Shown: positions 1-64,000 of the stretch, piece after piece | Layout of the letters: each line of letters starts with the position of its first letter | How positions within the stretch are numbered: the stretch's first letter is position 1 | Virus record (IMG/VR): IMGVR_UViG_3300009151_000043 | Coordinates: 31,419-95,418 of that record | Source: a virus | Length of the DNA: 64,000 nt | Strand: one strand, 5' to 3' | Position numbers and translations under genes: made by a program | Notes under the pieces: model-generated | Databases searched by the model: none | Told to the model about the DNA's origin: nothing | The model's input: only the letters and a program-made list of their open reading frames with translations

Positions 1-550
1 CGAGGTCTTCTGCAGCTTTTACAAAATTCTCAGCAGAGTCTACCCGCACATTGAATGGAAAGTTGTTGATATTCCTTGTGAAGCTTTCAGCGGAAGAAAC
101 TAGGTCTGCTGCAGTTTTAACAGGGTATAGCTGCACAGAAGCCATTCCATCAACATGAAAGTCGACCATGTGCTGCTCTTCGTAATCCGATGCTTGCTTG
201 ATGTTCAAGCTACTATTGTAATCCCGGATATCTTCCGTGATTTCAAAAATATCTGCAGCCTTCTCGATAGCTGATTCAAGTTGACTAGAGTAGCTTTCTC
301 CGTATAGTTTGGAGATATCAGCCTTTTTATTTATAAAGTAGGCATTAGATGTATAAACACGCGCAGGAGTATTAATGGGATATATCATCCGATCAGGATC
401 AGCAAAAGCAGCCTTGGGCAACTTGCGTAATTCGCTAGAGTCGTCCACCTCAGCTGTTTTAACATATTCAGGAAGTTCCACATCCCTGAACATACGGTGC
501 ATTTCCTTGCCTGAATAGTCTGTACTGGCGTCAAAGTTATAAATACTCAT
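1..550 (-). CDS. Hypothetical phage protein, C-terminus cut by window edge
   Basis: The reading frame opens at an ATG at 550 and stays open to position 1, giving about 183 residues of a protein that continues to the left. The N-terminus reads MSIYNFDAS. A segment near residues 48-75 (FADPDRMIYPINTPARVYTS, followed by NAYFINKK) has a hydrophobic, structured look, and the visible end is helical with Ala and Lys (FVKAAEDL). I do not recognise a named family. It may be a virion-associated protein, because it has the same composition as the head proteins at the other end of the window. It is divergently arranged with the plus-strand gene starting at 567, with only 16 bases between the two start codons. 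Confidence 0.75.
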   Translation of the reverse strand, partial: MSIYNFDASTDYSGKEMHRMFRDVELPEYVKTAEVDDSSELRKLPKAAFADPDRMIYPINTPARVYTSNAYFINKKADISKLYGESYSSQLESAIEKAADIFEITEDIRDYNSSLNIKQASDYEEQHMVDFHVDGMASVQLYPVKTAADLVSSAESFTRNINNFPFNVRVDSAENFVKAAEDL

Positions 551-566
551 ATTTTTCAATTATACT

Positions 567-1847
567 ATGTTATTAAACAGCTTCAACAGTAAAATCAATC
601 TACCTAGTGTAGTATCCAAACTCGGAGTTAACACTTCTGAATATGACTTTGTGAGGCTGCCTATTTTTGGTTGGTATGCCCGCTCAAAATCAAATGACTT
701 TGTAGGCAACATATTCGACTTCTTCCATATAAACGACTGGCGCAGGCTGTATGGCACAATTTGCAGAGATTTTAGTGACTGCTTTGATTTTAAGCTACCA
801 TACAGTGAGCATGCTGAAAAGAACCTTTTTAAGGATCAAACTAAAATCATGCAATGGCAGTCTGTATGGCTACTCAGTCAGCAAGAAGCTGAGAGTGCAC
901 GGGCCAGGTATCAAGACAAGATTGTGTACTTTACAGATATACTGAATGACGCCGGTATGCCTGAGCTTGTCACTAACGGTTTTGGCTACCTTACCGACAA
1001 GGTACTCAAAAGCTTTCCTAAGCTAGAGTTGGACAATAAATACAAATATAAGAAGACTGTGGTTATTCCCTCGTTCTGCTCACCCAAGCATATCTGCTCA
1101 CTAGAGGTGGCCAGGCTGACAGATATCACTCAAAGAGAGACTGTTTTTCTTAATAGCGAGTATGGCTGGTATGGAAAACAGGGCGTGGAAGTTGTCAGAG
1201 ATATCAGTGAGCTAAAAATAAAGGTAGGCAATACTTGGAACTATAAAAACGATTATTGGAACAAGACCACTATCAAGTTGTCTGAGGCGCTAGGCGCTAG
1301 TCAGCTTATCAAGATATGGAGCGAGTCCCGTAACACGACGTTTTCTGAAAAGATAATGGAAAGTATCATCGGTAAGCAGGGGAATGATGATCTTAAGAAC
1401 CATGTACCTATGCTCAAGTATGCGCAGGTGCAGGAGCTTGAGAAAGTCAGTGGGCAGCCCCTGTTAGAGTACTGGATGAAGAGCCGAGAAGAACAATTCA
1501 ATGTACACGGCAAAACCTACGTCAAAAAAGATAAATCTTATTTCCTGGTTAAAAAGAATGAAGAAGAGCAACTAACCAACTTCACACTAGATATAAAGGA
1601 GATACGTAAAAAAAATGAAGACGAGTTTATTTGGTGCGGAATGATCTACTTTGAAGAGCACGCTGTTCCTTTTGAGATGGAGGACAGATACTTCATGTCC
1701 TGTCACCTGTTTACAAAAGGCATACGTAAAATGTTCCTCAATCTAGGGCTAGGTATCCCGTTCATTAACGAGAAGTATGTAAGGCAGCTTATCACCATGA
1801 TTCAGCTCACCTGCAGCAACATCAAGGTTGTTTCTGACAATAGCTAA
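567..1847 (+). CDS. Hypothetical protein, possibly primase/helicase-related
   Basis: This 426-residue protein is the only convincing plus-strand gene in the window. It is not rich in low-complexity sequence. The C-terminal third has a pattern (TNFTLDIKEI, then EFIWCGMIYFEEHAVPFEM) like the segment between the primase and helicase parts of some phage replication proteins. The middle (KTVVIPSFCSPKHICSLEV) could be a degenerate primase core. No Walker A motif is visible, so if it is a primase-helicase relative it is only the N-terminal part. This assignment is inference from pattern memory. The start at 567 is preceded closely by AT-rich sequence without a clear Shine-Dalgarno. The strand switch and different character suggest it belongs to a replication or early module rather than to the structural one. 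Confidence 0.8.
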   Translation: MLLNSFNSKINLPSVVSKLGVNTSEYDFVRLPIFGWYARSKSNDFVGNIFDFFHINDWRRLYGTICRDFSDCFDFKLPYSEHAEKNLFKDQTKIMQWQSVWLLSQQEAESARARYQDKIVYFTDILNDAGMPELVTNGFGYLTDKVLKSFPKLELDNKYKYKKTVVIPSFCSPKHICSLEVARLTDITQRETVFLNSEYGWYGKQGVEVVRDISELKIKVGNTWNYKNDYWNKTTIKLSEALGASQLIKIWSESRNTTFSEKIMESIIGKQGNDDLKNHVPMLKYAQVQELEKVSGQPLLEYWMKSREEQFNVHGKTYVKKDKSYFLVKKNEEEQLTNFTLDIKEIRKKNEDEFIWCGMIYFEEHAVPFEMEDRYFMSCHLFTKGIRKMFLNLGLGIPFINEKYVRQLITMIQLTCSNIKVVSDNS

Positions 1848-1860
1848 AAGAAAGATCGCT

Positions 1861-2064
1861 GGGTAAACCTTCTCGCCGTGCATGCAAACACAGCGAGAAG
1901 GCAACCTTTACCCCAACCCGAAAGGGTCCAGGGTATTTATAGACGCCTGGCCGTCTTAGGGCGCAAATTTCTTTGCACCTCCACCAGTCCTTGCGGACAA
2001 TTTATACCTACGGACAAAGCCACCGCAATTCCAGTTTTGGTTTCTTGTTTACTGTAGGTATAAA
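1861..2064 (-). ncRNA. Candidate structured RNA (or complex terminator region) downstream of tmRNA
   Basis: This interval contains a dense run of strong inverted repeats that read best as minus-strand RNA. They are: an 11-bp perfect stem pairing 2054-2064 with 2001-2011; a hairpin at 1987-1998 with a GCAA tetraloop; an 8-bp hairpin at 1960-1979 with a GAAA tetraloop and a G-U pair; a 5-bp hairpin at 1941-1956; a short hairpin at 1916-1927; and a 13-bp hairpin at 1868-1901 containing a U-G wobble, enclosed by a 7-bp outer stem (1861-1867 with 1907-1913). Both wobbles pair only on the minus strand, and both GNRA loops are on the minus strand. I do not recognise the family. The last hairpin could also serve as a terminator between the convergent tmRNA and plus-strand gene. 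Confidence 0.5.
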
Positions 2065-2197
2065 AGTAAAAAGTGTTCTCCTTCGTGGTTAGGCGGGCTG
2101 CTGGAGAATACAGCCTATGACACAGGATGCCAACAAACCTGTGCACCAAGACACTCACGACTTGTCTTTTTCTTTGCAAAAACCAACAAAGAAAGGG

Positions 2198-2633
2198 GGT
2201 GGACCCGAGGGGAGTTGAACCCCTGTCTCTAATACTTTTACAATCAATCACTTACAGCTTATCCGGTTGTTATATATTTCCTTCTACGGTAAACGGAAAA
2301 CCTAGAGAAGAATCAAGTAAGCTTTAACTCTGCCTACTACAGCGAGTGGTCTATATCCCACCATTTTTTACAGGAGCTTGCAGTGTTTTGCAACTGCCCA
2401 GTTACCTGAGTCTGGGGTCCGGTACCTGCGAGCAAAGCTCGCTGCGGTTAGGCAGCGAGTGCTTCAGCGTCTTCAAACTCAAAAGAGTTCAAGATCGCGT
2501 CTGCTTCTGCAACGCTAGGCGCATACATGTTAGTGTTTGCGTTTAGGGTTTGTCCAGATTTTTAACGAGGCCAACCAGACTTCCTCGGCTGAGACTAATT
2601 ACAACTATACTAGATCGAAACCAGTACGGGCCC
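2198..2633 (-). ncRNA. ssrA: tmRNA (transfer-messenger RNA)
   Basis: The minus strand holds all landmarks of a tmRNA. The 5' end GGGCCCG (2633-2627) pairs with CGGGUCC (2207-2201), giving a 7-bp acceptor stem with the G3-U70 pair that specifies alanine. The T arm is AGGGG-UUCAACU-CCCCU. The region before the tag matches the bacterial consensus (GGUUGGCCUCGU, then AAAA and ACGCAAAC). The tag frame starts at GCA (2540) and ends at TAA (2450-2448), encoding 30 residues that begin ANTNMY and end EALAA, plus the charged Ala. The stop codon sits in the loop of an 8-bp hairpin (CUCGCUGC with GCAGCGAG), as expected for helix 5. CCA is not encoded (the genome has CCC), so the host would add the terminal A. 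At about 436 nt it is longer than typical. Known role: rescuing stalled ribosomes together with SmpB; no smpB is visible here. Confidence 0.96.
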
Positions 2634-2665
2634 GAAAGCTACAGAATAGTATTTCTATTCAAATT

Positions 2666-2695
2666 ATTATACCATTAAAACAGAGGAATATTCAA
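2666..2695 (-). promoter_or_regulatory. Sigma-70-type promoter for tmRNA
   Basis: On the minus strand, TTGAAT (2695-2690) is followed after 18 bases by TATAAT (2671-2666). The -10 is preceded by TGG, making an extended -10 (TGGTATAAT). A start roughly 7 bases downstream would give a short leader of about 25 nt before the mature tmRNA 5' end at 2633. Confidence 0.6.
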
Positions 2696-2723
2696 CTAGG
2701 TGCGAAAAACTCCATAGCAAAGA

Positions 2724-2732
2724 ATTATACCA
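2724..2732 (-). promoter_or_regulatory. Second extended -10 element upstream of tmRNA
   Basis: The same nonamer TGGTATAAT occurs on the minus strand at 2732-2724, about 60 bases upstream of the first copy and just past the end of the preceding gene. No good -35 is visible, so it would work as an extended -10 promoter. Confidence 0.35.
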
Positions 2733-2749
2733 GGAACAGCCAATATAAG

Positions 2750-3445
2750 CTAGGATGAGAAAAACACAGCGTCGTTAGTTGCTGGTGTCTTGCCTACTGT
2801 GTTCGGCTTATTGGGCCACGTCTCTTCCACAGTTGACCTGTTGGGAGAAGTACCAATCTGTGAAACCGACTCAGGGTTAGGTGAAAAGTTGCCATATTCT
2901 ATATTAAAGCATTGGTTCAACACTACATATTTTCTATCAAACCTACCCTTGCCTTCTCCTACGCGCTCTTGAATAAGGACGGTGATATAGTAGGTGCCGG
3001 CAAAGAAAGTGCTTGTAGCTGCTGAGGGAATCCACACCTCATAATAGCCTGCATCTCCAGACATCTTGTATATGCCAGTCTCCAGACGCCCTTCCCACAA
3101 TACTGTAGCTGCCCTGGGGCTGGTCTTTACAAAGACTTTAACTTCGTAATGTGTGGAATCTACAGGAGCACCGTCATGAAACAGAAAAACATCATAAACG
3201 ATATCTTCGCCCTGATAGAACATGTCTGGGTTCGTATTGCTTCCCTGCTCAAAGGGTATTCCTGGGATACCGTCCAAAATAATGGTGTAGGGCTCAGGAG
3301 GACTGTTCTGCTCTTTCCTGGCACGCATTTGAGACGACTGTAATGCTGCAAGATTGTCTATAGCGGCCTTATAGACACTTTGTGAATCTCCCCCAGCATC
3401 CTGGGTAAAAAACTGAGGTATTACATCGTCCTGCATATTATACAC
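2750..3445 (-). CDS. Hypothetical tail-fibre-region protein, beta-rich
   Basis: This 231-residue protein is the last gene of the structural operon before the tmRNA. Residues about 50-190 are beta-strand-rich with an immunoglobulin-like look (QGEDIVYDVFLFHDGAPVDS, later YYEVWIPSAATSTFFAGTYY). This resembles phage fibre or baseplate upper-protein domains that hold a BppU/Ig-like fold. Its start overlaps the end of the upstream gene by 8 bases, indicating translational coupling. The C-terminal 40 residues are Asn/Pro/Thr-rich. The stop is TAG. Function is inferred from position only: a small fibre accessory or tail tip component. Confidence 0.8.
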   Translation of the reverse strand: MYNMQDDVIPQFFTQDAGGDSQSVYKAAIDNLAALQSSQMRARKEQNSPPEPYTIILDGIPGIPFEQGSNTNPDMFYQGEDIVYDVFLFHDGAPVDSTHYEVKVFVKTSPRAATVLWEGRLETGIYKMSGDAGYYEVWIPSAATSTFFAGTYYITVLIQERVGEGKGRFDRKYVVLNQCFNIEYGNFSPNPESVSQIGTSPNRSTVEETWPNKPNTVGKTPATNDAVFFSS

Positions 3446-3761
3446 AAACTAGAGCCAACCTATTATCTTCTCTTTTATAATAGCACAATTCGTCCAAGTT
3501 TAAAACGCTTTTAATCTTTTTAAACTCTTCGTCTGTAAGTGACGATAAAATATTTTCTGCAGTCTGCTTGTTAGCATCAGGTGTAGTGATATTTTGCTTA
3601 GCCCCACAATTGCATGATTTTTTGGGCGTACTGCTCATAGGTGCGTCCAGTAAGCTTGAAAACTTTGGCAGGCTGGTCGCCAATTCTGGGTTTTGCTTAA
3701 GAAGGATTAGGAACTGATTAACACTAGTCAAAATTAGTTTTTTTTGATTGGGTGGAAGCAT
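3438..3761 (-). CDS. Hypothetical small protein
   Basis: This 107-residue protein lies between a tail-tip paralogue and the 231-residue gene, coupled to both (a 3-base gap upstream and an 8-base overlap downstream). It has two helical parts: an N-terminal one (NQKKLILTSVNQFLILLKQN) and a C-terminal one (TAENILSSLTDEEFKKIKSV). A linker between them carries a CNCGAK motif. I do not recognise the family. Size and helical composition would fit an adaptor or chaperone for fibre assembly, but that is a guess. Confidence 0.75.
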   Translation of the reverse strand: MLPPNQKKLILTSVNQFLILLKQNPELATSLPKFSSLLDAPMSSTPKKSCNCGAKQNITTPDANKQTAENILSSLTDEEFKKIKSVLNLDELCYYKREDNRLALVCV

Positions 3762-3764
3762 AAC

Positions 3765-4697
3765 TTATACTGTTGGGGTTAAATTAACTGGCGCACACAA
3801 GTCTGTTGATTGGAAGGATAATCCCACAAACAAAGAGTGTGTATTTGCAGACTCTACATAGTTGTCATCGAACGAGGCTAGCGTCTTTCCTGAAGATATA
3901 ACTATATTGGATCCCGCATTCAACTTAAAATTTCCTGAAGCATCTGGAGCTATCCCGTTGATGTACGATACCAATTCGTCACAGTCCAGATATCTGGAGG
4001 GTATGAACGAGGCGGTACAATTCATCTTTAAACCATAAGAAGTACTGATCTCCAAGTCAATAAGTTCATTGTAAATATTTACTCTAAAGTTATATCCCTC
4101 AAGGAAAGTTACATCTCCGCTCAGAACACTCACCATAGGCGCATCCTCCAAAGGGAGCAGCGGCTCTTGCGTTACGTTTTCCTGCTGTTTGCTTATTTTT
4201 TCGGGAGAGGCGCTTACGGTATGTACACCTAGCCAAGCATCACTAAACTGAGTAACAGTGGATGGCTCTACAGGTATATTCAGCGAAACCACTTGATCTT
4301 GCGTGTAGTTGTTTAAGAAGTCTTTGACTCCTTCTCCAAAGACAGCTAGGCAGCCTTGAGAATTACGCACATACGCTGGGTAGCTCGCAGCATCAGCATG
4401 ACTTAGACTGAATATGGCTAGTGTCTGCGTGGCTGTACCGAAGGTGACAGTGACTGTGTTGGTTGAATTGCTCGTGGCTGAGAGTAATTTCACTGGCACA
4501 CTCACCTGTAGGGTGTGTCCGCTAGGGGCTGTTATTTCAGCCATGAGAGGCTCCACGGTCACTAGCTGCAGGTCCAGTAAAAAATTATCTGGTAACGTCC
4601 AGGATGAACCGTAAGCGGTTACAGTCTTGTTTGCGCTATCCAATAAAGGGTAGGCTCGTAGCTCATTCTCGTTAAGCCAGTCTAGTACCTGTTCCAT
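3765..4697 (-). CDS. Tail-tip/fibre protein with N-terminal N.LR.YP module (paralogue 5)
   Basis: This 310-residue protein opens with LDWLNENELRAYPL followed by LPDNFLLDL. The same layout occurs at the N-terminus of four other proteins in the window (starts at 5438, 6764, 18968 and 19874). The rest is beta-rich. A segment at about residues 205-280 (VSVLSGDVTFLEGYNF, then INGIAPDASGNFKLNAGSNI) resembles part of the 295-residue paralogue (RTLSGNVRLTSRNNLRFSYA, then INGVVPDPASGDIGL), so two regions are shared. The likely role is a structural protein of the tail tip that attaches through the common N-terminal module. The stop is 3 bases before the next start. Confidence 0.85.
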   Translation of the reverse strand: MEQVLDWLNENELRAYPLLDSANKTVTAYGSSWTLPDNFLLDLQLVTVEPLMAEITAPSGHTLQVSVPVKLLSATSNSTNTVTVTFGTATQTLAIFSLSHADAASYPAYVRNSQGCLAVFGEGVKDFLNNYTQDQVVSLNIPVEPSTVTQFSDAWLGVHTVSASPEKISKQQENVTQEPLLPLEDAPMVSVLSGDVTFLEGYNFRVNIYNELIDLEISTSYGLKMNCTASFIPSRYLDCDELVSYINGIAPDASGNFKLNAGSNIVISSGKTLASFDDNYVESANTHSLFVGLSFQSTDLCAPVNLTPTV

Positions 4698-4700
4698 AAG

Positions 4701-5438
4701 TTAAGATATAAGTGTTGGTAGCAAAAAGCTTGTGCTTGGTGTACCCGCCACGAGGTCTACATATAGTGACGCCGCGTTACGTGAAGTTATCTTTATCACG
4801 TCGTTTGAGGCTAGATTAATATTATTATTGATAGGTCTCACCAAATTTATCTGCCGCAACCCATTAACTGGAGGACCATCACCACCAGGGGAGCTTGTTG
4901 AGATTGCATGACCATAGACAGCATTAAAGGTCAGTGCGTTTAGTTCTGTGGAAACATTATAGAATATTGCTTTGTCCTCTAGGGTTCTGCTTAATTGTAC
5001 GTCTCCGTAATTTGAGTCTAGTGTGTAGACGGCGTCCTTGGATGGAATGGAGCTCGTGGTGTTGGCTGCAAAGGGAGCATTATAGATTAACTCGCGACCT
5101 ACATAGTTATCCCACAAAATATTAACCCCCGAACCGAAAGTCACAACACCCATATATCGGCTAGCGTCATCATTATAGAGTCTGAGACTACGATACTCGT
5201 CACCAAGCTCGTAGACTTCTTTATAGAGTGTGGCTGGCAGGCTTGCACCATAGTCAAATGTGAGTGTGATGATTATATTGTCAGCGTTAACTTTCACTTT
5301 GTTCAGTACTGGAGTAAACCCGTCAAACTGTACGAACTTGGCATCGACCAGAAAGTCTTGAACGTCTAGATCAAATGCGAATGGATAGCTTGTTAGCCCG
5401 TTTTCATTTTGCCAGCTTAATGGGTTGTATAATGCCAT
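4701..5438 (-). CDS. Tail-tip/fibre protein with N-terminal N.L..YP module (paralogue 4)
   Basis: This 245-residue member of the local paralogue set begins with PLSWQNENGLTSYPF. It is predicted to be mostly beta-strand, with short Gly/Asn-rich loops. It lacks the Fn3 domain found in its upstream neighbour and is the shortest of the five. It starts 6 bases after the stop of the 439-residue gene and ends 3 bases before the next gene. It is probably a tail-tip or fibre-network component; no enzymatic motif is visible. Confidence 0.83.
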   Translation of the reverse strand: MALYNPLSWQNENGLTSYPFAFDLDVQDFLVDAKFVQFDGFTPVLNKVKVNADNIIITLTFDYGASLPATLYKEVYELGDEYRSLRLYNDDASRYMGVVTFGSGVNILWDNYVGRELIYNAPFAANTTSSIPSKDAVYTLDSNYGDVQLSRTLEDKAIFYNVSTELNALTFNAVYGHAISTSSPGGDGPPVNGLRQINLVRPINNNINLASNDVIKITSRNAASLYVDLVAGTPSTSFLLPTLIS

Positions 5439-5444
5439 AGTATA

Positions 5445-6764
5445 TTAGGTTACGCTGTAGTACATTATTACTGTCTCCGCCCCTGCCTGCCCTGCCGAGT
5501 TAACTGCCCTTATTTTTATACCGTAGACGCCGCTAGGCACATGCCTGAGGATGATTGGGCTTTTATCTGTCCCTGAGCTTAGAAACGCAGTGAACTCTTC
5601 CCCAGGAGGGCTGATAGCATACTCATAGTCAGTGATAGTGTGCGCACCATCATTCACAGGAGGAACAAAAGAAATGACTAGCTCTCCGGGTGCAGGAGCT
5701 CCGGCGTTTGTCGAAGGTAAAACTGTAGGTACTGAAGGTGCCGTGAGCCGCCAATAAGCATAATACTCACTTTTTACAAATTGCGGCCAGTAATAAAACT
5801 CAGGTTTTTCTGTGGTATTAAAGTTGCCTGATAGTCTTGGAGGTATTGCGTAAGGGTAGCTACTCAACTCCTGGGTGGTTAGAAGCTCAGGTTTGCTATA
5901 GTACAGGTCCTGTGTTCCTGTGGAAGCTACGGTAAACCCTCGAATATCTTGAGGCGGAATCAATTTATGTTTCTGCGTACACAAGCTAGCCAAGGATATC
6001 CCCTCAGTAGCTAGCGCTACCACTCCGGCTTGCCCAGGTATGCCGTAAAACACTACAGGTTTTACCCCCACTAAATATATGTTTGCATCATTTGCGTCAT
6101 GGGCGTCTTCTGCGCTAGATGACGGATATACGCCATTGATATTAGTGATGGTGGGTGTGCTGCAATTACTCAGATACGTGGACTTATCTACCAGGTTTTT
6201 AACTGCAGACGGAGTCAAAGCGTAAAGACGCGTACTACCTATTTGCGTTGTTTTTGCTACATTTGTAAGTATTCCAAAGTTTACTCGCCCTCTCAGCTCG
6301 CTACCTTTCTTGTCACGTATGCTTGTTACGGCAGGATGGGTATAGCAAAATATTGTAGACTCTTCAAACTCTGTACTTTCTTTAGGGAAGTTGAGTACCC
6401 TACTCACTGAACTCAGCGATTCTAGTGTGCCTAGTGTTAGACTGCCTGACACAAAACGTATGAAGGGTGTGAGCTGCAGTGTGCTGTATGCTGTGGCCGC
6501 CTTGGTAGCAAAAATACCAACGACCTGATCATCCTGTTGAGGGTCTGAGGATATAGTAGCTACAGCTATTCTAAGTACTGGAGCACTATAAAATATCTGC
6601 TTTATATACAGTCTGTGTTTTCCTAGCTGCGAGGTTAACGAGCAGTCTACTATCAACTCATCAGAGAGTAAGTATCCGTCGTCAGATAGTGATGCTGCCC
6701 CCTGCTTAAAGGGATACTTCCTAAACTGATTTTTATTTAATCTTTGAAGACTGAGGATACTCAT
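5445..6764 (-). CDS. Tail-tip/fibre protein with YPF module and C-terminal fibronectin type III domain (paralogue 3)
   Basis: This 439-residue protein starts with LQRLNKNQFRKYPF and then LSDELIVDC, the shared N-terminal module. Residues about 345-435 form one Fn3-like domain (ELVISFVPPVNDGAHTITDY, later YGIKIRAVNSAGQAG). That domain is very similar in wording to the many Fn3 repeats of the giant protein encoded immediately upstream. Between them lies a beta-rich segment including an ITNINGVYPSSS stretch, similar to the INGV/INGI segments of the 295- and 310-residue paralogues. It looks like a compact version of the giant protein, plausibly derived from it or its ancestor. Confidence 0.85.
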   Translation of the reverse strand: MSILSLQRLNKNQFRKYPFKQGAASLSDDGYLLSDELIVDCSLTSQLGKHRLYIKQIFYSAPVLRIAVATISSDPQQDDQVVGIFATKAATAYSTLQLTPFIRFVSGSLTLGTLESLSSVSRVLNFPKESTEFEESTIFCYTHPAVTSIRDKKGSELRGRVNFGILTNVAKTTQIGSTRLYALTPSAVKNLVDKSTYLSNCSTPTITNINGVYPSSSAEDAHDANDANIYLVGVKPVVFYGIPGQAGVVALATEGISLASLCTQKHKLIPPQDIRGFTVASTGTQDLYYSKPELLTTQELSSYPYAIPPRLSGNFNTTEKPEFYYWPQFVKSEYYAYWRLTAPSVPTVLPSTNAGAPAPGELVISFVPPVNDGAHTITDYEYAISPPGEEFTAFLSSGTDKSPIILRHVPSGVYGIKIRAVNSAGQAGAETVIMYYSVT

Positions 6765-6779
6765 TATATTATTGCGCTA

Positions 6780-9700
6780 CTACACGCTAAAATAGCCTAC
6801 TAAGTTTTGTACACCCATTACAAGCCCTTTTGAAAGGTAGAAATCTGTATAGTATTGTAGAGAGCTGCTCGCAGTTACTCCGTAAACAGTCATAGATGTG
6901 TTGGGTCCCCAAACACTATAGTAGTCGTTGAAATTCTCTGTGTCTGTCTTGTCTACAAAGCTGATAGGGGTGTACTGGTTGAGTGCGGCGCCGTCCCACG
7001 TCCAGAATTTAGGTCTGTCGCCAGGTAAATCAAGTTTGTAGAGCGAAGAGGCCCCGTACAAATAGTCATACTTATCGTATGACATGTCAGGACCAGGTAT
7101 ATTTATGCGCTTCGTGAGCGCTGGTCCCTCGTCACAGGTGGCAACCATTATAAACTCAGGTGACGCCGGATCATTCCATAACCAAATGTACTCGTTACGA
7201 CAACGTATATTGGTTGGGCGGCGCAGCAATTGGACAATACCTACTTTGTTAATATCCGAATTAACGTTGTGTATGGATAGTACGTGGTCGTCATGGTCCG
7301 GGACTGACTGTTTGGTTGGTCCCCAGGAACACCAAGGGTCAAGTGGATACTTATCACAACCACCCAGAACCATTGTGTAATTGGGGTCCATCATGTTCCC
7401 TCTTGAAGCTTGCATATAACTATAACGACCTATCTTATAAGTATAAAGAGGTACGTTATACCTCGCGTACGGACTACTCAGATTAATGCCGCTTGCAATT
7501 GATGAGTGATACGTTAACAATCCGTAAGTGGTAGGCCCTGACAAGTAACCCACGGAGTACGATGTGGCTGTAGCGAGAGCTAGTCTAAGCTCAATACTTA
7601 TGCTTGAATAATTATCGGCATTTGCTATCGGGATGGTATAGCTGTCTACTGCAGTAGCTGTGACAACATACTTTTTAGCGTTGTCTGTAGCATTTCTGTC
7701 CCATTCGGGGCTGCTGGGCGATCTAAACTCATTTCTGTAGTTTTCTATTGCTGGCCACGGTACAAACGACAGGTCAGCTTCAGCTGAAACAGAGTGTGTG
7801 CCTGCTTTATCCCAAAAGTGCAACCTATAATAATACTTGGAGTTATAAGAGTCCCAGTCGGGGCTTTCTTTGAAAAAATTCATGTTGAGCCGGGACAGCT
7901 GGAATTTAATACTTGCTCTGTCATCCCCTAGGCCTAGTGCTCGCACAAATGGCGGTGCAGGTATTGGCGGAGCAAGCAATTTGATGGCGCTAGTCGCAGT
8001 TATGGTTCTTCCAACATATGTAATCTGTCCGTTATATATCTGCCCTCCATACATCGTCCTTATCTCCTTGGATGGAAGAATGCCTGGAGTACGGTGCGCC
8101 TTATAAGATGCTGCGTATACCTCACGGTAAGAACGATTACTTAATACTGTCTCAGGTTGTAATTGCGCTTTGGTGAACACGCCTGTAGATATTTCCCCAA
8201 AAAGATATAGTGTTATATCCTCCCCAGACTCATAAACTCCAGGCAATACGTAATTGTTGAGGTTAGTTGCAACTACCGTTGTAAAACTACCTGCTGGTGC
8301 CTTAGCGTTTACTATTTTTACTTTTGTACCTGCAGGGTCATTCACAGCCAGCCATATAGCGGTATCCTCGTAATATGTAATATGTAAGTTTACAGTGATT
8401 GTCATTTTACACCCTTGCGGATGGTAAATAAACGATGGGCTGCCTGCTGATGTAACACCTGCACTTACGGCAACGATAGTGGCCTCGCAAAGCGGTATTG
8501 CGTTAGGGTTTTTGATATAAGCTGCCTGAGAATTTCCTACTGAGCTGGTCGTGTACACCTTATATATGCTCGGGAACGCATAACCTAGAGTTGAGTCTAC
8601 CTCTAGCCTGTTAGGCTGCAGATAATCGTAATCGCTTCTGTCTGCGTATTTTCTCACAAGGTAAGTCGTGGTTACCGGCGGAGACACGCTATTATCGGTT
8701 TTCGTCGCAGTGTCTATCGAAAAAGTGTAATCCGAATACACGAAGGTATAGCTGTAGCGCAATTCATAAGTATCGGTGTTTAAAAGCGAAGGCACATACG
8801 TGGAGGGTCCGGTGCCCCCAGTTATATAGTTTATTTGTATACTGCAACCGGCGTCAATCGTTAGAGCTCCCTTTGACCCAGGCAAAGAGACATACCCCTC
8901 TATCACATGGCTGTAGTCTTCGCCTTCGCCTATAGCGTAACCTGTCTTACCCACCACTTCTCCCTTTTTCCATACTCCCCATCCAGTATCTTTGGCTCCA
9001 TTGTCGAGGCCTGGAATTATGCTTATGTGTGCGGGGCTATTTGTGAAACTGTCGAACGCCGGATTATTGGTGAATGATAGGCTTGGTGCGCTGGGAGGAA
9101 GAGGTATCCTTACGTTGTTAAATGATGGTGTATGTGTGAAGTCGCCTCCGCTAGCAAGCAAGTCTATTTTATGATTAGTGTGATCAGAAGTAGGCAAATT
9201 AATCACACCAACTAGCTTAAATAACTCTGCTCCTGGAGGATTGGCTCCTACGCTGGCCGGTTTATTTACAGTAGGCAGATTACTGACGAGAGTTATCGAG
9301 CTGTCTTGAGTTAACGGTAAAAATGGTCCGTTATCTATGCTGTAGCTTCTAGATGAAATTTGCGTAATCAGCGCGGCTTCCTCGTTATATGAAAAATATT
9401 TGTAAGAGTAGGCATACACACCAAGCTTGCCAGGTGCGACAGGAATTATACGGTAGCTCTCTATTGCAAGAGAGCGTAGAGCTAAAGGACTCTTTGGTGA
9501 TGCTGCAGACTTGCCTACTGAGTTATAGGCTTGAATACTCACTCCAGCTGTTTTTGAATTATTATATAGCCCGTGGGACCCTGCGTCATCGAAGGGTAAG
9601 ACATATACTGTTTGATTTGGGTCAGTTATATTTACATCGAAACCAGGGAAGTTAATAGTGTACCCGGTAGCTCCCCGTACTTTGCTCCAGGATACAGTTA

Positions 9701-12700
9701 GTATACTTACAAAACTTCCTGGCAAACCGTACCATTTCCACTCATCAAAAACGTTTACTGGTCCTGGGTTACCTGGAGCGTATGTGAGTGTCGGGGCTGT
9801 TGGTTGGGCTGGGATTACTGATAGCATTATGCTTTTAACGCCAGACGATAATGACCCTGTAGTATTTTCTGCAAAAACCTGTATGTCGTAGTTTCCAGAG
9901 TAGAATGGTTCTCCGTTATTGTCTTTTATAACACAGGATAAAGAGGTAACAGGACTACCCTCGTACGAGGACGGTATCATGAATCTGTTCGGGGCGCTGT
10001 CGCTGGGTGTTATGTAGACACCATATGGCTTCGCTATGGTCTGTATAGAGACTGCGCTAGCATGATTTGCGAGACTTTGCGGAGGGCCGCCATTAATTGT
10101 GTAGTAGTGTAGTGCTGGGGTGTTTCCGCCAGCGGAACTAGGAGGAACCAAGCGTAAGACTACCCCTATAAACCCCCATACATTATTCTGCCAGTCAATC
10201 CACCCATCTAGCTGGTACACAGACCCTCTCCACCAGGTGGTGTCAAAAAATTGTGTAGCTAAATTTCCGTAGGGCCTTACTGCATTAGATATTACTGAGC
10301 GCCCTGAAGTGTGGTCAATAAATGGGTACTCGGCTGTGGGGTTACCTGCTGTAGCTAGCTGTACAGTCACCACGTAATCTTCGCTCTCGGATAGCTGTGT
10401 AGAGTTATCATAAACCGGGAAAGCTGGATTGACGCTGTATATAAACGCTCGTGTAGTGATGGGTGCGCCAGAATACGTAGCGTCAGCCACAACAGCGCTC
10501 GGACCAAACCCGTGAGCGTCTCCGTCGTAACTAAATGGGTACTCTGAATTGCTGTATGTGCCAGGGGCGTAGCTAGCGCGATAAACTTTATAATTGATTG
10601 CGAGATTGCCTGCCCCTCCATCACTCCCAGGGCCACTAAGTGTGAGGCATAGTGCGCCATGTCCTGCAGGAGTAGCGCATCTAGCTATTATGGGTACGGT
10701 GGATGGAGGGTTAACTACATATTTAAATTTCCTTAAAGGTAGCCCGTGATCTGGTAATGGTCTGGAATATTTTGGGTCATTGAGATTAAATGCGTATGTC
10801 CAGTCTCCCCAGCCATTTAAGCTATTTTCAGCTCTGCAATAAGTCTGTAGGTTAGAACCTGCAGGGGGTAGCGCTGCCGTGAAATCCAAATATTTATCGT
10901 GTCCTCCTGCCGCAGGAGGTATTACGCTGCTAGCAGGAAAGGTTTGCACATACTCATCAAATGTTTGTGAGGAGTAATTTACCAGCTTGACAGCATAATT
11001 GATTACTGAGGATCCTCCTGAAGAGAGGGCGGTCCCTATAGTTCCAGGTTCAAATGGGATGCGGATGCCGTCACTGCCTACAGAAATCGGTAGTGTTTGT
11101 GCGGATAGTTGCGGCGGAACAGGCTTACTGTTGGCTGTTATGGCTGCGGCGGATGCTGTGGCTGTAGGTCCGGACCCAGAAAGATTGGTAGCTCTGGCTT
11201 TTATGGCGTAGGTTTTCCCTGCCACTAGTGAACCAGAAGCAGGAAATTTAAAGCTTACATGTTTTGCAGTATACTCACCTGCCTGCAAACTTGTAAGGAA
11301 TACGTAGCCCTGCTCAATAAATATGTTATCTTCAGTCAGCCAACCAGTATTAAAATCTTCAAAACTGAATGCTATTGCAGAGTCATCACTAGAGTTGTAG
11401 GTTATATCGACTTGCAGAGCCCCTGGTAGCGGTGTGAGTAAGAGTGTTGGTGCTCCAGGTAGCGGTTCTTTGGGTGTTGCATATAGGGTTGGACCTACTG
11501 AGCTTTGACCATACTTATTGGTCATGTAAACATTCACAGAATAGTTTATGGTGTTATTCCAAAGTGGATCGCTAGTGTAATTGATGTCGAATAACCCATC
11601 AACATGTAAAAGGTCGTCAGGTACTCTTATACGGTTTGCAGCTATGGCTGAAGGTTTCACAGGTCGGGGCCCCCAGTCGTCGACTTCTACATAATAATTA
11701 AGTACAGGAATCAGAGAATCTGTGGGATTTGGAGCTATACACAAATCAAAGTTATGGTCACCTTCCGCGCAGACCCTGTATACTGGAGGCTGAGGTGGTG
11801 CGTGCATCTCTACAGTAATAGCCTTTGGTGTGGCTGGACCATCCCCAGCTGCTGTACTTGCTCTAAATTTAAGCAGAATCACCCCTAGCGGTAACCCGCT
11901 AACGGTGAAGGTCCGCTGTGTGCTTTGGGCCACGTAGGCTCCGCCGTTAATAGACATCTTGTATGTTACTCCCACTCCTGTTGGGTGAGATGCTGGGGGA
12001 GCGACTGTAACAGTTATCGTTCCTGCCCCAGTGACCTCTGCTGTCACACTAGGTAGTGACGTCGGTAGGGTGTCCTGTGCCCTTACCACTAAAGCTAGCG
12101 GCTTCCCTTTACCTTCAGCGCATTCTGCCACAATGTCTATAGGGTAGTCCACAGCTTCAGCTAGGTTGATTAACACAACTGGTGCTGTGGCGGAAATAAT
12201 TCTTGTGTATGTGTCTCCTCCGTTCCTGGTGTAATAATACCCTGTTACTGGCGAACTTCTGGATGTAGCATCGCGGTTAAAAGAAATCGTTACCTTCTTA
12301 ATCCCGCGTAATATAGATATAAGTGATGGGGCACCTGGGAGCTCCTTAGCAGTAAATGTCAGGCTTTCGGAGGCGGGGCTCACAAACCCATACTCGTTCA
12401 CAGCTTTTAGTTGAATTGTGTACTGCTCACCTATAGTGAGCGCGTAAAGATAGGTACCTATTCTGAAATGCATTAATGGGTTACCAGCAAGCAAGGCACC
12501 TATAAAAGTGTTCACATAGTTGATACTCTCTCCTTCGAAGACGCTCGTTATACCTACCACATCGTTGCGTACAGAAACCCAGTCATCAGATATGGGGGGA
12601 TTGTACGGGTTGGTACTGGTCAGTAGCATTTCAAAGTCTATTAAACGTCCTCCTCCGTCGTTCAGAGGTTTATGTAGCTGTATCATTGGTCGGCTACCGT

Positions 12701-15700
12701 TCGGAGCTATCGATACTCCTGGAGCTATGAAGTCTTCCCAATCCCAGTTAGCTAGGTCTGTGGGTGTGATATATGGTGCTGTTGGCGCACCTATCACTTT
12801 GGTGGTTAATTGCGCTGAAGTGGCGGAACGCCCTCCAGGGTTGACTGCCCGTAATACAACACTATATGTGACACCGTTTGTTAAACCGGATAGTGTTAAT
12901 GGGCTAGCTGTGCTATTTATCCTTAGGAATTCTGTGGGTGCGGTTCCGTCTGTGGTGTATGCCCACTCATAATACGTAGGAGCCTCGAGAGCTAACCCTC
13001 CTGGAGGTAACATAAAGTAGGCTTTTAGCGAAGATTCTGCACTCAGTAAGTTAGGCATTACCACATCTCGTGGAGGGCGTATGGTTCTGCAGGTGTAGGG
13101 AGCTGTTGCAAGACCGAATCCGTGGAGGCTGTTCGCTGCCTTCAATCTTACGTTATATAGGGTATCTCCGTTCAGACCTGTCACGGAGATATGCCACCCA
13201 GGAAAACCTGACGCACTCCAATGCAGTCCTGAAGACACGTATACAGGTGTAGCGTCACCTATCGAGACAGCGTATTGTACGTCTGAAATGTTTGTTTCTC
13301 CACTACTTATGCCGTCGCCATCTAGGAATGCGAAGAATATGTCTAATGCCCCTGTATCAGCTACATAATTGTTGCCTCCTGCACCGTCGGGTTGTGCATA
13401 ACCTTGCACATAATTTATTGTTGGTGCTGCAGGAGCGCCTACAGGAGTAGCTGTAGCCACTAGGGACTCGTCACCATCGCTTACAGCTCCTACCGCTTTA
13501 AGCTTTACGGCGTATTTTATACCATTGCTTAGGTTACTGACGACTATAGGGCTAGCTATCGAATTAACTAGCACGTACTCAGCGGACAAAGGGGGCGTGT
13601 CAGTATACGCAGAAAATCTATATATTATATATTTGTATGCCGTGATAGCTGCTGCCGCACTATTTGCTGGCGGTGTGAAATTGATGCTTACACTTTCCGG
13701 TGTGGCCTCTACCGACGTAATGGTTGGTGCGGTTGGTTTAGCTAATAGTCCGCCAGTTACAGCTGATGATGCGAGGCCGGCACCCTTAGAATTAATTGCT
13801 CTAATACGTATCGGATACGCTGTACCTCTAGTTAATCCTGAGGAAATAACTATAGGTGATGCTGTTGATGGTGGGGAAACGTTGGTGTAACTAGCTCCAT
13901 CATTAATGCTGTAAGCATAATTTGTAACAGCATTAATTCCTTCCGTATCGGGAGGTGTGAAATTCACCGCAACAGATGATAACGCTGGGGTAATGCTAGT
14001 TATTGTGGGCTCTTGCGGTACACTCCCATAGCCTACAGATACAGCAGCTGATTCTTGTCCTCTGCCTAGCGCGTTGATAGCTGCCACCCGGACAACATAC
14101 GTGGTTCCATAGGTTAAATTAGATACGACTATGGGTATTGTTGTAGTTGGTGGGTAGAGCGTCACATACGTCGCTCCGTCATCTAAACTAAAAGCGTAAT
14201 TTATTACTGGGCTGCCGTTGTTGTTTTCAGGTGGGGAAAAGTTGAGTGTTAGTGTTGAGACTGTAGGTGTGACTGTCAGTCGCAATGGTGCGCTAGGAGT
14301 TCCTGCAGGTGCGGCAGACACTGAGGCGGAGGGCTCGCTCTCTCCATTCACATTAACAGCTTTGAGTTTTATACTATATGTTACTCCTGAGGCCAAGGGA
14401 GTCACACCGTCAGCTAATGTGGATACATATATAGGAGTGTCTATTTTACCTGCATAAACATAGACTCCATTATTTATAGAATATTTGTAGTTTGTTATGC
14501 TGGACCCTCCGTTATTCGTTGGTGGAATAAAACGAACGATGAGCTTTTCTCTAGCACTATCTACAGAGGTGATTGTGGGCGCGGTAGGTACAGATGCAGG
14601 CGTAGCAAAAACTGCTGAAGATTGCGGGCCCGAACCTACACCATTAACTGCACGTAATCTTACTTTGTATGTGACCCCATTAATTAAATCTGATAAGTCT
14701 GCAGGTGATTGTGTGATGTCAATACCGTCCACGTAGTCTGTTACTGTCTCACTCCATGCGGTGCCGCCATCTACGCTATATTGATAGCCTACTATAGTGT
14801 CTCCTCCGTCGCTAGCTGGTGGTGTGAATGCCACAGTTAACTTCTCACTGTACGGGAGAATGCTGGTTATTTTGGGGGAATCTGGTGCGCTAGAGTATTT
14901 TCCTACAAAATTGACGTCAGTCAAATTTGCTGTATCTGTGGTGAGTATTATATTTTGAGGTGTGAAGGCATATCTCGTAGACGATGGTGTCAGCAGCACA
15001 GAGCTGTGTTGATAGACAAATATAGAATAAAAGCCAAAAATGTCTGTCGTAGCTGTGTGTCCTTTACCATCAGTCAGCACTATGTCTGCCAGCGGAGCAT
15101 TGTCTGTGTCCGCTATTGTACCACTAGCTAGCACTAAGGGTCCTTCTGTCTTAAAGTTTGCGGCAGCTACGGAAGCATTGGATATAACTACTGCTTTAAA
15201 CCTCGGGGTTATACTATAACCTGCCTTATGGGCGACAAGGTTGTATACCCCTTTTCCGAAGCCGTTAAAAATAAAGTTGCCCTGATCATCTGTCGTGGTC
15301 TTGTATATGCTTCCATTCACGTCGATAGTTACACCTGCGGTAGGGAAGCCTGTTGCCTGGTCGGTTATTTGTCCTGCCAAGGAATACACGTTTTCCAATA
15401 CTTGAACTATAATGGTTAGCGTGTCATAACCGTGATGCAGCGTCGTTGCGACGATTTTTACAGTATATGTTCCTAGCGTTGTACCTGTCCCACTAAGCAC
15501 GTTATCAACTAAAGATAATCCTGCTGGTAAAGCCGTAGCGGAAAAACTGATGGTGTCTCCAGCCTCCACGTCACACACGACAATTGCGAGAGAGCTGCTG
15601 GCTGTAGTGAGAAACGAGGTTGTGCTATTGATTTCTGGGGACAATATACTGACAGGTACAGCTACAACGCAATTAACCGGAGAAGATACACCTACAGTAT

Positions 15701-18700
15701 TAACAGCAGTTAGTGTGACTGCGTAATTTTTTGCTAAACTTTCCGCAGGTACCGTACCTATTATCTCTCCTGTTGCTGTAATAGATAACCCGTCTGGCAA
15801 CCCTTCTGCGTTAAAGTCAGCCGGTGAGTTTAACGCAGCTACCTTAAACAAAGGAGTATCTTGGGTGTAAACTCTGTCCTTCACCAGATACAGTACTCTG
15901 GAATCATTTATGTTGTTTATGGTTGGTACTCCTGGGCGGTACGCAACTAGAGATATTGCTTTAGAGTCACTTCCTGCAGGGTTTGTCGCAGTTATAACTA
16001 CAGGGTAGCTGCGTAGGTTTACTCCGAAAGGCAGCAATACGCCTCCGTACAATTTTCCAGAATATAGGTCGAGAGTAATCCCGGGTGGTAGGCCAGCAGC
16101 ATTGTAGCTGTTTCTGGAAAAGTCTGTTAATCCTGGGGCATAATTATCTGTGTCTCCGTAACCTTGTGAGGCTACAACCGTTAGGCTAGGTTCTGCAAGG
16201 GTGGATGCTTCTGACGAGTTGATGTTTAACTCTAACCCGTCTGTCGGATAACTTATAGCTGGAGCAAAATACGCTGTGTAATTTAACGTAAAGTTCAAAA
16301 CAGCAGACTCGCCATAGCTATTGATGGCGCGGATACCTAGACTAACCAGCATGTCTGCTGTTTCAGTTATCTTACCTGTTATTTGTCCTGTGGCTGGAGA
16401 AAAAGTTAGCCCTCTAGGCAGAGTACCAGTTAGAGCGTACCCTCGTATCGGAGGATTTGTGGTCAGTAAGGAGTACAGTGCGTATTGCTCAGAAAAAGTT
16501 GTGAAGTTATCCACACCAAATAAATTATCTTCGGGAGGGGAGATGAAAGATATTTCAGGAGCATCCTCCGAGGCCACGACTAGATTAATAGTTTGTGGAT
16601 TAGTCGCGTTTCCTGCTGGGTTTGTGGCACCAAAGATTAACTGCAGTGTTTGTCCTGCAGAAAAATTCTCTAACGAACCGTAAAGCTGTCCAGTTTTCTC
16701 GTCAAAATGCAGCCCATTAGGTAACCCTCCTGCAACCTCTATGCTATAAGTAAAAGAACTAGCGTCTTCTGGGAAGTCACTGGACAAGCTATTCATGTTT
16801 GTTGCAACCACATCTAGAATAGGATTATCCTGGGTGTAGGTCGCATTACTAACCACCTGTAGCGGAGAACCTAGAGTATACTTTGAACCTAGCGGAGACG
16901 TGATGACAGGTTTCGCTACATAGTCTAGCGTCAGTTGCGCTACGGCGCCAGGTATTGTTCCTCCCTGGCTACACACATACATAGAGTAGCGTTTGCTTGT
17001 GTCAGGATAAACTCCAAAGGCACTTGCAGTGAAGCTGATGTCGTGCGCTGTGTAGTTCGGTGTGAAAACCAACCAGCTTGGTATGTCTCCCTGTAGCTGT
17101 GTCGAGGTTATTTGAGAGTCTAACGTTACAGTTTGACTAAAAGCTGCTCCCAGTGTCTCTGTCTGTCTAAATATTAATCCTGAAGCTATGACGGTGCCGG
17201 GGCATTCTGCTGCATCTATATTAAGCAGGTTAAACACATCCCCTATCTGTGTGCTTACCTCTCCCTCAACCAGCAATACAGAAATGTCTACACTCCCTCC
17301 TTTTTCTCCACAACCTATATAATACACACTTTCAATAAAAGCGTACTCTCTGCAGCCGAGGTGTACTAGTGGAGAGTCTACTTCAGTTATTCCTGAAGTC
17401 TTCCTTATCTTGTAGTGCCCCTGATGCGTTAATTTTGTGGGCGAAAACAACGCACGTATATCTACCGTTTGCGGAGAGGGATTAAATATAGCTATGACAA
17501 CAGAAAGGTAAGTAACATACTTGCCCAGAGAGTTGTACGACTCGGAAGTGGTGTACTTTACTTTAAAGTATGGCTGGGTATATGCTGCCGCATCCAGATT
17601 ATAGCCTGAAGCTGCGCAATTCATGTTACTGATTACGCCGGTATCCTCTACCTTAAACCAGAGTGTTCCTTCACTAGCTGTAGGCGGAATATCCAGCCTT
17701 ACACGGTTATCATCAAAAACCTCCAGTATGGTATAGCTTCTTATTGTAAGGGGATCGTAGTATATCTTAAGCGTGCGCCCTTCATGATAATACTTGGTGA
17801 ATGTGCTTCCACAAACTATGTATCCAGCTGCCGCAGGATCACTGCAGCGAATAAATGGATTTTTTTCCTGGTTGTGTGTTTCTTCGCAAAAAGCAAGGAC
17901 ATTGAATACTGATGGGTCTTGCTCGTCAGGCTCGCCTCTACCTCTGGTCTCAACGCCGCGTGTAGCGATACTACTTAATTCCTTAACACCATCAGTCACC
18001 CTATTTAAATAATGAGCAAAAGCGTTCATGCTCTCTGGAGGGCATTTTGGGCTGCAAAAATTTTCTATAAATAACGTGTTACCTACGAGCACAGGAGCGT
18101 CAAGCAGAGGAACTGTAGGATCTGTTGCCTGGTGCGTCAGAACATCGAAGAGAGGCTTGTCTACTCTGTTGGTGCTGAACGAGCGGTACTTGTAAAGATA
18201 CCCGCTAGTAATGTTACTGCCGTAGACGGTTGCGTCGTTTGATGTGAGCGTATTGAGTGCATAGCAGCCTGAGGTCTTTAAAAAAAGCGCTCCACTAGTG
18301 TTTGGTGTTACAGTGGCTACACTATAGACATCTGTGATTTTATCTCCTGGCTTGTAACATGGGTCGTAAAGCCCTGCACCTATCCCTGGAAAAACATCTA
18401 ATATCCCGGCCTGTGTGTTAGTTTGATAAAAATCAGTATTGTGGTTAGTTTTAACCGAAGGTACTTCTGGGAAAGAATAATCTTTAATCACAGAGAGCTC
18501 TGGAGAATAGGCCTGGAAAATAAGATGGTCTATCCTTGGCGAAGACATGACGATCGCTGCGGAAGCTAGCTCAGCTTCTCCTGCTATGTATGTCTGTGTG
18601 AAAGGGGGTTTGCTTACTAGTCCTGGGCCAAAAACTATTTTAACACTGAAAAACGGGGTAGAGACTCCGGCAAAGCTTTTAGCGAGGTTATTGCGGTGAT

Positions 18701-18968
18701 CTACTAGCTCAGATGCAGCTATGTTTACAGGAATAAAAATTACATCACCTGTCTCAAAATTATTGAACCAGACGTTAAGCTCTCCCTGACCAGTTTTCTC
18801 TATCTTTGATATGTATACGCTGCGTATCTCCGGAGTGATAGATACAAACAGAATATCATAAAACCAATCGTCCTGAATAGGGTTGGGATTATTGGAGTAT
18901 ATAGCCTTCCACGTTTTAAACGGATACGCGGTCAGACTATTCTGCGTTAAATACTCCAAAGCTAACAT
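6780..18968 (-). CDS. Giant tail fibre/adhesin-like protein with Ig-like and fibronectin type III repeats (4,062 aa)
   Basis: At 4,062 residues this is by far the largest gene. The N-terminus carries the shared module (LEYLTQNSLTAYPF). Residues about 690-1190 hold Ig-like repeats of the putative-Ig (He_PIG) style, seen as LPxGLxFxxxTGxLxG followed by ATNxxG. Residues about 1190-1355 resemble two carboxypeptidase-regulatory-like beta sandwiches (SLAGQITDQATGFPTAGVTI, then TTTDDQGNFIFNGF). From about 1360 there is a long run of Fn3 repeats, at least a dozen, each with a PxxPTITS start, a FTPP core and a YxxxLKAVNxxG end; they become more diverged toward the C-terminus. No signal peptide or enzyme motif is visible. 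The known role of such domains on phage tails is binding cell-surface glycans; here it is probably a long fibre or tail-tip decoration that contacts the host. The reading frame is intact over 12.2 kb. Confidence 0.93.
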   Translation of the reverse strand: MLALEYLTQNSLTAYPFKTWKAIYSNNPNPIQDDWFYDILFVSITPEIRSVYISKIEKTGQGELNVWFNNFETGDVIFIPVNIAASELVDHRNNLAKSFAGVSTPFFSVKIVFGPGLVSKPPFTQTYIAGEAELASAAIVMSSPRIDHLIFQAYSPELSVIKDYSFPEVPSVKTNHNTDFYQTNTQAGILDVFPGIGAGLYDPCYKPGDKITDVYSVATVTPNTSGALFLKTSGCYALNTLTSNDATVYGSNITSGYLYKYRSFSTNRVDKPLFDVLTHQATDPTVPLLDAPVLVGNTLFIENFCSPKCPPESMNAFAHYLNRVTDGVKELSSIATRGVETRGRGEPDEQDPSVFNVLAFCEETHNQEKNPFIRCSDPAAAGYIVCGSTFTKYYHEGRTLKIYYDPLTIRSYTILEVFDDNRVRLDIPPTASEGTLWFKVEDTGVISNMNCAASGYNLDAAAYTQPYFKVKYTTSESYNSLGKYVTYLSVVIAIFNPSPQTVDIRALFSPTKLTHQGHYKIRKTSGITEVDSPLVHLGCREYAFIESVYYIGCGEKGGSVDISVLLVEGEVSTQIGDVFNLLNIDAAECPGTVIASGLIFRQTETLGAAFSQTVTLDSQITSTQLQGDIPSWLVFTPNYTAHDISFTASAFGVYPDTSKRYSMYVCSQGGTIPGAVAQLTLDYVAKPVITSPLGSKYTLGSPLQVVSNATYTQDNPILDVVATNMNSLSSDFPEDASSFTYSIEVAGGLPNGLHFDEKTGQLYGSLENFSAGQTLQLIFGATNPAGNATNPQTINLVVASEDAPEISFISPPEDNLFGVDNFTTFSEQYALYSLLTTNPPIRGYALTGTLPRGLTFSPATGQITGKITETADMLVSLGIRAINSYGESAVLNFTLNYTAYFAPAISYPTDGLELNINSSEASTLAEPSLTVVASQGYGDTDNYAPGLTDFSRNSYNAAGLPPGITLDLYSGKLYGGVLLPFGVNLRSYPVVITATNPAGSDSKAISLVAYRPGVPTINNINDSRVLYLVKDRVYTQDTPLFKVAALNSPADFNAEGLPDGLSITATGEIIGTVPAESLAKNYAVTLTAVNTVGVSSPVNCVVAVPVSILSPEINSTTSFLTTASSSLAIVVCDVEAGDTISFSATALPAGLSLVDNVLSGTGTTLGTYTVKIVATTLHHGYDTLTIIVQVLENVYSLAGQITDQATGFPTAGVTIDVNGSIYKTTTDDQGNFIFNGFGKGVYNLVAHKAGYSITPRFKAVVISNASVAAANFKTEGPLVLASGTIADTDNAPLADIVLTDGKGHTATTDIFGFYSIFVYQHSSVLLTPSSTRYAFTPQNIILTTDTANLTDVNFVGKYSSAPDSPKITSILPYSEKLTVAFTPPASDGGDTIVGYQYSVDGGTAWSETVTDYVDGIDITQSPADLSDLINGVTYKVRLRAVNGVGSGPQSSAVFATPASVPTAPTITSVDSAREKLIVRFIPPTNNGGSSITNYKYSINNGVYVYAGKIDTPIYVSTLADGVTPLASGVTYSIKLKAVNVNGESEPSASVSAAPAGTPSAPLRLTVTPTVSTLTLNFSPPENNNGSPVINYAFSLDDGATYVTLYPPTTTIPIVVSNLTYGTTYVVRVAAINALGRGQESAAVSVGYGSVPQEPTITSITPALSSVAVNFTPPDTEGINAVTNYAYSINDGASYTNVSPPSTASPIVISSGLTRGTAYPIRIRAINSKGAGLASSAVTGGLLAKPTAPTITSVEATPESVSINFTPPANSAAAAITAYKYIIYRFSAYTDTPPLSAEYVLVNSIASPIVVSNLSNGIKYAVKLKAVGAVSDGDESLVATATPVGAPAAPTINYVQGYAQPDGAGGNNYVADTGALDIFFAFLDGDGISSGETNISDVQYAVSIGDATPVYVSSGLHWSASGFPGWHISVTGLNGDTLYNVRLKAANSLHGFGLATAPYTCRTIRPPRDVVMPNLLSAESSLKAYFMLPPGGLALEAPTYYEWAYTTDGTAPTEFLRINSTASPLTLSGLTNGVTYSVVLRAVNPGGRSATSAQLTTKVIGAPTAPYITPTDLANWDWEDFIAPGVSIAPNGSRPMIQLHKPLNDGGGRLIDFEMLLTSTNPYNPPISDDWVSVRNDVVGITSVFEGESINYVNTFIGALLAGNPLMHFRIGTYLYALTIGEQYTIQLKAVNEYGFVSPASESLTFTAKELPGAPSLISILRGIKKVTISFNRDATSRSSPVTGYYYTRNGGDTYTRIISATAPVVLINLAEAVDYPIDIVAECAEGKGKPLALVVRAQDTLPTSLPSVTAEVTGAGTITVTVAPPASHPTGVGVTYKMSINGGAYVAQSTQRTFTVSGLPLGVILLKFRASTAAGDGPATPKAITVEMHAPPQPPVYRVCAEGDHNFDLCIAPNPTDSLIPVLNYYVEVDDWGPRPVKPSAIAANRIRVPDDLLHVDGLFDINYTSDPLWNNTINYSVNVYMTNKYGQSSVGPTLYATPKEPLPGAPTLLLTPLPGALQVDITYNSSDDSAIAFSFEDFNTGWLTEDNIFIEQGYVFLTSLQAGEYTAKHVSFKFPASGSLVAGKTYAIKARATNLSGSGPTATASAAAITANSKPVPPQLSAQTLPISVGSDGIRIPFEPGTIGTALSSGGSSVINYAVKLVNYSSQTFDEYVQTFPASSVIPPAAGGHDKYLDFTAALPPAGSNLQTYCRAENSLNGWGDWTYAFNLNDPKYSRPLPDHGLPLRKFKYVVNPPSTVPIIARCATPAGHGALCLTLSGPGSDGGAGNLAINYKVYRASYAPGTYSNSEYPFSYDGDAHGFGPSAVVADATYSGAPITTRAFIYSVNPAFPVYDNSTQLSESEDYVVTVQLATAGNPTAEYPFIDHTSGRSVISNAVRPYGNLATQFFDTTWWRGSVYQLDGWIDWQNNVWGFIGVVLRLVPPSSAGGNTPALHYYTINGGPPQSLANHASAVSIQTIAKPYGVYITPSDSAPNRFMIPSSYEGSPVTSLSCVIKDNNGEPFYSGNYDIQVFAENTTGSLSSGVKSIMLSVIPAQPTAPTLTYAPGNPGPVNVFDEWKWYGLPGSFVSILTVSWSKVRGATGYTINFPGFDVNITDPNQTVYVLPFDDAGSHGLYNNSKTAGVSIQAYNSVGKSAASPKSPLALRSLAIESYRIIPVAPGKLGVYAYSYKYFSYNEEAALITQISSRSYSIDNGPFLPLTQDSSITLVSNLPTVNKPASVGANPPGAELFKLVGVINLPTSDHTNHKIDLLASGGDFTHTPSFNNVRIPLPPSAPSLSFTNNPAFDSFTNSPAHISIIPGLDNGAKDTGWGVWKKGEVVGKTGYAIGEGEDYSHVIEGYVSLPGSKGALTIDAGCSIQINYITGGTGPSTYVPSLLNTDTYELRYSYTFVYSDYTFSIDTATKTDNSVSPPVTTTYLVRKYADRSDYDYLQPNRLEVDSTLGYAFPSIYKVYTTSSVGNSQAAYIKNPNAIPLCEATIVAVSAGVTSAGSPSFIYHPQGCKMTITVNLHITYYEDTAIWLAVNDPAGTKVKIVNAKAPAGSFTTVVATNLNNYVLPGVYESGEDITLYLFGEISTGVFTKAQLQPETVLSNRSYREVYAASYKAHRTPGILPSKEIRTMYGGQIYNGQITYVGRTITATSAIKLLAPPIPAPPFVRALGLGDDRASIKFQLSRLNMNFFKESPDWDSYNSKYYYRLHFWDKAGTHSVSAEADLSFVPWPAIENYRNEFRSPSSPEWDRNATDNAKKYVVTATAVDSYTIPIANADNYSSISIELRLALATATSYSVGYLSGPTTYGLLTYHSSIASGINLSSPYARYNVPLYTYKIGRYSYMQASRGNMMDPNYTMVLGGCDKYPLDPWCSWGPTKQSVPDHDDHVLSIHNVNSDINKVGIVQLLRRPTNIRCRNEYIWLWNDPASPEFIMVATCDEGPALTKRINIPGPDMSYDKYDYLYGASSLYKLDLPGDRPKFWTWDGAALNQYTPISFVDKTDTENFNDYYSVWGPNTSMTVYGVTASSSLQYYTDFYLSKGLVMGVQNLVGYFSV

Positions 18969-18986
18969 ATTGACCTATTGTAGCAA

Positions 18987-19874
18987 CTACGCAGGGCATG
19001 CGCAATTGGAGTTTATTGTAGATAAATAATTATTTAGCTGGCTGTTGACACTGTTATAATTATCTTTTAAATTTAAAAAGTTATTTTCTAGTGAGGTTAA
19101 TCGCGCTGTCAGGGCCTCCAAGTCGTTGCATCCAGAACAGGGGGTACAGCATGTGTCTTCTAAATTCAATGTGTAGGCTTCTGTACTTGATACCTGCAAA
19201 CAACTGATGCCTAGCAAGCCTATGTCTCCAGACGCTGGGTCTGGAACAACACCATTGATACTCTTGACGCAATTCGTCACTGCACAAATTTTGCTTAAGC
19301 CTAGGTTATCTCCAGCATCAAATAAGACATTATCCCCAGCGTAAGAAAATCTTAAGTTGTTCCTGGAGGTGAGTCGCACATTCCCTGATAGTGTACGTAT
19401 ACCGTGAGCTGAGTCCTCGAAAGCTATACGATCTATTCCTTGCAGCCCTGGAACTATGGTCCTAGGCTCGAATTCTGTGGCTGCCAGATTAAACTGAAAT
19501 GTTCCTGCAGGCTGATAGGCTAGATCTTGGAATTTGCCTATGGTGATTTTACCGTTTGTTCCGGTGTAGTTATCTGTAACACTCAAATAATAGTCTGAGT
19601 CCTCAATATGGTCTGCTTGGGTTATCTCAAAAGTACCTACAGTAACACCGTGGGTATCACTAATCTCTATAGTTAGAGATGTAATCTTATTAAAGATTTT
19701 AGATATAAAAAACCTATCTGTTACGTTTGAGGATGCGCATAGGGTGAAGTCTACTATGAATGTGTCAGGTATACTGAAGTTATTGTCGGTGCTTGTGACA
19801 CTGGCTCCCTCTCTGATCGGATATCTCCGGAGAGCATTCAAAGACAACCAATCTAGACTATCTATCCATGGCAT
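18987..19874 (-). CDS. Tail-tip/fibre protein with N.LR.YP module and C-terminal coiled coil (paralogue 1)
   Basis: This 295-residue protein starts with LDWLSLNALRRYPI then IPDTFIVDF, the clearest copy of the shared module together with the 310-residue protein. The middle is beta-rich and contains VKSINGVVPDPASGDIGLLG. The C-terminal region has a Cys-rich knot (CCTPCSGC) followed by a heptad-like helix (LEALTARLTSLENNFLNL) that predicts a trimeric coiled coil, and it ends CACPA. It is the first of the five paralogues in transcription order. It probably forms the trimeric base or connector of the fibre complex. A TATAAATA sequence lies 10-20 bases upstream of the ATG, but it is too close to the start for a confident promoter call. 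Confidence 0.85.
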   Translation of the reverse strand: MPWIDSLDWLSLNALRRYPIREGASVTSTDNNFSIPDTFIVDFTLCASSNVTDRFFISKIFNKITSLTIEISDTHGVTVGTFEITQADHIEDSDYYLSVTDNYTGTNGKITIGKFQDLAYQPAGTFQFNLAATEFEPRTIVPGLQGIDRIAFEDSAHGIRTLSGNVRLTSRNNLRFSYAGDNVLFDAGDNLGLSKICAVTNCVKSINGVVPDPASGDIGLLGISCLQVSSTEAYTLNLEDTCCTPCSGCNDLEALTARLTSLENNFLNLKDNYNSVNSQLNNYLSTINSNCACPA

Positions 19875-19886
19875 ATATTTATAGCG

Positions 19887-22289
19887 TTATGTTGTCATTT
19901 CCCAATAGGTGGCCAATAAGCCTATATTTCCAGCATAGCTATTATTCAGGTTGGCTGTACCTACGCGCAGTATTTTAAAATTAACAACGCAGTCTGCACT
20001 TATAAACTCTGCAGGTATTGATAGCATTGGGTGAGTTAATTTTATAGCTGTGTACCCAGCGTATGTTGCCCCGGAGGGTTGTAGCGCAAATTCTACAGGG
20101 TTAACTGCCGGGGTACGTTTTGTTAAATCAACCAGGTTATAATTCGTAGGCAGCTCCCCGTTAACGGCAGATACTGCAGAGTATTGAAATTGGAATGCTA
20201 CATTTCTTCGCGCTGTTGCATTATCCAAGGAACTGTCACCAAATAAATGAAATACTATATTCATCTTTTTGTTGTTCGCGTAACCTCTAGGTAAAACAAT
20301 TTTACCTATGATCCCGTAAGGGGTCGCTGAAGGTGCAGGCAGCTTAATGAATGACGTTAATTCTCTAAACTCTAGTCTGGCGTTGATAGGCTCGATCGAG
20401 TCTAGCTGACCTGTTAGTCCCTGAGACAAGTAACCGATTTCCCATACTCCAGGGTTGTCCTGCTGCTCAGTTGCAGAAATGCCTCCTACCCCCAGAACTT
20501 TCGCAACCACAGGAGTGACCACGGCTTTAAATGCACCATCAGGCTTAGAATAGGTTAGCGCAGCTATGGCCCTGTTAGCTGTATATGTTGAGGTGAGCTC
20601 TGCAGGATACTCAAAAGGTATAGCTGTGTAGCCAGACGCAATGAACTGCGGATCAACATCTACAAAGACATCTCCAGTATGTCCTGGCGTGTAGGTGGAC
20701 CCATCTATGTTATAAAATTTTATAAAGTTTGCTGCTCGGTTACTCTGCAGGTTAAGTGCAGACAATGAGCTCACTAACTGCGTCCTTAACGCTGGATTGA
20801 ATTTTGCAAAAGAGGCGAATATACGCTTACGACTCCCAGCTGTCGTGGTGGGTTTGATTGTTGTTCTCCAGGAGTCCAATGCTGCGGGAGAAGCGGGGTC
20901 GTGAGGATAGTCTGGTGACCAGGGCTGTTCTCCGTCAGCGTCCGCGTGCCACCATAAGCCATACTCATTGAGTGAGTAGGTACCGGTACCGTCGTAAACG
21001 TCATTGTATCTAACTAGCGCACCATTGAGATACAGCTGAATGAAGTTTGCCGGCACTGGAGGCAGGTATTTCCTTAGCTCATTAGCTTCATCAAGCTCAA
21101 AATTTACTCGACGAGCCGCTGCTCCAGGGACAGGTACAAGAGTATAGTCTAGTCCTGTGTCCTCCACCAAGATAGATGGGTTTGGAATATTATAATAAAA
21201 TACTGCTCCTGCGGGTGCGGCTACACCTGCGTCAGCAGCCTGTATCCACCCTAGTCTTACAGTATGGTTGTAAACACTCAATGTCGCGGTGTCTCCTATG
21301 GAAAACGATGTGGACCCTGTAAGGTCCAGCTTGACTAGATTGTCGTCAGCAAGATCTAGATTCAGTATATTTCCAGAAGATAACGGGACAGCTGTTCTCA
21401 GGCTAAACGCGCTTGCGGCAGACTGTACTGAAAATCTTACATCAGCTAATGTGCCTCCCGTAGTGACTGTAGCTGTGTATGTGTCTTTATCTATTCTGAC
21501 GCGAGAATCTGTAGCCGGATGACCAACGTACCTGGTGGTGATGTTAGAGGCTGTTACAGTTTGCGAAGAAGAGACGGGGCTAGCGTCTCCAGCCAGGTAC
21601 TTTTGAGACGATATTGTCCAAGTACCGTCAGATAACCTAGGGTAGCCTGCCACACGATCAAGAATATGATAGCGGTAATTTATAAAAAACTGCGAGAATT
21701 CATCTACGTTAGTGTGTAGCAAAAATTGTCTCTTACTTATAGCGTACCCAACATAAACAGGTATTCCTGAAGGGTCTTTGGTAATCTTTCCAGGAGACTT
21801 ATTTGAGAGATAGTACGGACCTACCTCAAAAGTCTCGGCTTGGTTTGCTGAGTTTTTTTGTAGCAGCCCTCGGATCGGGTCGTCTATGTTTACTGACAGC
21901 TCGCATAAGCCTTCAGTATACACGTCTGCTGTCATGGTCTGCGTATATATTCTTTTCAACAACCCGAACGTGTAGTTTGAGTTGTTTGGTGTGAACATCG
22001 AAGATGTGGTGCTGGATGAAAACCCTGTGACACCTCTTGCCAGCCCCACGCCATCTGTGTCGCTTTTAAAATACACCAGATTTAATTCATCACTAACAAG
22101 CGCCTCTTTTGGATGTATGGGCTGGTTGAAGCTGGTCAGGACAGATTTGCCTAAGAGCTCTTCAAATTTCTCATATAGATGCTGCTCACGTTGAGTCAGC
22201 TGCTCGATAGGTACATTAACGGTAGCCTGCTCAACAGTTTCACCATCTCTTATTTTTCTAACCGTAGGTAGCCAAGGAGTGATACTCAT
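19887..22289 (-). CDS. Baseplate/fibre structural protein sharing a domain with the tail sheath (800 aa)
   Basis: This 800-residue protein begins MSITPWLPTVRKIRDGETVE, with a helical segment (IEQLTQREQHLYEKFEELLG) typical of baseplate-anchored fibre proteins. The remainder is beta-rich. Residues about 268-335 (starting TYTATVTTGGTLADVRF) match residues about 333-400 of the sheath protein (TYRATVTTGGTLADVLF), and 40 of 44 bases agree at the core. It sits between the 194-residue protein and the YP-module array, so a fibre or baseplate-periphery role is likely. The C-terminal part (about 640-800) looks like a compact beta domain. No catalytic motif was seen. Confidence 0.85.
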   Translation of the reverse strand: MSITPWLPTVRKIRDGETVEQATVNVPIEQLTQREQHLYEKFEELLGKSVLTSFNQPIHPKEALVSDELNLVYFKSDTDGVGLARGVTGFSSSTTSSMFTPNNSNYTFGLLKRIYTQTMTADVYTEGLCELSVNIDDPIRGLLQKNSANQAETFEVGPYYLSNKSPGKITKDPSGIPVYVGYAISKRQFLLHTNVDEFSQFFINYRYHILDRVAGYPRLSDGTWTISSQKYLAGDASPVSSSQTVTASNITTRYVGHPATDSRVRIDKDTYTATVTTGGTLADVRFSVQSAASAFSLRTAVPLSSGNILNLDLADDNLVKLDLTGSTSFSIGDTATLSVYNHTVRLGWIQAADAGVAAPAGAVFYYNIPNPSILVEDTGLDYTLVPVPGAAARRVNFELDEANELRKYLPPVPANFIQLYLNGALVRYNDVYDGTGTYSLNEYGLWWHADADGEQPWSPDYPHDPASPAALDSWRTTIKPTTTAGSRKRIFASFAKFNPALRTQLVSSLSALNLQSNRAANFIKFYNIDGSTYTPGHTGDVFVDVDPQFIASGYTAIPFEYPAELTSTYTANRAIAALTYSKPDGAFKAVVTPVVAKVLGVGGISATEQQDNPGVWEIGYLSQGLTGQLDSIEPINARLEFRELTSFIKLPAPSATPYGIIGKIVLPRGYANNKKMNIVFHLFGDSSLDNATARRNVAFQFQYSAVSAVNGELPTNYNLVDLTKRTPAVNPVEFALQPSGATYAGYTAIKLTHPMLSIPAEFISADCVVNFKILRVGTANLNNSYAGNIGLLATYWEMTT

Positions 22290-22293
22290 AACA

Positions 22294-22878
22294 TTATGCG
22301 GATGGCACTAAAATTCTAACTCCCCAAGTAATGGTGAAATTATAGTTCGAGTTATACAACACAGGATTAAAGTTAGTTCTAGAAAACACCGTGTCTTTGC
22401 CTGGGTTGGCTAAGTCCGGCACTGAGACCAGCGCTACCTCGTAGATTTGGCTGCTCTCATTGAAATCTGCTCCTCCTGCTTTGGTGGCTGTGGTGACCAT
22501 TGTGGAAAAAAGCACCGTGTTCTCGCTGTTCTCGTAGCCTGCAGAATACAGATAGTTGGGATTAAAGGTTAGAGGTTCTCTCAAATAACCAAAGTCCCCG
22601 ACGTAATTAATGAATGGCGAGCTGTAGTCTATGTCTATGCTAGGTTTTTGAAAATCTCCTGGCGCATTACAATAACCTATATACATTCCCCAGATTTTAG
22701 CTAGTGGGTCGCCTCCCAAGGCTCTGGCGATTATATTTGCTCCTCCTTTGAGGATCATGTTGGGTTTATCTACAAGCAACGTACTTTCTCCCGAAATCGA
22801 GTCTGTCTTCCATACTTTAATGAAGCCTGATAGTGCCTTGTCTGTTGCTAAAGTTTCTAATGTAGCCATAGAGTACAT
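22294..22878 (-). CDS. Baseplate or fibre-associated protein (194 aa)
   Basis: This 194-residue protein follows the 621-residue wedge candidate. It has a hydrophobic, Gly-rich opening (PNMILKGGANIIARALGG) followed by beta strands, ending in FTITWGVRILVPSA. That layout, an N-terminal helix and a C-terminal strand-rich region, is common in small phage proteins that join fibres to the baseplate, but I do not recognise a named family. The start at 22878 is used here; a second ATG at 22869 is possible. It ends 4 bases before the next start, so translation is probably coupled. Confidence 0.8.
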   Translation of the reverse strand: MYSMATLETLATDKALSGFIKVWKTDSISGESTLLVDKPNMILKGGANIIARALGGDPLAKIWGMYIGYCNAPGDFQKPSIDIDYSSPFINYVGDFGYLREPLTFNPNYLYSAGYENSENTVLFSTMVTTATKAGGADFNESSQIYEVALVSVPDLANPGKDTVFSRTNFNPVLYNSNYNFTITWGVRILVPSA

Positions 22879-22893
22879 TATATTGATTTTTGA

Positions 22894-24759
22894 TTAAAAG
22901 TCTATTAATAAGATACTCGGAACCTCTCTGGTGGTGGGCCTCCTGTACACGTCTTCGCCAGGAGATAATACGCTCTCCGGTATCTCGGTACGCATGACTC
23001 CGCATTTAATACCTGGAGAGGAGTCTTTACCTGAGGAGTTGTTGGCAGAGAGCTCCGCGAGGTTACCAGCTACATGCAGAGGAGCTTTTGTACTAGTGTC
23101 TCCTTCGGTCAATTCTTTATATGGTCCTACAGATATGCAAAATATTCTGTTTCTGTAGTCCTTATAATATTCAGGGTCACTAACAACATCTCCAGGGCGT
23201 GCTCCAGTAGCTGGAGATGATCCGTCACAGCTAAACGCTAGCGGGTAATAACCAGGGATCGTTAAGCTGTTATTCAAGTTATCTAGACTATCAATAGCTA
23301 GTTTGAAATTAACGTACACAAGCACATACACATGAGGAGGCAAATACTTGTCTAGTGTCGGGAAAACTTCCAAAAAGGTAAGCATTTGCTCCTCACTCGT
23401 GAAAGACATCTTCAACAACAAAGTGTTGTTTTTTAAGAAATTGCTAAGTATGAAGTTCAGTGGGTTTACTGGAGCCCTAGAGCTTGCATCTTTTAAAAGC
23501 CCTAAAGCATATAACAGTTTATCCTTTGTAGTATTCTCTTTATTGATGTATGCGTGAAACGCGTCCACATCTTCTCGTCTACCTGTAACAGGGAAGGTTA
23601 TGGTTCTTTTCAAGCTGCCTGCAGAACCTGTGATATCACATGTCACAAAAGTGTCGGTATTTTCAAAGAATAATTGTGCTTTAATCTCTGCATTAAATAC
23701 ATAAGAAGCAAACGCCAGCTTGCGAGTCTCTATCTTGCTTAGCCACCACACAGGGTCAATCACACTATCAATAAGAAGAACGTCGTTGGTTAATATGTCT
23801 CCGGCTTGCAGCACAGCGTTCACCTGTACAAAATCAGCAATTTCTTGAGCTAGGTTTATCCTGTATACATTTTTATCTGTAATCACATATTTAAACCGGG
23901 TGTCCTCGTAGATGTCTTCGACCGTCTCAGTAACTCCCAAGATAGTTGGACATCCTGCCAATACAGCGAAAATCTTGTTTAGTGCAGAAATCGTGGGACC
24001 CTCTACATAAAGGTTCATTAAAGAAATTAAGATATCTTTATATGCTTGCGACGAATCCATCTTTACATCAAGCAGTGTGCCGAAGTTCGTATATAACGCG
24101 TCCTCGTCCAGCTCGGCATTATACAACCACAAAATTACAAACTCGTCCTCTACCAATGCACCATTGTCGTCTTTGAAAAAAGATGGAGCACCTTCTGAAG
24201 TAATGATCTTGGTTCGCGCAAGTGACGGATCGTTGAAGATATCTTTGTTAAAGAATAGTACGTTATTTTTGAGAATAACATCAACACCACTAATCAGCAT
24301 TACCTGGGGAGCAATAATTCTGTCAGCGATCACATTAAATTTCTTAACTTTATTGGTTAGAGAAAAGCTGTAGACTGTGGAACCATCCGTATGTTTAGCC
24401 TCACCAAATCGAAATAATTGTCCTCCGTAAAACAAGTCGGTTACGGGCTGACTACCAAAGACTGCTCCATCCTTCTCAAAAACAAAAGGAGCCTTGTTAT
24501 ATTCTGACTTTTTAATCACCAAAGGAAGCCACTTTTCCTTGTGCAGTACACCTATATCTTTAATAGAGTATTTTTGAATATTCTCTACCAGATTATAGTA
24601 CGCTTGTATGGCTTCCTCGGCCATACCGGTAGTGTATCCCTTCAGCTCGTTTTTGCTTGTGAATAGCTGAGTCCAAAACGAACCTAGTGAGCGGTAAAGA
24701 TATTGACCATCAGTGATATCCTCTGCCGGGAATTTAGCTGACAGGAAATCGATATTCAT
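22894..24759 (-). CDS. Probable baseplate wedge protein (621 aa)
   Basis: This 621-residue protein lies directly downstream of the J/gp6-like gene, the usual position of a second wedge component (gp7- or I-like). The N-terminus (YLYRSLGSFWTQLFTSKNEL, then AYYNLVENIQ) resembles the helical start of baseplate proteins that sit on the wedge. Residues about 225-300 (SQAYKDILISLMNLYVEGPT, then LNKIFAVLAGCPTI) are typical of the conserved core in large-phage wedge proteins. No enzyme motif is visible. The assignment rests on order and general pattern. It starts 2 bases after the upstream stop. Confidence 0.75.
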   Translation of the reverse strand: MNIDFLSAKFPAEDITDGQYLYRSLGSFWTQLFTSKNELKGYTTGMAEEAIQAYYNLVENIQKYSIKDIGVLHKEKWLPLVIKKSEYNKAPFVFEKDGAVFGSQPVTDLFYGGQLFRFGEAKHTDGSTVYSFSLTNKVKKFNVIADRIIAPQVMLISGVDVILKNNVLFFNKDIFNDPSLARTKIITSEGAPSFFKDDNGALVEDEFVILWLYNAELDEDALYTNFGTLLDVKMDSSQAYKDILISLMNLYVEGPTISALNKIFAVLAGCPTILGVTETVEDIYEDTRFKYVITDKNVYRINLAQEIADFVQVNAVLQAGDILTNDVLLIDSVIDPVWWLSKIETRKLAFASYVFNAEIKAQLFFENTDTFVTCDITGSAGSLKRTITFPVTGRREDVDAFHAYINKENTTKDKLLYALGLLKDASSRAPVNPLNFILSNFLKNNTLLLKMSFTSEEQMLTFLEVFPTLDKYLPPHVYVLVYVNFKLAIDSLDNLNNSLTIPGYYPLAFSCDGSSPATGARPGDVVSDPEYYKDYRNRIFCISVGPYKELTEGDTSTKAPLHVAGNLAELSANNSSGKDSSPGIKCGVMRTEIPESVLSPGEDVYRRPTTREVPSILLIDF

Positions 24760-24761
24760 AA

Positions 24762-26366
24762 TTAAGCGATACTCAAAGCTATGTTGTCGATAGGCTGCAC
24801 CACGCCAGCTTCAAACCTATAATAATCTATGAAATAGAGCGTTGTTTTCTTGGTCACCCCTTTAGCTAGATTCTCAGGTATAGTTAACACAGCTGAGTCA
24901 GCTAGTGGGATTATTGTTCCATCGGAACAGAAAACATTACCACTCATCTTTATTGGTAGGTCTACGCGCTTGATGTCATAGTTATGACATATATCGATTA
25001 TCGACGAAGCCTGCAATTCCTCGCCAAAAGGTATGGAATTCACATAAGAGAATATGTCTTTTTTAAGCTTCTGCAAGTTAAGCGAAGTGTAAGTGTCGCT
25101 TGTTCTTTTTTTGATTAAATTGATTTCTAAAGAAACAAAACAAGGTACCACGGCTTTGACCAAATAGTCTGCGCAAGCTAATCTCTGACTGTCCAGCAGC
25201 AGCATGTCCTGCATCTCGAGAATATTCGGCTGCACAACAAGCTGCAGCACAAAGTCCATTTTATCTAGTGAGTTGTTGGTGTATTTAAACCTTAGTCTAG
25301 CTGTTTGGTATTTTGTGAAACGTGCTTCGTCGTCGTTGTTCAGCTCGTTATGCCTCTGAAATGGGTAGTATCCAGTGCCGTAATGTGTGTCTACCACCAC
25401 CAGGGTACCTGTTAAATCTGCCTCCGTGGTTAGAGGTATTATAGACTTCACGTAATAGAAGCCTGGCGCGTCATCATTGGCTATATCTAGCTCCCACAAG
25501 CCATCAGCTACTCGCTTACCTGTCTTGGTTATTGTTACTGTCTCTGGTCCTAGACTGCTACGCACATAAACATCCGCCTTCCCAAAAGTCGATATGCCTA
25601 GGGCGTTTTGCTTAGCCCTTGTCAGCTCTGGGTCATTCGCACCACAAATGGATAGCGTTTTAAACCCTGAGAATGTACTGCTGAACTGTTTAAATATTCC
25701 TGCCTCTGACTCAAAGCGTGAGTTACCTAGGTTGTTTTTTATTTTAGCTACTAGCTGCTTATCATTTTCTTTAGCTGCTCCAGATGAAAAATTACCGTAC
25801 GCTTCAATAGATACCAGGTTAGTTATGAAAAACTTTGGTGGAAGTGTGAATCTAGTGCCTGAAGCAACCTGATATTCTGGGCCCTCTGCGGAAGCTTCCA
25901 CATCGAGTAAAAAATAATAGCCTGCAGTATCTGCGTACATCTGCTTCTCAGTAGTTACTCTGGAGGGGTTCATACTGAATCTGATGTTTGCAGGGATCGT
26001 ATATGTTAGGTTCAGTAAAGGCTGCACAAACTGATAGCCTTTCCTGAACAAATAGTCATCCGCAGCAGACACAGTTACTTTCAGCTTTCCTCGTACTTTT
26101 ACTCCTGAGCTTCTTTCAGTGTTGTAGTTTGAAGCAATCAGATCCATTAGCGGCGAATATGTGGTCTCTGCGGAGTCAGTGATTTGCTTTATTGTACTGC
26201 CCTGGTTTAAGGTCTGTATTGTATTGTACTGCTCGTTCTGGATAGCTGCAGCCAACTTGATCAGAAGCTCGCTGATAACTGACCCTGGACCAGTCTCAAT
26301 ATCTGTGTAGTTCTGGGCTATAAAAGCGGTTAATCTCTCTGCGGTATTGTAGGTTGTTTCAGCCAT
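24762..26366 (-). CDS. Baseplate wedge protein, J-like/gp6-like (534 aa)
   Basis: The first 60 residues (LTAFIAQNYTDIETGPGSVI, then SELLIKLAAAI) are characteristic of baseplate J/gp6 proteins, which open with a helix before a loose 'pGs' turn. The middle carries the typical ASGTRFTLPP and later GKADVYVRS segments. Known role: J/gp6 proteins dimerise to make the ring of the baseplate wedge that triggers sheath contraction. It follows the gp25-like gene by 3 bases, which is the conserved order W-J. Length is within the usual range for large phages. Confidence is high because motif and gene order agree. Confidence 0.87.
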   Translation of the reverse strand: MAETTYNTAERLTAFIAQNYTDIETGPGSVISELLIKLAAAIQNEQYNTIQTLNQGSTIKQITDSAETTYSPLMDLIASNYNTERSSGVKVRGKLKVTVSAADDYLFRKGYQFVQPLLNLTYTIPANIRFSMNPSRVTTEKQMYADTAGYYFLLDVEASAEGPEYQVASGTRFTLPPKFFITNLVSIEAYGNFSSGAAKENDKQLVAKIKNNLGNSRFESEAGIFKQFSSTFSGFKTLSICGANDPELTRAKQNALGISTFGKADVYVRSSLGPETVTITKTGKRVADGLWELDIANDDAPGFYYVKSIIPLTTEADLTGTLVVVDTHYGTGYYPFQRHNELNNDDEARFTKYQTARLRFKYTNNSLDKMDFVLQLVVQPNILEMQDMLLLDSQRLACADYLVKAVVPCFVSLEINLIKKRTSDTYTSLNLQKLKKDIFSYVNSIPFGEELQASSIIDICHNYDIKRVDLPIKMSGNVFCSDGTIIPLADSAVLTIPENLAKGVTKKTTLYFIDYYRFEAGVVQPIDNIALSIA

Positions 26367-26369
26367 AAA

Positions 26370-26849
26370 TTATTTAGGTAATGGAACCAAGAAGTCTAGA
26401 ACACTTTCAGCTTCTGTTTTAATACTTACACTAAAACTTACTGCTCCCCCTTGCAAAACAATATCTATCAGGTCTGCAGAAACAATTCTCTCGTCGGGAG
26501 GAGTAACTGCGACTCTTTGTGCTTTTTTAAATTCAACAACTACATCAAAGCTAGCCAAACGAAAAAGTTGCGCTGCAGCCAGCTTGTCGGTCGGTGAGAC
26601 TCCTGTTTGTAAGCTGAAAAGCAAGGAAGTCCCGAAGTCGCTGTAGAAGGGTTGCGACCCTATGTTGGTCATCAGCATAATCGCGTAGCGCTGCACTAGC
26701 TTTTGTACACCTGAACAAAATCGTGGGCGCGCCCCAAAAGAAACATCCACGTTCTGCGGTCCTTCGAGCGTAGCGTCAGGATATTGGAATATACTGATAT
26801 CTTTCTGGCGTCCCGAATAATCTGTGGAGGCTGTGTTAGCTATACCCAT
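26370..26849 (-). CDS. Baseplate wedge protein, gp25/W-like
   Basis: This 159-residue protein contains the gp25-like signature VQKLVQRYAIMLMTNIGSQP then FYSDFGTSLL, matching the family pattern in which a helix is followed by a T..G.....fGs turn. Family members are small wedge proteins that initiate sheath assembly together with the J/gp6 protein. The gene lies between the 140-residue gene and the J-like gene with gaps of 3 bases each. It has an N-terminal extension of about 45 residues compared with T4 gp25. No lysozyme catalytic role is implied. Confidence 0.85.
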   Translation of the reverse strand: MGIANTASTDYSGRQKDISIFQYPDATLEGPQNVDVSFGARPRFCSGVQKLVQRYAIMLMTNIGSQPFYSDFGTSLLFSLQTGVSPTDKLAAAQLFRLASFDVVVEFKKAQRVAVTPPDERIVSADLIDIVLQGGAVSFSVSIKTEAESVLDFLVPLPK

Positions 26850-26852
26850 AGG

Positions 26853-27275
26853 TTAATCTAGATTGCTTTTGAATGTTGAGAAAAGCCCTAGGCCTGTACC
26901 TACCGAGGCGGAATTACGCGAGCCTTTCTGGATGAGATCATCTCTGTAAAAATGCATCCTTCCCTTGTAGCGTTGCACAAAGCATTTATTAAAACTATAC
27001 AGAGCAGATATCTCTACCTTCAGGGCACTGACTCCTTTTCTGCTTTTGGGTGACGTATTTTTATATCTCTCAACGTACTCACTGTTAAGCTCTCCCCTGT
27101 CGGTAACTGCTCGTAGATCTTTGAGTTTAAATGTTCCGGTGTACTCTATACCTTGCGTGAACCATACACGCCCAGGTCTATCATTGGATAACCTCGCATA
27201 AGGAATATACGACGTTAGCCATCCAGATATGGATCCTAACAAATCTGATAATTTTTTAAAAGGAGGCTTTGCCAT
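26853..27275 (-). CDS. Hypothetical baseplate-region protein (140 aa)
   Basis: This 140-residue basic protein contains a central segment (YTGTFKLKDLRAVTDRGELN) and an aromatic-rich part (FNKCFVQRYKGRMHFYRDDL). It starts directly after the stop of the sigma-like gene and ends 3 bases before the gp25-like gene, so it is co-translated with the baseplate genes. I do not recognise a family. A small wedge or hub accessory is the most economical guess. Confidence 0.78.
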   Translation of the reverse strand: MAKPPFKKLSDLLGSISGWLTSYIPYARLSNDRPGRVWFTQGIEYTGTFKLKDLRAVTDRGELNSEYVERYKNTSPKSRKGVSALKVEISALYSFNKCFVQRYKGRMHFYRDDLIQKGSRNSASVGTGLGLFSTFKSNLD

Positions 27276-27908
27276 CTATTTCCATCCTTTGGCTAGTGTT
27301 GTGTTCATTAGCTTTATTCTATTATTTAATGTGCTATTAGACAAATTCAATTTACTAGCAATTTCAGCATTACCTAATATCTTTTTACCGCCAAACCCTG
27401 TTTTGTGTTCAAAGATAAGTTTATCTTTGTCCGAAAGATCATGATATACAAAATGTACCCACTCGTCATTCGTACTATCGAATAGCGCCGGGGACTCGAA
27501 CAAAGAAGACATGCCTGTACTTATTTTTTTGCTGTTAAGCATATTGTTTGTAGCTTTCAGACTAAATCCTGAGTGATGAGCTATTTCTTCAACTGTAGGA
27601 GATCTTCCTAGGGTGTGCTCAAGATCTTTTTCCACTTTCTGTATTTTGTTTATACCAAACTGTGTGTTTTCAGGTATGCGTACAACGCCGCCATATTGCG
27701 TAGACATTCTGGATAATTTTTTAAGGCTATTTACCAGGTGTGTGCTGAACTTATATCCAGAGCCGGCGTCGTAGGTTCTTGCTGCCTCTCGAGCCAACCT
27801 ATAGGCCTCTATCTGTACAGAGATCAACGGAAGATTTGTCGCGTGACGCGCAGCCTCCAGCTCGATCAGCTTTTTATTATCTTTAATGAGTTTCTCGATG
27901 TCGTTCAT
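27276..27908 (-). CDS. Sigma-factor-like protein
   Basis: This 210-residue protein resembles bacterial sigma-70 family proteins over most of its length. Residues about 32-70 (EAYRLAREAARTYDAGSGYK, then FSTHLVNSLKKLSR) match sigma region 2, including the 'kyDp.rG.kFsTy' pattern. Residues about 75-115 (VRIPENTQFGINKIQKV, then LGRSPTVEEIAHHSGFS) match region 3. Residues about 158-205 (LSDKDKLIFEHKTGFGGKKI, then NAEIASKLNLSNSTLNNRI) match region 4 with its helix-turn-helix. Region 1 is absent. Known role: promoter recognition with core RNA polymerase. It lies inside the baseplate operon, so it is probably a late-transcription specificity factor, either for host polymerase or for a phage polymerase that includes the beta' half at 61047-62897. 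Confidence 0.8.
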   Translation of the reverse strand: MNDIEKLIKDNKKLIELEAARHATNLPLISVQIEAYRLAREAARTYDAGSGYKFSTHLVNSLKKLSRMSTQYGGVVRIPENTQFGINKIQKVEKDLEHTLGRSPTVEEIAHHSGFSLKATNNMLNSKKISTGMSSLFESPALFDSTNDEWVHFVYHDLSDKDKLIFEHKTGFGGKKILGNAEIASKLNLSNSTLNNRIKLMNTTLAKGWK

Positions 27909-27914
27909 ATGTTG

Positions 27915-29516
27915 TTATGAGCAATCGTTTACAAATGCGCTGGCTACCTTCGCGTCTGTTCCTCCGTCTGCTCCTAAAAATTTATCTCCCTCCACACCTG
28001 AGGGACCGCTACTTATTCTTCCTGAAGTATAAGTTATTGTGGTCATAGCTTGGCCTGAAGACGGGGCAACAAGGTCCACTTTATGTGTTACTGATGTAAC
28101 AAAAAAAGAAATACATACTCCTGTCTCTGTGTACAAAACGCCTCCCACCCCAGGAGCCCAGTTAGGGTTAAAATCAGTTGTTAATGATCCTTGTCTATCG
28201 AAGTATTTAAATTGATGATACTTGCACTCAGCGTAACTATTTGCCACCTCTTTCAACGTGCTCTTATAGGCATTGCGCGCGGTATCTGCAGCTTCCTTGT
28301 GCCCTTGTGAGGCCTTTTTAGCGGCGTCTCCCAACGACTCTTTCTCGCTATACATGGATTCGCTTTCTTTATCATACTTGTCTGACCCTTCAGGAGAGTC
28401 AGAGGCGCTAGCGCCGAACGGGTTGACGCCCATCCATGGGTGTATGTTGAGGACTAGCACTCCTGAGGCGTTAGTTTGTTCAGCTGAATAGCATCCTATC
28501 ACCGAGGTATCAAAAGTTTCATCTCCCAGATTCCCTCCTCCTCCTTCTCCTCCATCGGAGCATACAACCACATGTCCCAAGTCTTTAAACCCTCCATCAT
28601 TGTATGAATAACTTACAATGTCTATAGGTTTTGCTATATTGACCTCTGAGGCTTGAGGTTTAAACACAGAGTTGGCTGGCACTACCCAAGCTTTTGAATT
28701 TCCAAAAAGCATAGAGCACCCTATGGAACTCAGGAACTGCATGTAGTTTTCTAAAAGCCCTGGAGGACCGTGTTTAAATACATATTCCATCCCTGTCAAC
28801 ACATCCTCACTTTCCGCTGTGAGGTTCGCTAATGCTCCTTTAGTCACTGAAGAGAGATCCAAGTTTTCAAAAATATCTCTAGCTATACCTAAGTTTTTTT
28901 TATAGGGACCACTCGAGTATACATTTTCAAAAGGAAAGGCTCCGTCCACACAAGTCTCGTCCTGGAGGTATTCGCGCCAACCGCCTTCTTGTTTTTTCAA
29001 AATTACTTTCATTAATTCTGTATAGAATTCCACAGGGTTGAGTTCTGTGGCTACCTCTTGCTCAAGGTTTGTCCAGGCTTCTACTTTTGCGTCCTCGCCC
29101 TGGGCAGAGGTTACTGTGTCATAATTAGACGGCTTAAATATGTTTATACTTCCTGGATACAGCCCAGGCGTGAGGGTTGTCAGCTCTAACGCAGCTTGCG
29201 CCTTATTTTTGATTACAGCCTGATAGGATACGTTACCTGCGACGTTTGAAATGGACATGCCGTCCAGCAGCCCTGTGAAGTGTACCTTTCGTGTTACCTT
29301 TTCACCATTAATAGCTATCTTTACACTAATACTGACACTGGCTTCGCTGCGTTTACTTCCTTCTATATCTCCAAAACTTGCTTTTTTACTGATCTTCTCT
29401 CCGTTTCCTGGGCACAGATCCACATAAGCGGTAGGTATGCTTCCCGCCTGATGAACAATCGTAGCACCTATTGGTGTACCTGGAACACCCTGGGCTTCTA
29501 TTGATACATCTCCCAT
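27915..29516 (-). CDS. Probable baseplate hub protein (gp27/D-like, 533 aa)
   Basis: This 533-residue protein has the composition of a hub: an N-terminal beta domain (ITAN-type strands, GTPIGATIVHQAGSIPTAYV), a helical insertion at about 390-425 (KKASQGHKEAADTARNAY) and a C-terminal beta domain ending in a Gly-rich tail. The phrase STAYVDLCPGNG-like start is typical of D/gp27 proteins, where a first strand pair sets up the tube-like barrel. Its position after the tape measure and before gp25 agrees with the usual order of hub genes. I did not see a protease or lysozyme motif. The identification is from pattern and order. Confidence 0.6.
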   Translation of the reverse strand: MGDVSIEAQGVPGTPIGATIVHQAGSIPTAYVDLCPGNGEKISKKASFGDIEGSKRSEASVSISVKIAINGEKVTRKVHFTGLLDGMSISNVAGNVSYQAVIKNKAQAALELTTLTPGLYPGSINIFKPSNYDTVTSAQGEDAKVEAWTNLEQEVATELNPVEFYTELMKVILKKQEGGWREYLQDETCVDGAFPFENVYSSGPYKKNLGIARDIFENLDLSSVTKGALANLTAESEDVLTGMEYVFKHGPPGLLENYMQFLSSIGCSMLFGNSKAWVVPANSVFKPQASEVNIAKPIDIVSYSYNDGGFKDLGHVVVCSDGGEGGGGNLGDETFDTSVIGCYSAEQTNASGVLVLNIHPWMGVNPFGASASDSPEGSDKYDKESESMYSEKESLGDAAKKASQGHKEAADTARNAYKSTLKEVANSYAECKYHQFKYFDRQGSLTTDFNPNWAPGVGGVLYTETGVCISFFVTSVTHKVDLVAPSSGQAMTTITYTSGRISSGPSGVEGDKFLGADGGTDAKVASAFVNDCS

Positions 29517-30448
29517 ACAATATTCACCCTTTCTACGTAAGCATGCAAAAGTCCAGCCAACTTATGTATAGTGTTATAATGCATATGCCAGAGGTGCTCG
29601 TAGGACAAGTTGCACTCATCCTGGTGGTAATGAAGCATATCTTCAACAATTGCGTAGCGGGACTCTAATTCTTTAACTTTAGCAAAAGTATCCAATATAA
29701 AAGGAGCCTCAACATTAAAAGTCCATAACTTACCTGCGGTATTTGTCAACTGACTCATATCGCCCTCTATAAAAAAATACAAGCCTAGATCGCCTATAGC
29801 TATCTTAGTTGAAGACTTCCCAGAAGGTGCGGTGGTTATGGGTATAACGTTACTCTTGTACTCTTTTGAGGCTTGCCCTGCAGGCCTATAATACAATCCT
29901 TGAGTCACGTTCTTAACTGTTACCGCAGAAGAGCTACCCATCTGTGCTATCAAGAAAAAATTGCTACTGTCGAGCATTTCTTCGTAAGACTTCATTTCCC
30001 CATATACGTACAATCGGAAGCCTGGATCAGAACTATAGACTGAAGTAATTCTAGAGAACTTAAAATAATCCTGCAGGCTGTCCAACTCGTAGGTAATTCT
30101 ACTATCATACTTTTTAATGTCTTCAGCTCTATCTGTAGACGCTACGAGCCGCAAGTAGCAATATAACAGAAACTCTTTATAGAAAGCTGAAGTATTTGGC
30201 GGAAACAGCAAATCATAAAATTTTTGCAGCTCTTGAGGTAGCGCTATTTGAGAAAAATCTTTATTTATCAGCGGACTGAGCCCTCTTGCCTTGGTGTAAC
30301 TAGTGCTATATGTGCCAGACCAAAACAAGTCACTGTCTTGTGTTGCTAGTATCTCGCCAAATGTATCTCCGATAACGTCTTTGCCTCGCACATAATCCAT
30401 CTCCCAGAGATTCAAATTACCAAGCAGAGATGCAAAATGATTTAACAT
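29498..30448 (-). CDS. Hypothetical baseplate/tail protein (316 aa)
   Basis: This 316-residue protein is mixed alpha/beta. It begins MLNHFASLLGNLNLWEMDYV, and residues about 90-135 are helical (FLLYCYLRLVASTDRAEDIK). The C-terminus is helical and His-rich (EDMLHYHQDECNLSYEHLWH). It overlaps the hub gene downstream by 19 bases, which implies coupled translation. Located between the small tube-like gene and the hub gene, it could be the distal tail or tape-measure-capping protein, but no family is recognised. Confidence 0.78.
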   Translation of the reverse strand: MLNHFASLLGNLNLWEMDYVRGKDVIGDTFGEILATQDSDLFWSGTYSTSYTKARGLSPLINKDFSQIALPQELQKFYDLLFPPNTSAFYKEFLLYCYLRLVASTDRAEDIKKYDSRITYELDSLQDYFKFSRITSVYSSDPGFRLYVYGEMKSYEEMLDSSNFFLIAQMGSSSAVTVKNVTQGLYYRPAGQASKEYKSNVIPITTAPSGKSSTKIAIGDLGLYFFIEGDMSQLTNTAGKLWTFNVEAPFILDTFAKVKELESRYAIVEDMLHYHQDECNLSYEHLWHMHYNTIHKLAGLLHAYVERVNIVWEMYQ

Positions 30449-30471
30449 AAAATAATTTAACTCTGTGTTGT

Positions 30472-30909
30472 TTAGCCGTTATGGATCACGGCAAATGTGA
30501 ATGTAAAATGTCCCATAATATCCATCTCACTAACTATACTCAGCTGAGCACTGGTAATCACAGCTCTAACTGTGGCGCCACCCACACTTATTTTTGTAGC
30601 CTTCCCTACAAGCCCCTTATAAACACCACCGAATTTTCCTGCACCGGGCATATCTCCACGACTTGAGCAGTACGCTGTTCCCTGTACTTGTACCGAACCT
30701 ATTGCCTGCCCGAAATGGATAAATTTCGTGGCGTCATCAAACGTAAGAAAAAACTGCATAGTCTCCCCCATTTGAACACTGACGCTGTCGTAGATGGTGA
30801 TGCCTTGAACCATAGAGTCTATACCGCTAATACTAACCAGCCCAGAGCCACCTCCGGTACCGTTTTGGAATATGTCTTTTCCTCCTGATGTGATTAATGC
30901 TGCACCCAT
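30472..30909 (-). CDS. Tail tube-like or baseplate-tube initiator protein (145 aa)
   Basis: This 145-residue beta-rich protein follows the tape measure gene. It resembles small tube-fold proteins: a Gly-rich N-terminal loop, then paired strands (GITIYDSVSVQMGETMQFF, QGTAYCSSRGDMPG, VGKATKISVGGATVRAVITS). In contractile phages the gene after the tape measure often encodes the first ring of the tube at the baseplate (gp48/gp54- or distal-tail-like), which shares the tube fold. It has a similar size to the 130-residue gene at 39020-39412, and both may be tube-fold proteins. No RNA or enzyme motif is seen. Confidence 0.6.
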   Translation of the reverse strand: MGAALITSGGKDIFQNGTGGGSGLVSISGIDSMVQGITIYDSVSVQMGETMQFFLTFDDATKFIHFGQAIGSVQVQGTAYCSSRGDMPGAGKFGGVYKGLVGKATKISVGGATVRAVITSAQLSIVSEMDIMGHFTFTFAVIHNG

Positions 30910-30918
30910 AATATATTT

Positions 30919-33900
30919 TTAATTTAATGCGGTAGCTAAGTCGCTTAAAGCTCGTGTTAATGCTCCTGTGTTTAATGCCTGAATCAGACCCTCAAAAAGT
31001 TTGGATATATCTCCACCACCGCCACTAGTCAGAAGACCTGTGCTCCCTCCGGAGGATACGGACTGCCCTTTGGCTGCAGCCTTTTCTTTGTCGCTGTTGA
31101 TATAGTCTTTCGTTCTGCTCATTTCCTTGTCCAGCCTGCTGAACTTCTCTGATTTCGCTTTTGAGTCCATGCCTTCAAAACGACTGAAATAGTTATTTTC
31201 TTTGTTTTTAGACGGGTCCGCGCGGTCTTTCATCATCTGCTTAACGCCGCCTTTATCTTTATAGAAGTCTAGAGCTTCTTTTATAGTTTCTCCTCCTGAC
31301 TGCTTGGCATGAGTCTGCAGCCGCTTGTCTAACCCAACCATTCTTTTTTCTTCCAGCGCTGAACGCTTGGCTTCTATGTTCGAGGTTGCTTGCGCTTGTA
31401 CCGTGCTTGCCGCCTGCGAGCGTACGGTACCTTCCTTGGCCAGAGCCCAGGATTTTTCATCTGCCATGGCTCCGGTGCTTTCGTTTAGTTCAAGCCCTTC
31501 CATCTCTTCTTTTTCGTCAGCTTTCAAATCTTTAGTATCTCTCAAGGTCTCTAGTCTTTGTCTAGCCTCTAACGCTGTTCCTCCTTTGATCTTGGCTGCT
31601 TTGCGCGCTTTCTCATACTGTTCATCGGTAAGTCCCTTTTTAGATAAAGTGGCTAGGGTCTTTGTTGCTGCAGCCTTGTCTCCCTCTGAGGCTGAGTCGC
31701 TCTTGAGTGTCTCTTCTGCGCTCGTTCGACGATCAGCTATGATCTTATTCATCTCCTTACCCATACCTTTTTCCATGAGCTTTTTGTCACCATGTTCTGT
31801 GCCGCTAAGCTCAGCTATCTTGCCCCCTGCCTCTCTCGCGTCCTGCATAGCTTTCTTGCTCTCGGTAGACATTTTGTCGTCTGTCGAGAAGACCTTTGCG
31901 AGATTCTCGGCAGCCCCTTCTACCCCTTTACCAGACGCTATCGCGCTAGTCATCTGTGTAATTAAAGGAGAATTCGCGGAGTCAAATTCTTTTGCTGTTA
32001 CGGCCTCGTCTTTAGCTTGTTCCTGTACGGTGGTTTTAAACTCATTTTTTTCCGCCTCGGTTTTGCCGGACATGAGCAAATGGTTTTGAATCATCCTCCT
32101 CGACTGTCTATACTCTTGCTGCTGCCGTGGTGTGCGGAGCTTTGTCATAATTTCTCTTTTTTCAAAGTCAGCATAGCTTTCTCCCTTTGCTTCAGACTCT
32201 TTATACTTTTTAGTCAATGCCTCGTCACTAAGTCCCTTAACCCTTCTGTTATGTGCGAAGAAACTTTTAACTACTGAGTTCTCTGCCGCCTCACCAGTTG
32301 TTGAGCTGGCTATATCCTCATCTTCAAACCCCTCTTGCTGCAGCATCTTGTTGTTTCCTATGTTCAAGACTTCCATAGCTGTCTTGCCTCCCATCAATTT
32401 ACCTATCTCCGAGGCTCCGCCAGTACTAAATTCGTGGGCAGTCATTCCTTGAGCAAACCTTTTTTTAATACCTTCATAACCCTCTGTTCCTTTAGATGCA
32501 GCTAATATTGCTGACTGGAAGCCGCCCATACCTGTCTGCGCGAAATTTAGAGATTCTTTGACGTGCTCTGCTGCCAGCCCTTGCGCGCCTCCTGCAGCTC
32601 TATAATCCGCATCACTCATATTTGCACTCATTGTAGACGCCTTGCCTATAGCGTTCAGAGATAGCTCAGCTATACTGCCTGAGTTCATTCTTTGTAGCTG
32701 CGGGTTGCTTTTGGCTAGATCTTTTCCTGACTCCATCAACCCTGTGATTGTCTCATTGCTTACCCCAGCCACCCTAGCGGTGGCATTCATCCTACGCAGT
32801 CTGCTTTCCATTTTACTAACCTTGATAGTGTCTCCTGGATTCCCCAGGTTTTCGTCTTCCTTAGTAAGATCTACTGCACCGGCTCCAGCCACATTACTCA
32901 TCTGCTTTACTAGCTCGTCTGTAGAACGATTTCCAAAAACTGCTCTGGCTGCGCTTAAAGAACCCCCAGCCTTCTCTGTAAACTTACCAAGCTCATCTCC
33001 GTAATCTTTACCACGTTGATCTCCCAGCATTCTTAGCTTACTTGCTGTAGAAAAGCCTTTCTCGATTTCTTCGAGCTTAAAGCCTCGTGTGTTAGCAAAA
33101 TTGACACCATTATATTTAAACCCTGCTTTCTCTGCTGCCTGACTTTCTTGACCTTTCTTGTCCAGGTAATCGTCTTGGGCTTGGTGTGCGACGTACGTCT
33201 TGGCCTTTTCGATATTCAGATTTCCTTTTTTATCGATCATTCCTCTTTCTTTAAGCACTTTGTTGGCTTCCCCCATATCTACTTTTTCTGGAGAGGATAC
33301 TTCTTTACCTAAAAAGTCTGTGCTATGTGCATGTATAAGCTTCTTTATGGCTGACTCGTTCTTATTTTTCTGCACGTCTTTTTCATCATCTCCCTCTCTT
33401 GAGGCTGCAAGATCGTCAAGGCTCTCGTTGATATTTACCGCCTGCTTCTTTCTTTCATAGCTTCTGGAGGCCAATTGTCTACGACTAGACTGTCCACCTT
33501 CTTCCTCACCCTCGTTGGGGAGTTGTCCTTCTTTGACCATACCTGGCAGATTCTTGACCTTCTCATAGTCTATGGTCCCTGCGTTGTTTTTATACTTATC
33601 TATTTGCTGCCCGGACATACCTAGGGTTTTAAGCTTCTCCTCCAATGCGTCACTATTTTTCTGTAGGTTGGGATTGTCTGCTTTGTCTCTGTTCCCTAGA
33701 TAACGCTCTACCTTCGCCATATCTACTTCCCCCCGCGTCTTCACACCACCAATATCATTGGCTGTTGCGCCATACTTTTTCATCTCCTGCTCAAAAGATT
33801 TATTGGCTTCTTTCTTTTCTTCAGGAGAAGCGGAAAGTAATTTTTGGGCTTTTTCAGTTATTGCCTCTGTGCGTGAGCCTGCCCGCTCAGCTACAGCCTT

Positions 33901-35514
33901 ATCTAGCTTTTTTTTATCATACGTGTCTTCAAATGCATCGAGGTGCCTTATGTCTGCTTCTGAGCCATAGAGATCTTTATACTTCTCGTTGAGCTCGCCT
34001 CTGGCTTTTCTTTTCTCGTTCCAGGAAGCGGCTCCTCCCAATTTGACAAACGAATCTTGCAGTGCGGCGTTTTTTTCTTCTCGAAATTTATGAATTTTTT
34101 CTGCGTCATAGGAACCGTCCCCTTTATCTGAAAGGAACTCGTTCATATCTTTTCCTGCACGCTTAACAGCTCCTTCAAACCGCTGTTTATCCTCCGGACG
34201 GAGGGTGCGCTCCCCGTTAAGCTCTCTGGCTGCGGTCTCGCTTCCGGACTTTAATAATTCGCTGATATCTTCAACTCTGCGTGGGTCTATTTGACCCTTC
34301 TTTATTCTGATAGAATTATCCTTGTCGTCCAACAAGTCACCAAGCCCTTGGCTACGTAAAGTTTTTTCAAATTGCTGCGTGGCTGTCTTTTTTTCAGCAT
34401 CTGAAATTGCCTGCTGTGTCTGTTTAAATTCTGTGTTAAGTTGTTCTTTTGCGGCGGCTTTCCCGCTGAGTTTGTCTACACTCTGCTGTAGGTCATCTGC
34501 CAGCTGCGTAGAGGCATCCTGCGACTCTACCGAAGGATCTACCTGGCCATTCTTTCTATACTCAGTAAGAATATGGTTCAGCTTAGTCTGACTTATCACA
34601 CCTCCAGCTCCCCTGGATTGCTCTATCTGGTCTTTTGTAGCAATTCTGAAAGCTTTGAGCTGCTTTTCAAATCGCTCATTTAACGCTTTTTGTGTTTCCC
34701 GGTCGCTCTGTTGCAAAACGTTGTCATAGTTCTTTTGCATCTGGGTCGCCTGCTTGTCCTTTATACTGTCTTGTTTTTTACTGTCAGTACTATCTGTAAC
34801 ATCAAACTTCGATATTTTGCTTTCAAGCCTCGAGCGCGCCTCGGTGGTCAAATCTCCCTTCTTGGCTCCCCCCTCCACATCCTTCTGCACAAAGTCTCGC
34901 TCAGCTAACTTTTCGCCTGTGAGGTCCGCCAGATACTTAGCGCCAGTGCGCCCTTCGTTTAGTTTACCCTTTAAAAACTTTTGAGTCCCACTGCGTATTT
35001 CTTCTCTACCTCCTCCAGGGCCCTCATATTGCTGCGTTGTATAAAACTTTTGAGCCATTTTCTGCATGGCTCCTTCCGTTTCCTCAGATGATATGTTTGA
35101 CGTTCTTCCGAAGGCTCCTGTAGCGTCCCTGCCTGCCATGCTGGCGTACATGTGCATCGACGCAGCCATTGGGTTGCCTCCTAGTACAGGAGATACCATT
35201 TTCGCTATAGCGCTGTCAGGTGAGCCGGCTAGTGCTCCTGCAAGCTGGCCCTGTTGTCGAGTGGCTCCCAGAGCACTCATCAGTGGACTATCTGCAAAAG
35301 AAGAGTTCTTAAGCTCCATGAAGTGTGCAGACCTCTCTCTTTGCAAAAAGGCGTCATGCATCGACTGCCCGTTCTGGGGCTGAGGCATATAATTATGCCC
35401 AGAAGCCATCACACCCATCAAATTTAGCAATGGGTTACCGTAATTTCGCCCCATGTGCGAATAGGACGAAAAGGTAGAGTTCGCGCCAAAAGGTATTACG
35501 TCATCTTCAGCCAT
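30919..35514 (-). CDS. Tape measure protein
   Basis: At 1,531 residues, this highly charged, Lys/Glu/Gln-rich helical protein has long predicted coiled coils, the hallmark of a tape measure. The N-terminus is Gly/Met/Asn-rich (SHMGRNYGNPLLNLMGVMAS) and the C-terminus is a Ser/Gly linker followed by a hydrophobic helix (ALNTGALTRALSDLATALN). It lies directly downstream of the two tail chaperone frames and upstream of a tube-like gene, the canonical order. At about 0.15 nm per residue (known rule) it predicts a tail of roughly 230 nm, which suits a large myovirus. I saw no peptidase or lysozyme motif in it, unlike many tape measures. Confidence 0.92.
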   Translation of the reverse strand: MAEDDVIPFGANSTFSSYSHMGRNYGNPLLNLMGVMASGHNYMPQPQNGQSMHDAFLQRERSAHFMELKNSSFADSPLMSALGATRQQGQLAGALAGSPDSAIAKMVSPVLGGNPMAASMHMYASMAGRDATGAFGRTSNISSEETEGAMQKMAQKFYTTQQYEGPGGGREEIRSGTQKFLKGKLNEGRTGAKYLADLTGEKLAERDFVQKDVEGGAKKGDLTTEARSRLESKISKFDVTDSTDSKKQDSIKDKQATQMQKNYDNVLQQSDRETQKALNERFEKQLKAFRIATKDQIEQSRGAGGVISQTKLNHILTEYRKNGQVDPSVESQDASTQLADDLQQSVDKLSGKAAAKEQLNTEFKQTQQAISDAEKKTATQQFEKTLRSQGLGDLLDDKDNSIRIKKGQIDPRRVEDISELLKSGSETAARELNGERTLRPEDKQRFEGAVKRAGKDMNEFLSDKGDGSYDAEKIHKFREEKNAALQDSFVKLGGAASWNEKRKARGELNEKYKDLYGSEADIRHLDAFEDTYDKKKLDKAVAERAGSRTEAITEKAQKLLSASPEEKKEANKSFEQEMKKYGATANDIGGVKTRGEVDMAKVERYLGNRDKADNPNLQKNSDALEEKLKTLGMSGQQIDKYKNNAGTIDYEKVKNLPGMVKEGQLPNEGEEEGGQSSRRQLASRSYERKKQAVNINESLDDLAASREGDDEKDVQKNKNESAIKKLIHAHSTDFLGKEVSSPEKVDMGEANKVLKERGMIDKKGNLNIEKAKTYVAHQAQDDYLDKKGQESQAAEKAGFKYNGVNFANTRGFKLEEIEKGFSTASKLRMLGDQRGKDYGDELGKFTEKAGGSLSAARAVFGNRSTDELVKQMSNVAGAGAVDLTKEDENLGNPGDTIKVSKMESRLRRMNATARVAGVSNETITGLMESGKDLAKSNPQLQRMNSGSIAELSLNAIGKASTMSANMSDADYRAAGGAQGLAAEHVKESLNFAQTGMGGFQSAILAASKGTEGYEGIKKRFAQGMTAHEFSTGGASEIGKLMGGKTAMEVLNIGNNKMLQQEGFEDEDIASSTTGEAAENSVVKSFFAHNRRVKGLSDEALTKKYKESEAKGESYADFEKREIMTKLRTPRQQQEYRQSRRMIQNHLLMSGKTEAEKNEFKTTVQEQAKDEAVTAKEFDSANSPLITQMTSAIASGKGVEGAAENLAKVFSTDDKMSTESKKAMQDAREAGGKIAELSGTEHGDKKLMEKGMGKEMNKIIADRRTSAEETLKSDSASEGDKAAATKTLATLSKKGLTDEQYEKARKAAKIKGGTALEARQRLETLRDTKDLKADEKEEMEGLELNESTGAMADEKSWALAKEGTVRSQAASTVQAQATSNIEAKRSALEEKRMVGLDKRLQTHAKQSGGETIKEALDFYKDKGGVKQMMKDRADPSKNKENNYFSRFEGMDSKAKSEKFSRLDKEMSRTKDYINSDKEKAAAKGQSVSSGGSTGLLTSGGGGDISKLFEGLIQALNTGALTRALSDLATALN

Positions 35515-35516
35515 GG

Positions 35517-35954
35517 CTATTTTTCTTTATCTTTACTTGCAACTGCATCTGTGGAGTTTTTAGCTTCAGCTAAATATCCTTTAAGTCTGGCAATGTCTTC
35601 AGCTGTGAAATCTTTAGGGTCTTTTAAATCTGGGCTATCTCTTAGAGATGGTTGCTTATTTTTCTTCCGTTCCTCAATTTTATCTCTCTGCGATGCAGAA
35701 GGCAATTTGAATTCAATTAATAAGTTCAGCATATCGAAAAGCGCGTCGATCATGTCTTCGCTTTTTTTAGCTGCCCCTGCGGTAAGGGTAGTTTCTACCG
35801 ACAATTTAGCCGTCAGCAGTTCAGCGAGTCGTTGCTCTACGATGTAGTCCAACACCATCTCTTCTCGTAAACGAGAAGTGTCTGTAAGGTAATTGAATGA
35901 TAGCCAGCCGCGCAGATAGCCTTCAGTAAGACATTTTACGCGCTGGCTTTCCAA
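35517..35954 (-). CDS. Tail assembly chaperone, second frame (T-like), expressed by -1 frameshift
   Basis: This 145-residue frame lies directly before the tape measure gene. Its only start in the frame is a TTG at 35954, inside the end of the previous gene, and there is no Shine-Dalgarno for it. That fits it being read only as a fusion with the upstream frame. The slippery heptamer AAATTTT at 35960-35954 sits exactly where the two frames overlap, giving a joint product that reads ...NF then LESQRVK. The protein is helical with a charged C-terminal tail (EERKKNKQP, later ASKDKEK). The known role of the fused form is to coat the tape measure during tail assembly. Confidence 0.85.
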   Translation of the reverse strand: MESQRVKCLTEGYLRGWLSFNYLTDTSRLREEMVLDYIVEQRLAELLTAKLSVETTLTAGAAKKSEDMIDALFDMLNLLIEFKLPSASQRDKIEERKKNKQPSLRDSPDLKDPKDFTAEDIARLKGYLAEAKNSTDAVASKDKEK

Positions 35955-36496
35955 AAATTTGGTGTCTGTACCTCGGATGCTAGCCTAACGACCTTTGTTT
36001 CAAACTTAGCAAAGGCATCCAAATATGCAGATAATTTTGGTGTAGCCCAATCAAACACTGGGAGGGATTTAGCCAGTACATATGTGTCTTTTGGATGACT
36101 AGGAGTGAATGTGTCTCTGGTTAATGCGGAGAACGGCTCACCATTAACAGCTATCAACGACACAGCCATACGGTAAGCAGATAATGTTACTAAATAAGCA
36201 TCATTATCTGCAGCGATACCATTCTTTCTATCTAAGCCGATCTGGTTCACCACGTCAGTGTTCTCTTTAACAAGCATCGATCTGAACGTGATGTTTAGCT
36301 GTCCGTCAAACAGCGGAACAGTTTCTTCATAAGGCTTGTCTGACAATATGCTTTTATAAAAGCGCTCTTTGTCTTCGCTAGATAAGGCGGGAGGTTTTGG
36401 GGTCTCTCTGTTCATCTCGATAGACGGGCTGAACAACGCTTCTGCCTCTTCTGTTACGATTGTTTCCTGTTCTTCGTCTTGCATAATTAGATCCAT
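35936..36496 (-). CDS. Tail assembly chaperone, first frame (G-like)
   Basis: This 186-residue protein has the acidic N-terminus and mixed alpha/beta body common in phage tail chaperones (SDKPYEETVPLFDGQLNITF, later YRMAVSLIAVNGEPF). It is followed by an overlapping -1 frame and then the tape measure, the conserved G, GT, H arrangement. The first ATG at 36496 overlaps the previous stop by 10 bases. A second ATG at 36484, two bases after that stop (TAATTATG), is an equally good start and would remove four residues. It ends at 35936; most ribosomes should stop here and a minority shift back one base at 35954-35960. Confidence 0.85.
   Translation of the reverse strand: MDLIMQDEEQETIVTEEAEALFSPSIEMNRETPKPPALSSEDKERFYKSILSDKPYEETVPLFDGQLNITFRSMLVKENTDVVNQIGLDRKNGIAADNDAYLVTLSAYRMAVSLIAVNGEPFSALTRDTFTPSHPKDTYVLAKSLPVFDWATPKLSAYLDAFAKFETKVVRLASEVQTPNFWKASA
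35954..35960 (-). other. Programmed -1 ribosomal frameshift site (slippery heptamer AAATTTT)
   Basis: In the zero frame of the upstream gene the codons are CCA AAT TTT TGG, so the minus-strand heptamer A AAT TTT has the X XXY YYZ form. Re-pairing one base back continues into TTG GAA AGC, the frame of the downstream gene. The zero-frame stop (TAA) follows 15 bases later. This is the textbook place for the G/GT shift in tailed phages. Confidence 0.85.
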
Positions 36497-38919
36497 TGTA
36501 TTGTGTACTTATTGAGTGATTCTAGCTTGAGTTTGCCTGGCTTTTTAGCTGAGTCTGCTTTATTGGACAAGTCTTTACCCAAACCATTTTTTTCTAGATT
36601 AGCAGGCTCTTCGACAGAATAATAGAAATATTCAAATAAATCTTTTCCTGGATATGGGTACGTATCGTTTACAGGCATCTCTTCCCACGGCTGCAGGCTG
36701 TACACTTCAGATAAAAGGTCATCTTGTTGTGCTAATGTGGCAGGGAATGCGTCCTCGAGTGGGATCTTTCGTAGACTTGGGTCCGTAGAATACGGAATCC
36801 CATACTTGTCAGTAGCTAGAAACTTGAACTGTAGCTTGTCAAAAGACTGTTCGTCTTTAAACGTGGTCTTATCAAGTACGTCTTTACGAGACTCTTTGGC
36901 TTCCTGTAACCATTTTGTCATCTCAGATACTTCAATAGCTCCCTGCAATATATCTACAAATGGACTATCCTTACTATAGCCTAACGCCAAGTTTTGATCT
37001 TTTTGTCCAAGAGCTGTATAGTTTGCTCCGGCCAGCATGCATCCTGAATCCGAAAGGACGGATACACTGCCTGAGGAATATATGTTTGCTGAGCCGTCTG
37101 AATACACCTGTAGCGCTTGCTTACCATAAATCGTGGCTGTGGTATTTGCTACAACATCTACTGTACCTATGGACTGCAGTAAGAGCTGAGATTTTGCGTA
37201 AAGCAGAATGTCTTTCTCTGCATAGCTGTATATCCCTAGCTTACTTTTAAGTACGATACCTCCTACATATTCAACAGCTTCTTTTTGAGGCTCTGGAATA
37301 CCTGCTGTATCTACCTCTCCCTTTGCCTCAAAGATTAAACCTCCGGTGTCACTATAAAAATATTGAGATTTGGAGGACTTCATCCTTACTCCTTCTTCTG
37401 AAGAAGAAAAGTCTATGCTCTTTTTACAGGCCATGTTTATGTGGCCTCCGGCCTTAACAATGTTGTTTCTTAAAGGCTGGGCAATCAGGTCTTTTGCTGG
37501 CTGAATATATACGTTTCCACCTTCCATTATGATTGCTGAATTCCAGGCATCACGGATAGTTATTCCGCCGTTGGGCATAAGATATATGCCTGCTGTGCGT
37601 AGAGAGTACTGTGATTGATTTAGCGGGGTTTCCGCATCTACTGTACCTACATTCTTTAGGTTAGTCTCATCATCTAGTTTATCGTTAACATAAAAGTCTT
37701 TTTCATGTGACTTGAAATTTTGGTAATTCAGTTTTTCATTAACATAAGCTACGTAATCACGTATTTGCAATCCGTACAAAAGGGGGTTGTCCTTGTATCG
37801 GAGGGCATTATTATTAAACTCGAACCCTTCCTTAAACTTATAGTCCAATTTTCTAGCGTCGTCTCCTCCGGGGTCATCTGGAGCAGCTTTACGTAAAGGT
37901 ACACGAATCCAGTTTGTCTTCTCGATGAATATTTCCTTTACGCTTCTTACATGAATACCTCCGTCAGTACCTAGGTGAACGTCAGCTAACCCTAGGTCAG
38001 GGTTTGTTATTTCTGTTTCTGGGTCATTAACTCGTAGTTCTGTTGGGTCTGGGCGCACCAAAAACATGTGTACGAAGTCCCCCACACTCCCCAGAAAAAC
38101 CTTAAAGCGCTCCACAGCCTTGACTCGCTCATCTACTTTGTCAGGGAATTCGTAGAAATCTTTGGAGTCATCGACTTTGTGTTCCTGGCCTTCTTCAAAT
38201 ATTTTCTTGTCTTTACCCTCTCCAGCTACTGCCGCTACACCATACGATTCTGATGGTTTGTGGGTGGCTCCAAACTCAGCCATGATCCTTCTACCGTCGT
38301 GGTAAATATTATATTCCCCTAGTACCGTGTAGTGTTGATAGTTATGGCTAATGATTCTAACCAAATCGTCGAGCAAGAAGCATTGAATCTGCGCAAGCTC
38401 AGACGCTTTGAGGTTGGCCATCTCCTGGTACAAACCTAGCAAAACACCAAACTCATTACTCATCACATATTCACCATCCACAACATCCCCTGGGCGTCTG
38501 TTGTCGTATAAAGAGGGAGTATTATTCTGGTGTCCTACTCTATTGGCTCCGTCCGCTAGTGCATTACCGGCCCCAAGCATAGCCCTGGCAGGTAATGACT
38601 CAAGTCTGTGGGTGGCTCGAGGCAGTGCCCCTATCACGTAACAATCGGATGCGGTGGAGGACACACATAATACTCTGACCCCTGGCTGCAATAGGCAAGA
38701 GTCTGAAAAGCCTAGAAATGCAGATATAGTAGACCCTACTACAATGCCTTGTTGCATATAACCAAGACCGCCTCCGCTAGTTATGCCGTAGTTCTCTCTC
38801 TGGATAGTCACAGTCCTAGATCCTGACGTAGATGTAATCACCACCCCTGTAAATATCTTAGAGTTCTGCTGCGCAGTTAAAGTTCGTGCGTGTGCTGTTG
38901 TTTTGTGTGGGTCGTCCAT
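36487..38919 (-). CDS. Baseplate spike protein (gp5/VgrG-like) with OB domain and beta-helix needle
   Basis: This 810-residue protein begins with an OB-fold-like segment (residues about 20-100, KIFTGVVITSTSGSRTVTIQ, then PGVRVLCVSSTASDCYVIGA), as found at the start of spikes. Residues about 440-640 form short repeating strands (GIYLMPNGGITIRD, IYSYAEKDILLYAKSQLLLQ, later VYSDGSANIYSSGSVSVLSD) that match the triple-stranded beta-helix of gp5 and VgrG. I do not see a lysozyme domain. After the helix comes a helical, acidic C-terminus ending IQWI, which is unusual because needles normally end at the tip. Known role: forming the central puncturing device under the tail tube. It is the first gene after the tandem terminators and lacks a clear Shine-Dalgarno. 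Confidence 0.8.
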   Translation of the reverse strand: MDDPHKTTAHARTLTAQQNSKIFTGVVITSTSGSRTVTIQRENYGITSGGGLGYMQQGIVVGSTISAFLGFSDSCLLQPGVRVLCVSSTASDCYVIGALPRATHRLESLPARAMLGAGNALADGANRVGHQNNTPSLYDNRRPGDVVDGEYVMSNEFGVLLGLYQEMANLKASELAQIQCFLLDDLVRIISHNYQHYTVLGEYNIYHDGRRIMAEFGATHKPSESYGVAAVAGEGKDKKIFEEGQEHKVDDSKDFYEFPDKVDERVKAVERFKVFLGSVGDFVHMFLVRPDPTELRVNDPETEITNPDLGLADVHLGTDGGIHVRSVKEIFIEKTNWIRVPLRKAAPDDPGGDDARKLDYKFKEGFEFNNNALRYKDNPLLYGLQIRDYVAYVNEKLNYQNFKSHEKDFYVNDKLDDETNLKNVGTVDAETPLNQSQYSLRTAGIYLMPNGGITIRDAWNSAIIMEGGNVYIQPAKDLIAQPLRNNIVKAGGHINMACKKSIDFSSSEEGVRMKSSKSQYFYSDTGGLIFEAKGEVDTAGIPEPQKEAVEYVGGIVLKSKLGIYSYAEKDILLYAKSQLLLQSIGTVDVVANTTATIYGKQALQVYSDGSANIYSSGSVSVLSDSGCMLAGANYTALGQKDQNLALGYSKDSPFVDILQGAIEVSEMTKWLQEAKESRKDVLDKTTFKDEQSFDKLQFKFLATDKYGIPYSTDPSLRKIPLEDAFPATLAQQDDLLSEVYSLQPWEEMPVNDTYPYPGKDLFEYFYYSVEEPANLEKNGLGKDLSNKADSAKKPGKLKLESLNKYTIQWI

Positions 38920-38935
38920 GTGTAATTTAAAAACG

Positions 38936-38974
38936 AAAAGGCCTTAGTCTTAAGTTACAAGACTAAGGCCTTTT
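38936..38974 (-). terminator. Strong intrinsic terminator (tandem, second)
   Basis: A perfect 16-bp stem (38936-38951 with 38959-38974) encloses a 7-base loop. Read on the minus strand it is followed by a T-rich stretch (CGTTTTTAAATT). The stem begins and ends in A4/T4, so it could work in either direction. It ends 17 bases before the ATG of the spike gene. Confidence 0.85.
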
Positions 38975-38978
38975 ATCA

Positions 38979-39000
38979 AGGGTTATTTTAAAATAACCCT
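38979..39000 (-). terminator. Inverted repeat, first of tandem terminators
   Basis: This is a perfect 22-base palindrome, with 11 bases (AGGGTTATTTT) followed immediately by their complement. It lies between the stop of the 130-residue gene and the stronger terminator. The bases at the centre must open to form a loop. Confidence 0.5.
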
Positions 39001-39019
39001 GAATTTAAATACTTAACTA

Positions 39020-39412
39020 TTAACCACAAGTAATGCAGTCTAGCACAATATTGTCTACAATTGTGAGCCCTTCGACCTCTGCAACCACAGAATATTGCGC
39101 TCCTACGCAGCCTTCGCAACTTATGCTAACTCCGCCTTCAAAGCTGGCCCGCGAAGGACTGTCGTAACCAGGCATGGTGACGGAGCCTCCGTTCGTAACC
39201 ATACGTTGAATAGTGGCTTGGCCTCCTGGCTGGCAGGCCCATAAAAGAGTTCCTGCCCCACCTATCACTTTTCTTCTATTTACTTGCTGCTGATAAGTGA
39301 TGTTAGAGTTTATAGCTGTGCCGCTCATGCCTCCAACACTGACGTTGGCTTTGTGTGCAAGAACTGGCGTTATTGCCCCTGTATCTCCCCAGCCGTATAA
39401 TGATCCTGACAT
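39020..39412 (-). CDS. Probable tail tube protein (130 aa)
   Basis: This 130-residue protein is beta-rich with a Gly-rich start (SGSLYGWGDTGAITPVL) and pairs of Cys near the C-terminus (SISCEGCVGAQY, VLDCITCG). It is the third gene after the sheath and stands as a separate unit between a weak hairpin upstream and tandem terminators downstream, which suits a protein needed in high copy. Contractile phages usually encode the tube right after the sheath. The size is at the small end for a tube protein (T4 gp19 is 163 residues). The four Cys near the C-terminus are unusual and could link subunits or bind a metal. Confidence 0.6.
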   Translation of the reverse strand: MSGSLYGWGDTGAITPVLAHKANVSVGGMSGTAINSNITYQQQVNRRKVIGGAGTLLWACQPGGQATIQRMVTNGGSVTMPGYDSPSRASFEGGVSISCEGCVGAQYSVVAEVEGLTIVDNIVLDCITCG

Positions 39413-39470
39413 ATATTTTATCTCTTTCTATTATTTATTGTTTTACTGTTTACTAATTAGTATATCTTAA

Positions 39471-39491
39471 AATCTTGAATCTTTCAAGATT
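39471..39491 (-). terminator. Weak hairpin terminator after 69-residue gene
   Basis: A perfect 9-bp stem (AATCTTGAA with TTCAAGATT) and a 3-base loop overlaps the stop codon of the preceding gene. On the minus strand it is followed by TTTTAAG, a short T run. Confidence 0.45.
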
Positions 39492-39699
39492 ATTTGTCAG
39501 CAAGCAAACCTAGCGCTCTTGCCATATCATCAAAATTTGGATCTTCGCCTTTGGTATACCTTACCCAGCCTTGCCCATCTCCGATTATGCGATAGATAAC
39601 ATTGGGCCTATCGTCATCGGAAGTTATCAGTAATCCTGTAGCCTTGTCTGTGTTTAACAATATAGGCTCTCTAAAATCCCCTGTAACTATGATCTTCAT
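39490..39699 (-). CDS. Small hypothetical protein (69 aa)
   Basis: This 69-residue protein (MKIIVTGDFREPILLNTDKA, later YRIIGDGQGWVRYTKGED) appears to be a compact alpha/beta fold. Its start overlaps the stop of the previous gene by one base (TAATG-type), so translation is coupled. It ends in a hairpin that may be a terminator. I do not recognise a family. It lies between the sheath and the tube candidate, so it may assist their assembly. Confidence 0.75.
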   Translation of the reverse strand: MKIIVTGDFREPILLNTDKATGLLITSDDDRPNVIYRIIGDGQGWVRYTKGEDPNFDDMARALGLLADK

Positions 39700-39938
39700 T
39701 ATAATTTAATCTGTTGAAAATGGCTGTCTACTTCGTGCTGTTTAAGTAGATCACTCAATTGATCTAGCTCTTCAGGATTTTCAGGATTTTCATTCTGTGC
39801 GGCTTCTTCTGGCAGCTTTTTAAACATTTCTTGTGTGCCTGGATAGTCTGACGCTCTTTTCAGAGTATGGGCTGCCTCTTCTGGAGACAACCCATACTCT
39901 TCAGCGTATTTTAAAAACCCCGCTTCGAAAGAAGTCAT
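39699..39938 (-). CDS. Small protein with N-terminal F.AGF.KYAEEYG tag motif
   Basis: The ATG at 39938 lies 4 bases after the sheath stop and has a GGGAG Shine-Dalgarno 9 bases upstream, so it is preferred over the in-frame ATG at 39956, which overlaps the sheath gene. The 79-residue product opens with MTSFEAGFLKYAEEYGLSPE, a clear copy of the helical motif found on several head-module proteins (47346, 47826 and 49791 genes). The rest is Asn/Glu/Pro-rich and helical. Function is unknown; the motif suggests a small component bound to a common partner. Confidence 0.78.
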   Translation of the reverse strand: MTSFEAGFLKYAEEYGLSPEEAAHTLKRASDYPGTQEMFKKLPEEAAQNENPENPEELDQLSDLLKQHEVDSHFQQIKL

Positions 39939-39942
39939 GCGA

Positions 39943-40551
39943 CTAATCTCCCACAACCAATTTTAAGCTGATGTAGTTCATTGGGTACGGTACATGCAGA
40001 CGTACTTCGCAATCAATTCTATCTTTGTAGGTGGCGTTTTGCTCTAGTTTAATGATGTCGGTTTGTGGATCAAAGCTAACCAATTGGTTACCTGCTCTCG
40101 TTGTGCGGGTACCTGTGGCTCGGAAGTAAAGCTCACTCACTACAGCATTTCTCACTGCGAAAACCGCTGCAGGGTTGATGTTCCATTTTCCTATGAAAGG
40201 TGTTAAAACATTCTTTAGAGCATAGCTGATATTGTCTACGTTCGTCGTGATGGAATCTTCCGAGGTGTTTAAGTTGCTTGTGTCTGTGGTGAGTTGATGT
40301 CTGACATAAGGCGTAGCACCAATCACTTCTTGGGTGATTATCCAGATGCCTTGCTCTGCCATAGTGTTCAAGTCGTCCTGAGAAAACTCAATAACTACCT
40401 TAGATAGGTCGTCAGCCCCCAAATACTGGGTATTAGTCAACCCCTGATGAGGCACAACTCCCCCACGCAAACCTGCAAGACCTGCGGCAGCAAAATATCC
40501 CTGCTTGACCACACCGTCGTACTTGAATGTGTCTGGGAATACGCAGCGCAC
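39943..40551 (-). CDS. Tail sheath protein, C-terminal part (out of frame with the main part)
   Basis: This frame encodes the conserved sheath C-terminal domain: VFPDTFKYDGVVKQGYFAAA, then GLAGLRGGVVPHQGLTN, later RHQLTTDTSNLNTSEDSITT and NVDNISYAL. These match the 'PD....G....gy..AAalAGl.....Phqglt' signature and the last tail-ring-contact domain. The only start in the frame is a GTG at 40551, but the conserved sequence goes on upstream of it (FIGGEFNNRRV) up to about 40632. So the domain is not an independent gene. It is the continuation of the 832-residue frame after a +1 shift somewhere in 40565-40632. Confidence 0.85.
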   Translation of the reverse strand: MRCVFPDTFKYDGVVKQGYFAAAGLAGLRGGVVPHQGLTNTQYLGADDLSKVVIEFSQDDLNTMAEQGIWIITQEVIGATPYVRHQLTTDTSNLNTSEDSITTNVDNISYALKNVLTPFIGKWNINPAAVFAVRNAVVSELYFRATGTRTTRAGNQLVSFDPQTDIIKLEQNATYKDRIDCEVRLHVPYPMNYISLKLVVGD

Positions 40552-40561
40552 GCGGCGGTTA

Positions 40562-43060
40562 TTAAACTCCCCACCGATAAAGGCGATGTTCGTGGCGCTC
40601 AGACTTAGTATAGTTTCTGATAACTTGCACCTTCACCGCAGAGTTAATTGGACTAGCCAACGCTCTTGTTATAGTTAACGTTGTGTTGGACTTCACAGTG
40701 TCCACGATATATTCATCATAAATTAACTTACCTGTTGGATCTATCCTGAAGTTAAGCCTGATGCTGTCTGTAGGTCTGACACCGTCTTCAACAAACTTAG
40801 CTCCTACAACAGTCACCAGCTTGTATTGAGTATTGGACACCGATGTGTCGTCAGTGATTGTGGCGGTGTACGGTGTCTCTCCGTCTTCTTTAAGGTCATA
40901 CAGGACCTTAGTCTTTTTATCTTCGACAGAAAGCCAGGCAATTCTCCAGCGTCCTACTTCAGGAGTACTGTAGGCGTTAACATGAGATACGACAGCGTCC
41001 TGGATGGCTCTGTCGAAAGTCATAGGTACAAAGCTATACACCTTATCGCTTTTTTCCGAAATCTTAATTGCTTCAACATAGCCTGGAAGGTCGTTAGAGG
41101 CTACTGCCAAGAAATAGACAATCTGATTGTTACTATTCAGTACAGCGTCGTATACCCCTTGAGCCAAAGGATTATCAGGGTGTACGACACCTAGTTTGGA
41201 TTGTACACTAGCTAAATCTCTAACAGAGTCGATAGTCACCACATTACTGGTCAGCAGATCTCTGTGCTCAACAAATACTTTTGCAGCCAAGATTGGAAGT
41301 CTGGCGGGTTCACCCAGAACAGTCAGCTTTGGATTAAAAGTTGTCCAGTTAGCGTTGATAGATATGTACGTGTCTTCCTGGTCCCAGTTATTGTCTTCTT
41401 CACCGTTGATGTCACGGATCTGCGCTATCTCTATGCTGCGTTGATGAAGGGATAATGTAGCTACTTTGTTCGTAGATGCTGGGGTGAGCATTGCGTCCGG
41501 CAAAGCGTCAGCAAGCTGCACAATTCTGGCTGCTCCGTGTCTGGGGGCCAATACAGGCACAAAATAAACATCACCAACGATAAGCCCACCATTATTTGAG
41601 GCATCGTCAAATTCACCTGTAACTCCAAAGCGCCCGATAGGGAAAGAGCTTTCAATTCTAGGGAGCACGACAGAAGGTACATCGATATCTGAGGCTGTAA
41701 TTTTAAGTCTGGCGCAGGTAGCAGCATTGCTTCCGTTATAGAAAGCTCCGCCACGCTCTACGACAATCTTGTATGTCATGTCGATGGGTCCGATATAGTC
41801 GCCACCACCAACAATTTCAACAGGGGAAACATCAGCAAAGACAGTTAAAGAATACTGTGCGGTAGCTACAAAGTTTGTAGAGCTTTTGAAGTTGAGTCTG
41901 ACATTGTTACCGTTATTGGTGTCCAGCGTCAGGTAATACTCAGAGCCTACGTGGGTAAGTGCAACATTATTAACTGGGGTGAACGCATGGTTCAAAGACT
42001 CAACCCTAAATAACACATCAGCTAATGTGCCTCCAGTAGTGACTGTGGCTCTGTAGGTATCATTAAAGATAGTTTTGTTGTTGTAGCCTACGTAGGCAGT
42101 AGTTGCGTTAATAACCGTGACCACGTTACCTGGAGGGCTAAGTAAGGTCGACACGGCACCATTGAGTACCTCTGTGGATGCTTGCGCGTTGTTGATGTCT
42201 CCGTAAGTTCCTGCGATTCTGAAAGAATAATGGTCCCCACCTAAGTCAGGCAAGATCTGGTCAAGCAAAAGTACTTTTTCGGAAACCAAGCCGACGATTT
42301 TACGTACAATTCCTTCGCTCGTTGTGAGATAATTTCCTACAACATCGGCTGCCGAGAACACACTAGTGTCTGTGGCTGTAAACGTGTTCGATGCGTCGTT
42401 ACCTTGCCCTGTACCGAAGTAATCTCCTGAGCCTGTAAGATCTAATTGAGGAGCCACCTGAGAAGCCAGGCTCATGTCTTCAATGTGGGTCAACGTATGG
42501 ACTGCGGTAACACGCGAGCGTGCAACATTGTTCAAGTCATCTGTAACAGTAATGATGTCTCCGATAGAGACGTCACGATCACCAAAACAAGAGGAACGGT
42601 CGTGCCCATTAGCTGTCTTTAGATACACTTCAGTAAATTGTAATTGATTGCTGTGATACTGCCCTGAAGGACCAGGGACGAGCTCTACACTAGCGTCTGA
42701 TTCAATAGAGCTGCCCAGAGCTTCAAGAGGGAAGTACTGCGCTTCGACAGACTCAGCAAAAACTTTAGTATAGCTTTGATCTACATGCGCACCAGGGAGA
42801 ACATTAGGAATATCATAACGTGTACCTATTACGGTAGAGTTGTTCATGACGATCTCGCTACCTACCGGGTCATAATTATTAGCCTCAGGGAGGGCCACAC
42901 CATCAAGTGTTCCAATAATTGTGGATGCCTTTTCTCCGGCCACTGAATATCTATGTAGGTCAAAATTTGGACCTATGATGAATGCGGGTAGAGGAAACTC
43001 TCCGTAAACAGGCAGCTGAAGGAACTCTTGTTGAATTAGGACGCGTGGTGTAATGTACAT
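40562..43060 (-). CDS. Tail sheath protein, N-terminal and central part (frameshifted)
   Basis: This 832-residue frame holds the N-terminal and insertion domains of a contractile sheath. It starts MYITPRVLIQQEF and ends with the sheath-like stretch VLNSNNQIVYFLAVASND, YSFVPMTFDRAIQDAVVSHV, then VIRNYTKSE. After that it runs into a non-homologous tail (RHEHRLYRWGV) and a stop at 40562. The true C-terminus is in another frame (39943-40632). The full sheath would be about 1,040 residues, much larger than T4 gp18 (659), because of inserted domains; one of these (about 333-400) is shared with the 800-residue baseplate protein. The start has an AGGAG Shine-Dalgarno and a TATAAATA box upstream. Known role: contracts to drive the tube into the host envelope. 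Confidence 0.88.
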   Translation of the reverse strand: MYITPRVLIQQEFLQLPVYGEFPLPAFIIGPNFDLHRYSVAGEKASTIIGTLDGVALPEANNYDPVGSEIVMNNSTVIGTRYDIPNVLPGAHVDQSYTKVFAESVEAQYFPLEALGSSIESDASVELVPGPSGQYHSNQLQFTEVYLKTANGHDRSSCFGDRDVSIGDIITVTDDLNNVARSRVTAVHTLTHIEDMSLASQVAPQLDLTGSGDYFGTGQGNDASNTFTATDTSVFSAADVVGNYLTTSEGIVRKIVGLVSEKVLLLDQILPDLGGDHYSFRIAGTYGDINNAQASTEVLNGAVSTLLSPPGNVVTVINATTAYVGYNNKTIFNDTYRATVTTGGTLADVLFRVESLNHAFTPVNNVALTHVGSEYYLTLDTNNGNNVRLNFKSSTNFVATAQYSLTVFADVSPVEIVGGGDYIGPIDMTYKIVVERGGAFYNGSNAATCARLKITASDIDVPSVVLPRIESSFPIGRFGVTGEFDDASNNGGLIVGDVYFVPVLAPRHGAARIVQLADALPDAMLTPASTNKVATLSLHQRSIEIAQIRDINGEEDNNWDQEDTYISINANWTTFNPKLTVLGEPARLPILAAKVFVEHRDLLTSNVVTIDSVRDLASVQSKLGVVHPDNPLAQGVYDAVLNSNNQIVYFLAVASNDLPGYVEAIKISEKSDKVYSFVPMTFDRAIQDAVVSHVNAYSTPEVGRWRIAWLSVEDKKTKVLYDLKEDGETPYTATITDDTSVSNTQYKLVTVVGAKFVEDGVRPTDSIRLNFRIDPTGKLIYDEYIVDTVKSNTTLTITRALASPINSAVKVQVIRNYTKSERHEHRLYRWGV

Positions 43061-43081
43061 ATTTTTTTCTCCTGTATAGTT

Positions 43082-43089
43082 TATTTATA
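43082..43089 (-). promoter_or_regulatory. T4-late-like TATAAATA box upstream of tail sheath
   Basis: The minus strand has TATAAATA at 43089-43082, followed by an AGGAG ribosome binding site and the sheath ATG at 43060. The octamer equals the T4 late promoter consensus. The 86-base gap before the sheath gene is among the longer ones in the structural region, so a promoter here is reasonable. A single octamer is weak evidence. Confidence 0.4.
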
Positions 43090-43146
43090 CTTTAGTTAAG
43101 TCTATTTAATTTTTGGCTAGCGAGCAATCTTTTTTTTAACTATTGT

Positions 43147-43818
43147 TTATTTGCAAACATCTCCCTCGGTCGAGGTAGACAGCATGAATGTTTTAAGCTT
43201 TAAGTCGTCTCCTATGAGGTACCAGTTCATGTCGAAATGCGTAAGCAATGTAATGTTTATAACAAAGTGGTCTTTACTCTCCAAGTATAGCTGAGGCGGA
43301 CTCACGTTAGCAACTTGAATTCTTCGAAAATTAAAATCATTTGTTAGTGTTTCTAAATGCCTCAAGAAGAATTTGAACACGTACTCAGCTAGCTGTTCTA
43401 CAAAACCCACATTAGTGGCTACAATTGCAATAATTATAGGAAGCTCTATAATGGCTGACTTGGTCTTCGTTGACTCTGCAGGGTTCTGGGCAAGCAGCTG
43501 ATTCCAGATAGGGTATTTAAATGATGACTCTCCTCTAGAAATATAGACCCCTGGTCTTTTCTGGATGATAGCGTCTTTGTAGCTATAGGCTATCTCTAAA
43601 CCTATCCCTGACTTGAGTGGATCCTCGTCGTATCTTTGAGAAAACATATAGCCTTCTTCTTGAGGCGAGTTCACCAGCATGTAGTTTTTTAAAGCTTCGT
43701 AGCAGATGTTTTGTACTGTCCATGGAGTTAACACAGGTACACGCTCGTCTCGCTCATTCAGCTCTCTGATATAAGGATCGACTCTTGGGTTTGGACAAAT
43801 TTCGGTATCGTCAGCCAT
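43147..43818 (-). CDS. Neck/tail terminator-like protein (223 aa)
   Basis: This 223-residue protein lies between the neck candidate and the sheath, where tail terminator (gp15-like) or neck proteins are normally encoded. It is alpha/beta mixed. A stretch near residues 80-105 (YSYKDAIIQKRPGVYISRGE) is followed by a hydrophobic segment (AIIELPIIIAIVATN) and then helices (LAEYVFKFFLRHLETL). No family is recognised with certainty. It overlaps nothing and starts 15 bases after the previous stop. Confidence 0.75.
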   Translation of the reverse strand: MADDTEICPNPRVDPYIRELNERDERVPVLTPWTVQNICYEALKNYMLVNSPQEEGYMFSQRYDEDPLKSGIGLEIAYSYKDAIIQKRPGVYISRGESSFKYPIWNQLLAQNPAESTKTKSAIIELPIIIAIVATNVGFVEQLAEYVFKFFLRHLETLTNDFNFRRIQVANVSPPQLYLESKDHFVINITLLTHFDMNWYLIGDDLKLKTFMLSTSTEGDVCK

Positions 43819-43833
43819 GGTGTATGTTTTGAG

Positions 43834-44673
43834 CTACGCCTTAAAATCAAACGTCGCTGGAATGGGTATAGAATATATTGTGTCGCTGATAGGTATCACG
43901 TTCATAGACAACTTCTGTAGTATAATTATACTGGTACCTGGAAACTGCTTTGTGTTTTTAGCTGAGACACTATATCTGACACCTTCTTGGGCGTCACAAA
44001 TAATATCTCTGACTTCAGTAATAGGGTAACCAGGCATTCTTATATTTGCACTATATTTTTCTTTTACACCTATGCCGCTGGGGTCAAGCTGCTTGTCTTG
44101 GTCAGTAGATTCTACTATAAAAGTACAAGGTACCGGTGGAAAATAGCCTTCGTCCACTCCGACGCCATAGTCTTCTAGCTTCGTATCTGCTATAGGTACA
44201 CCTGATACAGGATCTATATTCTTATGTGCTACCCTGTTGCCTCCTATAGTTCCTCCATAAGACTTTCTGCGCAAGAGCCAGGCAGATGCTCCTCCGTATC
44301 TACATAACAGTATTTCTTTACGTATTACCTCAGCAGCCATAGCGTAGCGCTGTCTTTCTTGTCGGCTAGTACCAAAAAGTACAGGATAAGAATTATAGCG
44401 CTTACCATCTGCCGCAGTAAGACAGACCCTGTAAGCGTAGTTTGGTTCCCAAGACTGCTTGGCTCGCGTATCATCTACAGCGAAAAATACTTCACCAAGA
44501 TTTTTTTTAGTAGCTATCAACTCATTAAAAGCGTCGTTCTCGGCAATCTCTAATGAAAAGTTATAAGGGCGGACAGCCTTAAAAAAAGGATCCAGCTGCC
44601 ACTGCACAACATGTCCTCTTTCCCAATCAGGGATTACAGAGATGTGCTTAAAAACTCTATTGGCTACAGCCAT
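43834..44673 (-). CDS. Neck protein candidate (279 aa)
   Basis: This 279-residue protein has a good GGAGGT Shine-Dalgarno 9 bases before the ATG. It opens with VFKHISVIPDWERGHVVQWQ. A region at about 85-135 (YNSYPVLFGTSRQERQRYAM, then VIRKEILLCRYGGASAWLLR) is positively charged and helical, with strands flanking it. Many large phages have a neck protein of this size between head completion and tail terminator genes. Position supports the call; I recognise no named family. Confidence 0.72.
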   Translation of the reverse strand: MAVANRVFKHISVIPDWERGHVVQWQLDPFFKAVRPYNFSLEIAENDAFNELIATKKNLGEVFFAVDDTRAKQSWEPNYAYRVCLTAADGKRYNSYPVLFGTSRQERQRYAMAAEVIRKEILLCRYGGASAWLLRRKSYGGTIGGNRVAHKNIDPVSGVPIADTKLEDYGVGVDEGYFPPVPCTFIVESTDQDKQLDPSGIGVKEKYSANIRMPGYPITEVRDIICDAQEGVRYSVSAKNTKQFPGTSIIILQKLSMNVIPISDTIYSIPIPATFDFKA

Positions 44674-44675
44674 GC

Positions 44676-44885
44676 TTATTTACCTCCGCGCAATATTTCA
44701 GCAACTACCTTGAAGTCTTTTGCAACTTCAGCAAAACCACCATTTAAAATACTGTTTATAGACTTTTTAACCTTATGCTTCAATATTTTCGCACGTATTC
44801 TAGCCTTGAAAGATGGGCTTTGCAGTGCGGTATCTGCGGCCTGGTAAGCTTGCTTTCCTGCATTAAATAGTTTCTCCGGCATCAT
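44676..44885 (-). CDS. Small basic protein of neck region (69 aa)
   Basis: This 69-residue strongly basic, helical protein (FKARIRAKILKHKVKKSINS) has an excellent AAGGAGGT Shine-Dalgarno 5 bases upstream of its ATG (which overlaps the previous stop region) and ends 2 bases before the next gene. Highly basic small head proteins often bind packaged DNA or the connector. Nothing specific is recognised. Confidence 0.75.
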   Translation of the reverse strand: MMPEKLFNAGKQAYQAADTALQSPSFKARIRAKILKHKVKKSINSILNGGFAEVAKDFKVVAEILRGGK

Positions 44886-45332
44886 TTAGAACCTCCTTCT
44901 ATAGATATATTCTGAGTGTTTGACTCCATATATTTGGGCGATGTTATGGTTCATCTTTATCTGTTGTCCTAGCTCTTTAAAGTCTTGCTGTAAGGCCTGC
45001 GATAGCGACATGAATATCTGCGCCTTATCTTTATCGTTAATCTGTACGCCGTCTGCCGCATAAGAGAGTGAGTTGGCTGCCTCATTTATCGATCCTGACC
45101 GTAAAAGGTATGCAGCTGTACCCAGCAGCAAAAGCGATCTATAAGGAAACGACTCTATAGAATGCATGATCCCTGTAGGAGGGTTCATTAGGTTATAATA
45201 GTCTACCGTATTAATCATCGCCTGCTCTATCATCTCAGGGGTAAATCTAACTCCCAACAACAATGGATTAAGCTCCTGCCTGTCTTGCAGGAAGAGCCGT
45301 ACTTCTTCTGCTGTAAGAATAGGGGTAGCCAT
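44886..45332 (-). CDS. Head completion/adaptor protein (148 aa)
   Basis: This 148-residue all-helical protein begins TAEEVRLFLQDRQELNPLLL and has a segment YRSLLLLGTAAYLLRSGSIN, followed by NEAANSLSYAADGVQINDKD. This resembles head-tail adaptors (gp6 or gp15-like in siphoviruses), which form a ring under the portal. The position right after the capsid gene and before the neck gene supports it. It starts 2 bases after the previous stop. Confidence 0.68.
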   Translation of the reverse strand: MATPILTAEEVRLFLQDRQELNPLLLGVRFTPEMIEQAMINTVDYYNLMNPPTGIMHSIESFPYRSLLLLGTAAYLLRSGSINEAANSLSYAADGVQINDKDKAQIFMSLSQALQQDFKELGQQIKMNHNIAQIYGVKHSEYIYRRRF

Positions 45333-45334
45333 AA

Positions 45335-45625
45335 TTAACCTTTTGGTGGTGTTGGAGACAGATCTAGCGCTTTAGCTTTTAATGGTGCACCTGTAGGCGC
45401 TCCAGAGCTAGGGTTCGTTATTCCTGGTGACATGGTATTGTTCGACATGGGTGTCGCGTTTATCCTGGCCATGTTGTTGCCTGAGCTTACTTCCGCTGTC
45501 TGTAAATGGTCTGCTGTTTCTGCTGCGGTCGTTCCGCCTCCTCCTCCCCCAGGTGGAGGTGTAATCTGCATCGATGCTTTTTCCATATACCTAGTAAAGT
45601 CCACCAAGATATTTTCTTCTTTCAT
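45335..45625 (-). CDS. Small Gly/Pro-rich head protein (96 aa)
   Basis: This 96-residue protein has a short helical start (ILVDFTRYMEKASMQI), then a PPPGGGGGG linker and a Ser/Asn/Pro/Thr-rich remainder. It lies after the strong terminator downstream of the capsid gene and may begin a new transcription unit. It looks mostly disordered, fitting a head accessory or assembly peptide. No family is recognised. Confidence 0.7.
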   Translation of the reverse strand: MKEENILVDFTRYMEKASMQITPPPGGGGGGTTAAETADHLQTAEVSSGNNMARINATPMSNNTMSPGITNPSSGAPTGAPLKAKALDLSPTPPKG

Positions 45626-45677
45626 AGCTTAATTATACATTTAACCCGCCTAGTTATCAAGAGGGATATCGACAACA

Positions 45678-45703
45678 AAAAGGGGGCCCGCAGGCCCCCT
45701 TTT
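45678..45703 (-). terminator. Strong intrinsic terminator after the capsid gene
   Basis: A perfect 11-bp stem (AAAAGGGGGCC with GGCCCCCTTTT) and a 4-base loop (CGCA on the plus strand) is followed on the minus strand by TTTTTGTTGT. It lies 25 bases after the end of the capsid gene and separates it from the adaptor genes. Confidence 0.92.
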
Positions 45704-45727
45704 ATAGTGTCTTTTACTTTTCTTGCA

Positions 45728-46687
45728 TTAAGCGTTGAAGTCGATCTTCACAACACCCTTCACGTTGCCGATGGCAAGCGAGAGGTTCATGTACTGGAAG
45801 TACTCGAGGAAGTAGGCTTCGTTCTTCATGAACACTGTGAGAGGCTGCAATCTGTAGTACTTGCCGAAGAACTCTTCGGAGGAGAACAGATAGATCACAC
45901 CGTCAGGGACGAGATCGCGCTTGATGGTGTAGATCGGTTTCACGCCCAAGAGAGTCTTGGAAGGAAGTCCATTGACCCACATTTCCTGCGCCATGTCGCC
46001 GCCGACTTCAGAACGACTCATTTTAACGAAGTCATCTGCAGTAACGTTGTTCATCAGCATAACACCCTTTGTTTCTCCGCCGTCTGGCTGAGAAGGACCG
46101 AAAGGTACCCTGAGACGCTTGATGACCTTGAAGGCTTCAGCGACGTTCTCACGAGTGATACCACCACTGATAGTAACATTCTGAGGAAGTCCGAGACCGT
46201 TAAGTGCATTAGCTGTGTTAACTGTGCCGATAACACTGTTAACGCGGGTCATGAAACGTGTATCGATTTCTGTGGCGATGTCCTTTGTGGACAACTCAAG
46301 CATGATCGCACGGATATCATAATCGTAGCTTCTGAGCTGGTCGATGTCCTTGTTGAACTTCGGGCTCGTGATACGTGTGAAGTAGGAAGGATACCGTGTA
46401 CCAGAGAACTGGAACATGTCAGGCACTACACCCAAAGGAATAGTGACGGCAGGAGCAGTATCAGGCTCACGATCGTTCCACTTAACAAGAAGCTCAGGAT
46501 TCTCAGACTTGTCGAGATCATCATTGCTGATGTCGATAGGTGTGATAATCTTTTCTGTGAAGCTTTCTTCACGAAGCTTGTTACGTGTGAAGGACTGTGC
46601 ACTCACAGCTGCTTTCTTTTCTTCACCAGCTTTAACCATTTCAACGAACGTATCGTTGAACACTCTTTGATTAGCGATTTTTTCCAT
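45728..46687 (-). CDS. Major capsid protein (candidate)
   Basis: This 319-residue protein has an N-terminal helical region (residues 1-50, FNDTFVEMVKAGEEKKAAVS) that may be removed at maturation, followed by an alpha/beta body with a long-helix segment (YDIRAIMLELSTKDIATEID) as in HK97-fold capsids. Other support: it is flanked by the putative decoration gene and a very strong terminator, and its codons prefer C- or G-ending synonyms, unlike its AT-richer neighbours, as in highly expressed genes. The size is compact for a large phage. No other protein in the window is a better capsid candidate. Its start lacks a clear Shine-Dalgarno. Confidence 0.78.
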   Translation of the reverse strand: MEKIANQRVFNDTFVEMVKAGEEKKAAVSAQSFTRNKLREESFTEKIITPIDISNDDLDKSENPELLVKWNDREPDTAPAVTIPLGVVPDMFQFSGTRYPSYFTRITSPKFNKDIDQLRSYDYDIRAIMLELSTKDIATEIDTRFMTRVNSVIGTVNTANALNGLGLPQNVTISGGITRENVAEAFKVIKRLRVPFGPSQPDGGETKGVMLMNNVTADDFVKMSRSEVGGDMAQEMWVNGLPSKTLLGVKPIYTIKRDLVPDGVIYLFSSEEFFGKYYRLQPLTVFMKNEAYFLEYFQYMNLSLAIGNVKGVVKIDFNA

Positions 46688-46704
46688 ATATTATGTATCT
46701 AGGT

Positions 46705-47187
46705 TTAGCTGTACAATTTAACTCCGAGCACGGTGATAACACCCTGCACTTTATAACCATTGATCACCTGGGTGACGCCTGGGATTGAGCGGCTGCCTTC
46801 AACCTGGCCGATGACTCTGTCAGATCCTCCAGCTGCCTTAACATTACCTGTACCGGCTTCTGCTGTAAGCAAGTCTCCGAGGCTGTAGCTGGAGGCGTCT
46901 CCAACGAACTTATCGGTTTCGATGACGGATGCGCCATCCAAAGCATACACGCCGATGACTCCAGATTCAATCACGTCACCAGCTGTCTGGCTGTTGATTG
47001 CAAACCCGAGAAGTTCATCTTTAGCTGTAGCTACGCTAGAGCCCTTTTTGACTTCTGTGACTGCACCGTTTGGTTCCAAGCGAACAATCATCCCTGCTTC
47101 GATATTTGCGCCGCTCTCGTTGTTTGGCACCCCAACATAGTTGATTTGGTGCAAACTAAGAGCAGGTCCTTTTTTGAAATTAATCAT
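46705..47187 (-). CDS. Head decoration/stabilisation protein (160 aa)
   Basis: This 160-residue beta-rich protein has an AGGAG Shine-Dalgarno upstream. It reads MINFKKGPALSLHQINYVGV, later EAGMIVRLEPNGAVTEVKKG, and near the end VIGQVEGSRSIPGV. This resembles small beta-barrel decoration proteins whose genes sit beside the capsid gene (lambda D-type or larger). The next gene, 17 bases on, is the capsid candidate. It is the first gene after a 158-base leader that contains a palindrome, consistent with separate, strong expression. Confidence 0.68.
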   Translation of the reverse strand: MINFKKGPALSLHQINYVGVPNNESGANIEAGMIVRLEPNGAVTEVKKGSSVATAKDELLGFAINSQTAGDVIESGVIGVYALDGASVIETDKFVGDASSYSLGDLLTAEAGTGNVKAAGGSDRVIGQVEGSRSIPGVTQVINGYKVQGVITVLGVKLYS

Positions 47188-47303
47188 TTTAGTTTTCTCC
47201 TATTTGTTTTGTTTGTTGATTTGTTTTTGAGGTTTTCCTCAGTTTGCTTCAAACCCCGAATTCCGATCAAGGAGAGTTCAGAAATTGTCTGCTGAAAGTT
47301 AAT

Positions 47304-47330
47304 ATAGTTATTTTCTTAGAAAATAACTAT
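47304..47330 (-). terminator. AT-rich palindrome between head genes and the decoration/capsid unit
   Basis: An inverted repeat of 13 bases on each side of one base (ATAGTTATTTTCT and its complement) lies in the 158-base gap 47188-47345. It follows the end of the 158-residue gene by about 15 bases. No clear T run follows, so it may be a terminator, an RNA processing site or a protein site. The remaining gap (47188-47303) is AT-rich and holds the AGGAG site for the decoration gene. Confidence 0.4.
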
Positions 47331-47345
47331 TTAGTCAATATTATT

Positions 47346-47822
47346 TTAATCGAATAGACTTGGAGTCTCCACGTCCTTCAAATGCTTTTTATGTATCTCA
47401 TCCATGAACGCCTTTTGCTGTTTACCTCCCCCATGAATCATTTTGGCTAAAGCTGCCACCGGAGCGAGTCCGGGCACCATTTCCGCAGCCGAGAGACCTA
47501 CCCCCATGTCACCTGCTGTACCACCAGTATACCTTCTTACTGCCCTAGTTGCTGCCTCGGTCAATGGGCCACCAACAAAAGGGTTCGCTATGTAATGCCC
47601 GAGATGATGTTTGCGATTATAGACAAGACCTTTCAGCTTTTCATCTGCAGCATATCTTGAGGCTGTGTTATCTGCGTCCCATGGACCTATATGCTCTTCC
47701 TCTTTATCCTTATGTTTATCTTTTGCAAATTTTCCTAAAAGCTCTAGAGCCTCCTGTTGGGATACTCCGTATTCACTAGCTCTCTTAACGAATCCAGTGA
47801 TGTATGCTTGTTGTGTGTTCAT
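47346..47822 (-). CDS. Head-module protein with N-terminal GF.KRASEYG tag motif (158 aa)
   Basis: The 158-residue product opens with AYITGFVKRASEYGVSQQEA, the archetype of the recurring motif. It has a full AGGAGG Shine-Dalgarno (CAGGAGGAG) that overlaps the stop region of the upstream gene. The middle is charged (KDKHKDKEEEHIG), and a Gly/Ala/Met segment (GGTAGDMGVGLSAAEMVPGL) suggests a membrane-interacting or flexible region. The C-terminus is HLKDVETPSLFD. It may be an internal head protein that uses the motif as an address tag. No family is recognised. Confidence 0.78.
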   Translation of the reverse strand: MNTQQAYITGFVKRASEYGVSQQEALELLGKFAKDKHKDKEEEHIGPWDADNTASRYAADEKLKGLVYNRKHHLGHYIANPFVGGPLTEAATRAVRRYTGGTAGDMGVGLSAAEMVPGLAPVAALAKMIHGGGKQQKAFMDEIHKKHLKDVETPSLFD

Positions 47823-47825
47823 AGA

Positions 47826-48266
47826 TTACTCCTCCTGTTGGGTTAAGCGTTCTTTTAATAATTTTCTTTCAGCCATTTGCTTGGTCAACATATCTACGGG
47901 GGTACCTACACCAGCGCCGACAGCTCCCCCTATAGCTCCGCCTTTCAAGGCTGAAGCTAGCACACTAGCGTTGCCTGAATACGGATTAACTTTACGTGTT
48001 ATCCCGTTCAATAATGAGGCGAGCGCCGCTGCACCTAAGCCCCCTGTAATGGCTCCTGCTCCTGCTCCTGTGTATTTACCTATGTTGCGTGCCAGGTGGG
48101 CGGGAGCTCCTTCTTCGCTCACAGCATCCCCGAGTTCGTCAGTACCAGAATAACCAAAATGAGATGATGCAGACTTAAGTAGCGCAACGGCCTCTTGTTC
48201 GGTGAGGCTGTACATACCGGCTCTTTTTATAAATCCGGCAATAAAACTATCGTCAATATTAGGCAT
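47826..48266 (-). CDS. Head-module protein with N-terminal GF.KRAGMYS tag and Gly-zipper region (146 aa)
   Basis: This 146-residue protein starts with FIAGFIKRAGMYSLTEQEAV, followed by LLKSASS. It then has a long Gly/Ala-rich hydrophobic region (GAGAGAITGGLGAAALASLL, later GGAIGGAVGAGVG) of the glycine-zipper type, which often inserts into membranes. It ends with a charged helix (KLLKERLTQQEE). Together with the 158-residue gene downstream it forms a pair with the same tag. An internal virion protein that reaches the host membrane after injection is possible. Confidence 0.78.
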   Translation of the reverse strand: MPNIDDSFIAGFIKRAGMYSLTEQEAVALLKSASSHFGYSGTDELGDAVSEEGAPAHLARNIGKYTGAGAGAITGGLGAAALASLLNGITRKVNPYSGNASVLASALKGGAIGGAVGAGVGTPVDMLTKQMAERKLLKERLTQQEE

Positions 48267-48269
48267 AAA

Positions 48270-48662
48270 TTAATCGTCTAGTAGGTTATAACCATTGTCG
48301 TAACCGAAAGCTCTCCTCAGTACAGGATCATCTGACTGCCCAGAGGCCTTTACAGTTGCAGACTTGCCCATATAGGCTACGTCAGCTGCGTTACAAACTC
48401 GCTCAACCACCTTAGCCAGATATTTTGGATCTTCTTTGGCTCTTTTAACGAAAAGAGCTCTTTCATCCTCATCATTAATAAAATCTGAGCTATACATCGC
48501 GTCTGCGGCTTTTTTAATTGCTTGGTCTAGCTCAGTGTTTTTCCTAACCGTTTCTGCTCCCTCTTTAACCTGCAGCGTATGTACTTGCTGTTTAAGCTCT
48601 GCAATCTCTGACAAGGCCACCTTAACAAAGGCTTCAACTTTATGTAGTGCTTGTTTGGTCAT
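48270..48662 (-). CDS. Helical head-module protein (130 aa)
   Basis: This 130-residue protein starts ALHKVEAFVKVALSEIAELK, then a coiled coil (QQVHTLQVKEGAETVRKN), and a charged alpha-helical body with NDEDERALFVKRAKEDPKYL. It overlaps the end of the small 51-residue upstream gene and carries an AGGTG ribosome site. I do not recognise it. A scaffold accessory or head-core protein is plausible from composition and neighbours. Confidence 0.75.
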   Translation of the reverse strand: MTKQALHKVEAFVKVALSEIAELKQQVHTLQVKEGAETVRKNTELDQAIKKAADAMYSSDFINDEDERALFVKRAKEDPKYLAKVVERVCNAADVAYMGKSATVKASGQSDDPVLRRAFGYDNGYNLLDD

Positions 48663-48795
48663 TTTTCACCTTTTCTAGAGTTATAAGACTGTCAATATAC
48701 TCAATGACTTTAGACTTATCTTCTTGGCTTAGATGTTGAAGAGCCTGCAGAGCCTGCTCTTCAACTAAGCTTTTCTTCGCAGAAGTGGCAGCCAT
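48640..48795 (-). CDS. Small helical protein (51 aa)
   Basis: An ATG at 48795, 17 bases after the stop of the scaffold candidate, opens a frame of 51 residues ending TAA at 48640. It reads MAATSAKKSLVEEQALQALQ and then HLSQEDKSKVIEYIDSLI. The last 23 bases overlap the next gene's start in another frame, and it fills a gap of 150 bases that otherwise holds no gene. The helical sequence has hydrophobic heptads. No family is recognised. Confidence 0.6.
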   Translation of the reverse strand: MAATSAKKSLVEEQALQALQHLSQEDKSKVIEYIDSLITLEKVKNDQTSTT

Positions 48796-48812
48796 CGTTA
48801 TTGTGGCCTGAA

Positions 48813-49727
48813 CTACTTGCTTTCGCCAGTAACCACTTCAGCCTTAAGTCTGTTTAAAACAGTGTCTGCGACAGATGCGGCTAATTTTTCTTGTGTTGCG
48901 AATGCATGTTGCTCGGCTTCTGCCTGCTTAAAGAAAGCCTCATACTCAGCTAATTTAGCGGAAAGCTGCTGGTTTTCAGCAAGCGCTTCCTCCAAGGCGG
49001 CCTGCTTGAGCAATTCGTCAAAATAAGTCGCACCTGCTGTCTCAGCTTCAACAGCTTGCTGCGCTGCTTGTTTTTCTTGCTGCTGGTTATTTTCTAGTTC
49101 TTCAGCAGCTTGAGCAATGAGTACATCAAAATCTCTACGACCTGCTTCTTTCAGCATCTCCAGTTCATCTACAGCAGGAGCTTCGCTAGCGGCCTTCAAC
49201 AGGGCGGCACAGAACTGGCGACCCAACTCGTAAGAGGCTACCTTGGCGGCAAGCTCTTCAACTTCAGCTGCCTTCTTGGCGCTAGCTAAAGGTTTAGAGT
49301 CATCTGTCGATGCTTTCTGGCTATAGTTCTGCTTGTTGTTCTCAGGCTTCACGGCATTCTTGTCGGTCTTTTCCTGGCCATCGCCAACGCTTTCAGATTT
49401 AACAGCGCCTGGCTTGCCGGTGGCGGAGTCCTGAGCTTCAGCTTGTTTACGTAGAATATCTAGAATTTCTGCTCCAAGATTTTCTGCCGTCTTTGTTTTG
49501 GCGAGAGGTTCGGAAGAGTCTTCAGAAGGTTTCTGGGAGTAGCTCTGAGGAACATTTTCAGGACCTACAGAATTCTTATTATAGCCTTCGTGCTCGTCCC
49601 CGACACTAACAGACTTGACGTCTCCTCCGGGTGCTCCGGAGATGTTCTTCTGTGCTTCTTCTGCCTGTTTTTTCACCATTGAATGAAGTTGATTGAGGAC
49701 CTCTGCGTGTTTAGTTAATTTAGCCAT
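48813..49727 (-). CDS. Scaffold/head-core-like protein with internal repeat (304 aa)
   Basis: This 304-residue Gln/Glu/Ala-rich helical protein is preceded by an AGGAG site. It contains a duplicated linker unit: residues about 25-80 (GAPGGDVKSVSVGDEHEG, then NYSQKPSED-like QSYSQKPSEDSSEPLA) and about 100-155 (GKPGAVKSESVGDGQEKT, then QNYSQKASTDDSKPLA). The C-terminal half is a long coiled coil (EEALAENQQLSAKLAEYEAF). Composition and the position between protease and capsid fit a scaffold. The duplicated S/G/P/Q segments may include cleavage sites for the prohead protease. Confidence 0.72.
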   Translation of the reverse strand: MAKLTKHAEVLNQLHSMVKKQAEEAQKNISGAPGGDVKSVSVGDEHEGYNKNSVGPENVPQSYSQKPSEDSSEPLAKTKTAENLGAEILDILRKQAEAQDSATGKPGAVKSESVGDGQEKTDKNAVKPENNKQNYSQKASTDDSKPLASAKKAAEVEELAAKVASYELGRQFCAALLKAASEAPAVDELEMLKEAGRRDFDVLIAQAAEELENNQQQEKQAAQQAVEAETAGATYFDELLKQAALEEALAENQQLSAKLAEYEAFFKQAEAEQHAFATQEKLAASVADTVLNRLKAEVVTGESK

Positions 49728-49790
49728 GTTATTTACTCCTAATTTTTTAAAGTTTACTTTGTGTTTTCTGTTTTGTAAATACTTTTATTG

Positions 49791-50528
49791 TTATCTAGAA
49801 TTAAAAGCTTTTGACAAAAAGGTTTGGGTTTGAGCTGGGGAAAGTCCGTAAGCTTGCGCCTGTTTATACACACCTTCAAAATAAGCGTCTTCAGCGGCCT
49901 TAGGCTTAAGGTTGGTGCGGGTGTTCTTGTTGTAGTTGGCTTTCTTGACGGAGGATTGCTTGTTGATAGCTGAAATGGTTTGCGTCAAAGCATTATCATA
50001 CAGGTCAACAGCCTGCTTTACACTCGCTCCTTGCTGTAAGGCGTTGCTGATAAAACCTTCAATGTAACCTGCAGATTTAAGCATGCGGAATGCAGCCATT
50101 TTTTCCGGAGGTAAAGAGGCAGCTGCTTCTGGGGATGCTTCTGGTGAACTACCTAAGTGTCCTTGTATGGCTTGCGCCAAAGCTGCGACGTCTTCTCCTC
50201 CACCTGCCGCCTCTCCCGGATGCTGCATGTTTGAGGAAAGCTCTGTAGCCAATTCTTCCAGTTCTTGTGGGGAAAGCTGGGAAAGAAGGTGCTCGATATC
50301 TCCGCCTCCTTCTCCACCACCCATACCCATACCCATACCCATACCTATTGGTGCGGATTCGTTATGGCCTTCGGCTCCTTCTCCACCACCCATAGCGTGC
50401 TCTAGCATTTCTGCCTGAGGGGCTTCACTTTGTTCATGCGCTGCTTCTGCGGGGTTACCTGGTTCTTCAGCAGCTCTTTTAGACTGTAAGAAATTTGCGA
50501 TTAGGGATTTTGCGTAAGGATGTGACAT
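49791..50528 (-). CDS. Head-core protein with two copies of the tag motif (245 aa)
   Basis: This 245-residue protein has an acidic, Gly/Met/Ala-rich N-terminal half (including a Met-Gly run encoded by a hexamer repeat) and a helical C-terminal half. The last 30 residues (AYFEGVYKQAQAYGLSPAQT) are a C-terminal copy of the tag. Residues about 165-192 (SAGYIEGFISNALQQGASVK) are a diverged internal copy. Its neighbours are the protease and the scaffold-like gene, so it is likely part of the prohead core. The acidic region may be intrinsically disordered. Confidence 0.72.
   Translation of the reverse strand: MSHPYAKSLIANFLQSKRAAEEPGNPAEAAHEQSEAPQAEMLEHAMGGGEGAEGHNESAPIGMGMGMGMGGGEGGGDIEHLLSQLSPQELEELATELSSNMQHPGEAAGGGEDVAALAQAIQGHLGSSPEASPEAAASLPPEKMAAFRMLKSAGYIEGFISNALQQGASVKQAVDLYDNALTQTISAINKQSSVKKANYNKNTRTNLKPKAAEDAYFEGVYKQAQAYGLSPAQTQTFLSKAFNSR
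50320..50343. repeat. Hexamer microsatellite (CCCATA x4)
   Basis: Four perfect copies of the hexamer lie in tandem within the 245-residue gene and encode alternating Met and Gly on the minus strand. Copy number changes would keep the reading frame. Confidence 0.9.
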
Positions 50529-50587
50529 ATAGTTACTGGTTTATTTTTTAAATGTTAACTGAATTTCTGTAGTGTTCCAATCTTTTT

Positions 50588-52036
50588 TTATCTATTTTGT
50601 ACTAGTGCGTTAAATATCGTATCTTCGTCTAGTTTATTCTGGCTGGCCATATAGCGAAGAGCTGCCAATTTATACGCAGCATATTCTTTTGCTAAAGTCT
50701 TTACGGCTGATTCTTTAGACATCTCTTTGTCTTCTTCTTTATGCTTTAATTTGGCTATAGGCATTTTCTTAACGATCGTGATGCGCATTATTCTACCATG
50801 TGCGGGCTGGTCAAAAAGCGAATGATTTTCAAAAAGATTCTTCACCATATTCATGATACCTTTGGGCATTATATCAGAATGTGACGGCTCATACTTCTCC
50901 TCATTTAATACATCATCGCCATCTTCTTCAAGCTCAGAAAACATAGAGGGAAGATGTTTTTTTACTTTGCTAAACATCTCGCCTGCCCCTCCCTCCATGC
51001 CTTTAGCTCCGAAAAGATATTTAATAAAGTCTTTAGGAGAAAACACAATACCTTTATCTGCTAGCGCTTTAAGCAGTTTGGCTGGCTCAAAACCTCTAAG
51101 CTCTTCCATGGCACTAGCAGAGATATCGTCTCCGTGGTTTAACTTACCTTTCTGCTCTGCGAGATACTTATCTTTAGAGTCTTTGGGTCCTCCTTCGATA
51201 ACCCCATCAATATGCTTTTCCAGGGCTGCCAGCTTTTTAACCAAAGACCTTTTTTCTGCGGCGTACTTGGATATCTGCAAAAAACTGTCATCGTCAGGAG
51301 CCACAAAACCAGGATAAAGCTCTCTGTAATCTGAAGCTGTTTTAACGTAGCTGCTATCTGAAGCCAGTTTAAGACTCATGCCTATGCGGTCGGCGGGTCT
51401 TCCAACAATAGATAACTCAAACCACTTAGGGTCGATATTGTCCATACTGCACATCTCTCCTCGCTTGTTAATCTCTCCTAGCTTGGAAGGGATGTGTTTG
51501 CAGCGATGGTTATCCGTTTTGGCTTCATGACCGCACCAAGTGCATTTGTCGTAGGCTACTTTAGCTGCCATACTAACATTGATCTGCTTTCCTTCTGCCA
51601 GCTTTTGAAGCTCTTCGGCGCACTTATCGTTATCCATTCCGATAACAAGCTCGATACGCTTCATCTTATCGTTATAGGAAGCTGCTTTGATATTGCCGTA
51701 TTTAGGGTCTTCAGGCTTGTTCTTGTGGTGCCTATTTAAAGCTCTACCATCATAAGAACCATCTTTCCGTTTGCTTCCAGACTTAACGAAAGTTTTGTAA
51801 TGCTGCTTACAGGCAGCTTCTTTAAAAATATCACCATTTCTGTTAGCTCCTGTACCCTCATAAGCCCCCAGAGCAATAACTAGTACGTCTGTCTGTCCGG
51901 CGGTCTTCTCTGCTCTAAGCTCTGAGTTATCTGCACCTGCTTTGGTGAGGGTATTACTGTTATGAATCAACTGTACAGGCTCTATGTCCCAGTTCCAGTC
52001 GTTCGTATCGCTAAATTTAATTAAACCTTTGTACAT
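50588..52036 (-). CDS. Prohead protease with zinc-binding insertion (482 aa)
   Basis: The N-terminal 220 residues match caudovirus prohead serine proteases. They include GAYEGTGANRNGDIFKEAAC, NRHHKNKPEDPKYGNI (catalytic His103 or 104), INVSMAAKVAYD (catalytic Ser155) and WFELSIVGRPADR. Between the Ser and the last motif is a CTWCGH...HRCKH...C cluster (Cys165, 168, 179, 196 with nearby His), a likely zinc site absent from T4 gp21. A C-terminal extension of about 260 helical residues follows, rich in charges. Known role: cleaves scaffold and capsid N-termini during head maturation. It is located before the scaffold and capsid genes, the conserved order. Confidence 0.87.
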   Translation of the reverse strand: MYKGLIKFSDTNDWNWDIEPVQLIHNSNTLTKAGADNSELRAEKTAGQTDVLVIALGAYEGTGANRNGDIFKEAACKQHYKTFVKSGSKRKDGSYDGRALNRHHKNKPEDPKYGNIKAASYNDKMKRIELVIGMDNDKCAEELQKLAEGKQINVSMAAKVAYDKCTWCGHEAKTDNHRCKHIPSKLGEINKRGEMCSMDNIDPKWFELSIVGRPADRIGMSLKLASDSSYVKTASDYRELYPGFVAPDDDSFLQISKYAAEKRSLVKKLAALEKHIDGVIEGGPKDSKDKYLAEQKGKLNHGDDISASAMEELRGFEPAKLLKALADKGIVFSPKDFIKYLFGAKGMEGGAGEMFSKVKKHLPSMFSELEEDGDDVLNEEKYEPSHSDIMPKGIMNMVKNLFENHSLFDQPAHGRIMRITIVKKMPIAKLKHKEEDKEMSKESAVKTLAKEYAAYKLAALRYMASQNKLDEDTIFNALVQNR

Positions 52037-52038
52037 AA

Positions 52039-54303
52039 TTACTGTATTTTATCGGCACGGTCAAACTCTCCACGAGACTTGAGTAGTGTCTTTTTCCAAT
52101 CTTTAATTTTGCCTGAAGAATTACTTTGATTCTGTATGGCTTTCAGCAAATGATAAAGCCCTGCTCCTCCTGCAGCTATGCCGGCTCCAGCCAATAAGGG
52201 AGTTCTATGCCTTACTAAGTTTTTAAGAATACTTGACTCTTGGTGCTTCTTATCTTGCAGCCTCCTAAGCGATGTGTCTACGAACGCTGCGCCTTTTGGA
52301 TCTTTTGCTAGGCTAAAATCTCCTCCTCTGCGATATTCATGCATAACGTCTTTGACCAACTCGCTATCAAAGTGCGGGTTGGCTCCAGTCAAATTATGTT
52401 TTTCAAATAAATCAGCTACAGCTTGGTCCTTACTTGGGGCGAAATGTTCGCTGATAAAATCTCCAATTCTCCCTTTCCCTCGTAAAGAATGTAGCCCTTC
52501 GCCTATATATTCCTTTAGTCCTCCTTTGCTGTGCGCCCTCTGTAACGACTCATGCACATCAGCATAAGAGGCTAAACTACTTGCGGCTGGAGAATTTTTA
52601 GCAGTATTAATGACACCCTGCATAGCGTCCTTATTTCCGAGCGCTTTAGCTTGCCTGTACTGAGCTAAAAAAGATTTGGGGTGACCTGCCTCTGTTTTAT
52701 TTAATCTATCCAGGATAGCTAAACGCTTCTCTGGGTCGGTTTGCAAATCTCCAAAAACGCGAGAAACATCGGGGCGCATTTTACCCTTTTGAGGCTCTAG
52801 CAAAACAGAAGAATTGGATGCATCCGCTTTAGGATTTCCTTCGCGAGCCATGCTTGCCGGCTCTGTTTTATTCATATTGCTCCACTGACTATACAAATTT
52901 TTAAGTACGCCCCCACCTGCCACAGCTGCACCTATAGGTAAAGAATGTTTGGCTAGGTCTGTAGCTACTGCCTGTACTGGATGCTCGTCATAGAAAGTTT
53001 CTCCGGTGTTCTGCTTGAGTCCTGTGGCATATTGCATCCCTACGAGACCTTTACGTACCTGTTCTTTTAATGCCGCTATTCTAGCTACATCTGCTTTATT
53101 GTGCGCTTCTGGAGAAATAGAAGGATGTATAGCTGCATATAAATCAGAATCTTTACCAGCTTCCGGATTTGCCAGGGCTTGACTAAATTGCGTATTTGCT
53201 GTTTTCATTTGAGTATTTTGTGGTTGTGCTGCGGCTGCCGCAGGTATAGTATTATTCTGTGTAGGAGCTGGACTGGGCTTCGTTCCTGTAGGTTTGCCTT
53301 GAGCGGATAATTGCTGGGTTTGCCATTCTGGCTTAACCATTGGCGGGCTTGCGCCGAACCAGCCACCTACACGGTCGTTAATAGACATAAGCTTGGGATC
53401 TAGAGGTACCAATCCGTTATGTTTGGGTAAGTTGCCTCCTGCCTGAGGGGCTTGTGTTGCTGTTGATTGTCGGGGGGGCTCCATGAATTTACTGGGCTGC
53501 GTGTTCAGATTCTTCCAGACATCTACTCCCTGATTTGCTATATCTATGCCGGTACTGACAAGCGGACCTACAGGAGGAAGAAAATTAGCTCCCGCTGAAA
53601 CTAGACTCATCGCTCCTTGAGCCTTGTTTAATAACCCAGGTTCTTTAAATTTATTCATGCCGTAATTAATATCCATGGCTGAAGCTACCCCAGGAAGTAT
53701 GTGAGAACCTACTGCTTTTCCGACCATTCTTGCAGCGGTGTTACCTAGTGCTCCTCTTACTCCTTTAGTTATTGCTGGCTGGAGAGCTGGACCGGCTTTA
53801 GCTGCTAAATAACCTGCTCCGCCTGCTCCGCTGTACAGGGCAGCATTACCTAGATGTGCGCCTCTATTCTCTGGGTCTCGCCAGGCGCTAACTAATTCAG
53901 GGGCTGCAGCTAGAGCTGATCCGCCTACGACCCCTGCTTTCGCTACACTACCTAAGGCTCCAGCCATGTTCGGTAGAGTGTTTCTGGGGTTTGTAGCTTT
54001 CCAGGAATTTTTTAATTGTTCGAAGTTTGTCCCTGTCACGCCTGGTTTACGCCCTCCTAAATAGCTAGCGGCTCCTAATCCTGCATTCAATCCTGCCATA
54101 CCTAGCTCAGGATGCCATTCACCAGTTTGAGGGCCTTCACCCAGAGCAGCTGCGTCTTCTGGACTTACTTTATTTGTAATATCGTTAGCTGCGCCAGCGA
54201 TGCCTCTACCCAAATTTAATTTATGCTGCAAACTAGGAAGGTGCATGGGTGCCCCTATTGCGGTTTTTTCTAAGGGACGGAACAATTTACTATAAAGATA
54301 CAT
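52039..54303 (-). CDS. Large Gly/Ala/Pro-rich virion protein (754 aa)
   Basis: This 754-residue protein has a Gly/Ala-rich N-terminal half with several mildly hydrophobic stretches (GAGGAGYLAAKAGPALQPAI, MSLVSAGANFLPPVGPLVST), a Pro/Gln/Thr-rich linker (about 285-370), then helices and one clear membrane-like segment near residues 700-720 (PLLAGAGIAAGGAGLYHLLK). It may be an internal virion protein that enters the host envelope. No enzymatic motif is visible. It lies between the 141-residue tagged gene and the protease, with 2-base spacing to the latter. Confidence 0.78.
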   Translation of the reverse strand: MYLYSKLFRPLEKTAIGAPMHLPSLQHKLNLGRGIAGAANDITNKVSPEDAAALGEGPQTGEWHPELGMAGLNAGLGAASYLGGRKPGVTGTNFEQLKNSWKATNPRNTLPNMAGALGSVAKAGVVGGSALAAAPELVSAWRDPENRGAHLGNAALYSGAGGAGYLAAKAGPALQPAITKGVRGALGNTAARMVGKAVGSHILPGVASAMDINYGMNKFKEPGLLNKAQGAMSLVSAGANFLPPVGPLVSTGIDIANQGVDVWKNLNTQPSKFMEPPRQSTATQAPQAGGNLPKHNGLVPLDPKLMSINDRVGGWFGASPPMVKPEWQTQQLSAQGKPTGTKPSPAPTQNNTIPAAAAAQPQNTQMKTANTQFSQALANPEAGKDSDLYAAIHPSISPEAHNKADVARIAALKEQVRKGLVGMQYATGLKQNTGETFYDEHPVQAVATDLAKHSLPIGAAVAGGGVLKNLYSQWSNMNKTEPASMAREGNPKADASNSSVLLEPQKGKMRPDVSRVFGDLQTDPEKRLAILDRLNKTEAGHPKSFLAQYRQAKALGNKDAMQGVINTAKNSPAASSLASYADVHESLQRAHSKGGLKEYIGEGLHSLRGKGRIGDFISEHFAPSKDQAVADLFEKHNLTGANPHFDSELVKDVMHEYRRGGDFSLAKDPKGAAFVDTSLRRLQDKKHQESSILKNLVRHRTPLLAGAGIAAGGAGLYHLLKAIQNQSNSSGKIKDWKKTLLKSRGEFDRADKIQ

Positions 54304-54323
54304 AGCGATATGTTATATGCCTA

Positions 54324-54749
54324 CTAGTCAATGCGTTGGCCGTGGGGAGAAACCGACATAAGCGCAGACTGTTGTGGGTCAGGTCCTTCAAGACCACGAG
54401 CTATAGGGTCATAAATAGGTCTGGCTAGTGCGTCTCCAAGCATAAATGTGCCAGTATTAGCTGCCATACCCTTTAGACTGAAGGGGTCTTTCATGGCGTC
54501 GACTAAGCCTTTTGTGTGTTTGACTATAGGTGCAGGAATGGCTTTCCCTTTAAATGGCCCCCGCATTATACGCCTACCTGCAGCCAATCTTTCTAAACCT
54601 TTATTAACTCCCCAGTTACTAAGTACGGGTGCGGCAATTCTAATGAGTGTAGGCAGAAAGGCCTCTTTGGTCATACCTAACTCATCAGCCCGTTTAAAAA
54701 TACCGTCAACGAACGCCTGCTCTAGGTTTGGGTCTTCACTATATAGCAT
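54324..54749 (-). CDS. Protein with N-terminal GIFKRADELG tag-like motif (141 aa)
   Basis: The 141-residue product starts LEQAFVDGIFKRADELGMTK, a diverged copy of the recurring helical tag. The rest has a hydrophobic segment (AFLPTLIRIAAPVLSNW) and Gly/Pro-rich stretches (RRIMRGPFKGKAIPAPI). It starts 3 bases after the upstream stop and is followed by the 754-residue protein, which has related composition. Likely a small internal or scaffold-linked protein. Confidence 0.75.
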   Translation of the reverse strand: MLYSEDPNLEQAFVDGIFKRADELGMTKEAFLPTLIRIAAPVLSNWGVNKGLERLAAGRRIMRGPFKGKAIPAPIVKHTKGLVDAMKDPFSLKGMAANTGTFMLGDALARPIYDPIARGLEGPDPQQSALMSVSPHGQRID

Positions 54750-54752
54750 AAA

Positions 54753-55142
54753 TTAATAGATGTTATAAATTTCTTCTCCTGTAAAGGTATCTGCGTTAGC
54801 TCTCAAGGCTGAAAAAGCTTCACTATATAACGCCTTAAACTGAGTTAAAAAGGCATTAGCTTTCAATTCAGTGTAATCCTCGAAGTCAGGAGACTTAGCG
54901 TCAAATTCCTGTGTGTATGGTAAGTCTGTACGCACCCTTAAAAACTTGTCGGGTAGTGTATAGGTATAGGTATCACTTTGCCCGACTGTGATAGTGTATA
55001 TTCCTCCTATATTAATCTCAGGTTCTCCAAACTTCTGAATAAGTGCCTTATCGCTTTCAGGTAGCGAAGAGGCATCTAGGTAGAATGTAATTTTCCAGAT
55101 GTCATTCTCTATGTATTTTTTAATTTTAAGTGCAGTAGCCAT
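54753..55142 (-). CDS. Hypothetical protein (129 aa)
   Basis: This 129-residue protein is predicted to be an alpha/beta domain with strands (NIGGIYTITVGQSDTYTYTL) and a final helix (ANAFLTQFKALYSEAFSALR). It sits 5 bases after the upstream stop and 3 bases before the next start, so it is part of the same operon. No family is recognised. Confidence 0.75.
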   Translation of the reverse strand: MATALKIKKYIENDIWKITFYLDASSLPESDKALIQKFGEPEINIGGIYTITVGQSDTYTYTLPDKFLRVRTDLPYTQEFDAKSPDFEDYTELKANAFLTQFKALYSEAFSALRANADTFTGEEIYNIY

Positions 55143-55147
55143 AGGTA

Positions 55148-56641
55148 TTAAAATCTAAAGTTGTTAGTTTCTCCTTTATTGAATTCGTGCGTCATTACTC
55201 GATGTTTCAACATTCCTGTGTCCAGCTTAGTCATCATGTCTGCGTCAAATTTACTCAATGCTTGTGTAGCTAGCATTGCTCGCAACTCGGCGCGTACAAC
55301 TTCTTTTTGTTTTGATACTTCCGGAGAAAGTCTCAAGATTTGCTCGTAGGCTCTAACCACCTTGGCTTTATTAGCTTTCGATATGATCGGATCCGTGATC
55401 ATCAACTCCTGCAAAAGCAGCTTACGCTCCATGTTCTCTAGAGTTAGATTAGGTTTTTTAGGGGCAGCCTTAAACCCGTGGGAAAAAGCTTCTGATATAG
55501 GATGCTGTATCAAATCCTCAAAAACAGAGCCGAAGCCGAAGGCTTCTTTATCCATAGCTTCTTTCAGTACAGGATCTTTGTCATACTTCTCTGCTACAGA
55601 ATACTCAGGATCTTTTACTTTTTTTTTAATCTCTGCCAATACAGGATCCATAGCTTGATCATCTGCGTCTTCTTCGTCGGGCTTATCTGCAGCTTTTTTA
55701 TATGAAGACACGCGGTCGAGTACACAATTACAGCCTTTTTTAGGTCTACCTACAGTACAGCCACATTCAGGACATTTAGCATCGTGCCAGTGTTTGCCTA
55801 GTTCACCTTTCGCCTCCTTGAGGTAGCCTGCCTCAAAGGCACGAAAGTCATTAACCTCTTCAGCTTTTTTAGCTGTCTCGATATATTCCTCCGCAGCTTT
55901 CATTAAATTATCAAACAAAGAGGCTTCTTTGCATGTTTCAAACATCATATAGCCTGCGTCATGCACACCTCTTTCTTCTTTAGGTGCAGCCGTCTTATGC
56001 AGCAGCTCTAGGTATGGCAATGAAGCCTCGCCATGTTTTGCGAACACCTGGGACTCGAACTCTTCAAAAGCCGTGCGATAAGCAGCTTCTTTTTTAAATT
56101 CATCTGCAAGAGCAGAGAACTGGTAATTAAGGTCGAGCTCCGCAGCCACTTTTTCAACTTCAGCCAGTTCGGCATCTTTTTCGAGTTTCTTGATATAGTT
56201 GGAAGACTTGCTGTATACGGTGTCGAAAGTCGTGTCGTACTTGTCGTGAGCTTCCTTGGCTCCGGCGATCTCAAGGAAAGCCTGCTTATATGTAGGGTTA
56301 CTGAGCATCCTGTTGTAGTTGAAAACTACATCGGTACTCTCGTCGCCGGGGAAGTGCTCTGAGATATACTCAGAGGCTGTTTTTTCAGCTACAGTAAATA
56401 CGTCTTGAATTACCTTAGGAATATCTGCGATCTCAAATTCTGTAGAACGATCGGAAGCTGTTTTAAAATGTTTATAATGTAGTGCAACATTGAGAGCTTC
56501 TCCTGTACGTTGAATATAGTTGGGGTTTAGATCCAAATCGTTAGCTACCTTATGCAACGCAGCTGTTGGAGACATACCTTCGTTGACCTTTTGCACGGCA
56601 TCGCTCAGTGCAGTTTTGATGAGAATGTTGGGCTCTTCCAT
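55148..56641 (-). CDS. Helical virion protein with zinc ribbon (497 aa)
   Basis: This 497-residue helical protein opens with MEEPNILIKTALSDAVQKVN. At about residues 300-320 it has CPECGCTVGRPKKGCNC, a zinc-ribbon-like cluster. Just before it, FEAGYLKEAKGELG resembles the recurring tag. The C-terminal part is strongly helical (MERKLLLQELMITDPIISKA). It may be a head-core protein. Composition is similar to that of scaffold and core proteins, but no family is recognised. Confidence 0.75.
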   Translation of the reverse strand: MEEPNILIKTALSDAVQKVNEGMSPTAALHKVANDLDLNPNYIQRTGEALNVALHYKHFKTASDRSTEFEIADIPKVIQDVFTVAEKTASEYISEHFPGDESTDVVFNYNRMLSNPTYKQAFLEIAGAKEAHDKYDTTFDTVYSKSSNYIKKLEKDAELAEVEKVAAELDLNYQFSALADEFKKEAAYRTAFEEFESQVFAKHGEASLPYLELLHKTAAPKEERGVHDAGYMMFETCKEASLFDNLMKAAEEYIETAKKAEEVNDFRAFEAGYLKEAKGELGKHWHDAKCPECGCTVGRPKKGCNCVLDRVSSYKKAADKPDEEDADDQAMDPVLAEIKKKVKDPEYSVAEKYDKDPVLKEAMDKEAFGFGSVFEDLIQHPISEAFSHGFKAAPKKPNLTLENMERKLLLQELMITDPIISKANKAKVVRAYEQILRLSPEVSKQKEVVRAELRAMLATQALSKFDADMMTKLDTGMLKHRVMTHEFNKGETNNFRF

Positions 56642-56674
56642 ATAATTATCTACATTTATAGCATGGTTTCTAGA

Positions 56675-57772
56675 TTAGATCAATTCCGTAATTAGCTTAT
56701 ATTCTGGCAGGACGTTTTCTTTAAGGGCTAGCTGAGAGATCATTTCAATAGCCATAATGTCTTCATCCTGGATGCCTGTGTTATAATCGGTGCGTTCATT
56801 TACAATCCTATTTGTACTAGCGTCTAGATTTCTGACCTTGGCTCTGAAGTAGCTGATCTCTTCTTTCTTTATAAAGAACGAAGCTAGATTATTTATGACC
56901 GAATTGTATGCTAGAGCATCCTTCTTGTCTTCTATAGAGAAGTACAGTGAAGTCACATTATCCAGCATCGAGTCTGCCAGATAACCGTTTAGTTTATCTT
57001 TCTCCCCCTCTGTTAAACTAGAAGGATCTGCTTCTGCTTTTAGGCCTAGTTCCCCTAAGGAGCCGATTATTTTAAAATACCTGCGGTCAACATCACTAAT
57101 AATATTGTTATCAGCCAGCTGGGTAAAATAAGCTGCTCTAGCTACAACGTCTGTAGGGGCGTTTGTGAAATCGAAAAACAATTCTCTTAACGCTCTTATC
57201 TGAGAGGGAAGTAGTTTGTGTCTATGCGCAATTACAGCGTCAGATAGTCCTGCAAATATTGAGTAGCCTATGACGCAAAAATTTCTCGAGTGTTCCGTTG
57301 AGTTTCTGTACTTTACAGCAAAGTCATAAGCTTTCGAATATTTGATCTTTATGACGTGGTATAGGAAGTTTCTAAGTGGTAGGTCTGCTATAAGTGAAAT
57401 GTATTTCCCACTCCAGACCTCGACCTTCTCTTCTTTGTAAGACGGGACAAATACCTTTTTATCGCCAGCCTGCCGTAACTTCTTGTTGAACAGCTTGAGT
57501 AAAAGGTCCTTCTGAGTCAACGTCAACCTGGCTAAAGCCTTTTTAAAGAAGCTGGTGAACGAAAATTGTATAGCGGCTCCTTCTGTGATCTCCTCATGGT
57601 CCATCATGTAGCGTACAAGCGCAGAGGAACCGTCCTTTAATTTTCTGCGACAGTAAGCTAAATTGGCTCTCTGAGGCTCCAGATAAACAAGATACCGCCA
57701 ATTTGGAAAATTATAGAATGAGCCTACTTGGTTAAGCCTTATCGCTGATAATTGGCGTTTGTGTGTTTTCAT
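56675..57772 (-). CDS. Hypothetical virion-associated protein (365 aa)
   Basis: This 365-residue protein has basic and aromatic segments (YNFPNWRYLVYLEPQRANLA, then YCRRKLKDGSSALVRYMMDH) and helices throughout. I do not recognise a family and no motif indicates an enzyme. Its ATG lies inside the upstream gene, a 41-base overlap, which suggests translational coupling. No better downstream start exists for about 90 residues. The position between beta' and protease makes a virion or injection protein plausible. Confidence 0.75.
   Translation of the reverse strand: MKTHKRQLSAIRLNQVGSFYNFPNWRYLVYLEPQRANLAYCRRKLKDGSSALVRYMMDHEEITEGAAIQFSFTSFFKKALARLTLTQKDLLLKLFNKKLRQAGDKKVFVPSYKEEKVEVWSGKYISLIADLPLRNFLYHVIKIKYSKAYDFAVKYRNSTEHSRNFCVIGYSIFAGLSDAVIAHRHKLLPSQIRALRELFFDFTNAPTDVVARAAYFTQLADNNIISDVDRRYFKIIGSLGELGLKAEADPSSLTEGEKDKLNGYLADSMLDNVTSLYFSIEDKKDALAYNSVINNLASFFIKKEEISYFRAKVRNLDASTNRIVNERTDYNTGIQDEDIMAIEMISQLALKENVLPEYKLITELI

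Positions 57773-64000: not shown

What the first reader, a model, noticed from the sequence alone, without database searches (positions are those of the whole stretch)
39699..54749. A recurring F..GF.KRA.EYG.S..EA helical signature on several virion-module proteins
Similar 20-25 residue stretches occur at the N-terminus of proteins at 39699-39938 (SFEAGFLKYAEEYGLSPEEA), 47346-47822 (YITGFVKRASEYGVSQQEAL) and 47826-48266 (FIAGFIKRAGMYSLTEQEAV). They also occur at the C-terminus of 49791-50528 (YFEGVYKQAQAYGLSPAQTQ), with a weaker internal copy, and in diverged form at the start of 54324-54749 (FVDGIFKRADELG) and inside 55148-56641 (FEAGYLKEA). The proteins are otherwise unrelated. A shared address tag that binds one partner (capsid, scaffold or portal), or marks proteins for entry into the prohead and then for protease processing, would explain the pattern.
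Basis: partly seen in the sequence, partly recalled or inferred. Interest (0 to 1): 0.8.

Follow-up and report, generated by a model that had tools for sequence, protein, structure and literature searches.

The report
Removable address tag on phage head proteins
A large uncultured tailed phage and its relatives attach the same small two-helix tag, bordered by what look like cutting sites of the phage's own head protease, to about 40 otherwise unrelated proteins, most likely so that the proteins are packed inside the virus head and then cut free, ready to be injected into the host.

Summary
The tag is real. An HMM from four window copies found an unseeded fifth copy just outside the window. It then hit 20 of 20 other IMG/VR records, up to 13 copies per genome. 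Most copies sit at residues 3-7 of consecutive small proteins that fall into 40 unrelated clusters. A strict DNA pattern found the tag in 16 stretches of IMG/VR, all from tag-bearing phages, and never in frame in 84,980 prokaryote genomes.

The window's head module has a prohead protease (w50588-52036). An unbiased scan of all gapped residue pairs shows that [LM]-x-K-x-A is the most enriched motif in head proteins of this whole phage family (1332 vs 768 expected; tail proteins 318 vs 324). The same method returns T4's known I/L-x-E site. K-x-A is invariant near the N-terminus of all 81 major capsid proteins examined and lies where tag meets cargo: 27 of 28 internal tags have it just upstream, and 58 of 71 N-terminal tags end in it.

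Best reading: a capsid-targeting sequence, functionally like T4's, carried on a helical hairpin related to scaffold repeats of the wider family, and removed by a prohead protease of new predicted specificity. Packaging and cleavage are inferred, not shown.

The parts
39852..39932 (-). Tag, N-terminal (residues 3-29 of 79 aa), SFEAGFLKYAEEYGLSPEEAAHTLKRA
   Evidence: HMM hit; conserved in 11 relatives
47727..47807 (-). Tag, N-terminal (residues 6-32), AYITGFVKRASEYGVSQQEALELLGKF
48168..48248 (-). Tag, N-terminal (residues 7-33), SFIAGFIKRAGMYSLTEQEAVALLKSA
49806..49886 (-). Tag, C-terminal, AYFEGVYKQAQAYGLSPAQTQTFLSKA, preceded by K-A-A
49989..50069 (-). Diverged internal tag copy (YIEGFISNALQQGASVKQAVDLYDNAL), preceded by K-S-A
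   Evidence: weak alone (4.3 bits) but Y, G, F, A, G, A, V, Y conserved in all 12 homologues
54636..54716 (-). Diverged N-terminal tag (AFVDGIFKRADELGMTKEAFLPTLIRI); family also keeps F-x-x-G-F-x-K-E-A in tag-less relatives
55811..55840 (-). Claimed copy FEAGYLKEA: only the first third of the tag, one of 19 K-x-A sites in this protein
   Evidence: 2.7 bits; K-x-A map
49791..50528 (-). Tag-array protein, candidate core/scaffold protein that anchors tagged cargo
   Evidence: 2-3 tag copies in all homologues, acidic QLSPEELEQL region between
48813..49727 (-). K-x-A-rich candidate scaffold protein (15 K-x-A, 5.3 expected)
50588..52036 (-). Head maturation protease; invariant H104 and S155 in 36 relatives
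   Evidence: phrog_18299 E=9e-9, 34 of 36 relatives; fold matches prohead proteases in BFVD; alignment A4
51362..51370 (-). Near-invariant K-x-A at residues 223-225, end of the folded protease domain; candidate self-cleavage site
   Evidence: residues 224-254 largely below pLDDT 50
45728..46687 (-). Major capsid protein
   Evidence: homologue of Salmonella phage Arash major capsid protein, 27% identity, E=9e-26
46610..46618 (-). K24-x-A26 of the capsid protein, predicted propeptide cleavage site
   Evidence: K and A invariant in 81 of 81 relatives that have the region, x varies

Best explanation
The repeated stretch is a removable capsid-targeting tag. Shown by sequence: a 27-residue module, consensus AYIEGFVKRAxEYGFSEEEAIELLKQA, present at the N-terminus, in the middle or at the C-terminus of many unrelated proteins, with K-x-A at its border with the cargo. 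Predicted: it folds as a helical hairpin. Inferred steps: (1) the hairpin binds the prohead core, most likely the tag-array/scaffold proteins (w49791, w48813), so tagged proteins are enclosed as the shell forms; (2) the prohead protease (w50588) cuts after K-x-A, at [LM]-x-K-x-A|(S/A/E), in the capsid protein, in the scaffold and at the tag borders; (3) tag and scaffold fragments leave or are degraded, and the freed cargo stays with the DNA and is probably injected into the next host cell. New cargo is acquired by putting a new gene behind, or in front of, a tag.
For: Recurrence: 99 distinct tag copies in 92 proteins; 67 cargo bodies in 40 clusters; up to 13 copies per record. Specificity: a strict pattern gives 16 stretches in 2.9 million viral contigs, all from records that the tag HMM also hits, and one chance out-of-frame hit in 257 Gb of prokaryote genomes. 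Protein-level selection: within a genome, third-position identity of tags is 41% against 75% at second positions. Protease. Cleavage motif: K.A ranks first of 2000 gapped pairs in 313 non-redundant head proteins (1332 vs 768, 200 shuffles at most 840) but 1152nd in 336 tail proteins; its flanks give [LM]-[EV]-K-x-A-S in Arash and D69; R.A, E.A and K.S are not enriched; T4 control returns I.E first and L.E sixth. Position: 81/81 capsid proteins keep K-x-A; 27/28 internal tags have K-x-A just before, 58/71 N-terminal tags end in K-x-A (background 3.6%), and cargo bodies show no excess. Known domains joined to the tag (DUF6321, DUF3008) match other phages essentially only outside it. Tag halves match scaffold repeats and w54324-family N-termini in tag-less relatives: 31 hits of 5 bits or more against 0-1 in shuffles. 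Hairpin model, mean pLDDT 84.
Against: No proteomics: neither presence in heads nor cleavage is shown. The motif-discovery control did not recover SPN3US's A-x-E (rank 156). K8-R-A10 lies inside helix 1, so it may be structural rather than cut. 13 of 71 N-terminal tags lack the second K-x-A. More than half of the 28 internal copies come from one homologous protein (w49791). The w39699 copy sits in the tail module. The binding partner is not identified.
Confidence: 0.77

Rival explanations
1. Permanent anchor: the hairpin binds capsid, portal or scaffold, is not cut off, and K-x-A is a recurrent binding motif rather than a protease site.
For: Tag is a confident hairpin; K8-R-A10 is inside helix 1; related modules occur in core proteins.
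Against: K-x-A also appears alone, at the conserved start of the capsid protein and at the end of the protease domain, with variable middle residue and a preference for S/A after it, and sits between tag and cargo in both orientations. This is the pattern of a cleavage site.
Confidence: 0.12
2. The tag targets proteins elsewhere in the infected cell (replication compartment or membrane), and shared tags in head proteins are secondary.
For: Some tagged genes lie far from the head module; cargo includes enzyme-like domains and glycine-zipper helices.
Against: Tags are joined to head-specific K-x-A sites; the tag halves match head scaffold modules in relatives.
Confidence: 0.06
3. The tag is a pro-region that keeps cargo enzymes inactive until cleaved; packaging is carried by other features.
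For: N-terminal cleavable regions often inhibit enzymes (general knowledge).
Against: The same tag serves 40 unrelated bodies, many without any recognisable enzyme domain, and occurs at either end.
Confidence: 0.04
4. Chance or low-complexity helix, or recent gene duplication or DNA recombination seeds.
For: Short helical motifs do recur by chance.
Against: Unseeded hits far above shuffles, strict pattern specific to the lineage, diverged synonymous sites.
Confidence: 0.01

Closest known systems
T4 capsid targeting sequence (internal proteins IPII/IPIII, cut by gp21)
   Same: Short N-terminal segment shared by unrelated internal proteins, with aromatic residues followed by a P3-x-P1 protease site; T4 ipII and ipIII begin MKTYQEFIAE|A; removal frees cargo from the core (PMC9026906).
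phiKZ / SPN3US head propeptides (S/A-x-E, A-x-E sites)
   Same: Prohead protease cuts many head and ejection proteins at a three-residue motif (PMC9026906, PMC10052503); SPN3US prefers S at P1', as seen here for K-x-A in Arash and D69.
   Different: Cut is after E there; their propeptides are mostly long and no shared modular tag was found in the passages read.
Phage P1 DarB capsid signal and DarA propeptide
   Same: N-terminal signal sends protein, or a reporter, to the capsid; DarA is cut by the prohead protease (PMC9024508, PMC12810830).
   Different: Single proteins with their own signals, not one small module reused widely.
Herpesvirus assemblin cleavage sites (from memory)
   Same: Ala-Ser bond cut by a capsid maturation serine protease during scaffold removal; prohead proteases are described as homologous to the herpesvirus one (PMC9026906).
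   Different: No K at P3 required; PDB fold search gave only non-significant matches to herpesvirus proteases (E about 0.6-0.8).

Membership tests
T4-type capsid targeting sequence | Short segment shared by otherwise unrelated proteins | tested here: met
   92 tagged proteins; 67 cargo bodies in 40 clusters
T4-type capsid targeting sequence | Carries or borders the phage's own prohead protease motif | tested here: inconclusive
   K-x-A at tag borders, motif derived independently from head proteins; that the protease cuts there is not shown
T4-type capsid targeting sequence | Sequence homology with the T4 signal | tested here: not met
   Compared by eye: T4 MKTYQEFIAE versus AYIEGFVKRA..., no alignable homology claimed; tag consensus finds no match in 50,697 phage records
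T4-type capsid targeting sequence | Necessary and sufficient for entry into the head | not testable with these tools
   needs a reporter fusion or proteomics
Tailed-phage prohead protease (S78/S77-like) | Fold | tested here: met
   BFVD matches named prohead protease / COG3740, E 2.5e-7 to 5e-7; PDB no significant match
Tailed-phage prohead protease (S78/S77-like) | Catalytic His and Ser | tested here: met
   H104 and S155 invariant in 36 sequences; activity not tested
Tailed-phage prohead protease (S78/S77-like) | Profile match | tested here: inconclusive
   phrog_18299 in 34 of 36; Pfam S78 in only 1 of 36, E=0.0075
Encapsulin cargo-loading peptide | C-terminal peptide bound by an encapsulin shell | tested here: not met
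   most tags are N-terminal (71 of 99) and the shell is a tailed-phage capsid protein

The most novel reading that the evidence does not exclude
These phages run a modular virion-delivery system: any protein joined to this scaffold-derived hairpin is loaded into the head, cut free by a K-x-A-specific prohead protease and injected. That lets the lineage swap hypervariable cargo, including enzyme-like proteins (ATP-grasp, acylphosphatase-like, HExxH proteins), in tagged islands.
Probability: 0.5. Interest if true: 0.87.

Novelty: new variant of a known kind. Interest (0 to 1): 0.76.

Why it matters
Capsid targeting is well characterised in T4, with a second case in P1; which proteins large uncultured phages carry in their heads is mostly unknown. 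A recognisable tag with a predicted cut site turns that into a sequence search: about 40 candidate injected-protein families can be listed now, and the predicted protease specificity (K-x-A) can be tested directly on two cultured relatives of the family (Arash, Vibrio phage D69). If right, it gives a short, portable loading signal and shows how an address tag can arise from scaffold repeats.

Tried and rejected
SPN3US as positive control for motif discovery failed (A.E rank 156); T4 worked. K-x-A as a mere helix pattern was rejected: R.A and E.A are not enriched, and the long tape-measure-like protein w30919-35514 shows no excess (16 vs 17.9). Recent duplication was rejected by codon positions. 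The excess of within-genome over between-genome tag similarity is small (0.54 vs 0.50), so co-evolution with a partner is not argued from it. A tag-inspired regular expression for scaffold repeats is biased by design, so the unbiased HMM scan is the evidence used. Sequence search of PDB with the protease gave nothing. The one hit in prokaryote genomes was an out-of-frame chance match. No paper on Arash and none describing this tag was found in the library.

Full report
WHAT WAS CHECKED. The window is bases 31419-95418 of a 95,418-base IMG/VR viral record. It is a contractile-tailed phage: tail sheath at 39943, capsid protein at 45728 by homology to Salmonella phage Arash, prohead protease at 50588 and an RNA polymerase beta' fragment at 61047. 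The five tag copies listed outside 55148 are present at the stated genes. An HMM from four of them recovers the fifth and an unseeded sixth gene just outside the window, well above shuffled and reversed controls. The 55148 copy does not pass.

HOW WIDESPREAD. Thirteen relatives were fetched by the capsid protein and more by an exact DNA pattern of the tag, which gave only 16 stretches in 2.9 million viral contigs. The tag HMM then hit 21 of 23 records searched: the window's own and all 20 other IMG/VR records. The two without it are the cultured relatives Arash and D69. G003 has 13 copies, G009 12, G004 9. Many copies form islands far from the head genes, for example eight tagged genes within 6 kb in L036. 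Over all loci there are 99 distinct copies in 92 proteins: 71 N-terminal, mostly starting at residues 3-7, and 28 internal or C-terminal. Excluding the tag, 67 bodies fall into 40 clusters. A few have known domains: DUF6321, DUF3008, EF-hand/dockerin, acylphosphatase, an ATP-grasp (just below its curated cut-off), glycine zipper. In DUF6321 and DUF3008 cargo, homologues in other phages align essentially only outside the tag. Synonymous sites of tags in one genome are diverged, so selection acts on the protein.

THE CLEAVAGE MOTIF. Arash and D69 head proteins were seen to be full of K-x-A. To test this without choosing a motif, all pairs of residues 1-5 apart were scored against composition. 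K.A ranked first in the head proteins of the window phage, Arash and D69 and was not enriched in their tails or in the window contig's early genes; it ranked first in nearly every head module of the close relatives and high in the more distant ones. On 313 non-redundant head proteins of the family it is 1332 against 768 expected, rank 1, followed among others by L.K, M.K and L...A, which are pieces of [LM]-x-K-x-A; on 336 tail proteins it is 318 against 324. Flanking preferences in Arash and D69 are L/M at P5, E/V at P4 and S at P1'; in the window phage L/F at P5 and A/E/S at P1'. The same procedure on T4 head proteins returns I.E first and L.E sixth, the known gp21 site, and neither in T4 tail proteins; on SPN3US it fails. 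K-x-A is invariant at residues 24-26 of 81 of 81 capsid proteins that are as little as about 25% identical, with a variable middle residue, and near-invariant at the end of the folded protease domain, where the model becomes disordered.

TAG AND SITE TOGETHER. K-x-A lies just upstream of 27 of 28 internal or C-terminal tags (background 28%); the exception probably has a misassigned start. More than half of these come from one protein family, but unrelated proteins agree. Of 71 N-terminal tags, 58 end in K-x-A (background 3.6% per segment of cargo), and cargo bodies have no excess (30 vs 37). So the site separates tag from cargo whichever end the tag is on. The tag is predicted as a two-helix hairpin.

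ORIGIN. In tag-less relatives the scaffold-position protein carries repeats such as LEKAAAVNHLIDNGIDFAEAVELVKEA, whose second half matches the second half of the tag, and the w54324 family starts with AFVEGFVKEAS-like sequence matching the first half. The unbiased tag HMM scan of 1071 such proteins gave 31 hits of at least 5 bits against 0-1 in controls, nearly all in head genes. The tag is therefore most likely an element of the head core that was put onto cargo.

MECHANISM. Shown: recurrence, lineage specificity, protein-level conservation, motif enrichment and placement, protease presence. Inferred: binding to the core, enclosure, cutting, injection. The nearest known system is the T4 capsid targeting sequence, where residues 4 and 7 target and residues 8 and 10 are processed (PMC9026906). 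The present tag works like it but is not a sequence member of it.

LIMITS. No virion proteomics for any member; no partner identified; the record is a fragment; w39699 is tagged although it lies among tail genes; the relation to the Ala-Ser bond of herpesvirus assemblin is from memory and only suggestive.

Noticed in passing
window 1-559 (contig 30913-31977): A 354-residue protein beside the unseeded tagged gene has 14 K-x-A sites (2.2 expected), the densest seen in the contig; function unknown, candidate head core protein.
   Followed up: partly
window 39699-39938: Tagged small protein conserved in relatives but placed among tail genes; why a tail-module gene carries the head tag is unexplained.
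   Followed up: partly
L036:7322-8575, L038:7596-9704, L045:8193-9386, L046:12559-13812: Tagged proteins with enzyme-like parts: ATP-grasp (C-terminal tag), acylphosphatase-like (internal tag), and two with HExxH motifs seen by eye.
   Followed up: partly
L037:6688-7818, L041:10173-10556, L043:8729-9253, L055:8105-9229: An EF-hand/dockerin-like segment (DVDKDGKIEASDL) recurs beside tags in both the tag-array protein and cargo.
   Followed up: no
L036:12449-13309, L039:2424-3569, L045:11833-12807, L047:8591-9373: A second shared module (KIMGSYDPxSKxDxxxAxxIRxLY...) recurs near or at the C-terminal end of several tagged proteins.
   Followed up: no
window 6780-18968: A single 4062-residue protein of the tail module.
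   Followed up: no
window 27276-27908: A protein inside the tail module looks like a sigma factor (region 3-like LGRSPTVEEIAHHSG); judged by eye only.
   Followed up: no
window 61047-62897: A separate beta' C-terminal RNA polymerase fragment sits at the head of the head module, with a counterpart in the same place in Arash and D69; possibly a virion or late RNA polymerase.
   Followed up: no
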